NCBI GenBank assembly: GCA_963969365.1
Contig: OZ017750.1
Location: 372,001 to 436,000 of the forward strand
DNA: 64,000 nt
Direction: 5' to 3'
From: Asterochloris sp. CNOR1
Taxonomy: Eukaryota > Chlorophyta > Trebouxiophyceae > Trebouxiales > Trebouxiaceae
The position numbers and the translations under genes were made by a program. Shown here piece by piece: positions 1 to 64,000 of this stretch (its first letter is position 1; every line of letters begins with the position of its first letter). The notes under the pieces were generated by a model. The model made no database searches. It saw only the letters and a list, made by a program, of their open reading frames with translations, and was not told where the DNA came from.

Positions 1-3000
1 AGACCTAAATGGTTGCAGAGTCTGCCTGAATCCCTGACATGAAAGCAGCAGCCCTGCCGTGCAGGTGAGGAGTCCCAAGGTGGCACCCCGTTCACCACAG
101 TCTGATGTCCTTGATCTGTCGTGGGACTCCTATGGCACCGTCTATGGCAAAGTTGCAAACGCAGTTGCCAATGGGCAGGATGGCACTGTACGCCAGGTGG
201 CTTCACGTACCTCGGTTGGCGGTGAGCGGCTGAGTTGCTGATTGTGGCACTGCCTGGTGACATGTGGAGGATCCAGCTAATGAGCAGCTGTTGATGCGCA
301 GCCCTGTGCTGCCTTCATGTGGCTGCAGCTTTTGTTTCATGCCTGAGGACCTCTGCGTAACTATCATTGGTCACATGCAGCGCTGTGCTTGACGCTGCCT
401 CTAGGTGACTACCACTTGTGTGCAGTGCTCAACACATCTGCTGCATCAAGGCTGTTTGTGGCAAGGTGCATGGTGCTCCCTCTGTGTGGCTGCTGCTATT
501 GGGGTGTGCCTGAACATCTCAGCAGGATCCAGGCTGCTGCTTGTGAGCTGTGCGACGGGATGTTTGCAGGATCAAGGCTGATGTGGGGACTTGCAGGATG
601 CTGGCTCTGGGTGGCTGCAGTGGCAGCTGGTGTGCATGAAGGGTGACTGCTTGCAATTGCATGCCAAGATGTAAGGTGCAGTCGCTGATGCTGTGCTGGG
701 CATGCCTAAATGTGGGCAGGAAGGACTATGACAGCACCAGGTGTCACCTTTTCTGACATCTTGCCCCTTTGAGGTATCATTGTCTGTGACAGCATACATG
801 ATGTTTACCTGTGACATGTCCCTGCTTGGCAGCACACAGTACCGTGCCCTGAGCCTGCCCAAGCCCAGACAAGTGAGGCTGCCCTGACCTGCACATGTGC
901 TGTTTCATGCAGATGACATGATCCTGCAACCCCCAACCATGTGTGAGGGCTTCTCTCAGGTGAAGCTGCACGCTGACACAAGGCTTCTGGCAGTATGATG
1001 GTCACGACTGTGTGCCATTGGATCTGCAGCATATGCTGTGTCACTTGGGCCCTGCTGCCGCCCATGAACAGGACTTGCTCATGCTGTGATGGCTGGATAT
1101 GAAAGGCGCGCTTCCCGGCAGTAGGCCATTAGCCCCTTGATGCCCATGCCTACACAATTCAGCCCTTGCTGGATGGGGCTCGTCAGAAGACAGCTATGTC
1201 TGCACATGTACGACAATCAAGTCACAACCTGTTGTCTGTGGCTGCAGGGTGATATCATTGGGGTTGGGATCAGGACAACAGGTGAGGTCATAGCTTCCCC
1301 TGCAGATGAAGATGTACATGGCAGAGGGGTGCAGCATGTTTTGGATGGCGTGCAAAGGGGAAAATGATGGAACTTGAGGGTTGAACGCAAGGCTGTTGCC
1401 TGACCGCAGGGCCAGTGAACACTGCACAGGCAGCTGCAAGTGTTGCGGGGTCGCAGCCTGGCCAGTGACATCTGCAGTGGCAGCTGCAGATGTTGTGGGG
1501 CCCACAGCCTGCCCAAGCAAGTGTATGGCGCAGATTTGCGCTGCTTAAGCAGATGCATGGGAGTTGAGCAGTTCCCGCGGAGCAGCTCATCAATTCTTTC
1601 TTCACGTCTTTGCTAATGCTATCAAGGGTCTGTGCAGTTGCTTGCAGACAAGGACCTAAGGGTGTGGAAAAGGCCTGTGCTGAAAGCTGCGGGTCTGGCT
1701 GCAGGTGGCCCTCCTGTGCCTCTCCGGTATCAGACAAGGGAGGGGCTGGTCATCATCACCTTCCACAAAAACGGTGAGCTCTTGTCGCTGAGCAGCTCAC
1801 GACTGCTGCAAAGTGTCTGAGGTGCGCTGGACCCTGGAAATGTTGCCATGACTGCTGTGATCTGCCCAGTCACCACTTAGCCCTGCTGTGGGCTCTCAGC
1901 TGTCAAAATTTGTGTGTGGTGCTCACAGCATGTGCAATCGCCTGCCTGCAGTCTCAGCATCTGTAACATGTGTGCCCGAAGTCACAGCATCTGCAACCTG
2001 TGTGTCTGCAGGCAGGCTGATGGCCAAGCACATGGTGAGCGTTCAGCCTTAACCCAAGCGTTTCAGGAGCTCTGTGCTACTGCCCTGTCACCTCGATCTT
2101 GGGCCGTACTTGCCATGATGACCAGCCAAGCTCAAAGCATGCTGACTGCACCATGCCCTTCTGAATAGTGCCAGCTGCAACCTTGATTATCAGCCTTGAC
2201 ATTGCTAATGTATTGGCTACCTGCACCTGAAAAGAGCCTACCTGCTTTGCCTCTGCCCAGCACACGCAGTTGTCAAACAGGTGCACGCCACAGCCAACAT
2301 GCGTCAGGCTTTCCCAGCACTGCATCACCTGCGCCCCACACCGCTCGCCTCTGCACTCTGCAAGGCAGTGGTGCTTCAAGCATGATGTCAGAGAAGCTTT
2401 GGGCGCAAGCCAGCTTCTCATCGCGCATGTGCACCCATGTGCCATCTGGGCGGTGCAGGTGAATGCTGTCTATGCACTCGCCTACGCGCCCGTCTGCCCT
2501 GACGTCTACAGCCCCCAGGGCACCAAATCATGGCATGTCATGGTCAGCAGCGGCACGCCTGGTGACTCAGTGCAGCTGCTGCGCCTTGCCCCCACCCAGG
2601 CAGCCAAGCCCAGCACCGCTCGTGTCCCTGAAGCGGCACAGCCTGCTGCTCAGCTGGACGCGAAAAGCCAGGGTCGCAGGCGGTCAGGTGCGCACATGCA
2701 CACCTGCCTGACAGGCATGAGTGTAAGCAGGCCGCCACACCCTATCTGTGGCAAGAGTCAGGGGCAGAGGCAGTCAGGTGCCCCACATGCACACATGGCT
2801 GGCAGGCTGCAGTGCAAGCAGGCCAGCATGGCCTGCTGCTCAGGTGCATGCTGGGACTGGAGCAGAGGCAGTCAGGTGTGCCCTGATAATCAAACATCAA
2901 CCTGGCAGACTACAGCAAGACCACCCAGAGGGCATCAGCATGCAGAGCAAGGCAGCAGCTTTCATGTCTGCAGTAACGGGAGGTGGTGTTTTTCATTGTG

Positions 3001-4433
3001 TCAGCCAGACATTCAGGCAGCGCTGCCCTGCACCAATGTATGCTCTAGTCCCCCCTGCCTGCTGCCTGAGACATCTGCAAAGGCTTGTCTGCAGTGAGAG
3101 TCCCGCATCTGTGCTGATCAGACATCATGTGTGTCAACGGAAGCAGGATCCTGTCCCAATCCGCTGACTGGATCTGCATGCCCTTAGGCTCCCTTCAGGT
3201 AGCGAACAGTTCCCACTGTGGCCGACTCCCATTTTGCGTGGTGTGCCCTCGAGAGCAGCACTCTGGGTGCCACCTGTTGACTCTGTCTGCACCTTTCTGC
3301 AGCGGTCCTCAAGATGCCGATGAGTCTGGTGCTTCAAGCCTTGCCTTGAAGCAGACATTACCGAGGCTGAGATCACCCGTGTCTATGCCACTGAGCCTCC
3401 AGCTCAATCAGCCCTGCACAGCCCTGAAGAGCTGGGGGCACCCCCGGTTGCTGCAGAAGTGAGGGTGGTGCTGCATGTCCTGCAGCTGCCCTCAAGGAGC
3501 TGATGATGGCCCCGGAGCTCAATCCTGCTCGTCTGGACCAGCACGGCGGGCACCACATCATGCATGCTGAACATATGCACCGCATGAGGGAGCAGGAGCA
3601 CCATGCCCTCCTGCGCCGCATGCTCCCTGAGGGAGATGAACCGCGAGAATGGGAGGAGCCCGACGGATGGACAGGTGTGGTGCAGCTGGCCCCATGCTGC
3701 ACCTGGGCTCCGTGCTATTGATGCTTGGGTCGTGTTTGAACAACTTCATGGGATATGTTGGGCGGCCTCTGCTGGTGATTGGGACCGGTGTTTTGTAGCG
3801 GGCACTGCGCTGCACCTGGGATCATGCTGCATGATGCTTTGGCGCTGCCCAACATTGCTGTGGCTTGGTGGCGAGAGTATGTCGCGGTTCCGGGCAGGCT
3901 TTGTAGTTGCACTTTGGTGGGGATGGGTGGCGCGTGAGAGATCAGCCCACTGGAGCAGTCAGGTAGCAAGCCCTGTCTATGGAGACCACTCAGCTGCAGC
4001 ATGCAGCACCCATGTGCTGACCCATGTGCTGGCCAGGAAGCGCCACCACTGAACACAATCAGGCATGCCCAGTTGCTTTTACAGCTTTCCCCAGGTCTGG
4101 TATTTCAACGTGACATCACCACTGGTCAATCCTGTGCTGACCAGTTGAGTCAGCGACATCCCTCTGACAGTGCTGGACAGGACATGTCTGTTCCCAGATG
4201 GGGACACAGGTGGCCTCCTCCATCTCCTCTGCCTGGGCTTGAAGTTGCTGACCTGCCTCCTTCCCACCTGTCTTGCAGATGAGGAAGAGGAAGACTACAT
4301 GGATGAGGGCCCATCTGAAGATGAGCATGAGTGGGTAATGACAGATGGATGGAGGGATGTCGAGATAGAGGAGGAGGAGAGAAGACGTGCCAGGCGCACC
4401 GGGGCACCACATCATCCTGGAGTGCCATTCTGA
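1..4433 (+). pseudogene. BTB-BACK-SPRY-family gene, copy A (5' end outside window, probably degraded)
   Basis: This is the C-terminal half of a gene whose paralogues are copy B (5193-14651, same strand) and copy C (58883-64000, minus). Recognisable pieces in order: an exon from about 60 starting VRSPKVAPRSPQSD; a SPRY-type exon around 1249-1292 reading GDIIGVGIRTTG after a TGCAG acceptor; a second SPRY-type exon around 1736-1820 with VIITFHKNGE; an exon at about 2460-2700 with WHVMVSSGTPGDSVQLL; an exon at about 3486-3680 with a charged His/Met-rich helix (HMHRMREQEHHALLRRML); and an acidic last exon (DEEEEDYMDEGPSEDE) ending at TGA 4431-4433. In the first exon the frame shared with B and C is lost after VGGE and a TGA follows at 239-241, so this copy is probably not functional. 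SPRY domains usually bind partner proteins; the role here is inference. It could still be live if that exon uses a different donor. Confidence 0.5.
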
Positions 4434-4757
4434 AGCTTGTGCAGCAGCTGTGGCCCCTTGGTTGCTTAAGTGTCAAACTATGAAAGGCAAGAGCTTAAGG
4501 CCTGAGTATTCACAGGGATCCAGCACCCTGTGCTGTGCAAGTCACGCCTGTCTCAGCCCTGCAGTGCTCTGCCAGCAATTGTGTTGGAGCGGTGTACCTT
4601 GTGAAGACCTGCCCTCACCCGAATCACACTTCATGCTGCTCCTTATTGCTGCTGCCATTTGAGCAATACACTGCATTGCAGACACTACCCCCCTCCCCTG
4701 CCCGCTTCACCATGTGGCAGCCCTTCAGTCTGCGTGTAAAGCCCATCTGTGAGCAGC

Positions 4758-4762
4758 TGTAA
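4758..4762 (+). terminator. TGTAA polyadenylation-type signal downstream of copy A
   Basis: TGTAA is the usual poly(A) signal of chlorophyte algae. It lies about 325 bp after the copy A stop, and the context (TGTAAC then TTCAGAC) is conserved after copy B at 14977-14981. A further TGTAA sits about 20 bp upstream in both copies. Use as a cleavage signal is inferred. Confidence 0.35.
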
Positions 4763-5192
4763 CGTTCAGACGTTTTCCAGATCAAGAGGATGGTGCAGGC
4801 AAGCAGGTATGACCATGTTAAAGTGCTGGGCTCCTATCTGTTGCCGGTGTTGATGGAGGCCTGCTGTCAAACACTGCCACATGTCACATCAACACATCAG
4901 GCGGGGCACAGCCTGCAGGCTGGATTGGCAGCAGCCATTATCACGTGTGCTGATCTCTAATGCTGCAGGATACTCATGGAGTGGACCTCTGGCATAGGCC
5001 TGCTCCAAATTGCGATGAGCTTGCACAATTTTTGCAAGTCCTGTGAAGCTGGCATCTGGGTTGCTAGGTTGTCAACTGGATGACAAGATCGCGCAGATGC
5101 TGCTGTGCCGAGTCAATGCAGGGTTCAAGCCAGGGTTTAAAGTTCTGTTTCTTCCCACAGCTGGAAATCACTGCAGAAGCGCAGCTCGAGTG
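4763..5192. other. Gap between copies A and B
   Basis: No gene seen. The first ~300 bp resemble the 3' flank of copy B (14982-15320), so the duplicated unit extends about 600 bp beyond the gene. Similarity fades near 5070, shortly before the first exon of copy B. Confidence 0.4.
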
Positions 5193-8100
5193 ATGAAGCG
5201 CAAGGCAGCGTCAGGATCTGTCTCAAAGCAGCCTGCCAACACAATCAGCTGCTCCAAGGTCAAGCAGGTGGCATGGACCCCTGTCGACACTGATCAGGAG
5301 GCAGATGAGGTGCTTCATGGTACTGCACCAACACAGAAGGTGTGAAAATGCAACATGTGCTCCGAGACATGGCCGCACTGCGGCAGTTGCATTGCAACTG
5401 CCAATGCAACATTGGCATGAAATTTTGTGACGCAAGCTTTCTCGTCTGCCCCAACCTTCATGTGCTGTCACACGTGTACCAATTTGTGTGCCTCGTGGCC
5501 TGCATGTGCAGGCAGTGAGGCAAAGCATCAATTGCTGTGCTTTGCTGACAGATCTTCATTGTGCAGGCCATGACGCCACAGTCAGGCAGCTTTGGCCAGC
5601 ACCTGCTCAAGGGCTTTGCTGCCCTGTGGAATGACAGGTGGGTTCGCAAGTGGACAGACCAACTCTCAGCCAGCATGTAAATTTAGGTTTGCTGCTGCTA
5701 TGCACCTTCAAGGCACCACCCTGGGGTCGGCCACCTCCACTCCAGCGCAACTGGCACCATGGCCTCCCTGCTGACACAATCAGACAATTTCACAGGCCGA
5801 TGTCATCTCCCGATGAGGGACACTATTTGCCTTCCGTCTGCTTGCTGTAAGCAATGCACAGCACAACATGTGCAAAGCAAAGCACAGGCACATGTTGTAC
5901 AAGTCATGCCCCACCCCAACTGCTAACCAACTGATGACTGCCTCGAGCCGTGCCTGCCTGTCAGCGCTAAGCGTGCTGTGATGCCCTGCAGGAGCCAATC
6001 GGCAAACGTCATCCTGAGTGTGGGCGACCAGCAGGTCCTGGCCCACAGCTGCGTGTTGTGCGTGTGGTCAGAGGTGTTCAAAGGCCCTGTTTACCCGTAG
6101 GTCAGCCCAGCAGACCGGCAATGGCATCAAGGCAACTGCTGTCACAGTAGACCTCAGCCAGGGAGACAGCCCTGAGGACTTTCTGGAGCTCCTGCACTTC
6201 TGTTAGGTGGGCACATGCCAGGTGAGTGGGTGCTCTGCCAGGCCAAGCGAGTGTCGTGGCGCTCACCTGCATGAATATGTATGGCCAGAGAGTCAAGGCA
6301 GTTCTCCTGGCGGTTATGTTGCTTGACTTGAAGCACTCTGTTTGCCTCATAATAACACTCAAAAGGCCAATGTCATATAGCCTGACATTCTGCATTGCTC
6401 TGCAGCTTGACTCGCATAATGTAACGCCCCTGCTGAGACTCAGCAACTACATGAGGTGAGCCTGCACCGTCACTGCTGTGCAACCCTTATTGCAGGCAGA
6501 GCTCAGGCTGATGGGCGGCTTAGCTTTGCCACAGACTCTGTTGATGGGCCGAGCATGACTCACATGCTGCTGCTCACATGCCATTGCTGGCTGGTCCGTG
6601 TCATGGCCCAGCCACTGCTTGTGGGGCATCATTGATGTTCCCTGGGCCACCAACAGGTCTGGCAGGCTTTCATCAGCCACTTGCCCTGCCAAACCCAGCT
6701 TGCCTCCTCACACAACTCCCCCCTGCCACAGATCCTGCTGTTGAAGGTCTCCTGCGGCGAGTTCCTTTTTGAGCTGCTGACCGCGCGCAACTGCCTGAAC
6801 CTGCTGTTGAAGCTGACAGAGAGATACGTGTGCATGGGCGCACGGCGCATGCTGATCGAGCACGTGGCACTGAACTTGAGGCCCTCATGGAGGAGGGTGC
6901 GCTCTGGCAGCTTCCCTGCAGAGTTTGGCAGGAGGTCTTGATTCAGGACTGTCTGGCGGTAAGCTACTGACTGTGCCGTACCGATGCGATAGCTGCTGGC
7001 ACGGTCTGGTTTCCTGTCTAGAGGTCACCTAGATTGAGGTGAGAGCAGTGACCAGCTTGCCTGCAAAGTGCGGATGGAGGTCCTGGTACTGGACTGCCTT
7101 GCTGCAGCTGTGAGCTGCCGGCTGCATGATTACGCCATGACAGCTGCTGGCACAGTCTGCATACCCTCATCGAATTCACTGGGGCTGACCCCTCTTGGGG
7201 TTCACTGTGGTTGAGTTGAGTGCTGCAGACAGCTGCCCTGCAAAGTGTGGCCAGAGTCGCTATGTTTTGGCAACTGCCTGGCATAGTCAGGTGCTGTGGG
7301 TCTCCTGCACAGAGCTGCACCACTGTGGCAGAAGGGGCTGCCCGAGGGTGGCTTGAGTGCTGCACGCATGCCTGATGCTGTGTACATATGTTTACATGCA
7401 ATATGGCAACTGCCCTGCAGCAAGCAAGAGCTGTGCTTTGCTCTGCTGGCTCTGCTGCAACAGCACAGGTTGAGAGAGGGTGTTGCCCCACAGTGAATTC
7501 ACTTCGAAGTTGTTGTTCCATGTGTTGCTGCCCTTCATGTCTCAGTCGGAGTGGGCGCTGGCTGGCATCCCAAGGTGCTAGAGTCGTCATGTCCAGAAAT
7601 TACCAGCCGTCCTGTGCACAAGGGACCTGTACAGTACATGTAATCCATTGCAGCTCAGACTGTTGCCGGGGCCTGCTCTGCGGCAACGAAAGCCACCTAA
7701 AGGCGCTTTTCTTGTGATCCTGGCTCTGAGGTGGGAGTGGCAGGGCAGTCACAGACAGTCACTTGTCCAGCAGACCGGCTGGCCTTGCTGGCCCCTGGCT
7801 GGTGCTGGTCACATACAACTAGCTCAAAGTCATGGCATGTGTGCTCCAAGTGGTGCCTCACACTTGTCCGCGGTTTCCGTGCAGGTGCCCAGTGAAGTTG
7901 CCGTGCTGGAAGCAGTCAAGGTTTATCATCACTACAACACACAGAGCAATGGCATGAGAGATGAGTGCATCGTGGAGAAGGTGAGGCCCAATAGCCTGAG
8001 GAGGTGCTGGCTGGAATTACAATTTGGCAGCATAGGAGAGCTTCATCTGTTTCTTTGGTTGTCCCGATTGTCGTCATCAACTGAACGCAGCGCACACGCA

Positions 8101-11100
8101 TCCTGGAATGGGCAACCCTGTGTTCCGCAGACTGTGCACCTGTCACCAGGCGGCGCCAGATGGCAGCAGGGCGGTGTGCTCCCTGCATGCTGACTGAGCT
8201 TGCGGATGTTCCCCCTGCAGCTGCTGCCCTGCGTGAGACTGCCCCAGCTGCGGTTGGACATGCTGCTGGCCAGGGTCGAGCAGGACGCATGGCTGATGAG
8301 CCTGGACGTCACGAAGGTGAGGGGCAGCTCGCTTGTCAGCTGACACAGCCCTGAAGTGGTGCGCGTTGCCTGGCTGGCCTGTCTGGCTGTACCAACCCTC
8401 CATGCCAGCTGCTGGTGACAGGCTGCCGGGAGAACGGGCCACCAGAGCCTTGCTGAGGAGACGCACTGCCGCCTGGGTATCGCTTGTGCACAGGCATACA
8501 AGCAAGGGTCATTGCACTTTGGGGTGTGCTGTGCCGGCGGCCAGGGTTGCTGGGCCTTTGCCAGATGTGCTGCCTTCAGCAACTGTGACAGCAATACAAA
8601 ACCCCGCCAAGCAGTATCATGCACAGCTTGCAGGTTACACAGCGTACAGCAGAAGCTGTGGCCTGTGGCAGGCCGATCCCCACCGATTTGCCGAAATTGC
8701 ATCAGGCCTTGTGTGCTGCTGCACTCTCGGCACCAAGTCTTCTGTGCTGCTGCAGTCCCACGCTGTCCTGTGCTCTGCAGGAGTACCTCGCAAATGCCTT
8801 CAGGTGCATGCTGCTCACCAAGGAGGGGAAAGCTGCCAAGCCTCTGGCAGTTGCAGGTGTGTGATGACGTCTGCCTGCCCAGCTGCCCAGCAGTACTCCT
8901 GGGACCTGCCTGTCATGCAAGAGCTGTGCATGGTGGTGTTGCTTGGCCTTGCTGAAGCTGACCTCCTCTGTGCGTCACTGGTGGCAGCAGGCAGCTCACT
9001 ATGCTCTCTGCTGCTGCTGCCTGCCAGTCTGCCCTGCCTGCCCTCATGGGCACAGGAACGCCGCCCTGCAGGCTCAGCAAAGCTGCTGACACAGACGGGG
9101 CTGCAAACTGACTCCATGTCACCTGTATGCACCTTTGCAGCTTCACTGGTGGGGTCAACAGACTGCATGTAGACAGCCTAGTGCCTCCTCTCAAGTGAAG
9201 TTGTGTGGATGATGTTGTATTACATTGGGATGCAGCCTCAGCAGCTGGGTCCAGCAGCTTGGGAGACAGCGAGGCTGGGGACTACAAGGCTCGCATGCGG
9301 GAGGTCACTATGCGACTGCAGGCAAGCCGGTCAAGAAGCTCAGAACTCTGTGGGATGCCCGTTGATGGAAATTTTTGAGACACCTCTGGCTGGCAGTCAT
9401 GTGCCTCTTGCAATTGCATGTGGGGAGTGCTGCATAGCCAGGCGGCATGCAGTTGCTGTGCACACCAGCAGATCCTGCAGAGCTCGCTCAGGAGCTGCAA
9501 GCTGCTTGTCAGCCCCTGTTGCCAGCAAGCTTCAGTGCACCAGTGCATGCCAGCAGACCCAAGCCTCTCGATCAAACTCCCTTGCCCCGCCCTGCTTCCT
9601 GCAGGAAAGTCGTGTGGCCAACTCAAATGCCGTGACCAGCCCCAATGGTTTGGGGATCTCACACCTTTGCCTAGCTGCCATTTCTCCCATGCAACGTTTT
9701 GTACACCACTGCACACCAGGCTGGCTGGACCTCCCTGCTGACTTCCCCTGCCCTGCCCCCGCAGGACCGCCCGCGCAGGCTGCTGCCAAGCTTCACCAGC
9801 CCCCACCCAGAGTGCCACGAGCTGGGCTTCCTCCTCGAGCGCGGGCAACGCACAGCGACTGCGCAAGCAGAGGGTCGCTTGAAGATGGCCTGGAAAATTC
9901 CTGACAGCCGTGCAACATTTGCCTCGCAAACAAGCTACACCATGGTCCAGCCAGGGCTGCAGTGTGGCTCCATGTACTTTGAGCTCCTGATCCAGAGCAC
10001 GCGCCCTTCCTCCTAAGGCTTCAGCGGCCTGAAGTTCTGAGTGGTGAGTATGGGCTGCCTCCCTGCTCAGCATCGTGCTAAGATATGAGTTCACACCTGT
10101 GCTCATTCTGGAGGCCTTGGGATTCTACTTGTGCAAAGGTGATTGAGCTCAGGCTGGCGGGCTGGGAGCAGCCGCAGATGGGGCAAAGAGACTCCGTCTG
10201 CCAACCAGCACCTCAGGATCATATCTTGGTCTGCCGCGCTGCAGCAGGCACAGAGCTGTCCCTGTGCAGCAGCAATCTTTGTGCCTGCCTTACATTTGCT
10301 GAGTTTATAGTTTGGCTCAAGGAGTTCTTGAGGAGCGATTGGTGGTAGGGTGGGTCTGCTGACTCCCTTACATCACATCCACAACCCTGCCGTGCAGGTC
10401 AGGAATCCCAGAGTGGAAGCCCCTTCATCCCCGTCTTATGACACAGATGAGTTCTTGGTCTGGGACAGCCATGTGCATGCGACCATCAGTGGCAGAGTGG
10501 CAAGCCCGACTGCCAACGGGCAGGACGGCCTTGTGCAACAGATTTCATGCTCCAAGCCAGGCGGTAGGCAGCTTGCATTGCAGTTTGTGGCAGTGCCTGT
10601 TGACACATACAAGATCAGGCTGATTCTGAGGAGCTTCTCATGATGCTGCCTGATGCTGCCAGTTGGTGGCTGCAGCCTGTGGGCTATGCCTAGGGATCTC
10701 TGCGAAATCAACTTTAGTTGACTGAAGCGCTGTGCTCGCCGCTAGGTCTAGGTCTGGGTGACTGCCACTTTTGGGCTGCGCCCAAAGACATCTGTGGGAT
10801 CAAGGCTGTTCTTGGCGAGGTGCATGGTGTTCCCTCTTGGTGGCCGCTGCTTGGTGCCGTGCCTGGATGTCTCAGCAGGATGGAGGCTTCCATGGGTTGC
10901 TGCCTGTTGATGGCTGCTGCTGGTTGGCTGTGCAAGAGGACTTCTGAAGGATCCAGGCTAACTGTTGGGTCTTCCAGGACGCTGCCTCTGGGCTGCTGCA
11001 GTGGCGGCAGGTGTGCCTGAAGGAGGACTTCTCATGGCTGCATGACGAACACAAGCAATTCCTGGCGCTGTGCTGGCCATGCCCATGTGTAGGCAAGAAG

Positions 11101-14100
11101 GATCATGACAGCACCATACATGTCTGTGGCATCTCACCCCTCTAGGACATGTGTGGTGACAGCATACAGGATCATGGAGATCCCCGTCTGGCAGCATACT
11201 AGGCATCGCCACCGCCCAGCCCCAGACGATTGAGGCTTTCCTGACTTTCAGATGTGCCTTTCCATGCAGTTGTATGGGATGTTGTCAGTAACATGCAACC
11301 CCCAACCACTTGCGAGGGCTTCTCTCAGGTGAATCTGCATGCTGACTCGAAGCACGTACAGGACTTGCTCATACTCTGGTGCCTGGACATGAGAGGCCCA
11401 GATTCAGGCAGCAGGTCATCAGGCACCTCCAAGCAAGAGCATCAACTGCCCACCTGACTCAGCATTTGCTGCACAGTGGTCGCAGAAAGAATGCTATGTC
11501 TGCACAAGTGCGACATTCAAACTGCAACCTGCTGCCTGTGGCTGCAGGGTGACATCATTGGGGTTGGGATAAGGACAACATGTAAGGATCACTGCTTCCC
11601 TCACCTGGGGATCTGAGAACTCGATGCAAGGCTTCTGCCTGATGCATGGCTAGTGAACTCTGCACAGGCAGCTGCAAAGATTATAGGGGCCCCAGCCTGC
11701 CCAGTGACTTTCTGCAATGGCAGCTGCAGATGTCATGGGGGCCACAGCCTGCCCCAGCGACTGCATAGTGCGGCTTTATGCTGCTTGAGCCAGCACCTGG
11801 GGAGCTGACCAGGCTAGATCAGCAGCCTATCACTGTCGTCTTGACACCCTGTTTGGTAGCCTTCCAATGTTAATAGTATCCTTTGTATTCATAGGCAGCT
11901 TGAGGTTGAGTCTAGAACTGCGCTGAAAGCCGCAGGTCTGACAACACATGGTGACAGTCACATGCCTCCTGGGCCTGTTCAGAAACAGACAAGAGGACGG
12001 GCGGTCATCATCACCTTCCACAAGAACGGTGAGCCTTTCAGGCTGAGCAGCTCAAGAATGCTGCTGTTTGTCTGAGGTGCATTGCAATCCAGAAGTGCTG
12101 CATTGCCTGCTCTGGCTTGCGCAACCATGTCAGCGTCCTGCTGTGTCCTGCCAGGTCATCAGATAGTCCTGTTGTGGCCACCTCAGCTGTGTCAAATGTC
12201 TGCAGATCTCACAGCACATGCTCCTCGTGTGCCTGCAGGTAGGCTCATGGCCAAGCACAAGGTGAGCAGGCAGCCCCGACCTGAGCATGTCAGGAGCTCT
12301 GTGAACTTGCCTTACCACTGCACGCTTACCTTTGGGCCATACCTGCCCTGACGATCCTCCAGGCTGACTGCATGCTGATTGCCAGTATATGCCCTCTTGG
12401 GGACTGCTGGCTGCAGCCTGAGCGTCAGGTCGCTGCATTGCTGATGTGTCGAGGCTGTCTGCACCCTGCCTGCCTGCTCTGCCTGGCAAAACGTGTGCAC
12501 AGTACCTCTGATCATCATACGCAACTGACAAATGGGTGCATGCCACAGCCACCATGCCCATGCCATCCAGCGTTCAGATCTCTACATTTGTTGGGACCCC
12601 ACATTGCTCGCCTCCGCAAGGCGTCAGTGCTGCAAGCATCAGCTCAGAGAGACTGTGGGGTTGAGCCTGAATTCTTACCTCGCTCATACCCAATGTGCAC
12701 CCATACGCCATCTCAGTGCTGCAGGTGGTCTCTGCCTACATGTGTAATGCATGCATGGCCCACAACGGGGATCCCAACGGCCAGTGGCACGTCATGGTCA
12801 GCAGCGGCACGCCTGGCGACTCAGTGCAGCTGCTGCGCCCGCCTCCCACCCAGGCAGCCAAGCCAAGCACCGCTCGCGTCCCTGAGGCAGCACAGCCTGC
12901 TCAGCTGGATGCCCAGAGCCAGGCCCACAGGCGGTCAGGTGCGCACATGCACACCTGCTTGACAGACTGCAGTTGGAGCAGGCCGGCGCCGCCTGCTGCT
13001 CAGCTGCATGCTAGGACTAGAGCAGAGGCAGTCAGGTGTGGCTTCAAACGTCAATCAGGGTAGACCTGGTCTGGCAGCAACAGCCATTGACAGTGGGCAG
13101 GCAGCAGCCCTTCTTTTCAGCAGCAAATACAGCGGCGCCTTTATAAATGTCATGAGCCAGACATACGGGCAGCCCTGCACCATTGCCCACTCCAGTCCAC
13201 CTTACCTGCTACATGACATATCTGCCAGTGCGTGTCTGCAGCGAGGCTCCGGCAGCTGTGCTGAGCTGACACCAGGTGTGCCAGTGCGCCAGCATCCTGC
13301 CACCAGCCTGCTGACTGAGTTCTGCTTGCCCTCAACACGTTTTAAGGAGCTACCCACTCCCACCATGGCAGACTTCCCATGTTGGCACGGTGTGCCGTTG
13401 GGAGCAGCACCACTGGCTGCTTCTGTAGACAGCTGTCTGCACCTGCCTGCAGCAACGCTCAAGATGCTGATGGCGGTGGCGCTTCAGGCCGTTGCCTCAA
13501 ATCAGCTGAGACCGCCCGTGTCCCTGCACTGCAATGGCTAACCAATCTGCCTTGCACCAGCTTGGAAGAGCTGGTGGCACCCCTGGTGTTGAGCAGCCAG
13601 CACAGCGCCCAGAGTGCATGCAGCTCCTGTCAAAGCAGCAGGTGGCCAATGTCAGAATGGTGACCTGGCATTTCAGATGTGCCACCTGCTGCCAAACGAC
13701 TTTTCTACTGGTTCCTGCCGTGCAGCTGCAGGGCAGGGATCGGTGACTACTCCTGTCACCTCCCAGTCCCCAGCACCAGCATGGACACCTGAGAAAGCAG
13801 GCCGCTCTCCATGACTGCTGACTCCTGAGCTGCCTGCATGCAGCTGCTCTCAAGGAGCTGGTGCCGCACACAATGCGCAACTCCATGACGGGCTGCTGAG
13901 GTTACAGGTGCTCCCAAGGACTTTGCACTGAAGTTTGTGCCTGTAGATCTTGCAGCTGCCCTTAAGGAGCTGATGATGGCCCCGGTGCCTCCACCCCAGC
14001 AAGACAGGAATCCAAATGGGACAGGTGCGTTGCGCTTGACGCTGCGCTGCACCTGGGTTTAGTGCTGCTGATGGATGGGGCGTTTGAAAATTGTCATGGG

Positions 14101-14651
14101 ATGTCAGGGGCGGCCTGTACAGGTAACTGGACAGGTGCTTTGGAGCTGGCACTGCGCTACTTGATGCTTGGGCTTTGCTGAGCATTGCTGTGGCTTGATG
14201 TCATGAGTGTGCTGCAATTGAGAGTGGGCTTTGCAGTTCCGTTGTAGTGGGGTTGGTGACGCATGAGTGAGCAACCCACCAGAGCAGTTACGCACCCAGC
14301 CCTGTGGGAGGACATACCCAGCCCTGTGGACAGAGACCACCCAGCTGCAGCATGCAGCGCCCGTGTGCTGGCCAAGGCGCCACCATGGACAGTGGCGCGT
14401 CCAGTTGCCTTTGTACCTTGGAGCTTCCAGCATTGCTGCCATTGACCTTGACATGTGTGTAGATGGTCCCGTGGCGATCAGCTGCGCCCCCTCTGAAGGA
14501 TGCTGAACACGACATGTACGTCTCCAGATTAGGGCCCAGATGGCCTGCTCCTCAACCCTCCCTGGGCTTATGTTTGCTGACCTGTAATCCCACCTCTCTT
14601 GTAGATGAGGACGAACCCTACCTGGATGAGGACTCAGATGAGGATATGTAG
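5193..14651 (+). pseudogene. BTB-BACK-SPRY-family gene, copy B (multi-exon, broken)
   Basis: Exon 1 is 5193-5339 (MKRKAASGSVSKQ...) and exon 2 is 5567-5637. A BTB domain begins at 5992 (ANVILSVGDQQVLAHSCVL) and continues with VTVDLSQGDSPEDFLELLHF to about 6203. BACK-like exons follow: 6728-6959 (ELLTARNCLNLLLKLTERY), 7885-7980 (VPSEVAVLEAVKVYHHYNT), 8220-8310 (LLPCVRLPQLRLDMLLARV) and 8781-8851. Next is an unrecognised exon, 9765-10043 (SPHPECHELGFLLERG), then SPRY-type exons around 10398-10616, 11550-11582 (GDIIGVGIRTT) and 11990-12030 (VIITFHKNGE), and an acidic tail ending DEDSDEDM at TAG 14649-14651. BTB-BACK proteins usually act as Cullin-3 substrate adaptors, with the C-terminal domain choosing the target. 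Damage seen: a one-base frame change inside BTB near 6080, a TAG at 6204 at the end of the BTB exon, another frame change near 6866, and in-frame TAA 10014 and TGA 10038 where copy C reads AGA and TGG. I therefore call it a pseudogene, although some sites could be spliced around. Confidence 0.6.
6908..7260 (+). repeat. Tandem copies of a BACK exon tail with its donor
   Basis: The end of the BACK exon (CAGCTTCCCTGCAGAGTTTG at 6908, donor GTAAGC at 6960) recurs in the following intron at 7053 and 7230 with increasing divergence. The copies carry the same downstream words (GACTG..., CTGCTGGCACRGTCT). A weaker fourth copy may lie near 7410. Confidence 0.55.
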
Positions 14652-14740
14652 GAAGACGAGCTTGTGGTAGAGGAGGAGAGATACACCATGCACCTTGCAA
14701 GGCTCAGTGCAGGGCTCAAATGAGCAAGGCGGTCAGCCTA
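9758..14740 (+). repeat. Left arm of diverged inverted repeat (copy B segment)
   Basis: This stretch is collinear with the reverse complement of 58800-63850. Shared landmarks are the PHPE-exon, the SPRY exons, the SSGTPGDSVQL exon, the CSQGA-exon near 13853 and the acidic tail with a common TAG. It is also collinear with copy A (1-4760) in direct orientation. Exons are well conserved while introns have diverged, as expected of old gene duplicates. Confidence 0.75.
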
Positions 14741-14976
14741 GTGAGTCCCTATCTAATCAGTGCACTGGTGTGGACGGGCGCGTTAGCTTTGACCTCTTGG
14801 TTGCCTGGCCGTCAAAGATCTGACATGCAGGGAGCTCAACGCCCCAGCAATCAGAGGGGTGCAGCACCCTGTGCTGTGCAAGCCATGTGTGTCTCCAGCC
14901 CCTGCAGTGCTTTGCCAGCACTTGTGCTGGAGCGTCAGCCCTCTGGTCTGTGTGTAAAGCCCATCTGTGAGTGAAT

Positions 14977-14981
14977 TGTAA
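14977..14981 (+). terminator. TGTAA polyadenylation-type signal downstream of copy B
   Basis: It stands in the same relative position and context as the TGTAA after copy A. Conservation between the two duplicates supports a 3'-end role; cleavage itself is not visible in DNA. Confidence 0.35.
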
Positions 14982-15027
14982 CCTTCAGACACGTTTCAAA
15001 ACAACAAAGTTCACTTGATAAGAGGTC

Positions 15028-15051
15028 GGCAGGCAGGCAGGCAGGCAGGCA
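15028..15051 (+). repeat. (GGCA)6 microsatellite
   Basis: Six uninterrupted GGCA units lie between copy B and the PRP38 gene. A similar GGCA run occurs at about 37152-37170. No function is implied. Confidence 0.9.
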
Positions 15052-15445
15052 TGACCACCTTAGGGTGCAAGCGCCCTGTCCTCCTGAGCTCCAACTCGTT
15101 GGCTTATGCTGAGGCCTACAATCAAGCACTGCCATGAGAGACATCCACAGGCGAGGTGTAGCCTGCAGGCTGGAGTGGCAGCACTCATCATCAAGTGAAC
15201 TGATCTCTTACGCTGCAGGCCACTTCTGAACTGGCCCTCTAGCACAGGGCTTCTGCTGACTGGAAAAGCTTGCATGCTGTTGACAACTCCTGTAAAGCTG
15301 GCATACATCTGGGGTTGAGCTCAGCTGAGAAGAGCTGATCTGTTGGACACTAAGGCAATCATGCAGCCTGCAGTGGCAAGACTTGTTGAAGTACTCGACT
15401 GCCCTTCTACTTCACAAAGCCTGCTCAGTCAAAGCCCAGGCAGTC

Positions 15446-18400
15446 ATGGAGCAGCATGGCAGCACTTCCACGTACAACATGGAGAGCGTGCTGCGCCAGA
15501 ACATTGTCAGCTCAGAGTACTTTCGCAGCAGCTGCGCCCAGCTAAACAGCTGGGACGAGTGTGTGGACATGATATACGATGATGTGTACCATGTGGAGCC
15601 CTGGATGAGTGGGAATGCAAGAGGCGCAAGCTCAGCCTTTTGCCTGCTCTACAGGCTGATGCAGCTCAAGATAACTGCTGGCCAGGTCCGCCAGCTGCTG
15701 GACCACGCAGACTCGGTGTACATTCGCGCGGTGAGTGCTGGCTGCCCTTGCCAGGGTGGTATGCTTTGCTGCTACTTCCCTGCCGGCATGCCTGAGGGCT
15801 GCATGACACTGTACACCTCAACGGAGGTGTGAGGCTGCTGCTGTGAAGGTCTTCCATTGCTGCGCTCAAGATGCCTGCGCAAGCTTTGCAGTGCGAACAG
15901 CCAACCTGAAGCTACTGTGCTGGCCCCACAGCTGCACAGGGCACAGGAGACAGAGCCCGGGGCTGCTTGCAGATGCATCCCCAGACTGCTGCACAGTGCT
16001 TGCCCAGCTCTGACCTTCGTGTGCTTGCCCCTGCAGATTGGCCTGCTGTACCTACGCTATGTGGGGGAGCCCAAGAGCTTGTGGCAGGACTGGCTGAGTC
16101 ACTACATGTATGATGACCAGGTGCGCCAGAGTGAGTCCCTGGGGGGGCTGCCGTTGGCCTGGGTCACCTTAGCTGGACAGCCCACTGGCGTTACCTTGCC
16201 AGAGGTACCCGAACTATGTTTTGTTCTTCTGAGCGGTGCTGGAGGATTCCGTACTGCATTGCATAGGGACTGGGCCTGTGCCTGCACCATGCACATGAGC
16301 GAGCGGCCTCCGTATCTGCTTTCGCCCTGCCCCTCAAAGCAGCGCCCACTCTAGCGGCCTCCAATTTCCTGACGCCTGCCCTGCCTCTGTAGCAGCGCTG
16401 ACATACGGGTGCCCCAAAGCTGATAGTTCTCCCTGATCTCTGCCTGTGCAGGAGATCCAGCCCAGCGGCGAGTCTGGGGGAACAGTCACCTTTGGAGCAT
16501 ACATGCGCGATGTGTTCCTTGATCAGGTGTGCGACCTCTCCTCACGCTGCTCTCTGTTGTCGACTGCATACGCCTCTACCATCTTACAGCACTGTGAGTG
16601 GCACCATTGATTGAGCTTGGCAGTGGCTGCCTGCCATGCACTGGCGAGACCTGCTGCGGCGCTCTGCCTGGTCCACAGCTGCAGCCAACCCATCTGTGCA
16701 GCGTGTAAGGTGTTGCAGGGTCACGCTCACCAGAGACAGGCTGACGCCGCCTCCCTCCCACGAGCTTGACTGCGTGATGGCCCAGCTGGTGTCAGCGGGC
16801 AAGTCACTGCTGCTGACCCGCTGCATTTCTGTCAGCTATGCCAGCCCATGCATGCCACACTGCCAGATTGACCTGAGCTGCGATCAGCTGGGCTTGCAGT
16901 CTGAGAGAACCACCCAGCATCATGCAAGCATGCATGGAGGCTTGCTTCAAAGTGTTCACACATTGCCTAAGCTTGGCACGCCCCGGCCGTCTGGCAGGCC
17001 GCAGCGCCTGTGAGACATCACACATCCCAACCATCCTGCAAAGACTCAATCCAGCTGACCTCCCTTTCCTTTCCTCTTGCGCTGCAGTACTACTTTGAGA
17101 CCATCTTCCCCCGCATCCCAAAGCCAGTGCAAGACAGTATGGTGGCCCAGCTGCAAGCTGCTCAGCTCCCCTTCAAAGCAGTGGGCAATGCGGGGCAGGG
17201 GGGAGCTGACAGAAGGGGCTTGGACGAGCCAAACCGACGCCCTGCCTCGGTGAAGGCTTCGCTGTCGGTCGCCTTTGGGCAGCGGGCGCCCAACAGGGCG
17301 ACTGCCAGGGAGGAGGGACGGGGCCTGGGGGCTGGCATGCGGGGCACATACGGCGGCGGCGGGGGGGTGGTTGGCGACGCAGCTGGGGAAGCCCTGCGTG
17401 CCAGGTGGGTGACACCAGCTTCTGGAAGTCTGCTGGTGTTGTCGGCAACTAGAATGGGCAGCTTGTTTGAGCACACAGCACTGTGGCTTGGGTCTGGTTG
17501 AGGACTGCTGCGGGGCTGACCCATGTGCCAGGTGGGCTTGCAGAGCTGCCAAATTGTGCTGTCAGATAATGGAACAAGGGCGAGCTGCTTCTGGCTGGGG
17601 CGTGCAGTTCTTGGCGATGGAGTTGTCTCGGAAGATGGCAGGCCAGCTGACTTACGAGACGGCACGGACTTGGATGACTCATGCAAGAGCAGGGGCAGGC
17701 TGCACTGCTGGGGCAATGCAGTGCGACAGCAAGGACATGTTTGAGCAGCGGGTGGGTGATAGCGCGCCACATGCCGGTGTGATATGCACTTCTCCTGTCT
17801 TCAGCATATAGGTGCATGGCACCTGGTCTTGAGCAGCTGCCTGGCTTCTTGGATCTGCTGGCAGCAGGAAGAGCAGGAGCGCTGGACCTGTGCGGTTTGG
17901 CAGAGTGCTGGCTGCAGAGCAGCGCGGAGTGAGGCAGAGGTGCTCGGCAGCACGTCTGCATGAAAGCCTGGTGTGTTCAGCAGCTATAGCACACTACAGG
18001 CCGCCGCGGGCCCCACTGCTAACTGCTGGCCTCAGGGAGAGCACTTCATGTGTCTGTGGCCAGCGCAGCATTTTAGTTCCTGACTGCCTTGCGCAGTTGC
18101 GCAAGCATTTTCAGTGCTGCAGGCTGGTTGCTCAGGTACCTGCCAAGGCAGGCTGCTGCAGGGCATCACCTGCGAAGACCACATGTGGGGAACAGAACAG
18201 AGTATTCTCAGTGGACTTTACCTGGTCAGCACAGGCGCCTATACCTGGGCACCTGCTATGCTATTTATGCCATGCCGGCATCTCTGCTTCATTGCTGCCC
18301 GACACTCTGTTACAGCACCTGCTTGCTGCCTGCAGCTCCAGAGACGGCCGGGAAAGGGATGAGCGTGAGAGGAGCGCATACCGCAGCAGGTGACTGTCCT

Positions 18401-18925
18401 TGTTCTGAGCTTTTGAGTTTCTGAAGCAGCCTTCAGTGTCAGTGTAGGGCCTGCTTGTACATGACAGACAGCTGCCTGCCCCAGCCCTGCCTGCTGATCG
18501 CCATGCTATTACTTTCTGGGGTTGTGGGTGCCTCCTGCTCGCAGCAAGCTTTCCGCTCTGCTGCGTGCTGCTGTGACAGCTTGGAGTCTCGAGGTGCCCT
18601 GCTTGCTTCAGGGACCACAGGTGGCCACAGGTGTTCAGGCCCTGATGCTGTGCCTTCCTTGCTGCCTGTGTTGCTTGCAATGGTGTGCCTCCCTTGCAGG
18701 GACGATGATCGTGACAGGCGCCACAGCCAGGACCGGCGCCCCCAACACTCAGATCGGGACCGACACTATTCCAGCAGGGATGGCAGCCGCGGGCATGACG
18801 GGTACTCCAGCCGAGGGCACCATGCTCGTGATGACAGGTGTAATAGCTATAAGGGCAGCAATGACCGCAGACGCAGCCGCAGTCCAGCTGATAGGCATAG
18901 ACATAGATCCCACTCCAGGTACTGA
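15446..18925 (+). CDS. PRPF38B: Pre-mRNA-splicing factor 38 (PRP38/PRPF38B family)
   Basis: Six exons join in frame: 15446-15730, 16037-16120, 16452-16526, 17088-17404, 18336-18389 and 18700-18925, giving 346 residues. The N-terminal ~190 residues are the PRP38 domain: NMESVLRQNIVSSEYF, then DDVYHVEPWMSG, SSAFCLLYRLMQLKI, HADSVYIRAIGLLYLRY and FETIFPRIPKPVQD, all in the family order. The end of exon 4 is rich in Gly and Arg (AGMRGTYGGGGG). The last two exons form an RS-type tail (RDRRHSQDRR, RRRSRSPADRHRHRSHSRY). PRP38 acts in spliceosome activation in the nucleus, and RS tails are typical of the 38B branch. The start is the first ATG in the exon, directly before the conserved N-terminus. A TGTAA follows the stop by 97 bp. 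The family assignment is firm; exon ends rest on GT/AG and phase agreement. Confidence 0.93.
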
Positions 18926-19839
18926 CAATGATCAGCTTACGGCAGGACTAAAGGGCTTGGTCTGAAGCACTCCAAAAAGTCTGACGCCAATATCTGGACA
19001 CCATGTATGGACTGTGTGCACTGTAATCAAGGCATCAGTGTGAAGCTTGAATGAGTCTTGTAGTGGTCCACACTACCTTGCAAATCTGAGTGAGACTGGG
19101 AGGAGTCTGTTAACATCCTGGCTCAGGTTGCTTGGGGCGCCCCAGCGTTCTGCAATCGCCCTCTGACAGATCTAGACTGTGAGATGAGCATTATATTGCA
19201 TGCGCCATCAGCAATCGCATGTCAAGTCCTGGCTCTCCCCCCCTCGATTCATCTGAATCTAGGTCACAAGCACAAAAAGCTTGCACAGGCTGCGCCACAC
19301 AGTTGAGTTTGCACACAGCACAATTCAATCCTGCATTCCAGGCTCCTCAGGCGTCCCCTGACCTCTCTCGTGATCCCACAACTCAAGTCAATGTCAAGTC
19401 ATGTGATTGCCAGGACTGACAGTGGCACGGCAGCTCAGAGCAAAGGATGGTGCTGGGGCCGGGTTCACCCAGCCAGAGTCAACTGGCAGCGCTCACATGC
19501 AGGCCTCAAACAATCGCTGTGTGGCTGCTTGTGGCCTACTAGGACCCTGAGTATCATCACCCCACGCAGGCAAGCTGTGCTCTGACGAGTAGTCATGCGA
19601 GGCGTGCATGCTCACGTTTGATTGCACCCTGTTGGCCTGCCATTGGCTGATGCCCTCACGTATGTGCTTCCCAATCAATGAGTATGTGCTTCCCAATCAA
19701 TGTCACAGCCTCTGCAGTCGTGCTTGACTGTCAGCACGACGTTGCTGCAGTGCAATGGCCTCTTTGAGGCAGACCATACAGACGCACACAGCTGGTGCAG
19801 AGCTCTGCTGGTGAGCTCTCAGTCGTGGCTGTCTGCAGG
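18926..19839. other. Intergenic region between PRP38 and the pKIWI502-like gene
   Basis: It holds the PRP38 3' end (TGTAA at 19022-19026) and presumably the promoter and first exon(s) of the next gene, which I could not delimit. A 20-base word (TATGTGCTTCCCAATCAATG) is repeated exactly at 19661 and 19683. No other feature was seen. Confidence 0.4.
19661..19702. repeat. Short perfect tandem duplication, 22-bp period
   Basis: Two identical 20-base words separated by AG, upstream of the oxidoreductase gene. The absence of divergence suggests a recent duplication. It contains CCAAT on the plus strand in both copies. Confidence 0.85.
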
Positions 19840-21743
19840 CCACACAAGTCAGGGCCCTCTGTGTTCTTCCGCCCTGTGGTGGCAGCCTGGGGAGATGTGC
19901 AGTGGGAGACAGCAAAGGTGTCTGAACGGAAGCAGGCAGCCTCTGGGGTGAGCAATCTCACTGAGCTGTAGTGGTGCTGGAATGCTCCAGGAGCTGGCGC
20001 TGGATTTCTGCTTGTCAACCGTGAGCTGCCTGCAAGGCATCTGCCCAAGGCAGCATCAGGCAGGGGAGGCTCCAGATGTGTGCTGAGTGGGCATGGTGGG
20101 ACCTTGAAGGTGGCCGAGCCACCATAAGTCCCTGCAGCTCTATGTCTGCACAAAGCTGGCAGCCACTTCATCCATCATGCCATGGGATGCCCTGCTGCGA
20201 CTGTAGAGGAGAGACCGTCTTGTGCCTCCGTGCCCTGCCTGCTGCGGACTCACAAGGTTGAGTTGGGCAGCTCTTTTGATCGGCATTCTCCTGACAACGC
20301 TCCTTCCTCTGCATACTCCAGTGTCTCACCTCTCACTCCCCCGCCATGCTGCAGCTGCAACTGCTGAGGGTGGATCTGGGCGGCCTGGTGGATGGGTACA
20401 CCACCGCTGGGCAGTTTATTCAGATGCGGGTGGGCGAGAAGAAGGCAGGCTTCTTCGCCATCGCGTCCCCGCCAGACAAGGAGAACAGGGGGCCCGTGGA
20501 GGTGCTCGTGAAGGACAATGCGCCCGAGACCACCGCCCACGACCTGTGCAGGATTGAGCCAGGTGAGTTGGGGAGGCCCCTACGTGTCTTGCATGTTTCT
20601 GCCTGCAATCTTGGCAGGATTGCGCCATGTGGGTTCAGAGGGGCGCTGTTTTGATCCTGCATGCATTACAGGGAAATGAGCAGGTGGCTACGGACCTCAC
20701 AAGGCCTGCAAAGTTCTGCATTGTCAGGTTCGGGTGTTGGTTTGGAGCCCCCACTGCACCACCTGCAACAAGGCCCATGACGCTTCTCGGTCGCGCCCAT
20801 TCTGGAGGCTCAGACCTGGCCAGCCATGCAGCAATGCCAAGGCAGTTGCCCCAGCATGCAGGCGGCGGCGGAGCTGGCTGGTGAGAGTTGACTGCTGCTT
20901 TCCATACTTCTTGCCCAAGAAGTGAACCAGTGCCCTTCTGTGCTGCAGGGACAAATGTTGAGGTGACTGCAGTGATGGGCAAGGGGTTCCGGCCGGAGCG
21001 GGCGCCCGCAAAGCAGTTCCCCACCTGCTTCATCTTTGCCACAGGCTCTGGCATCAGCCCGATCAAGGCCCTGATCGAGAGCAATGAGCTGGAGGTGAGG
21101 CTGCATGCTCCTGCCCCAGCAGTGCATGTCGCTGGAGACTGTGCTGCAGGGCGGGAGATGCCTGTTGCCCTCTCAGGCACGTCATTGCCCCAGCCGTGCA
21201 TGTCCTCAGGGATCTGCAGGGCAGGGGATGTCTGCGGCTCCCTCGTGCACACTTGAGTCTGAACAGCCGGGCAGCGGCCTGCACGGCAACCCAAAATATC
21301 CTGCTGGGTCACTTGCTGTGAGGTAGATGATGGGTGAAGCCTGAAGAGGCCTGAAGGGCAAAGAGACAGCTTCCTATGCAGCTGTATTTTTCCTCTGCCC
21401 TTTCTTCACTTGATGTCTGCTTGCATTCAACTGGCGCCTGCCAATTGTGCAGACCAGCGAGCGGCAGCGGGTCAAGCTCTACTATGGGACCTCCAGGCGA
21501 GACAGCACGGCATATGCAGACTTGCAGGCCAGCTGGAAGGATGACTACGGGGTAGAAACTGTCAATGTCTTTTCCGACGATGGCAAGGGGTACATTCAGA
21601 ACGTGTTCCAGGAGCTGGAGGGCGACTTCGATGGCAGCAAGACATGCGCTGTATTGGTGGGCCAGAAGGAGATGTGTGAAGCAATCACAAAGTTCCTAGA
21701 GTCCAAAGGAGTCAGCAAAGCTTGCATCTTGCTGAACTTCTGA
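19840..21743 (+). CDS. Plastid FAD/NAD(P)-binding oxidoreductase, pKIWI502-like (N-terminus unresolved)
   Basis: Four exons were resolved: at least 19840-19947, then 20355-20562, 20949-21094 and 21453-21743, for 250 residues with agreeing phases. The fold is that of ferredoxin-NADP reductase. The FAD half contains AGQFIQMRV and FFAIASPPD; the latter replaces the usual RxYS motif, as I recall for plant pKIWI502 proteins. The pyridine-nucleotide half begins IFATGSGISPIKALIE, has KLYYGTSRRDS and AVLVGQKEM, and ends CILLNF, close to the plant C-terminus. It probably transfers electrons between NAD(P)H and a flavin in the chloroplast; the physiological partner is unknown. The first resolved exon (WGDVQWETAKVSERKQAASG) matches the start of the mature domain, so the start codon and transit peptide must lie upstream. 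The 3' end faces the desulfhydrase gene 179 bp away. Confidence 0.85.
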
Positions 21744-21922
21744 GCAGGCTCCTGGAAGTCTTGACAGGCACTGGGCAGACTTGACTTGCTGACAATATGT
21801 CTTTGTGTGTTCATGACCTGGCAGGCCATTTGCTGCTGCCCTTTATCAGCAGAGCTGCCCAATTGATTGTTTTGACTTGCTGCTCCCCTCCCTGCTGCCA
21901 GTAAGCTGGCCTGCTTCTTCAA
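21744..21922. other. Shared 3' interval of two convergent genes
   Basis: Only 179 bp separate the stop codons of the pKIWI502-like gene (+) and the desulfhydrase gene (-), so their 3' UTRs probably overlap. I see no other feature. Confidence 0.5.
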
Positions 21923-24081
21923 TCAAATGAACCATGAAGCATGTGTTTGAGCAATCCCATGCAATCCTAGGGCACCTCCTGAGTGCAGCATGATTGTTTG
22001 CTCATCTGGAATCGTGCGTGACGCCTGGCAAGATGCCTGCCATGCTGCCAACGAATAGACTGGGTCAAGTAGGATGCCACTGCTCTGTGCCACCTGCAGC
22101 ATCACCCGTAACTTGCTCTGGACTCAGCGCAAAGACACACACTTTGCCAGCGCGATGCTAGTGATCAGATGTCCCAGGTGCACTTGGTGGCTGCATGTGC
22201 AGCCCAAAGCAGTGCTAGGCAGGCTCACATGCGAAGCCCTCTGTATCAGGCAAGCACAGGGCCAACCCACCTGTCTGCACTGCTCCACGTCATGCTGAAA
22301 GACTTTGCCAAAAGAACGGGGCACCTCCCTCTCCTGCCAGGCCAATTTGGAATGGGCAATGTGCAGTTCCAGGTCAAATTGGTCAGAAAATGCTGCACAG
22401 AGCTGCTGGGCTTGCAGCTGGTAGTAGTCTTTACTGCCAGCTAGCATGACTGCAACAACTCTCCAGGGCAGCTGCAGCAGCTCTACTCCCACTGCCAGGC
22501 CTGCACAGCAGCACTGGGTCGAGTTTGATGGGGCCAGGCATGCTGTGGGGCTCTAAAGCTGATGGGTCTGAACTGGGCCCTGTTGCAGCTGGTCTGCAGG
22601 GCTGCTGCTTGGCTGCTGCTGTCCTCTCAGTGGTTCTTTCTGGCAAGACTGCTGCACGCTGATGCCCACGCTGCTTGCCAGCAAAGCCCGACAGACAAGC
22701 TGTCGATCTCAACGTCAGGCAAGCGGGCTTGCCTGTGGCAGTCACTCCCGTCCCGCAGTCAACCACAAGCCTGCACCGCCTGCTCCCAAGCTGCTGCTGC
22801 TGGGCCAGCCAGTGAACTTGCCTGATGCAGCCCAGCAGCGCCCTAGGGTCAGCTGCGCCCTCCCTGATGACGTGCAGCTGCAGCAGAAGCCATCTAGGTG
22901 GTGATGGCAGCAAGTACCTCAGCTTGGCCACGTCATGTGGGCAGGACTGGTTTGGGCACGCAGCAAGACTGTGCATGCCCTCTGGGTGGTTGGCCACCAC
23001 CACACTGGAGGCATGGTGAGCAGGCATGTCTTGTTTGCTGCACACGATGCTGCAGGCACACCTCATAAATGGCTGTGCAAGGGCCCCTTATGGCAGCAGT
23101 CCACCCGCCCGTCAGCACAGCTCCCCTGTGCTGCACATCCCAGACCTTGACAGGGGTGTTGTCAAGGCTGGTGTTGGCAGCAGCGTTGGCAATGTCAGTA
23201 CAAGTTGGTCGCAGCGGTGCTCAGGAGGGAACACGTCAGCCAGCTCTCATCGGGTTGCCAGGCCTCAGGCCAGCCCAGATCCTGGCAGCGTACTGCCAAC
23301 ATTAAGGCCCCCAGCCCTCAAAGCCACAGCATCTAGGAACAGGTCGAGCCCTCACCTTGCTGCTAGCGCCGAGGCCAGCCTCTGGCTTGGCAGCGTGTCT
23401 GCCAGGCATGCGGCCCCAAACCATGGCAAACAGCCCGTCTCAAAGACAGTCCCTCACCTTGGTACCAGCACTGAGGCCAGCCTGTATCCTGGCAGCATGC
23501 CTGGCAAACATGGCCTCCCGGTTCGCATAATCCCCCTTGCCCACAAGGGTGACCTCTGCAGCCAGCATCCTGGCCAGCAGGTGGTAGCCCACAGGAGGGC
23601 TCTGTGTGAGCTGCTGCTCGTAGCCCCGCACCAGAAGGTGGCACCTGATCCCTCGCTCAGCGCAGGCCACGGCCACAGCAGCGCAGTGGGCGCTCTGCAG
23701 GCCCCCGCAGGTGACCTGCAGCGTGGCAGGTTGCCACAGCTCAGGTCAGGGCAAGCTTTCGCGTTGTAGGCACCTCTGGTGCTCAGAAGTGGGCTGGCAG
23801 GCTTCTCAACCCTGACCTGCCATTTGAGGGCAGCTGCTCTTCAAGGGCACACTACGCAATGCTCTTTGATCATTGCCTAGGGCCAGCTGAGCCCTCCCCT
23901 GCAGGCAGCCTGTCGGCGGCAGTAGCACCCAGCGCACCACGTGCGTGACTCCTTCCTGCGCCAGGCTGGGCATCAAGGCGTCAAGCTTGCGGCACTTGTT
24001 TCCCCCCAGAACTGGGTGCAGCAGGTCGTCTTGCACCACCAGGAAGGAGGCTGCTCCAGAGTCCCTGGACACTCTGCGGAT
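21923..24081 (-). CDS. D-cysteine desulfhydrase / ACC-deaminase-like PLP enzyme (N-terminus unresolved)
   Basis: Exons in transcript order: 24081-23938, 23715-23458, 22877-22733, 22500-22271 and 22093-21923, giving 315 residues in phase. The first resolved exon carries FLVVQDDLLHPVLGGNKCRK; the Lys of GGNK is the PLP Schiff-base lysine of this family. Then come VTCGGLQSAHCAAVAVACAE, RCHLLVRGYEQ, VIREGAADPRALLG, VDCGTGVTATGLAVG (the phosphate-binding loop region), WRVVAVMLAG and GILLDPVYSLAAWQ, ending with LHSGGALGLHGIAQ. Such enzymes (beta-family PLP fold) break D-cysteine into pyruvate, H2S and ammonia, or open aminocyclopropane carboxylate; sequence alone does not settle the substrate. The intron after 22733 starts GC rather than GT. 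About 30-60 N-terminal residues, including the start and any organelle signal, must lie between 24081 and about 24700. The gene is head to head with PRMT10. Confidence 0.88.
23270..23457 (-). repeat. Decaying tandem copies of a desulfhydrase exon end and donor
   Basis: The exon tail encoding MFARHAARIQAGLSAGTK plus donor GTGAGG (ending 23458) recurs in the adjoining intron as MPGRHAAKPEAGLGASSK plus GTGAGGG (near 23356-23410). A worse copy reads YAARIWAGLRPGN near 23265-23310. The spacing is about 100 bp. Confidence 0.7.
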
Positions 24082-24768
24082 CTGCAGTAGGGGACAAAGC
24101 TGTGAGTCAGCATGCCAGTGCGCATTGTGAGGGTGTGGAGCCCTCTCAGTTCAGCAGGCTTGCATTCATACAGCTTCATGCCTGAGCATCTGGCCTCTCC
24201 AGCATCCAGTCCCTGCGCAGGAGCTGCTCCACATGGGACGTCGCGCAATAGGTGGCATGGTGCCGAGTGCAAAGACACACACAATAGCTGGCATGCCAGG
24301 TTCCACTGGGCCTAGTAACTTGGAGCAATCTGCGCCAAGACCTGGCATACGGCGGCAGCAGCCAGCCACCTTTGCCTGCAACCTGCATAACATCATGTTG
24401 TGCCGGGACAATTGACCATCTCAGGCAGATCCAAGAACATTTGTCAGATAAGCCCATGACCTATGTGCATTCGAATTGTTGGACGTTGATTGATTCCCAA
24501 GGCTCCTCTGCCAGCGCTCAGATTCATTGAGCAAAGATCGGACCTCACTACCTTCTTCCAGTACCCTGTTTGACAGGGCTGCCTGTACGACCACCTCCTG
24601 TCTTGGAGTCCAGGGCAAGTAGACTGAGGTCTGGACGTGGCATGAACATGGTGAGCTCAATTAGGCTGGTTGCCCATGGCTTAACAGCCGGCTGCAGACG
24701 TGTGACACTCCTGAGGGAGGCTGTGTCTTTGGGTCATGGGGCATCAATGACTGCAGGTGACTGCCGGT
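24082..24768. promoter_or_regulatory. Divergent interval between desulfhydrase (-) and PRMT10 (+)
   Basis: Both genes are transcribed outward from this interval of at most 690 bp, so it should hold both promoters and the missing first exon(s) of the desulfhydrase. I recognise no specific promoter motif. Confidence 0.4.
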
Positions 24769-29174
<4,406 letters not shown>

Positions 29175-29431
29175 TCTGCATTGCTGCTCATATCAGGCTG
29201 CCCCTGTTTTACAGTTTTAGTTGCATCTGACACTGCCCACCCTGCCCCCGGCCCAGTCCCACCAGCTCTCCGAATGAGGTTCAGCACACCTTTCAGCCGT
29301 TCCCTGCACACTGTTCTGAAGATGTTTTGAGTCGGCTGAACGGCTGAATGGATGCAAATCTGACACTTGAATTGTCAAGGAGACAGGCATACATCATCGT
29401 GCTGCAGGACCGCTGTGCAGCACTGTTGAGC
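29175..29431. other. Shared 3' interval of PRMT10 and ARL6
   Basis: Convergent 3' ends lie 257 bp apart. TTACA at about 29210 reads TGTAA on the minus strand, a plausible ARL6 poly(A) signal located just past the PRMT10 stop. If so, the transcripts overlap. Confidence 0.4.
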
Positions 29432-31922
29432 TCAGTAGGCGGCGGCCACCTGCTGCTGCTGCTGGGGGCGAGTTGTAGGACTGTCCACCTTGAGCTGCTT
29501 CATGCTCTGTTTCCTGAGCCGAGACTTTTTACTCTGTGTCGCTATGTGGCCTAGGAGCCACCTCATCCCCTCCTGCAGCCACAGTGTCTTGGACTTTAGA
29601 AGGATTCCCAATGGTGGCAGCAAGGCAATCGTGCCCCAATATTGTGGGCAAGCCTGCACCTGGATGCCCTGACTTTGCACATGACATGCCAGGCTCCCCA
29701 ACCAGTGCCACCTAGCCCTGCACAGCCAGAGATGCACCTCAAGTCCTTCGCCAGTGAGTGCACTGCTGGCGGCAATCTGCCACTGCCGCTCCGGCTGCTC
29801 TGTCAGGTCCAGGGCGGCTGCAATGTCACTGACATGCAGCGCGTGCGCTAGGTCCATCTTATTGGCGAAGATGAGCAGGGGAGTGTCCTGTAAGGAAGGT
29901 GGAGAATGGTGTCATGCCTGCTGGACTGAAAGTACTTGTTCAGCGCAATTGCAGTTGAGGCTGAAAAGAGATGTATTGCAGGCAGCACACCACCACAAGG
30001 ACAGCATGGTACACAGATGGCATGGCAGCCCATGTTGAACTTCTGCCATTCGAGGAACCTGACGCAAGTGCACCCTGACCAGCACCTTCTGAAAGTTGGA
30101 CCTGCCTGCTGCCCCAGGAGCAGCAAACAGCACACTCCCTCACGCTGCTCTGCAGCCGTACACATGTACAGTGGGGGCATGCTCAGCCAGGGGATGGGGC
30201 ACACCTCAAGGTCTGTGTGCGCCTGCAGACGCTGCACAATCCCCTTGGCGTCAGATAGCTGGGCCTGATCGGCAGCATCGATGACCAATATGACACCCTG
30301 CAGGTGACAGCATTCGTTGGTCCCAGACAAGAGCTCAGCCTGTGCTGCCCTGTGCAGGGGCCCAAAGTCAACCATGACACCCTGCAGGGCACATCATCAG
30401 TTCGTTCAGGGCAACAGCTCAGCCTATGCTGCCCTGTGCAGGGGGCCAACCACAGGGTCCATGTCAGTGCATCTGCTTTGCAGCAGCTGCAGTCCCAGTG
30501 GTCAGTGAGTGGCTCTCAGACAGCAGCTGAGCATCTGTTGCCCTGTGCTGGGCACCACCACTCCTCATGCTGGCAATGTTGCCTGACTGACAGAAAGGCT
30601 GGGCTGCACCAGGGTGTTGCCAATTGACAGAAGTCTCGGGCTGCACCAGGCTGTGTGTCACTGCCGTCCCCGTGCTTGAAGGGCTTGCTGCCTGGGCAAT
30701 CCACTGCTGCTCCTGTTGCTGTGTCCAACCAGCGGACTGGCAGATGTGCTGGGCTGCGGCTGGCTGTGCATGTCTGCCTTACTTTGCAATGAAGCAGCAG
30801 TGTCAGGTGGACAGACAAAAGAAGGCCCTCCACCCAGTGCTGCAGCGTTCTGCCGTCCCCAGCACCGGGCATACTGCAGCACACCCAGAAAATGCAAATG
30901 CTTCCAGCAGGGCCTCTGATGTGTGGCACCAGGCAGGAACCCCGCCGCCTGTTGGCAGCAGCTGTGTGCCTCGGTGCCAGAAGGCTAGTGTGGCTGCATC
31001 TGCTGCACCCTTGGGGTCACAAAGTCTGGGCTGTGATGGCCTTAACCTGCCCATGTCAGCAGCTGCTGTGCCATGCAGGCAGAAGCCCTGAGCTGCACTG
31101 CAGAGGCCTGCGTACCGGCACGTCCTCCTGTCAGCACCTCTGCAGTGAAGCAGGGGCTGCACCACAACCGCCAGGTGTCAGCAGTCGTGTCTCTGCCCCA
31201 CAATGCCCGGGCTGCTGCATGTGTCGCTGTCTGTGCCCCACCCTGGCACGCAACCATAAGCTCTGAGCTGTGCATGCATCCGCGGGAGCCTGAAAGGTGC
31301 AAGCGCCATGCAGGCGACAGCGCTGGTGCAGCAGAGACCCGACTACCTGCACGTCATCATAGTAACACTCCCACAGCTTCTGGTACTTGGGCTGCCCGGA
31401 CATGTCCACCACGGTGAGCATCGTGTTGAGCATGTGGAACCTCTCAACGCTGAAGCCCACTGTGGGGACGGTGTCGTCCAGGCTTCGCTCGGCCTTGAGC
31501 GCCTGCACAATGCTGGTCTTCCCGCTGTTGGCCAGGCCCACCACCAGCATGCTGGCCTTGGCCTGCATGTTGGGGGCACTGCGTGGTGGCTCGGCAGAGG
31601 TGAACAGGGGTGGACACGTCCGTGTCGTGTACTGGTGGGGCAGGCTGACAGCGGCGGTCAGCAGACTTGCCCTGGGCTGTGTTCTGCATTGGTGCTACCG
31701 TCTGGATGCTGTGGCATGCCTGCTGCCGTAGCAGGCGGCCACCTTGCTGCCGCTCACTTTGCCTGCTGCAAGCTGCAGATGCCTCATATCCTGTAAAGCT
31801 CAGCGTGTGCTGTTGCAAGCCTGTCTGGACATGGCTGCACTGTGGCTCACCTTGGCAAGACCCAGAGAGATGAGAGCGCGCCGGAAGAAACTGCATGCAG
31901 CGTACTCACGCTGAGCATACAT
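29432..31922 (-). CDS. ARL6: ARL6/BBS3-like small GTPase
   Basis: Exons in transcript order: first exon ending 31851 (encodes SFFRRALISLGLAK), then 31562-31347, 30297-30205, 29887-29738 and 29572-29432. The G1 loop is VVGLANSGKTS. Switch II and G3 read TVVDMSGQPKYQKLWECYY; DMSGQ-x2-Y-x2-LWE-x-YY is the ARL6 signature, where ordinary ARFs have DVGGQ. Then come VILVIDAADQAQ, G4 FANKMDL and G5 ASSALTGEG, with EGMRWLL as the last helix. ARL6 with bound GTP recruits the BBSome coat to membranes at the base of cilia. The C-terminus has about 30 extra residues rich in basic residues and Gln (RPQQQQQVAAAY) compared with the ~186-residue family. The start is uncertain: the ATG at 31920-31922 gives a 24-residue leader, but the family begins MGxL/F, so an upstream micro-exon giving MG-FFRR is possible. 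The gene is head to head with the large plus-strand gene. Confidence 0.88.
30291..30452 (-). repeat. 84-bp tandem duplication covering the ARL6 exon 3 acceptor
   Basis: The exon 3 acceptor and first exon bases (minus strand CTGCAGGGTGTCA; plus TGACACCCTGCAG at 30291) recur at 30375. The flanking word AGCTCAGCCTGTGCTGCCCT recurs 84-85 bp away. The upstream copy has an intact CAG and the same first exon bases, so it is a possible cryptic acceptor. Confidence 0.75.
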
Positions 31923-32333
31923 GCGTGGGAAACATGGCAGGAGCCAAAACGTAAGCCCCCACCTAAGTTCCTGCGGTGGCCCCATGACTATCAGCTCAAG
32001 ATCTCATCAAGCTGAGCACAGGCGTGTTTGCAACTAGTTGTCCGGCAGCACCAGTCAAAGCTTGCAGTGCGTCTCCAAAGTCCTCTTGTGGGGCTGTCAC
32101 AGTGCGAGGCTACACCTCTGCGACCGTTTTCGGTGAACTTCACATGAGAAGGAAAGTAATTCGACTCACCCCTTGCTGCTGGCAACAGAATGCCATCAAT
32201 GCCGACCACAGTAGGGGTTGCTAGTCGTGCTCAGTCGCAGCAGAGCATGCGATAAGCTACTGCGCCTGCTGACAGGCATCTCCACATTGTGCTAACCCAT
32301 GCAGCCAGTCGACTGGAAGCCTTGCCAACCATC
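31923..32333. promoter_or_regulatory. Divergent interval between ARL6 (-) and the large gene (+)
   Basis: About 400 bp separate the two putative starts, so a shared bidirectional promoter is likely. No TATA element was recognised. It may also contain a tiny first exon of ARL6. Confidence 0.4.
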
Positions 32334-35300
32334 ATGAATGGTCAGCTAACTGCTCATAGGCCTGGCTCCTCTGGCCTGCTGCGCACCGTCACCATTGGCA
32401 TCCCCTTTGGAGTGACGCACCTGGAGACAGCTGGGGACAATGGCTCAGCGGATGTGGCAGCGGCAGATGCAGAGGTGGCAGCAATCAACAATGCAGCGGC
32501 CGCCAGGCGCTTGGGCAGTCCTGAAGGTGGCTGCAGATGCTTCCCTGCTTTCCTGCGGGCTCACTCAATTTCAGGAAGCAGCTCAAGGCTGCCTGCAGCC
32601 ACATGAGCATGGCTGAATGTGCCTTGCACTCACAACAGCTTGGGGTGCATGGGAATCTCTTGCCGGTGAGCTGCACAGCAGCCTCATGCCTGCAATCAAG
32701 GAGCAGCTGTCACAGTCTCTTTTGCTGCACATACATCTAAACAAAGCCAGCAGGCAAGCAGCACAAGGTGTTGCTATGCCGGTAGATGACCTACGCCGCT
32801 TCAGGCTCCAGACAGTAGATATGTCTGCGCGCTTCTGGCAGGCCATCCTTTAGGGGCTGCTGGTGCTCAAAGAAGCTCAGCAACATCGCCCAGGTGCCGT
32901 GCAGGCTCCCGTGCCTATGCGCGAGTGCTCAGCCATCGTCGCGGACTGGGTGCCAGCAAGCGCAGGCCTGCAGGCTTTGAGGTGGAAGACGCTGCCGGCA
33001 TGCTCCCCTCTCGCAGCATCAGCAGCAGCAGCAGCAGCCTGCAGCGGGCTTTCGGTGAGGATCCAGATGTGTCCGCTGACACCTTGATCTGATGCACACC
33101 CTTACACAGGCCTCTAAAGCGTGTAGGGACATGCCCAAAGCAGCTGGGTTGCCCAGGGTGTCCAGCCTGTAGCAGAGCTCAAGCCCCGTTGCATGGCCAA
33201 CCCTGCATGAGGCGCTGACATGCCATGCCAGAGCAGTGCATGGGATGTGGCTGTGCCATGCCAGCTTTGAAGTGAGCAGGCACCCCTGCATGGGATGTGT
33301 CGGTGTCATGCCAGCCTGTCACAGATCTGGGCACCCCTTCATGAGATGTGGCTGTGCTATGCCAGCCTGTCGCAGAGCAGGGGTACCCCCTAGATTGGAT
33401 GTGGTTGTAACATACCAGCCTATCATAGAGCAAGGGCATCCCTGCACGAGATGCGGCTGTGCCAAGCCAGCGCGTAGTGGAGCAGCGCCATTCCTGCATG
33501 AGATTTGGACGTGCCATGTTCTGCAGACTCGCCGGGGCAGTCCAGCCATAGGCAGATCTCAGGATCGCGTCCCATGTCCGGGCTGCGACCTCATTTCTCA
33601 GAAGTGGACCAGGTGCTCGGGCCGTCTGGGTCAGCAGGCGACTCGAGAGCGGCAGGCAAGCCCTCTGAAGGCAGGCTTTGACTGTGAACATGCCTCAGGC
33701 TGTCAAGGCCTATCAATTCTGACCCACCTGAGTGGTGCACCTAACTTGAGATGATGTGGAAGCAACAGGCTGGGTCTCTCTTCCCATGTGAAAAGTCTCA
33801 CCCTGCTGCACTGATAGACGGCCAGCATGTCAGCAGGGCTGCCCTTCTAAGTTGTGATTTGTAAGCTTTCCTGGGACTTCCATGCCAGGCTGCTGTCTGA
33901 GCTACAGGCAAGGCCAATCGGAGTTTTTCACCAGCTGTGAGCTTACCTTGGGCTTCAAAGCTGGAATGCTGTCTGAGCCGCTGGCAAGGCCCTTGGAAGC
34001 TTGAGTCTGTTTGCAGTTCTACCTGAAGCTTGAGTGCTAGATGCCTGAGCCACTTTGTGTGTGGGAGGGTGGACTGCTACACCTCAGCGATCCACCCATG
34101 GGTCTTCAGCAGGCACCACCACAAAGCATCTGGCTTGCAGGTGACGTCACCGAGCAGGGTGACACCCAAGCGCCGGAGCAAGTCTTGGACGCAGCCCGCT
34201 CTGCCTCTACTGTAGCAGCAGAAGGCTCACCAGACACTGCTGAGGAGCAGCCTGGTCAGGTAAGTCCTCAAGCTGCTCTGTCTGTGCTGGAGCAGCACAC
34301 AGGCATGGCAGCCAATGCGGCAGCTGTATTAGCAGGCCCACCAGGGCAGCATCCTGTGCAATGGACCTGCGGCAGCATGCAAAGGGCAGAGCTCCTTGTC
34401 ATCAAGACCGTGTCTCACAGATGCCTCTTAGCAGCATGCATGGAGCTGAACTTGCCGCCTGGAGCTGAAGATGCTGCTCCGAGTGCTATTTTGGTGGATA
34501 CCCAGACCCTGCAGGATCAGCAGTGCTGCTGGACAACATGCACATGTTGCATAGCCTGCTGTTGCTGAGGCTCCACGTTGCCGCAATGTCAGGATGACAT
34601 CCTGCTCTGGCAGGACCATTGATTCAAGGTCCACCAGTGCTGCTGGACCATGTGCTCCCCCTGGTTTTATGTACTTGCCTCTGCAGCAGCTCAACCTTGC
34701 TGCCATCCCCGTGATCATGCAGCTTTGCCTGCCTCTGCAGGACCTCAGCCTGCCTGCCACGTCAGGCTCGCATGCTCTGCCAGCCCTCTAGGACCCCCCA
34801 AGTGGTGTAGAGGCAACCTGTTTTCCTGCCTGCCTCTGCAGGGTCTCACCCTTGCTGCCATCTCAGTACCCATGCAGCTGTGCCTGTCTCTGCAGGACCT
34901 CAGCCTGCCCCCCACGTCAGGGTGGCGTGCTCTGCCAGCCCCTCCAGGCCCCCCAGTTCTCTTAAGACAACCTGTTCTCCTGCCTGCCTCTGCAGGCCCT
35001 CAGCCTTCACGCTGCAGCCCACCTGGGGAACTCCCTGCTGTCGACCTCTACAGCGGGTGGTGCAGCTGGCGACCCGCTGTCGCTGTTCTCCTGCTTGCCT
35101 CTGCAGCAGCTCATCCTTGTTGCCATCTCAGTACCCATGCAGCTGTGCCTGTCTCTGCAGGACCTCAGCCTGCCCCCCACGTCAGGGTGGCGTGCTCTGC
35201 CAGCCCCTCCAGGCCCCCCAGTTCTTTCAAGACAACCTGTTCTCCTGCCTGCTTCTGCAGGCCCTCAGCCTTCACGTTGCAGCCCACCTGGGGAGCTCCC

Positions 35301-38300
35301 TGCTGTCGACCTCTACGGCAGGTGGTGCAGGCGGCGACCCGCTGTCGCTGCTGCAGGGCAGGCGCCCAGTGACGCCTGCCTGGGCGGGCAGCTTGACACC
35401 TGCAGCAGAGGATGACAGCATTGCTTCGTATGCGGAGGAGCAGGGCTACAGCAAGCAGGTGAAGGGCACTTTTGGATACCAACCTCAGGCCTGAAGCCAA
35501 CAGCAGTTGCTAGGACCCTCTCCTGGCAAGCTGGGCGTTGGCCCTGCTGCAGATCACCTGGATATGGGCTTGGGTTGCACAGGCGTTCTCAGGAGACTGG
35601 TGTGCCTGGCCACAACAGAGATTTCAGGGGTAATTATCGTCTCCCTTCTGGTCCCCTGGGCACCACTTTGCCTGCAGATATCTCCGTCCAATTCTGCACA
35701 ATTAGCATGGCACCTAGGTTCAAGTCTCACCTCCCCACGCTGCCTGCAGGCGCAGCGCTTCCATAAGGTTGTGTTTCACCTCCCCACGCTGCCTGCAGGC
35801 GCAGCGCTTTTATGGGGTTGCCCCACAGACAGCTATGCACCCACTTCAGTCCTCTGGTGCTGCTATGCCTGCAGAGCCCGACTCACCTCCATGTTGCAAC
35901 AACTACCCTGCCTGCTAGCAGGTGTAGCCATCATCTGTTGTCGTGCTGCCTGCAGACCCACAACCACCTTGATCCAGATGCCCGCCGAGCCACACTTGCT
36001 CCCTAGCTGGAGCAACCCACCCTGCCTGCTGGCTAGGGTGTTGCTGTCATCCAAGAATCCATGATGTCATCCCGTGTCATGCTGCCTGCAGGCCCATGAG
36101 CACCCTGATGCCTACACCCACACAGCCACACCCACTACAATACGCTTTCACCACCCTGCTTGCCTGAAAGCCTGGCATCATCCACCCTAGTGTTGCCTGC
36201 AGGCCCAGGGGTACTTGGAACGCTACGATCACAGAGCCACCCCCATGCCCCGCATCCTGCCCCGCCACAGGGCCAACTCCCCGCCCTCCCCAGAGTCTGA
36301 CGAGCACAACCCCTTTGTGAGGGCAGCTGCCCGCCCCTGGAGCGCTTCCAGGGATCTCGCCCTGCTGCTCAGGCCTGGACAGCTTCTGACCCCCGATGAT
36401 CTGGTGGTGCTGGCAGAACACCGCAATGCGCAGCGCAACAGGTCCCTGCCTCCCTCCATCCTGCCCAAACCCAGGTAGGGTTTTTCTGCATGCTTCTAGG
36501 AAGGCATTCAGTATCTTGATGGGGCGTTTGGTGGACTCTCAGGGGACAGGGCACCACACTACGGAGCGCAACAGGCAGCCTGCTTCCCGTCATCCTGCCC
36601 AAAGCCAGGTAGGGGTCCTGCGCGTGCTTCTAGGAAGACAGGTAAGTGTTTGGCAATGGGGCGTTCAGTGAGCCCTCAGGGACAGGGCACCGCAAAGCAC
36701 GATGCAGCAGTGCCTTGCCTTCATCCGTCCTGCCGAAACCGGGTAAGGTCTTTTGCTGGTCCCCACATGACGACAGAAGGCATCCAAAAGGTAGATGGGC
36801 CTTTCAGCGGCCCCCTGGGAGACAGGGTGCCGTAGTGCACCAAGCCTCAATGCCCTGCTTGCATTCATTCTGCTCTTGCTCACATAAAACTGCTGGCTGA
36901 CTGTGCTAAGAATTGATACAACTTCGCAGCGTCTGTGGAATTTGTGTGGGCCACCATTGTATTGCAAGCCTCTGCACCCTCTCTCTGCCCAACTTGTGTC
37001 AAGGTTTGCGCCTGTGCGGCAAGTCGGGCACGACACCTATGAAGGGGGCTCATGCAGGGTCGCGCTATCTGAACAGCCACTGGCCGCCAGATCGCTTTGA
37101 CACTTGTCCCTGGCATGTGTTCTGTGCCAAAAAGTTTCAGATATTGTGAGGCAGGCAGGCAGGCAGGCAGACATGCCTGCTGTCGTCTGCATGGTGCTCA
37201 AGATAAAGCAGGGCAACAGGCGCCGACCGCTGTTGATTGACTTACAGACAGGATCTCCACACCTGTAAGGCAACTGTTAAGCATCCCACTGCTGCAGGTT
37301 CATCAAAGTAGACGAGGGACGCATGTCCCCTGCCAATCTGCGGGTGATACGATACCAGCAGAGGCAGTCGGTGGGCATGGTTCGGGCCAAGAAGCTGTCT
37401 CAAGCGCTCTTGGAGGCAGCGGTTGGGGTGAGCACTGCTCTGCTGCTCATGTTGCACAGCTCTGCATGCTGCATTGCTCATGGTTGCCCCTGAATTGCTT
37501 TGCTCACAGCTCCACATGGAGGCAGAGATGGTTTTTCACAATCAGCACTTAAAAGTCTTGACTGCCAGCCAGTCTAGAAAGTGCCTGACAATGGTCTCGG
37601 CAAGGCTGGCCCCGTAGAGCTGCCCTCCGCCAGCTGTCTCTCTGCATTGCACTACCGTTGAAAACATACAGGCAGATAGGGCCTGTCTATGGCAGTATCT
37701 GCCAGCTGCCTCCTGGCTCATATGCTGCTGCTGCTGTGGCGCAGGCAGCCGGGGCTGATGATTTCGGTGCCCACCGCCGGCGGCATCCCTTCAGACCCGT
37801 TCTGCTGCTGTGGTGCAGGCAGCCAGGGCTGTTGATGAAGGACGCCGCATGTACCAGGCAGGCATTGCTCCAGATGCCACCACTGAGATCCAGGCAGTCA
37901 TGTGAGTCTGCCTGGTCCTGTCGTGTCGGTACCTCGTCAAGCATCTTGGGGTGCTGCACAGGTGTGCTGTAACCTGGCTGGGGCATGACCAACAGCCCCC
38001 TTGCCCAGTCAGCCAAGCTCATGTGTGTGGCACAGATGCCCCTGACACACTTGTCATCAGGCCAACAGCTGCTTGCGTAGTGCAGGAGTGGGACTCACTT
38101 GGCCAGCGTGGCCTCCTCCAAGCTAGGGGCACTGCCCCAGCGCAAGATGGCAGCCATGCGCAGCCTGGCAGCCTCAAGACTCATGCGCTCCATGAAGAAG
38201 CAGCCCACGCTGTCTGACCCTGCCACACGCAAGGCGCTCAGGAATCTGGCCACCCTGATGCTGTCCCCACGGGAATGGTGAGCAGGGATCTGCTGCTCTG

Positions 38301-41300
38301 GACAGCTTGATGTTGGTCTTCTGTAGCCAGGCACTGTGAGATTCTGCCACGCTGGCCACCCTGATGCTGTTCCCTAGGGAATGGCGAGCAGGGGCTGCAT
38401 GGGTGTTTAGTGCGTTGTTGTCGGGCTAACAGATCTGCCAGGGGTATGGTGCTGCGCAGGTTGCCATGTGATCACGCTGATTCTGCATCACAGGGACTGC
38501 TCAGCAGGGGTCTGCTGCTCTGAATCGCCGTAATGGCCTGCACCATGGCTGTCGTATCATGCTGCTGCGCATCGATGAGGGATTTGGCCAACCCAGTGAA
38601 AAGAGAGCAGGGGGGTGTGTACGCTGCCTCCTTCATGTTCTAATGCTGTGCGAGCAGGCTGCGCTGATGCTGTCCCCACAGAAGTGGCGATCAGGAGTTG
38701 TGCCTGGCACAGGTGGCAAGCAGACCTCTGTTGTGGCGACTGCTGTTCTGGCAGCTTGACGCACGGGCCGCACTGATGCTGTTCACCATGTAGAGCTGTC
38801 CCCCGCTCCAGGCTGACCAGTCAAGCCCTGTGCTCTGCAGGGACAATGACTACGACGAGGATGGTGAGGGCGGTGGCCACAGCTCAGGAGCCAGGTCCAG
38901 CGCTCAGCGCCTGCGCCAGGGCGCCATGTGAGCCAGCTGTGCTATGCAGTTCAGCTGTGCATCTGCATTGAGGCTTTCATCTCTGATGATGCTGTGCCCT
39001 TTTGGGTGTCCAGCAAGCAGCAGCCAGCTGCCCTGTGTGGTCAGCTGAGTTGTGCATGGGAGCTGTCCTTGCCGCTGCTGCTGTGCTCTGAGAGGTGTCC
39101 AGTACACATAAGCCAGCTGCACTGTCTCGTGGAACCAGTTCATCATGTGCACGAGGACTGCGGCTCTTTCTTCAGCCGCTGTGCCCTGTGGGGGTCCAGC
39201 ATGGAGCAGCCAATTGCCCTGTGTGTCACGTACTTGCAGGCTTACGGGCTGCAGGTTATGCTGACGCTGTGCCCCACTAGACATGCAGCATTTTGCAAGC
39301 CATCTGGTCAACAGTATCAGCTCAAGTGCTTGGGAATTCTCTAGGAATAGACCCTGTTGGGCTTCCAGCGTGCAAAGCATGTGTCAGAGGCCCTGCAAGC
39401 TGCCTGACAGTGGTTTTCAGCCAGCACAGCTCTGCCTAGGCATGGCCACCTGGGCAGGATGGGCTCACGCTCAGCACACTGCACCTCACTCTGCTGTGCC
39501 TGCCCTTCCTGCAGCTACACGCCGCAGTACGACATCATAGCCCGCGGCTATGCCCGGCGCCGCCGCAAGGAGGCAGAGCATGAGGCCGCCCTGGCAGCTG
39601 CCAAGGCTGCAGCCGTCGCGGCCGCCCTGGCCAGTGACGACGTGCTGCGCATGCAGATGGAGCTGGATAACATGCTGGCGCAGCAGCAGGCCAAGGGGGA
39701 CGCTGCCCCTGAGCCAGGTGGGGCGCTTGTCGTCATTGCTGGTTGGGGCCTCTAGTCATGATGCGTAAAGTGAGGCTGCCTTAGGGACATGTGGCGTGCT
39801 TTGGGTTGCGTTGCCATCATACATGTTTCCTGAGCGAGTACTGCAAGGCAGATGCATCCCCCCACCCAGCTCTGCACTTCAGCTGACAGACCTGTGTGAT
39901 GTCGCGCAGAGTACATGTTTGAGCCGGAGCTGCCTGCTGTTCCAGAGTCTGACATGGCAGAGCCAGACATGGCAGAGCCTGACATGGCAGAACCAGACAT
40001 GGCAGAGCCAGAGGCCACTGAGGTGGTTACAGATGCTGCTGCGGTGAGGCGCACGCACGTTGAGTGTTGTCTGCCTCTAAGCCACAGCAGAGGCTCTCCC
40101 AAGAGGGCTTCCTTGGCACCAAAACAGGTTGCAGCGCGTCATTTGCTGCACATAATACTGGAGGCCTGTCTGCACAGAGATGCTGGTCTCTGCAAGCCAA
40201 AGACTAGGCATGTATACTATGGCCCTGGCAGTGTTTGCTGCCATGCTCAGAGTTCTCCAATTTGCAGGGGCAATCCCCAACTGGTTGTGTCTTGAGCAAA
40301 CGGCTTTTGAAAGGCTAGCCAGGGCTACCTCACCTGGTCACATGGCTGTTGTCCATGCAAGGCTGCTTGCCGGCCAGTTGAGCCAGGTGTTGGCCTCAAG
40401 AAAGCAGCTGGAACTGAGCCGCTCCTTAGCCCCCAGGCTGACTGAACCCAAGGCAAAACAGCAATCTCCAAAACAAGAATGTTTTTTGTTACCCTGCAGG
40501 AGGCACCTGCCATAGCAACTCAGACCGATGATGTAATGGAAGAAGCACCGGCAGAAGCTGAGCCGTCTCCCCCCGGCCCACTGCAGCGCGTGGAAACGCA
40601 GAGTGAAGCAAGCCTGGTACGCGACCAGAGCGGGAAGGAGCTGACTGTGATGAAGGCGCGAGGAGGTAAACAACCACATGAGCAAATGGTTGACAGAGTG
40701 CTTGAATGGGTGCAGCAACCTTTGCTGGAAAGAGGGGTCCTGGACACCCCATTCTGAGGTGTCTTCAGTGCTTCAAGCAGCACAGGCCAAGCACTGCACC
40801 GTCTATACTGCAACTGAGCAGCCATGACAGGGGCCTGCCAGTGTTCTTTGTGACTGTGCCTGAGCACAATAACCCTGGAGCACTTCAGCATCCATAACCC
40901 ACGCTTCAGGACTGGCCAGGTGTGCCAAAGAGACCCTGCTGGTGCCAGTTGCTGCCCAGTGCTGTGTGCTGGTTTGACACTGCACCACGCTTCTGCTGTG
41001 ACATGCAGGCGACCAGGTCAACCGGGTGGTGCTGCCCAATGGCATGACCATCCACCTAGCGGCCCGGACCAAGCTGCCGGTCACCAGGCAGAGGCAGCAG
41101 CAGCTGCAGACCGCCTCCAGCAAAGCCTCCACCCAGCTCCTGCAGCTGCCTGAAGGCTCGGGGGTGCCCTTGCGCACAACCCAAGAGGTAGGCCCTGCTC
41201 GGCTGCTCACTCATGGCGGGGTGCGCACGCTTCAGCCATAGGGTAGTGCTGAGGGGCTGCTCACTTCGTCAAAGCAGCTGCTTGAAGGCTTTGGGGGCGC

Positions 41301-44300
41301 ATACACACTAGCCAAGAGGTAGGCTGCCCCCTCAGTGAAGGAGTGCCAGCGTGCACCAGCCAAAAGGTTGATGGGCTGCTCAATCAGTGAGGGCAGTTGC
41401 CTGAAGGTTTGGGAGGGCGCAGCAGCCAGCAGGTGGGACTGAGGTGCTGCTCACTATGGGGCCCGCCTGGCTGACAGGAACAGGGGGTGCCGTGGATGCC
41501 TGGTCGAGCTGCGGCTGCCTTATGGAGTATGGCTCACATGGGGAGGATTGGCTGGCAGGAGTCCATTGATTGGTCCCAGGCTGCAGAGCTACTTGTTGCA
41601 AGCCCCTGCATTCATGTTAGGGAGGAGCAAGGCCCTTGCGGGGTGCAGCAATGAGATGCATGAAGTCAGACAAGCGCTGGCTTATGTGCCTGATTTTGTG
41701 CACACTTGTGGCAGCTTCCAGCAAGCCCCTCCTCTCTGCAGGAGGCCACTCCATTGTCAACTGCTCAGAAGAAGGCAGTAAAGCACGCACAATCTGATGC
41801 TTCCCAGGGAGGCACCACTGAGGCAGGCAGTGCCTTTGGGAAGCGCGAGAGTGAGTTCTCAGGTGAGACAGTTAGGCATGTTGGAGCCTTGTCTTTGGCT
41901 GACACTGATGCAGTGCGCCTCTGCCCAAGGTGGCAGTGCGGAAGCCACACTTCTGTACTACTGCCACACTGTGCAAGGGGATGCAACAATTGTCCAAATA
42001 AGCTGCCTGCATGGCTGTAGCAAGCTCCACACACAAAAGTTGCGGCAACCTTCAGGCACGACCCGGATAACTGCTGACCCTGAAGTGGACCTCTCCAGCA
42101 GTTGTCACTGCACACCCTGTCAGGCCTTGCTCTCAAAGGTGTGAGTTGGCGTGCTCCTGCAGGCTCCAATATGTCGGTCTTGGAGGCCACGCTGAGCAGT
42201 GAACCCTCTGGAGAGCAGGCACAGGACCCCTCAGTGCTGAGTGTGTTTGAGACACCCGGGGGGCACCAGGTCATTCAAACCCTGGTTGAGGCTGAAGTGG
42301 AGGGCCGCATGCAGCAATTTGTCACCCGCACCGTCGTCACCGCATCTGGGCAGGTGGTGTGCGTCGTGCGGGAGGACAACGAAGAGGTGCGCCCTTCTGC
42401 ACTGTGTGCCGCCCATCAGCCGCACATCTGCTGCGTGCAGCACCCAGGCAAGCACTGCAGCTCACTGGCTCATTGTCAGCTGCTGGCTCATGAGCCCAGC
42501 ATCAGTGCTCACTGACTGCACCGCCTGAGCCTTGTCAGGCAGCCAGGCAACACTGCATTCTGCTTGTGGGCCTTGAGCCCAGCATCAGTGCTCGTGACAG
42601 CCCACTAAGCCCAATCAATGGCCAGGCTGCACATCAGCGCATCACTCCCTGCAGCCACAGCTGTCCCCCTTGGTGGCAGGAGGTGCGCCTGGAGACCATA
42701 GACGTGCAAATCATTCAGAGTTGCTCCGATGGCACAGACTGCCATGCAAGTAAAGCTGCTTGAAAGCTGGCAACTTGAAAAGATGCAGTGCCCACACCTG
42801 GCTGTGCAGGTGCTGTTTGGGTACAACCTCTTCAAGGGCCCCCTGGGGCAGATGCTCAAGCAGGCTCCCGTCCCTGCCCAGCAAGGGTCTGGCACTGATG
42901 TTTTCAGAAGGGCTTCCACCCAGGAGGTGAGCAGCTCTGGTGTAGCGTCCAGGGATTCAGAGTGATGCCCCTCCTCAAGGTGTGATGACGCCTGGACTCC
43001 ATTCACTCTGGGCAGCTGAACCTTAGGGTTCAGGGCTGGGTTAGCAATGGTGCCCAGGACATGCCTCCTGCACCCCCCTGTGCAGCCCTTGCAATACCTC
43101 AAGGTACCAGCAGCATTTGCAGAGGTGATGCATAGCCCAAGGAGCTTAGGTGCTGCATGGGCTTCCCCTCTGTGCATCACCTCTCACCGCTGGCGCGTGC
43201 AGGCGTCGCAGCGCAGCACACGCCTCAGCAATGACTCGGCAGCCAGCCCTGCTGCAGTCATCCCCACAGCTGGGGGCGGGGCTGCAGTCATGGGCCGCCT
43301 ACGCCAGCAGGCGGCACGTGACAGGCAGGGGCCTCGTGACAGGCAGGCTGTGGCCAGAGAAGAAGCAGCCGTGGGCATCAGCAGCAATGGCAAGGTGTGA
43401 TTTTGGAGGCTTCTTTGGCTGCTGCACCTGCCGGCAGCCTTGATGCACATGCAGCAGCAGGCATTGTCTGAGCTGTGCAGAGGCTGGCGCTTCCAGAGTG
43501 CTGGATGAGTGATGCACCCCACCATCCAGCTTGTGAAGCTCTGCCTGTAGGTGGCCTGTTTGAGGTGTGTTGGGAGCACCGTGCAGTGCTTCAGTCTGGC
43601 CTCTGATGCACCGCACTGGCCAACAGGTGTGGCACTCTGCCTGCAGGGAGGCCCTCCAGGGGAGCCTTTGGTAGCCGCCTCCAAGAGGCGCGGCAAGGCC
43701 GCTCGGGTGGCACCGACCGTCGCGCCTGTGATTCTGGCGAGGCCCTCACAGCACGTGGAGCCGTTCGTGCAGAAGCAAGAGCCCAACGGAGCATCGCCCC
43801 CTGAGCTGCACACGCCGGCCAGCAGGCGCCCTGCCAAGCAAGCCCCAGGGGGGCGCCAGAGCAGGAGTGGGGCGGTAACCCCACCACCGGCCGACAGGCA
43901 GGCAGCTGTGGGGGCTGCTGATGCTCTGCTGCAGCGGAAGGCACTGCAGCAGCGCAGCGCGAGCCTGGGTGCTGCGCCAGCCCACCACCAGCGGCAGCAG
44001 CAGGCACACCAGCAGCAGGCACTGCAGCGGCACTGCGCGAGCCTGGACGCTGGGCCAACCCACCAACAGCTGCAGCTGGGGCAGCAGGAGCACAGTCATC
44101 CTCACCTGCAGCCTTCGCACCAGGGTTCCCAAGACCCTGCCCCTGCCCAGCACCTGCTCCACCTGCAGGGTCCCGAGACAGGGGCCAGTTGCCAGCAGCA
44201 GCGCGCAGGGTTTGCTGCCCCAGGCAGGCAGCCTGGCAGGCACGGCCCAATTCCTGGTGCTAGGGACCAGCCTCTAGCTGCAGCTACTGCCTCACCTGCT

Positions 44301-47300
44301 CCTGCACTGTATGCCCCACCCCCCTCCCCGGCTGCAGAGCTTTTCAGCGCTGAGACCTTTCACATGGCAGGCCCCTCTGACCGCCAAGCAGGCAGGATGG
44401 GCAAGGCGGCTGCAGGGCAGCTGCAGCAGGGCCAGGCTGCTGATCAGCAGCAGGCAGGCAGGGCAGCTGCAAGCCAGCAGGGCCTGAGTGGTCCGCCCAG
44501 ACCGGGGGCAGCTCCAGCAGGTGGGGGAGGGCCAGCAGAGCCTGGGGCTGAGGGCAGCAGCCAGGGGTGGCCAGGGTTTGCCACTGTGGTGCAGCCATCA
44601 GATGTGCTGGGCGGCCAGCTGCATGGCGCCCCAACCGGCACGCCCTGGGCGCTGTTCCAGGTGAGCTGCCAATGCCTGTCTGGGCCTGATGTCAGGGCTC
44701 GACGTATGATGCACAGCCAGCCCGGCCTTGCAAGGGCTCGACTTGCATGGCTGAGTGTTGCTGCCAGCCCGCCAAGACGTTGCGGCTGCTTACTTGAAGC
44801 TTTGCCGAATGCTGGGGCAGCACTGCCCAAGATTGCGCCTGAGCTGCTTCATTGCACCAAGTACCAGGCAGGCGTGCACCTGTTGTGCAGGCCATTGACG
44901 ACTTTGTGGCGGGCGTGGTGCGTGTCGAGACCAGGACGGAGGAGAATGCAGCTGGGCAGGTTGTCACAGGTGGGTCTGGTACCAAGGGCATAAGATTGCC
45001 GAGTGGCCTGCTGTGGTCACCTCTAGTCTGCTCAGTCGTGGGCACCAATGTGGGTCAGTGACCTACTGAAGCAAAACTATTTGTGTCAGTGTCTGCTCCT
45101 TGGTGTGTCACATGATATGGTTAACACAGGCATGACCATGGCCAACAAGCTGAGCTGGTGCGGCTGAGGCTGCTTGCTGACACACCTATGTGAGAGCATA
45201 TTGACCTTCCAAAAGTTTTGTTTGGTGGTCTGCCGTGTTTAAGGTCCCTGATGGGGCCACGTGAGCAGCTCAAGGCACAGCTCTGCAGAAAAGAAGCTGC
45301 CGTATGATAGCTTTTCATCTTGCTGCCTGAGGTGCCTGCCCATTGTGGAGGGGCTGTATGTGCAACCCAAGCCACACCTTTGCGGAGCAGAAGCAGCTGA
45401 GCTGCCTCACGACAGCTTCCAGTCTCCCTGGCTGCAGTGTGTGAGGTCATTGTAGGTCCAGAGTCAGGTCATGGCAGCCCTGACGGCGCTGTTTCGCGGA
45501 GCCTGTCCCCATCAGACTTGGGCTCCTCTGCTGACTCTCTGGCAGGTCCTGAGCACGAAGATGCGTTGGAGCCCCCAGTCAGCAGGCTAGCTGAGGACAT
45601 TGGGGCACAATTTGCTGAGGAGGGGCCTTCAGAGGAGGACCTTCACCCTGCAGCCACTATAAGGCCGGGCGGCCCTGATGGGCTTGCTGCAGGGATGCGG
45701 CGGCCCAGCACGCCTGAGCCCGAGCTGGGCACTGTGGCCATCTTTGATCAGGACTCAGCTGACACGCTGAGATCGCACAGTGAGGTGCGCTCTGCACCAC
45801 TGTCATGGTTTCTAAAGAGAATGATTGGCAGAGAGTAATGGCACCCTCCGTTCTCCAGAGGGTGAGCCGCAAAGGTACTTACTGTGACAGAAGCAGCAGC
45901 CTCAAGCCTGCTGCAAGCACAGTGTGGCCTGTCATGCTGTGAAGGACTGCAGCTGGCTGCTCCCAGTCTGGGCTGCATACATGCACTGAGCATGGCAGCT
46001 CTGGCTGCATAGCCCTGACTTTTTGGCCATGCACATGCTGCGCAGGGGTGCACCAACGGCGCAGTGCGTTGGGCTCCTGCTGTGGCTCCTGCTGCGTGCT
46101 GAGGGGCCGTTTAGGGTCAGGGTTGCGGCCGCCGTTTGCCAGGCTGTCAGCTTCAAGTTCACTTCACCTGTCCCCTGAGATTTCCTGTACTGGCAGACGT
46201 CAGGCCCGATGCGTGGTGTGCAGGTGGGCCCAGGCAGCATGCAGGGAACCTCAACTGACGGCATCTTCACCGACGCTGACTCGTCGCTGGGCGAGCCTGT
46301 CCCTGCCTCCTCCGCAACTGTGGAGGCGGGGGATGAGCCCACCTCCTGGTTCCAGGAGGAGCCCCAGGCCGTGCCTGTGAGACCCACTGAGCTGAGGTGT
46401 GACCTGCCGAGCCAGCGGGGCCGGCGGCATCGGGGGGGCGGCCGCAGCAGGAGGCAGCCCCGCGGGAAGGTGCAGCGGGGCACAGTGCGCCCCCAAAACT
46501 TCACAGGTGGGGTCTCTGCTGAGGGCTGCTGTGATGCAGCCTGCCCACAGGGAGGTGTGTCATTCCAAGGCCCCTCTGGAGCAGGCTCCCCTCCTTAGGG
46601 CTGGTGGCAGGGGCACTGGCTCTGGTGCCAATAGCTATTGTCAGGACTGGTCCAGCACACACGTTCAGGCCTATATGGCACAGCCTGGCAGGCAGGGAGG
46701 GTGCATGGCTTGCTGAGAGCATATGCTGGTACTGTGCATTTTAGAACGCCCCGCTGCTGTCCATGCAGATTGTCTGAACGGACTTGACAGGGGGATCATC
46801 TGCAGCCCCCTGCACCAACCTTCCACTGGCTGAGCTTGCAGCTGAGCTCTATGCCAGCGCCTGCACCAAATGTGCAGCCTCAGTGAGTCATGCGGCTGCG
46901 GCAATCCGCCCTTGCTCTGCGCAAAAGCCCCACTCGTGCTGCGGAGCTCAGGCCGGTTTTCGTGCTGGCATGGCCTGCATGCACTTGACAATGGGATGTA
47001 CAGCCTCTTGAAGCACACAGCCCATCACTGGTCTTGCAGCTGAACTCTGGGCTGATCCATGTCTCAGGAGTGCAGTCATGGATGCTTTGAGAGTCATAAG
47101 AAGTGCAGGTGGGGAGCTGGAGAAGGCTGAGTAAGACGCTAGCACTGCCTGCATGCACTTGCCAGTGTTTGTGTCAGACAGCCTCCTGGAGCAAGCCTCC
47201 CTTGGCTGTGCTCAGTGGCCACTGCATGCCTTACTCAAACAGGCACTCACCAGAGCACACCCTCGCTCTGCGCTGAGCACCCACTTGTGTTGCTGCAGAG

Positions 47301-49951
47301 CCGTGGCTGGACCGCGCGTTCGCGGCCCTGAGACGCAGCCTGCGTGCGCCCAGCATCGCGGACGATGGCAAGCCTCTCTGGCGCCATGCAGGGTTTGCCC
47401 ACGACCCTGGAGGCCTCCTGGGTCACTTGGTGAGCCTTTCTCTACCTTTGTGAAAGAGAACCCTACCCCAAAACTATCATCCTCAGCTGGGCTGCCAGCC
47501 CTCTCTGCTGCTGCTTGGAGTGTGCTGCCAGCCTGCCTGTCTTCTGGCTGCAGTTGGGGCCCTCAGGAGAGGTGGAGCACTGCTTCCCGCTGTCTTGGGC
47601 GCCCTCGGTGAAGTCCCAACGACCAGTCGGGTACCATGTAGGTCAGGATCCTGAGTCAAAACCAGAGGCCTGGGAGGAGCAGACTCCTCTGCCTGCTGCA
47701 GATGTGCAGGGACATGCAGGAGCTCCCTGGCGGGTGAGTGCTGCCTGCGTGGCGCTACAGGGTTACCTGCAGTGTTTTGCTGTTGGACTGCTTGAAGGGC
47801 GCGTGGCACTGGTCGAGTCCCCACCATGGTCTGTGCAGTGCATGACGAGGCCAGGCAGATGGAGACTGTCTCTGTGTGTAGCACTGATGTGGCACCTGCA
47901 ATGTCTCTGGTGCAGCTTGGGGGGCGGCCTGTGCAGCCAGCCACCTTGCTGCCCATTGTGTCCTTCATGCAGAACTCCCCTGCAAAGACAGGCCGTGTGA
48001 TGGGGATGCCTGTGCCAGCTGGCATGGGCTGCCTGCATCTGTGCACAGCAGGCTGCATCGACACAGCAACCCTGAAGCAACACGTGCAAACCTCTTTTCC
48101 AATACCTTGCGCTTGCTGGGAAGCACACATGCAGGGATGCAAGGAAAACCAAGTGTTCTTGTTCTTTGCTTCAAGCAAGGAGAGGCGCCGCTTTTGCTTT
48201 GCATGTCTTTGCTCGGAAACAAGAACACAAGCTTCAGGCAAATATTGTATTAGCTGCTCTGTCGCTTTCTTTTGGCTCTGTGCTGAGCAGGGCCACAGCA
48301 CAGTTCTCCCAAGTCTTCAACCCTGGCAGAACCCTCAGAACCTCCCTTCTGCAGGGCCCAGGGGGCAGCGGAGCCTTCAGCAGCATTCCAGGGGTGTCAG
48401 AGTCCCTGGGCATGCTAGATGCCAGCCGAGTGCTGCAGCGAGATTTTGTGCCGCCCCCAAACCCTCCGGATTGGGTGCCGGCAGGAGGCGGCTCCTGGCC
48501 TTCAAGCAACTGTGCTCCCTTAGACGCTGGACCAGAGGAGCGGCCTGGTGCGTTGATGTCAGCGCCCTTTTGCAGACGTCCGAATCGGCAGCCGCGAATG
48601 CACGCCTTTGTTTACAAGCACCAGACTGCCAGCATGCCTGGTTGCAATGGTGCTTGCGCAGCCCAAAGGGGCTGCGCAGGCTGTGCTTGCACCTGTCCCA
48701 GTCTGCGCCCAACACTCTGCAGCTCACCATAGCTGTTGCTCTGACAGCATGATAAATCTGGAATTCAGGGCTGCCCAGTCCCTGTTTCTGTTGTAGCAGA
48801 ATTGGACCAGCCGTGTTGCTGATCGGGTGCTGCATTGAGGCAGGTGCTTTGCTGGTATGGCAGCAATTTGAGCTACTGTCAGCTGCACCCTTGTGTGCAA
48901 TGCCGCTGTGTCTATTGTGGCTGCATTGAGGCAGCTGCGCTGCTGGATTGAGTGTGTATCCCGAACTGCTGAAGGCTGCTGCTTTGTGCGCTGACAGCTG
49001 CTGCGCTAAGGGCAGATGCAGACGATGCCCCTGGAGCGGCTGGCACTCCTGAGCGGCCCATGGTGGCTGCCTCGCATGCAGCCTTCTTCACCCACTACTC
49101 AGCCATGGACTGGCGGGCAGCCTTCCCTGGTGACCCTGACCTAGGCCTGAATCCCTCAGCAGGCAGCCAGCTGACCTTTGAGGAGGTGATTGTAGCCACA
49201 GGCGCCTGCAACTTGTACACAGCAGCTTCTGCAGGACTTCCCCTTGCAGCAACACTACCTGCTGTACAGCGCCTGCTTGTTCACATGAGGGCTGCCCAAA
49301 TGTAATACAGCAGGTCAGGCAGTTGCTGTTCTGGTCTGGGAGCAGTCCACAGCTGCTTCAGCACTGCAAAGGCCTGGGTGCTCAGGAGCATGCTGCACTC
49401 TGCGGCTGCTTGCTTTGCAGGCACAGCAACTGGAGGATGCGTGGGAGCAGCACCGGCGCCAGCAAATGCAGCAGGCTGTGCAGCGGCACTCCCTGGCGAG
49501 CCAGACATACCAAGTCTGGAGCAAAGGGGCCCCCAGCCCTGCTGCAGAGATGCCTGTGCAGCCTGATCAGCATAGGAGCGACCTCTTCAGCCCAACACCT
49601 GCTGACAGGCTCCCAACCATTCGCCCACACAGATCCAGAGCCCTAGAACCAACACATCAGGCGCCGCCTGTGCACACACAGGTGGGCCCACTGCCAGCGA
49701 TCATGACCAAGGGTTTCAGAGGCCAGCTCCCAGCCCACCCTGCTAGATCAGCTAGCGCAATGCTGGTCCGCCAGCCTGATACAGAGGCCCCACAGCCCCG
49801 CTCCTTTAGCGTCATGGAGGGAGTATTCCCAGCGTACCAGCAGCTACCCAGCTTGCTGCCCCAAATTAAGCACAGGCATGTCACGAGGCCCCTTGGCTAC
49901 ATCTCCCGGCGGCCTGTTAATGTCTCCTCACCCCCTGTAGAGGTATGTTGA
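32334..49951 (+). CDS. Very large multi-exon gene, unrecognised low-complexity protein (~1,900 residues)
   Basis: I do not recognise the family. Exons with agreeing phase: 32905-33054, 34141-34259, 35261-35458, 36203-36474, 37298-37427, 37819-37901, 38086-38277, 38841-38927, 39515-39717, 39910-40043, 40500-40665, 41009-41187, 41742-41862, 42163-42386, 42810-42926, 43203-43394, 43647-44660, 44891-44969, 45456-45784, 46197-46506, 46806-46882, 47554-47733. Less certain ones lie near 32334-32526, 47300-47432, 48293-48545 and 49027-49185; the last is about 49422-49951 with stop TGA 49949. Features: Ser run after LPSRSI; basic stretch QRKMAAMRSLAASRLMRSMK; Ala-rich coiled-coil-like segment ARRRRKEAEHEAALAAAKAA; four DMAEP repeats (39951-40010); compact segment VIQTLVEAEVEGRMQQFVTR; a 338-residue Gln/Ala/Pro-rich exon with two copies of an ALQR-x(5)-ASL motif; an Arg-rich patch near 46420; and a C-terminal exon with QLEDAWEQHRRQQMQQAV. 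It is mostly disordered and could be a scaffold. One gene or two is not settled, but the phase chain from 36203 to 45784 favours one. Confidence 0.6.
33180..33530. repeat. Minisatellite with ~52-58-bp unit
   Basis: About six diverged units of the form GCATGRGATGTGGCTGTGCC followed by ATGCCAGCCTGTC and an AGAGCAGGGGC-like word. It lies inside the long intron 33055-34140 of the large gene. On the minus strand it mimics an open frame, which I regard as incidental. The rest of this intron (33830-34040) has a weaker ~75-bp repeat with GCTGTCTGAGC. Confidence 0.75.
34672..35350 (+). repeat. 265-bp tandem duplication including an exon and its acceptor
   Basis: Unit 34821-35085 is followed by unit 35086-35350 at high identity, and a more diverged partial unit precedes them at 34672-34820. 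Each full unit carries two CTCTGCAG-type acceptors and the exon start ALSLHxAAHLGxSLLSTSTAG. Only the last copy continues into an open exon (35261-35458). The 265-bp period is not a multiple of three, so the copies cannot all be read in one frame. Confidence 0.85.
35728..35809 (+). repeat. 49-bp tandem duplication with a TGCAG acceptor
   Basis: A 33-base word containing CTGCCTGCAGGCGCAGCGCT occurs at 35728 and again at 35777. Further CTGCCTGCAG-(G/A)CCCA words at about 35949, 36086 and 36198 resemble the true acceptor of the exon starting 36203. Confidence 0.75.
36440..36880 (+). repeat. 134-bp tandem triplication of an exon end with its donor
   Basis: The exon tail CATCCTGCCCAAACCCAG with donor GTAGGG at 36475 recurs with donors GTAGGG at 36609 and GTAAGG at 36743, both steps exactly 134 bp. 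All three copies keep a usable donor. Words such as GATGGGGCGTTTGG and GACAGGGCACC repeat between them, and a fourth, donorless trace runs to about 36880. Confidence 0.88.
38245..38800 (+). repeat. Scattered copies of an exon end (CTGATGCTGTCCCC) in the following intron
   Basis: The exon tail ATLMLSPREW with donor GTGAGC (38278) is echoed at 38352-38395 (donor lost, GCGAGC), at 38664-38705 and at 38772-38800. The intron start GCAGGGATCTGCTGCTCTG recurs at about 38503. Confidence 0.6.
39951..40010 (+). repeat. Four 15-base units encoding DMAEP
   Basis: Four near-perfect GACATGGCAGARCC repeats give four consecutive DMAEP pentapeptides inside an exon of the large gene. The acidic Met/Pro repeat is probably a flexible segment whose copy number may vary between strains. 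Confidence 0.85.
41143..41450 (+). repeat. Three copies of an exon end with donor
   Basis: The exon tail beginning CAGCTGCCTGAAGGCTCGGG, with donor GTAGGC at 41188, recurs with donor GTAGGC at 41319 (131 bp on) and GTGGGA at 41433 (114 bp on). The copies also share GGGCTGCTCA after the donor. Confidence 0.75.
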
Positions 49952-50178
49952 GTTTGTTGGAGTGCAAAATTGTTCTGTTTTGGGTGGCCCTTGCAAGGCT
50001 TGCTTCACTGACACGGGAACACAGTCATACCATGGAGGCTGAAGGGCTGAACCTGCTGCTGAATACATTGAAAAACTCCAGTGAACATGACAGATACATT
50101 TGTCCAGTCAAAGAACTTTCTGTGCCAGCATTGTGTGGCAAGTAATCATGATAATTTTGGGTGTTATTACAGGGGTTG
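49952..50178. other. Shared 3' interval of the large gene and SNAP190
   Basis: 227 bp separate two convergent stop codons. TTACA at 50166-50170 is TGTAA on the minus strand, close to the SNAP190 stop. No other feature was recognised. Confidence 0.4.
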
Positions 50179-53100
50179 CTATTCAGAGGCCTTCGCTTTC
50201 CTCTTCTGGCTTCTCTTGGGTGTTCCGCGGGGAGACTTCTTTGCCTTGGGGCCGCCCTTTGCAGCCAGCTTCTCCCTTTCTAGCCTATTCCAGCAGCGCT
50301 TGACCTGTGAGTCTGTGCGTCCAGCCATGCCTTTGGCAATGTGGCCCCAGTGCACCTTCTTCTTTCCAGGGTTGTCCTGCACCCACTGCGCCACCAGACT
50401 GGCCACTTCCTGATCCTCCTGCTTTGTGAAGGGCCCCTGGTTTATGTCTGGGTCCAACACATTGCACCAGCGCTCCCGGCATTGCACATCTGTGCGTCCT
50501 GGCACTTGCTTGGCGAGAGACGTCCAGAAGCCTCTGACGCCCTTGGGCGTGGCTGCATGCGCCTTCAGAGAGGCACACCCAAGAATTAGTGGAGTAGGTC
50601 TGAGGACGAGCCAGCCTGCAGCTGTCAGCCACCACCATTGCAGTCTCCAAGTCCTTGCTGGCCTCAGCACAGACCCGGGGCACTAGTGGCCAGTCACATG
50701 GCACAATGGTCGACCCGCCAAGCAGCAGCTGCAGCATGCCCAAAATCAGCGACCTCCTGGTCAGAACTTTGTTGTTGGGGCATTGCGTGTGCCAACTTTC
50801 TCAGGCAGTCGCAGCACATGGAAGCTCGGCCTCCTGTGCCAACCACTGCCCCTTGATGCATGTGTCTCAGGCAGTGGCAGCAGCCTCGAAGTACCTTGAT
50901 CAAGAGCTCATCCTCCTGTGCCGACCACTGCCCCTTGGCACGTGCAGAGCCCAGGGCCAGCACATTCTTGTAGTGGTGCATACACTGCTCATTCTGGCGG
51001 CCACCCCCAACCTCGGTGGCCACCAGCTGCCAGTTGTGCCCATGCTTTGCAACGGCAGCCTGCAGGACAGGTCTCAAGGTAGGGATGATTGGTAGGGGTT
51101 TGTTGGGTTGCGTACCTCTCTGTCGTGGGTTGCGTGCTAGACAGACCATGCCTGCTCGAGTGCAGTCTGCAGTGGAGCCGGCAGCTGGCCACTGCTAGAC
51201 TGGCAAGTTTGCGGCGGGAGCAGGCGTCGGTGAGCTGGCCTGCTGGTTTGGAATGGCCTGTGGACGCGCACGACAAGGGCAGAGTGTGTTGTGGTGCGCA
51301 CTGCAGGCCGGGTGGCTTGCACTGCAATGGCAGGCCAGGATGTTCCAGACAGGCACAGTCCGCACCAGAAGGGCTTGAGGCAGTGCAGAGGCAGCAAGTG
51401 CACACACAGACAGGGCAGGCAGGGGTTGGCCTGGGAGGGCGGAGAGCTCACCAGCAGCCGTTGCTGCTCAGCCTTGCTCCACTTCCCTGCGCCCTCCTCA
51501 CGCTTCTGCAACTCTCTGTAACGCGCCAGGCACTGCACCGCAGTTCGCCCTGTGTTGAGGTCCTCTGCCACAGCCTCCCACTGCAGGCAGCAAGTGTGAC
51601 ACCTTCAGGTCCATGTGCTAAGGCCCTCACCCGCAGCCGCCCACAGGATGTGTGATCACTTCCGGTGAGATCTCAGTGCCAGGCAGTGCAACAGTGTGCA
51701 AAGGTCCTCAGCCACTGCCTCCCACTGCAATCAGGACATGTGACGTCTTCAAACTATAACAGGGCCAGGCACTGGGATCCTGAGCCATGGCCTTCCCCTG
51801 CAGGCAGAACAAGCGACCGTGTCTCAGGTAATGCCAGAAAGGCCTGCTCTGCAGACTGACAACGCGGCTCTAGGCACAGGGCTGCTGCAGAGGCCGACAG
51901 CCACTGTTGTTGATGTAAGCAGTGCTTACTACCTGGTACAGAGCAGCTGGCCGGCCGGCCAGCTCAGGACACAAAGGAGTAGGCTCCCATGAAGTACAAG
52001 ACCTCAAGTGGCCTCACTGAGGAGGCCTGCCTGGCCACATGCCTATCAACTCAAGAGCATGTCACAAAGCAATCATGCTGCAAGCAGAAACTGTCTAGAA
52101 CAGCTAGAAGTCTGTCTGGTCTCAGAATATTGCCTCTCTGGCACACGCCAGCTGTGGAAGCCAGCACTGCCCGGGGTTTCAAATTGCAACGGCCTGACAT
52201 CGCATGGCAGAGCACCAAAATTCTGTCTTGGAACAATCTGCCCATATCTGTGCGTGCCCCAGCACAGAATAGCTTAGCAAAGCACCACACAGCACCAGCC
52301 GATGATCTTGCCGAGAATAACCAAAGCTAGTGCTCACGCTGCGCTCCTGATACCGCTTGGCCAGCTCCCTCAGCTTCACCTCCTCCTCAGCATTCCAGGC
52401 TCCATTGTTGACCCTGGGGCTGCAGTGGTTCAGCCAGTGGGCTCGACACTCGCCGCCACTGTGCCAGCCGAGAACATGGGCCACCTTGCGTTCAAAATGG
52501 TCCTCCCAGAACTCACGCCCCCAGGATGCCACTTCTGCCAGTATTCCTGCAGCACCGCCTACACGGTGTGAGGCGTGCTGCCTGCAGCAGCGCGGCTGTG
52601 GAAAGCTTGCACAGCAGCAGGGAGGGCTCCAGGATGCAGCTGCAGCTGAGGCCCTGCACCACAATCAATGCAGGGGCAAGGAGACAACAAGGCGCGAGCA
52701 CGGGTCATGCAGGGAGCAGGTGCAGTGCATCTACAAGGGGCGCACGCCGTGCATAACCAACTCGTGCCACTGCAATGCAGCAAGCCCACATCAGCCATGC
52801 CAAGTGCAGTAGCTTTCCCCCACGATGTCCACCAGGACCACAGCAGGAGAACATGATGCAGTGCAACGCCAGTAGCTGAGCACCCGGCCTTGCATGGCAC
52901 AGCACGGAGGCCGCTCCTGTGGGGGCAGATCAGCACAAAGCTGGCAGGAGCCGGCAGGCTGGAGTAGCCTGATGCCCCTCACTCCCAGTGAGCTCAGCAT
53001 GGCACATCGCGCAAGGGCAGCTCCCTGCTCAAGGCACTGGCAAGCGGCCCAGGGCCTGCAGAGTGGAGCAGCACAGCCCCAGCCAAGCTTGACGCTGAGC

Positions 53101-56100
53101 CCACCTTCATCCGGAAGTTCCAGGCCGTCTATGTGCTGAAGCATTGCTGCAAACTGGGCTGGCTGTGTGGTGAGCTGTGCACGCTTCCTGAGGCTGTCCT
53201 GCAGCAGTGAACCATGGTGGAAGTGGGAGGCAGATACCTGAAGTTGCATTTAAAGCAAGCGCAGTCTACATCTTTTGTCAGGCTCATGACCACCTTTCCG
53301 GTCAGCAGTAGGCACCACAGGGCTGGCAGATGGACGAGGCTCCAGTCTGAGGCTGTGACAGTGAACAGACCCTTCCTGACCGCGGTGACTGAAAGCACGG
53401 GCGGTGGCAGTGCCTGAGCAAGGACCCACATCAGCTTGCTTGGGTCCAGCATTCAGTCCCTGGCGTGTGATGCAGCACATTTGGTGCCCGCAGGGTGCAA
53501 GCCGAGGCTGCCTCCCCCAGGGGAGATGCATATGAGCAATGAGCACTCACTCTTGCCAGCTGCAACACCACCTCCCTCAGGCGGTCGCACTCCACTTGTG
53601 CCCAGCTGCTGTCCTGCCGGTGGGCATGGGGCATGAGCGCAAACACAGTCTGAGCGTCCTCATGGTCGGGGTTGGGCTCAGGATACTCGCTGCCATGCCA
53701 CCAGAAGCTGATTGGCTGATGGGGCCTCTGGGCGGTGTCCCTTTGAGGGTTAGCTGCACAACAGCAGGGCACAGTGTGACGGCGGTGCAGGTACAATCTG
53801 AGCATTCTCAGGGTCAGGGTTTGGCTCAGGGTACGTGCTACTCGCTGCCATGCCACCAGAAGCTGATTGGCTGATGGGGCCTCTGGGCAGTGTCCCTTTG
53901 AGGGTTAGCTGCACAACAGCAGGGCACAGTGTGACGGCGGTGCAAGTACAATCTGAGCGTTCTCAGGGTCAGGGTTTGGCTCAGGGTACGTGCTGCCCTG
54001 CCACCACCTTTTCATTGGCTGGTTGGCTACGTCAGGGCACTGCATCAGGCAGCTGAGTCAAGACAGTCTAGGCATCCTGGTGGTCAGGGTTGCAATCAGG
54101 ATGATCACTGCTCTGCCACCAGAATCTGACTGAATGGCTGGGCTTGTGGGTGCTGTCCTCTTAAGGTGCTGCTGCACAGGCACAGGAGGGCACACAGTGA
54201 TACAGCGTCACAGCAGCGCCCATATGGACGGCTCCTCTATCTTGCGCACCACCCCTGTGAGTCCACACACTACACCAAAGCCTTGTGCAAGGCTGTGTCA
54301 CAGCAGTGCCAGCCAACTGCGGCACGCATGTATAAACTCATGGAAATTAGCCCGTCTTGTACCTGGCCTGGCGTGACACCTGCAGCAGCACAGCTGCAGT
54401 GAGCAGGCTGCACAGTATTGCGCTGTACCACATTCCAGCCTCGCTCAATTAACACCTCATGTCTCCAGCTTTGCAGAGCCACAGAGCTTCAGTAGTGCCT
54501 TCAAATGGCCACTGCAATTGAGAGTGCCTGCCCCCCAGGACTGTGCCATCTCCTTTCTGATCAGGGCGCTTCAGCAAGCACTCAACACAAGCTCCTAGAG
54601 CAACAGCCAACACTCTACTTTTGAGGCAAGCTCTCGCATGAGTGCGCTGCTGTGCCCACGCCCTACACGCTGCAGCAGCGGCCTCACAATGCATAGAGCC
54701 TGGCTTCCCGCACCAGCCCTCACAGCCGTAGACCCCCAGCACGCGAAGCTCACGCATGACTGCGCTGCCGTGGCCCCTGCCCACACGCTCCAGCTGCACC
54801 CTCTTCTCGTCAGCCCCTTCGATACCCTGCTCGATCTGGCGACGAATGGTGTCCAGCCAATGGGCTACTCGGTCGTTGGCAGCCAGGGCTGCACGTAGCT
54901 TCTCGCGCTGCTGCTTCTGCAGCGCACCAGCAGAGCAGGTAAGAAGGTGGCTGCAGGCTGACAGAACAGAACATGGCCAAGCTCCAGCAAGCTCGAAAAC
55001 ATTGTACTCATGCATGCGATTCAGCTGCCCCCAAATGACACCTTTCCTTGCAGTGCCCTTCTGTAGACAGCATCTGCCCCACCGCACACCTGCAGACGCT
55101 GGGCGCACAGCCCTGCCTGCCCAGTCTGCTAAGGCTTGTCCGTTTGCCATGACCTGCTTCAAATGCATGCGACACTCTCAAAACACCCTTGCACTTGCCC
55201 TGTCTACAAACTGTGAAAAAACATGTCCCTGCAGACAGGAGCCCTGTACTGCCCAAAAAGCAACACCCTGCTCCCTGTTGTGTTGACAGTGTCGGACCAG
55301 CAGCCCCGCAGGAGCACCAGCACAGCTGTCAGCATACAAGTTGGCCTCGCAGAACGTATCCTGGTGCTCTTCTGCAGCCCCCCTGCCGTGAGAAAGCTTG
55401 GCAGCCCGACCCCAGGCAACTGCTGCTGCTGCATGTTGCACAGGATCAGCATGACTCTGCCAAGACTGTGATAATGTGACTGGCTGCTGTGACTCTGATA
55501 CAGTAAGCACCCCAACACGTCCAGCATCATACATGATGACAGCAAGGCGCAGGGGGAGCAGCACCACGCGCAGACCTGGGGTGGCCCGGCACAGTATTTG
55601 CAGCACAAGACAAGCAAGAAAATCACCAGGCGATCTAGTCTGCTGACTGGCTGCTCTGGCTCCGCCGGTGCTGCTGTCTCTGCTGGCTGTGCCTGCTGGC
55701 CATGAGCCCTGTCCTGGCCCTCCCAGTCCCCATCTTGGAACCTTACAGGGCCCTGGCAAACAGCACAAGCCAATGATGGGCTCAGCAGGTCCCAACCCAG
55801 AAGCTTCTGATGCAGTCCCACTGCTTGAGGATGCATGAAGGGTCTACTCGACGGAAAGCATCTCAAGCAGTGCATGCAGCACTTGCATGAGGCATCAAAA
55901 CCAGGGGATGCAGGACAAAGACTGGGAGGGAAATTGCCACAACCAGTTGCCACTGAACAGGTGCATCGCTCTCATGCTGTACCTTTCGCTTGCCCGCAGG
56001 TGTGCGACCTCGCCTGGAAGCTGCTTCGGGGACAGGCTCTGGGGGGCCGGTAGCTTTGCGTTTCCTGCCTGCCGTAGCTCCCTGGGGTGTACTGTCTTGT

Positions 56101-56388
56101 GCAGCAGCTGCAGGCGCTGCAATAGGCTCTGGCGGGCGGCTCTGCTGGCCATCGGCGCCGTGATCATCAGATGTCTGCAGCATGGCAGGTATCCAGTCCA
56201 GGTGGTGCTGGCCTTGCAGCTCTAATGTCCATAAGCGAGCAAGTGATGACCTTGTAGCGTGCCCCCAGCAGAACCCTGAGCTGCTGCAGGCTGTCCTCAA
56301 AGCAGGTGTTGTCTTCATCACTCTCATCACTGGAGGACTCCAGAAACTGCGTCCATTGCTCTGATTCCAGTGGTCGCTTCCTCGCCAT
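50179..56388 (-). CDS. SNAPC4: SNAPc largest subunit (SNAP190/SNAPC4), MYB4R1-like
   Basis: Exons found in transcript order: 56388-56251, 56174-55983, 55752-55627, 54916-54799, 53689-53551, about 52546-52338, 51580-51452, 51059-50895 and 50562-50179; small exons between them may be missed. The N-terminus is acidic (ESSSDESDEDNTCFEDSLQQ), followed by a basic Pro-rich linker (GRKRKATGPPEP). A helical segment, QQREKLRAALAANDRVAHWL, and PEPNPDHEDAQTVFALMPHA both match the conserved region before the Myb repeats of plant MYB4R1. The repeats follow as a half repeat (WHSGGECRAHWLNHC) and four full ones, with recognition helices GRTAVQCLARYREL, GRQNEQCMHHYKN, GRTDVQCRERWCNVL and GRTDSQVKRCWNRL. A half plus four is the SNAP190 signature. 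The tail is Lys-rich (KRSQKRKAKASE). It binds the proximal sequence element of small nuclear RNA promoters as part of SNAPc, in the nucleus. The start ATG gives a good acidic leader; upstream frames are closed. Confidence 0.88.
50820..50950 (-). repeat. 82-bp duplication of a Myb exon end
   Basis: The end of the third Myb exon (plus-strand CCTCCTGTGCCGACCACTGC at 50912) recurs at 50830 inside the next intron. The copy keeps coding resemblance (GQWLAQEAE versus GQWSAQEDE) but has lost the donor. Confidence 0.7.
51561..51815 (-). repeat. Copies of a Myb exon start with its acceptor
   Basis: The acceptor and first codons of the exon starting 51580 (minus TGCAGTGGGAGGCTGTGGC) recur upstream in the intron at about 51706-51734 (144 bp away) and, more diverged, at about 51779-51810. 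Both upstream copies retain a TGCAG. Confidence 0.75.
53570..54170 (-). repeat. 155-bp tandem array carrying a SNAP190 exon start and acceptor
   Basis: The acceptor and 5' part of the exon starting 53689 (EYPEPNPDHEDAQT) are repeated upstream in the intron. One copy is offset by exactly 155 bp (YPEPNPDPENAQIV) and a second near 53940-54000 reads the same peptide. A degraded copy at about 54060-54120 reads PDCNPDHQDA. The words GCCACCAGAAGCTGATTGGC and GGGTTAGCTGCACAACAGC recur between them. Confidence 0.88.
54620..54800 (-). repeat. Duplicated segment after a SNAP190 exon
   Basis: Minus-strand peptide-like words LERVGRGHGSAVMREL (near 54740-54800) and LQRVGRGHSSALMREL (near 54625-54680) come from a ~110-bp duplication directly 3' of the exon ending 54799. 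Either may belong to a longer exon form. Confidence 0.6.
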
Positions 56389-57014
56389 GGCAGATAAACA
56401 GAGAGATGCAAAAGTCCAAGAAAGAAACTAATAACAGCAGAGTCCCTTTACAGTTTGCACTGATCTGACATGGGGCCCAGCCATGGTGAGTCCCGTCAAG
56501 ATCTGCTCTTGTTATGCTAACCTGAACAGCTTTACCTTAGGCTGCCTGTTTGCTTGTGTTGTTGGGACACAGAAATGCTGCAGCACCTGGTGTGTCATTC
56601 AGACGTTGAGGAGTGCATTTTGCAAACATCAGGCTGCCTGTGAGTCAATAGTACTGTTCTGGGGGGAGTTGTCAAGCACTCTGATTAGCTGGGAAGGAAT
56701 ACCCGGCGCCACCATGTTGAATGGGCTGACCTTTCAAAAAGTTGGCTGATAATGCAAAAGCAATCAGTGAGCTTGAGAGACGCTTTCGGTGGTGGCTGCA
56801 CTCTGGGGATGACAGACAACATGTTGCTGTAGACAGCAGTGAATGCCTCCAGCATACATGCAGCAGCCCGCCGTGACACAGCCTGATCTTGGGGTCCCCC
56901 CTCGAGTTGGCAGCAATTCATTTGAGTTCCTCGTTGCCCCATAGCACTGACACCCTTCACGTTCTGATCAGGGGTATAACAATACTTTGCCTGTTGTTTC
57001 AAATTTGCTACGAC
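56389..57014. other. Interval between SNAP190 and FKBP16-1
   Basis: It should hold the SNAP190 promoter and the FKBP16-1 3' UTR. No gene or clear motif was seen. It looks relatively AT-rich compared with its surroundings. Confidence 0.4.
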
Positions 57015-58535
57015 CTACTGACATGTCACTGTGCTGAACATGCCTGCCTGCTTGCGCTGGCAGCTCTTGACCTGCTGCAGCTCAACATCAAAGACCTCAC
57101 ACTGCTTGGCACTGAAGAATGTTGAGGGCCCCGTCGGTGGGCCCAGCTCTGGCGGCACAATGATTCGCCGTTGGCCGCCCACTTTCATGTCTTTAATGCC
57201 CATTTCAAAGCCTGCAGTAAGAGAGGTTTCATGCTTAGGCTGCACCAAGCAGGCTTCCACTAACCACCTAGCCGGCAGCACAGAGCTGGAGGGCAGCATT
57301 GCCTGTGGCACCCGCCACTGCCTCAATATGCCCCTAAAAAGCACAGCGCTCCTCACCAGGTATCAGACCATTAATGCCAAGCCTTGTGGATGCAGGGCGC
57401 CCCTTCTGGTAGGAGCTGTCAATCTTGGCGCCTGACTCGTTGTAGGCCACATAGCTGAAAGTCACCTCTTGCCCATCCTGAGGCCGCTCCCCTGCTCCCT
57501 CCTGAAAGTCCTGCAGCAGCCAGACTGGTGGCTGAGCGTTTGCTGCACCGGAGGAGCAGCTGGTCTTGTAGGGCCCATACATGCACTGGCAGTGGGCAGC
57601 AATGTCTGGTTCTCAGGCTTTATTCCAGCTACACGGCGGCAGCTCAGTGCCTGGTGGGCAGGCACTACTTCTGCCATGCATGAAGGACCATCCCACAGGC
57701 TGCTCACCCGGTAGATGAAGCCATCTGGGTGTTTGGTGTAGCCGTCTGCCACCACCTTCAGGTCAAAGCCCTGGCGCACAAAATTTGGGAACCCATTGGG
57801 GCTGTTGTTCTGGCGCTGTACCCGCTTGTTGATCTCTAGCACCTGCAGAGTACGGGCCAAAAGTACTGGACCAGCTGAGCTGCACCTGAGACCAAAGACA
57901 TGCAAGAGGCCGCTGCAGCATGAATTCTACAGGCAACAGGCAAACTAGGTGAGAAAGCAAGAGTAGCAGTGGCCTGCTGCAGCCCAAAGGCATTTGTTCG
58001 TACTATACTGTCTGTTCCTTGCCTGTCTCTGGTTTTGAGAGAACTTAATGACGTCCTGAGGACCCAGCAGACTAGTGACGCCCTCTGTCTGTGTCGCCTG
58101 CAGGAGCCGCAGGTCCGCACTGGGTTCATTATGTCAGAATCGTTGCTAAGCGTGCATCATGTTGGCTTCACCTGCTGCTTGGGCAGGACGGTGGCAGATT
58201 TTGTTGTTGTGGCTCTCTGCTCCAGAGCCTCTGCTGCTCCCGACTGCGGCAGGTGAATGTTGTCATGACAAGCAGTACAAGCATTGCTGGACAGTAATGA
58301 GACAGCAGCTCACTTGATGCAGGCACAGGCCAGTGCATGCCACAACTGCCAATAGTGCTCTCCGGGATATCCCTGGCTCTGACCCAGCTGTGCTTGCAGC
58401 AGAGGAGACAGGCGCCTCTCTTGAGGCCGCAGCATGCACGTTATGGGATCGAGGGCCCTGAGAGCAGGGGTCAGCCCTTTTACGTTTCAGTGACTTTGCC
58501 AAAGCATGCGGCTGCTGGCATAGTGAGGACTGCAT
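57015..58535 (-). CDS. FKBP16-1: Thylakoid-lumen FKBP-type peptidyl-prolyl isomerase, FKBP16-1-like
   Basis: Exons in transcript order: 58535-58314, 57842-57708, 57510-57357 and 57211-57015, giving 235 residues (about 207 in Arabidopsis). The leader is Ser/Ala-rich like a chloroplast transit peptide and then has SRRALLAVVACTGLCL, a twin-arginine plus hydrophobic stretch typical of Tat-dependent lumen targeting. The mature part has RQNNSPNGFPNFVRQGFDLK, DFQEGAGERPQDGQEVTF, YNESGAKIDSSYQKG, LIPGFEMGIKDMKVGGQRRI, IVPPELGPPTGPSTFFSAKQ and the Cys-containing end KSCQRKQAGMFSTVTC. This run is close to what I recall of the plant FKBP16-1 family. FKBPs isomerise prolyl bonds; lumen members are thought to help assemble photosystems. 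Several aromatic residues of the classical FKBP12 pocket are not seen, as in other lumenal FKBPs, so activity may be low. An extra short exon between the first two is possible. Confidence 0.9.
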
Positions 58536-58882
58536 GCTATGGATTGCCTATCTTGTTGGACCATCAGATAGGAATAGATCGAGGCTAAGGCGGCAGCGAC
58601 TCTCTGTAATCTATGAGCAGCTGATGCTACCTCCAATCCAATTTCAGAGTGTTGGCTGCCATCATTGACTCTGGATTCAAGGAGGGCACCGCTGTGAATA
58701 GCCATGCATCAGCCAACCCGGACAGAGGAAGCTGCAGCAGCAGGAAAGTGCCCTAACCACTCTGTCGTGCTGATGCTACACGCTCAGTGTTGGCAAGGGC
58801 TGCAGCCTTGCTCACTGAGCCCTGCAATGAGCCTTGCAAGGCGCATGGCGTATTTCTCCTCCTCTACCACAAGCTCGTCTTC
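58536..58882. other. Interval between FKBP16-1 and copy C
   Basis: No gene is resolved. From about 58800 onward the sequence resembles the region just after the copy B stop (to ~14735). The rest should hold the FKBP16-1 promoter. Confidence 0.4.
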
Positions 58883-61800
58883 CTACATATCCTCATCTGA
58901 GTCCTCATCCAAGGAGGAAAACTCGTCCTCATCTACAAGACAGGTGGGGTTGCAGGTCAGCGAACATAAGCCCAGGGAGGGTTAAGGCGCAGGCCATCTG
59001 GGCCCTCATCTGGAGACGTATATGTCGTGTCCAGCATCCTTCAGGGGGGGAGCAGCTGATCGGCACAGGAACATCTACACACATGTCAAGGTGAACGGCA
59101 GCAATGGTGGAAGCTCCAAGGTAGAAAGGCAACTGAACGCGCCACTGTCCATAGTGGCGGCTTGGCCAGCACATGGGCGCTGCATGCTGCAGCTGAGTAG
59201 TCTCTATCCACAGGGCTGGCCCACAGGGCTGGGTGCGTAAATGCTCTGGTGGGTTGCTCACTCATGCGTCACCAACCCTACCAGAGTGGAAATGCATAGC
59301 CCACTCTGAAACGCAGCACCCTCATGACGTCAAGCCACAGCAACATTCAGCAAAGCCCAAGCATCAAGTAGCGCAGTGCCAGCTTCAAAGCACCTGTCCA
59401 ATTACCCGTGGAGGCCGCCCATGACGTCCCATGACAATGTCCAACGAACCCCATCCATCAGCAGCACTAACCCCAGGTGCAGCGCGGTGCCAGGCGCAAC
59501 ACACCTGTCCAATCTGGGTTCCTGCCGTACTGGGGTTGAGGCACTGGGGCCATCATCAGCTCCTTGAGGGCAGCTGCAAGATATACAGGCACAACCTTCA
59601 GTGCAAAGTCCATGCGGGGCACCTGTGACCTCAGCAGCCCACCAAGGAGTTGCGCATTGAGTGCGTCATCAGCTCCTTGAGAGCAGCTGCATGCAGGCAG
59701 CTTAGAAGTCAGCAGCTATGGAGAGGGGCCTGCTTCCTCAGGTGTCCGTGCAGAGCCTGGTGCTGGGGACTGGGAGGTTACAGGAGACGCCACCAAATCC
59801 ATCATTGCAGCTGCACGGCAAGCACCAGCAGGAGAAACATTCAGCTACATGGTGGCACATCTCACATGCCAGATCATTATTCTGGCTTTTGCCCCCTTGC
59901 TGCTTCGCCAGGAGGTGTATGCACTCTGGGCACTGTGCTAACGGTTCAAGACCAGGGGTGCCACCAGCTCTCCAGGGCTGGTGCAAGGCAGATCGTTTAG
60001 CCATTGCAGTGCAGGGACATGGGCGATATCAGCTTGTCAGAGGCAAGGGCTTGAGCCGCAGTCATCAGCATCTTGAGGGTCGCTGCAGGCATGCGCAGAC
60101 AGAGTCAGCTTGTGGCAAGCAGGGGGAGCTGCTCGCGTCGGCAAATGGAATTCGGCCATGCATGCCATATGGTGGCTTTTGGTACGTCCTGGAAGGGTGC
60201 TGAGGGCAAGCAGAACGTAGTCAGCAGGCTGGTGGCAGGTTGCTGCTCCCACTGGCACACATGGTCTCAGCTCAGCTCAGCTGCCGGAGCCTCGCTGCAG
60301 ACACGCACTGGCAGATTTGTCATGTAGCAGGCAGGGTGGACTGGAGTGGGCATTGGTGCAGGGCTGCCTGTATGTCTGGCTCATGACATTGAATGCGCCG
60401 CTGTATATAGATACATATTTGCTGCTGAAAAGAAGGGCTGCTCCCTGCCCAGTGTCAATGGCTCTTGCTGCCAGACCTGGTCTACCAGTTTGACGTTTGA
60501 AGCCCCACCTGACTGCCTCTGTCTTAGTCCTAGCATGCAGCTGAGCAGCAGGCTGCGCCGGCCTGCTTCAACTGCAGTCTATCAAGCAGGTGTGCATGTG
60601 CGCACCTGACTGCCTCTCGGCCTGGCTCTGTGCATCCAGCTGAGCAGCAGGCTGTGCCCCCTCAGGGACACGAGCGGTGCTTGGCTTGGCTGCCTGGGTG
60701 GGGGGCGGGCGCAGCAGAGCTGCACTGAGTCGCCAGGCGTGCCGCTGCTGACCATGACATGCCACTGGCCGTTGGGATCCCCGTTGTGGGCCATGCAGGC
60801 AGAACACACCTGCAGCATCGAGATGGCGTGTGGTTGCACATCAAGCACAAGTGAGGTAAGAAGCTAGGCTTGCACCCACAGTCTCTCTGAGGTGATGCTT
60901 GCAGCACTGATGCCTTGGAGAGACGACCGGTCTGGTGTGCAAGCAATGTAGCAATGTCAAAGCCGGACGGCATGGGGAATGCTGGTTGTGACATGCGCCC
61001 AGTTGTGACTCGCACCCGATGATCAGAGGTACTGTGTACCCAGGCAGAGCAGGCTTGCAGAGTGCGAGTAGCCAGGACACATCAGCAATGCTGAGGCCTG
61101 ACGAACGGGCTGCAGCCGGCAGTCCCAAAGAGGGCAAATACTGGCAGTCAGTATGCAGTCAGCCAGGACGGTCATCAGGGCAGGTATGGCCCAATGTTGA
61201 GCTTGCTTTAGCAGGGCAGGTGCACACAGCTCCTGACATGCTCAGGTCGGGTCTCACCTTCTGCTTGGCCATGAGCATACCTGCAGGCACACAGGTTGCA
61301 TGTGAGACCACCGCACACAAATTCTGACAGCTGGGGAGGCCACTACAGGACCACATGATGACTTGGCAGGCCACAGCAGGACTAAAGGCTGGTTAGGCGA
61401 GCCAAAGGAGGCAATGCAAAACTTCTGGAGCTCGGTGCACCTCAAACACACAGCAGCAGTCATGAGGCTGCTCAGCAGGAAGAGCTTACCGTTCTTGTGG
61501 AAGGTGACGATGACTAGTCGTTCCCTTGCCTGACTCTGCATAGGCCCAGGAGGCATGTGACCGTCACCATTCGTTGTCAGACCTGCAGCTTGCAGCAGAG
61601 CATGAACTCAGATTCACGCTCCCTGTCTGAAAATGGATAGAAAGGATTTCAACAGCAGTAAAATGCTACCAGAAAGGGTTCAAGGAACAAAGGTGGGGGG
61701 CTGCTAAGTTGCCAATGCTCAGCTTCCAGCATGCATTGGCTTAATCAGCACAAAACTGCACTGTGCAGTTGCTGGGCAGGCTGTGGCCCCCATGACATTG

Positions 61801-63850
61801 GCAGCTGCCATTGCAGAGGTCACTGGGCAGACTGGGGCCCCCAAAAACTTTGCAGCTGCCTGTGCAAAATTCACTGGCTCTGCCCCAGGCAGAAGCCTGT
61901 TGTTATCTTCTCAAGTCCCCAGGTGAGAGAAGCAGTGACCCTTTACCTGTTATCCTCACCCCGACCCCAATGATGTCACCCTGCAGGCACAGGCAGCAGG
62001 TTACACTTGGAACGTGATACCTTTGCAGACATGGCTGTCTTCCGGCGACCACTGTGCAGCACATACTGAGTCACGTGGGCCACTGACGCTCTTGCCTGGG
62101 GGTGCCTGATGATCTGCTGCTAAGAAAGGGGCCTCTCATGTCCAGGCACCAAAGCATGAGCAAGTCCTGTACATGCCTTCTGTCAGCATGCAATTTCACC
62201 TGAGAGAAGCCCTCGCAAGTGGTAGGGCATCGCAGGACAAACTCATCTGCATGGCAATGCACATCTGAAGGTCGAGATGGCTCCACTACTCTGGGAAATG
62301 TCAATGCAGAGCATGCTGCCAGACAGGGAGTTATCACCAGATCCTGTATGCTCTGACCACACATGTCCTGAAGGAGTGAGATGTCACAGCCATAAACGGT
62401 GCTGTCATGATCCCCCTTGCCCACACCTGGGCATGGCCAGCACAGCGCCAGCAATTGCTTGTATTTGTCATGCAGCCATGAGCAGTCCTCCTGCATGCAC
62501 ACCTGCCGCCACTGCAGCCACCCAGAGGCGGCGTCCTGCCAGACCACACAACCAGCCTCGATCCTGCAGAAGCCCTCTTGCACAGCCAACCAGCAAGCAG
62601 CCATCAAGAGGCAGCAACCCACAGAAGCCTTGATCGTGCAGAGAGTTCCAGGCACACAACCAAGCAGCGGCCGGAGGAAGCACCATGCACCTTGCCGCAA
62701 AGAGCCATAAGCCCACAGATGTCTTTAGGCGCTGCCCACAAGTGGCAGTCACGCAGACCCAGAGGCAACGTCAAGCACAGCACTTCAATGAACCAATATT
62801 GGTCTGGCAGAGATCCTCAGGCATAGCCCACAAGCTGCAGCCGCCTACAGGCACCATCAGGAAGCATATGGACAACTCCTCAGAATCACCCATGATTCTG
62901 TACTTGTCAACGGGGACTGCCACAAACTGCAAAGCAAACGGCCTACCGCCAGGCCTGGAGCCTGAGGCCACCAGCTGCACCGTGCCATTCTGCCCGGTCG
63001 CATCCGCACGATTCATTCTGCCATAGTTGGTCCCATTGCAATCCCAGACCAGGGAGGCAGGGTCATCAGAAGAGGGCGAACGGGGCACCACCCTGGGATC
63101 CCTGACCTCCAGGGCAGGGTTGTGGTTTGATGTGAGAGACTCAGCAGACAGACTCTACCGCCTACCAGTCCTCAAGGCTTTGATCACAGATAATGAGCTG
63201 CCATGCACCACCACACAGGGTGGACTCATCAGATATTGACAAGAGGAAGGAGTGCTGAAGGCATGCAAAGGCAAGGGGTCCCTGAAACCCCCGTGAACAA
63301 CAAAGCTGCAAACACAGGGAACACAAGACAGGCAGCAGCTGCCAATCCACAAAGCCTCCTGCTGCAGAGGGGCAGACCAAGATATGGTCCTGAGGTGCTG
63401 GTTGACAGGCGGAGTCTCTTTGCCCCACATGCGACTGCTCCCAGCCCGCCAGCCTGATCTCACTCCCCTTTGCACAAGTCCACTCTAAAGGCCTCCACAG
63501 TCAGGCAGCAGGTGCACAATGGTAGTAGGACAAAGCTGAGCAAGTATGCAGCCCAAACTCACCACCCAGAACTTCAGGCCGCTTATGCCTCTGGAGGAAG
63601 GGCGTGTGCTCTGGACCAGGAGCTCAATGTACATGGAGCCGTACTGCAGCCCCGGCTGGACCTTCGTGTAGCACAAGTGCGGGGCATCTGGCGCAAGGCC
63701 GTCCCGAGACTTCCAGGCCATCTTCAGGCCACCCTCTGCTTCTGCAGTTGCTGTGCACCGCCCACGCTCCAGGAGGAAGCCCAGACTGTGGCCCTCTGGG
63801 TGGGGGCTGTTGAAGCTTGGCGGCGGCCTGCGCGGGCGGCCCTACAGGGA
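58800..63850 (-). repeat. Right arm of diverged inverted repeat (copy C segment)
   Basis: Collinear in reverse complement with 9758-14740. Similarity stops at about 58800, close to the gene 3' end, whereas A and B share a further ~600 bp of 3' flank. Confidence 0.75.
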
Positions 63851-64000
63851 CAGGGCAGGGCAGGGGAACTGAGGGTCCCAGCCAGCAGGCGTGCCCTGGT
63901 GTACCAAGAATTGCATGGGCGCCATGCGAGGTATGAGATCTTTCAACAATCAGGCATGTCGTTGCACGTTGGGTTGGCGGCCTGGCTTTCCTGCAGGAAC
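58883..64000 (-). CDS. BTB-BACK-SPRY-family gene, copy C (C-terminal part, continues beyond window)
   Basis: This is the best preserved of the three paralogues over the part visible. Minus-strand exons: about 63842-63563 (SPHPEGHSLGFLLERG, GLQYGSMYIELLVQS and GLKFWV), open where copy B has two stops; about 63108-62895 (VRDPRVVPRSPSSDD, ADATGQNGTVQLVASGSRPG, ALQFVAVPVDKYRIM); near 61986-61960 (GDIIGVGVR, SPRY-type); near 61545-61490 (ERLVIVTFHKNGK, SPRY-type); near 60820-60730 (WHVMVSSGTPGDSVQL); near 59690-59630 and 59580-59510 (KELMMAPVPQPQYGRN); and the acidic last exon with DEDSDEDM and TAG 58883-58885. Downstream of that TAG the frame still resembles the longer C-terminus of copy A, so the gene is shortened relative to A. 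The BTB and BACK exons expected upstream lie outside the window. Function is probably substrate binding by an E3 adaptor, by analogy only. Confidence 0.55.

Follow-up and report, generated by a model that had tools for sequence, protein, structure and literature searches.

Why are the ends of exons, together with their splice sites, repeated inside the adjoining introns of this 64-kb stretch of DNA (the window)? An earlier note had described such repeats and proposed an ongoing local process that acts at exon-intron junctions. We profiled local repeats in 264 kb of the 56.4-Mb genome, including the window, its flanks and the stretches C1, C2 and C5. Our analyses confirm the observation and support that interpretation in part. 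For the most part the pattern resembles ordinary mutation on which selection has acted as a filter. Its probable explanation is frequent, position-blind tandem duplication in which junction-spanning copies are tolerated and then enriched by survivorship.

Direct segments with an offset of 30-600 bp were defined as local repeats and grouped into arrays. The 264 kb contained 310 such segments in 148 arrays, 40 of them in the window, and resampling the full 264 kb twice with an order-3 Markov model gave 1 and 3 segments. Direct segments numbered 14 at offsets of 601-1171 bp and 4 at 5000-5570 bp (the long-range control), and the 4 local inverted segments represent background level. More than half of the local segments (170 of 310) had offsets of 50-149 bp. 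The copies are direct, local and head-to-tail, as in tandem duplication, and in 97 of the 148 arrays, but not in the other 51, the alignment covers 0.8 or more of the offset. All ten periods listed in the earlier note (49, 82, 84, 100, 131, 134, 144, 145, 155 and 265 bp) were recovered as offsets of arrays in the window.

Searches with the units of three arrays (265, 155 and ~134 bp), with scoring restricted to the best candidates, matched each unit to its own locus only. A mobile element or introner, which would leave similar copies in many unrelated introns, was rejected for these three units, all of them locus-specific. Long-distance direct matches were also seen: the window holds 7, and C5 holds 22 pairs of at least 40 bits beyond 600 bp. 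Inverted matches at any distance numbered 10 in the window.

The window had been thought special in its repeat density. However, it carries 62.5 arrays per 100 kb, compared with 60 in the flanks, 62 in C2 and 34 in C1, and is not a hotspot.

We next consider the junctions, using a strict test in which a junction lies inside one copy and the other copy lies wholly within the adjoining intron. Modelled junctions passed this test in 36 of the 148 arrays (16.2 expected; maximum of 500 permutations, 28). In the window, 11 of 40 arrays did so (5.1 expected, P=0.010), at junctions 2812, 3674, 11729, 23457, 30297, 36474, 37818, 38277, 51580, 53753 and 59504. The strict-count introns between 6905 and 54800 number eight, from five gene models, close to the ten introns of five genes described before. 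The 84-, 134-, 144- and 155-bp repeats belong to the strict count, and the other six noted periods fall outside it. The 131-bp repeat does align over donor 41187, but the gene finder calls its copy a short exon; the 82-bp repeat does copy an exon tail, but the intron copy has no donor. No modelled junction lies inside the 49- and 145-bp repeats, and the 265- and 100-bp repeats fall in low-confidence gene models.

Table 1 Local repeats of the window and the splice junctions they involve.
Feature	Position	Strand	Remarks
84-bp tandem, acceptor and exon start of ARL6-like gene	30290..30449	-	acceptor 30297/30298, spare copy 84 bp upstream in intron; strict count; PDB alignment
~134-bp repeat, related stretch on to 36873	36414..36873	+	exon tail and donor 36474/36475 recopied in next intron; strict count; unit matches here only
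74-bp-offset repeat with acceptor 37818/37819	37705..37866	+	spare copy upstream, in intron; strict count
106-bp-offset repeat, plus offsets 222, 303, 409	38244..38700	+	exon tail and donor 38277/38278; nearest spare copy GC not GT; strict count
~131-bp-offset repeat, exon tail and donor 41187/41188	41142..41455	+	copy from 41274 modelled as short doubtful exon; outside strict count
82-bp-offset repeat of SNAPC4-like exon tail	50798..50944	-	copy in intron without donor segment
144-bp-offset repeat, SNAPC4-like acceptor 51580/51581 and exon start	51512..51817	-	spare copy upstream in intron; strict count; PDB alignment
155-bp tandem duplication (98% identical) and older related copies	53624..54200	-	modelled acceptor 53753/53754 inside; strict count; unit matches here only
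118-bp-offset repeat of SNAPC4-like exon tail	54585..54803	-	extends to donor 54723/54724
102-bp-offset repeat, donor 23457/23458 of PALP-family gene	23349..23512	-	spare copy in intron; strict count
127-bp-offset repeat, donor 17404/17405 of PRP38 gene	17344..17560	+	score 18, the detection limit
99-bp-offset repeat of exon tail	60506..60658	-	extends to donor 60605/60606
265-bp tandem duplication (94%), related repeats at offsets near 100 and 155	34674..35350	+	many CTGCAG acceptor-like sites; low-confidence exon models; unit matches here only
49-bp tandem with acceptor-like CTGCCTGCAG	35724..35820	+	contains no modelled junction
145-bp-offset repeat, begins just inside modelled intron (donor 6896)	6908..7250	+	contains no modelled junction

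Orientation-blind overlap, which ignores the position of the other copy and is superseded by the oriented strict test, was in excess over all arrays (52 vs. 38.7 expected, P=0.005) but not significantly so in the window alone (14 of 40 vs. 10.6, P=0.146). By a looser count, 18 of 115 window introns, in nine gene models, contain a partial copy of a flanking exon.

Of 65 junction events, 53 had the spare copy on the intron side and the modelled junction outermost, against about half in permutations; the offset was larger than the modelled intron in 18 of the 53. Junctions shifting between copies, as had been suggested, are therefore not the rule. For exons scoring at least 20, same-intron arrays numbered 30 (9.7 expected) and exon-side arrays 2 (11.0 expected). 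Copies past the adjoining intron were also raised (7 vs. 3.0 expected). Introns touching an array have a median length of 376 bp (n=141) and those without one 249 bp (n=361), a difference that carries little weight because longer introns meet arrays more often by chance.

These counts depend on ab initio gene models from a finder self-trained on the same 264 kb. Some models are of low confidence, and acceptor 30381 was miscalled before being corrected, so wrong models or a shared splice consensus could in principle create the signal. We consider such an artefact very improbable, given the long-range control (4 segments vs. 310), the one-sided orientation, the sharper signal under stricter exon scores and the exon-internal repeats, 12 of 13 of which have a period divisible by three and are in frame. 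The strict same-intron counts use the corrected model; the array listing, the overlap and orientation counts, the exon-internal repeat count, the comparison of exon and intron similarity, the intron lengths and the identity-stratified counts use the uncorrected one, in which the 84-bp array is exon-side. Pfam matches were found for seven of nine predicted proteins or fragments. PDB alignments run gap-free across the ARL6-type acceptor 30297/30298 and the SNAPC4-type acceptor 51580/51581, although the ARL query was without 28 residues that the final model inserts at 30297/30298, and its alignment backs the join lacking those 28.

We propose that, in the parts of the genome sampled here, short tandem duplications are frequent and blind to gene structure. 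Where one spans an exon edge it would be tolerated, since splicing would continue to use the outermost donor or acceptor; the protein would be unchanged and the spare copy would become intron. Copies would decay afterwards, and a pair of which one member lies in a conserved exon should be recognisable for longer than an intron-only pair, so that old survivors would become enriched at junctions. At the DNA level, the cause may be fill-in repair of staggered breaks, or slippage, as assumed from the literature.

Repeat age bears on this proposal. Among complete tandems of at least 0.72 identity, junction-outer arrays numbered 8 (4.4 expected, within 2 sd) and intron-only arrays 12 (9.9 expected). 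Exon-involving and intron-only arrays stand at 8:12 in these tandems and at 32:6 in spaced, decayed pairs (Fisher P=0.0009, with classes Jin, Jboth, EE and IG excluded). The junction excess is thus little in complete, less diverged tandems and large in decayed pairs; between complete tandems of at least 0.72 identity and older tandems the difference was not significant (P=0.18). Of the ongoing local process proposed earlier, the local duplication that adds intron sequence stands, but the complete tandems do not bear out an aim at junctions.

Duplication targeted to junctions, through breaks or structure there or through short homology at recurring CTGCAG and CAGGTGAG motifs, would account directly for the strict count, and also for an excess still seen in segments with an identity of 0.85 or more (9 junction-outer arrays vs. 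3.5 expected), where survivorship should count little. However, the modest numbers among complete tandems argue against it, and by coordinates the two cleanest tandems overrun two full units by only 1 and 3 bp, which leaves little end homology. We regard targeting as unlikely.

Survivorship alone leaves some results unfitted, the class of at least 0.85 identity among them. Similarity in detected segments is not higher in the exon part (0.792) than in the intron part (0.796). In favour of survivorship, a position-blind simulation with conserved exons, its ages fitted to intron-only repeats (an ill-conditioned fit), gave 18.1-30.2 junction and 19.8-84.4 exon-only pairs; without exon conservation, the same age fit gave 13.9 and 9.2, compared with 31 and 21 seen. 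Survivorship with uniform ages was rejected, as it falls short even with conserved exons (simulated J/II 0.46-0.69 vs. 0.97 seen). Another simulation, over all modelled introns, was also short (0.25-0.33 vs. 0.71-0.82).

Intragenic duplications are reportedly common in the internal gene duplication survey of Gao and Lynch (2009), and the arrays described here are similar in this respect.

Intron gain through tandemly duplicated, AGGT-bearing exon segments would start from the same raw material, since as described (PMC4974935, PMC3443670) it too involves short intragenic tandem duplication that copies splice signals. There, a new intron arises; here, as a rule, an existing intron gains a spare copy of its own border. 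The model requires donor and acceptor to lie in different copies, an arrangement found purely in one of 52 junction arrays and mixed in three more. It fails for the bulk of the arrays, and remnants of such gain are a highly improbable general explanation, with single cases possible. A tandem duplication of 83 bp inside an intron, with no change in gene structure, has been described (PMC4974935). Fungal stwintrons (PMC8469720) are a different phenomenon. In the human genome, the most frequent short insertions (<100 bp) are described as small tandem duplications produced by fill-in at the ends of breaks (Schimmel 2021, PMC8355091). Like those, our repeats are local and direct; unlike those, which were shown in mouse and human cells, they reach offsets of several hundred bp. 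Among the literature matches listed (titles and abstract openings), none described an oriented duplication of junctions into introns.

The suggestion that the repeats may supply cryptic splice sites has support at the sequence level: the splice dinucleotide is intact in 29 of 36 spare junction copies, where two estimates predict 23.0 or 22.3. The mean splice-site score of the spare copies was 3.88, compared with 1.62 in simulations (P=0.0005), and 10 of 36 equal or exceed the score of the used site. Spare signals are thus kept slightly better than their surroundings. This could indicate that selection retains them as alternative, backup or decoy sites. However, the intron-only control was mixed (acceptor-like sites kept 38 vs. 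30.7 expected, donor-like 7 vs. 12.9), and multiples of three are not favoured among the junction-array periods (12/12/12 modulo 3), hence no sign of in-frame alternative exons. We find this retention quite doubtful, and equally so the broader picture of junctions repeatedly copied into introns, with spares that selection maintains as a stock of functional splice sites and introns growing from their ends. If the mild excess of intact spare signals held genome-wide, it would suggest a steady supply of alternative splice sites.

Under position-blind duplication with tolerance and survivorship, the repeats offer a measurable picture of intron growth, each junction-spanning duplication being an oriented record of the outer splice site that was kept. 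Where RNA is lacking, gene models might also be checked against the orientation rule and, for exon repeats, the in-frame rule. As to gene content, 31 exon-level chlorophyll a/b-binding matches, taken with the PRP38 and ARF-family genes of this intron-bearing genome, point to a photosynthetic eukaryote, presumably an alga. The chlorophyll-binding control also gives matches in a cyanobacterium.

The analysed DNA comprised 264 kb of the 56.4-Mb genome (21 contigs): the window (C5:372001-436000), another 100 kb surrounding it, and 50 kb from each of contigs C1 and C2. Gene models came from a purpose-written gene finder trained on the same 264 kb, whose last printed round placed 571 exons in 68 genes, with the consensus acceptor CTGCAG/G and donor CAG/GTGAG. 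Seven of nine Pfam queries returned matches (Myb, FKBP, ARF, PRMT, PALP, oxidoreductase NAD-binding domain and PRP38), the PRP38 and ARF-family genes carry introns, and there were 31 chlorophyll a/b-binding matches at the exon level. The chlorophyll a/b-binding matches and these intron-bearing genes jointly point to a photosynthetic eukaryote. PDB alignments were gap-free at the SNAPC4-like and ARL6-like acceptors, the latter for a query from which the 28 residues inserted there by the final model had been left out. Of 13 repeats with both copies exonic, 12 had a period that is a multiple of three. This supports the exon models, such a regularity not being expected of misplaced exons.

An ungapped scan of every offset from 30 to 600 bp (segment score 18 or more) detected 310 repeat segments, compared with 1 and 3 in two order-3 Markov resamplings. 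The same scan found 14 segments at offsets of 601-1171 and 4 at 5000-5570, and a search for inverted repeats up to about 600 bp apart gave 4, which marks the repeats as local and direct. Three repeat units searched genome-wide had no match outside their own locus. The segments grouped into 148 arrays, of which the window holds 40. The special density that the earlier note saw in this 64 kb was not borne out, since the window, with 62.5 arrays per 100 kb, was close to its flanks (60) and to C2 (62). The C1 sample (C1:500001-550000, L012-L016) had 34, about half the density of the other sampled regions.

At splice junctions, the spare copy lay on the intron side in 53 of 65 events, versus about half in permutations. 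Because the offset exceeded the modelled intron length in 18 of these 53, we adopted a stricter class, in which one copy holds the junction and the other lies entirely inside the adjoining intron. This class contained 36 of the 148 arrays, where 16.2 were expected (sd 3.8) and none of 500 permutations gave more than 28. Exon-side arrays numbered 9 (18.6 expected), and arrays with a copy beyond the adjoining intron 7 (3.0 expected). Restricting the test to exons with scores of at least 20 gave 30 strict arrays (9.7 expected) and 2 exon-side ones (11.0 expected). In the window alone, 11 of 40 arrays were strict (5.1 expected, P=0.010), which confirms the repetition of splice junctions noticed earlier. 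Its proposed extent, at least ten introns of five genes, is closely approached: 8 of the 11 strict window cases fall within 6905-54800, in five gene models. Under a looser criterion, part of a flanking exon has a copy in 18 of the window's 115 introns, spread over nine gene models.

The junction excess depends on decay. Among complete tandems with gapped identity of at least 0.72, 8 were junction-outer (junction in the outer copy, spare copy intron-side; 4.4 expected) and 12 intron-only (9.9 expected), whereas spaced, decayed pairs were exon-involving in 32 cases and intron-only in 6. These tandems differed from the spaced pairs (P=0.0009) but not significantly from older tandems (P=0.18). A simulation with position-blind placement, its ages fitted to intron-only repeats, gave 13.9 junction and 9.2 exon-only pairs with unconstrained exons, against 31 and 21 observed; with constrained exons it gave 18.1-30.2 and 19.8-84.4. 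We conclude with moderate confidence that the main cause is survivorship, pairs with one copy in a conserved exon staying recognisable longer. Our confidence goes no further because the age fit is ill-conditioned, simulations with uniform ages fall short, similarity within segments is alike in exon and intron parts (0.792 and 0.796), and junction-outer arrays remain in excess where segment identity is 0.85 or higher (9 against 3.5 expected). These points leave room for a real preference of duplication for junctions.

The splice dinucleotide was intact in 29 of 36 spare copies (23.0 or 22.3 expected, by two estimates), and their mean site score was 3.88, versus 1.62 simulated. The intron-only control was mixed, with 38 acceptor-like sites kept against 30.7 expected and 7 donor-like against 12.9. 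Multiples of three were not preferred among junction periods. These values are at most a hint that the spare signals have a function.

Introns arising through tandem duplication are well described (PMC4974935 and PMC3443670), and break repair is known to yield small tandem duplications (PMC8355091). For six volvocine green algae, PMC8226300 gives median intron lengths of 198-343 bp and discusses intron numbers alongside double-strand break repair. What this analysis adds is that spare copies lie predominantly on one side of the junction, that exon repeats as a rule keep the reading frame, and that the junction excess varies with decay; a limited literature search found no earlier report of these.

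Several of the tabulated CTGCCTGCAG copies may represent one acceptor duplicated successively. One member of the window-end genes was queried in Pfam and had no match. Their common peptides indicate one gene family on both sides in opposite orientation, which may be BTB/SPRY-like.

Positions of individual features, counted from the window start
Feature	Position	Strand	Description
Repeated acceptor CTGCAG/GGTGTCAT	30297		ARL6-like gene; plain alignment
Repeated donor CCAG/GTAGGG	36474		plain alignment
SNAPC4-like acceptor	51580		
Acceptor-like CTGCCTGCAG, many copies	34674-36202		upstream of modelled acceptor 36202/36203
51-bp tandem array	33191-33516		about 4.6 diverged copies, inside modelled intron
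In-frame coding repeat, 15-bp unit	39932-40012		modelled exon of large gene
In-frame coding repeat, 78-bp unit	43932-44076		modelled exon, same large gene
Window-end gene	5193-13541	+	predicted protein; common peptides, e.g. GDIIGVG, LKELMMAPV
Window-end gene	about 59505-65568	-	predicted protein; same common peptides
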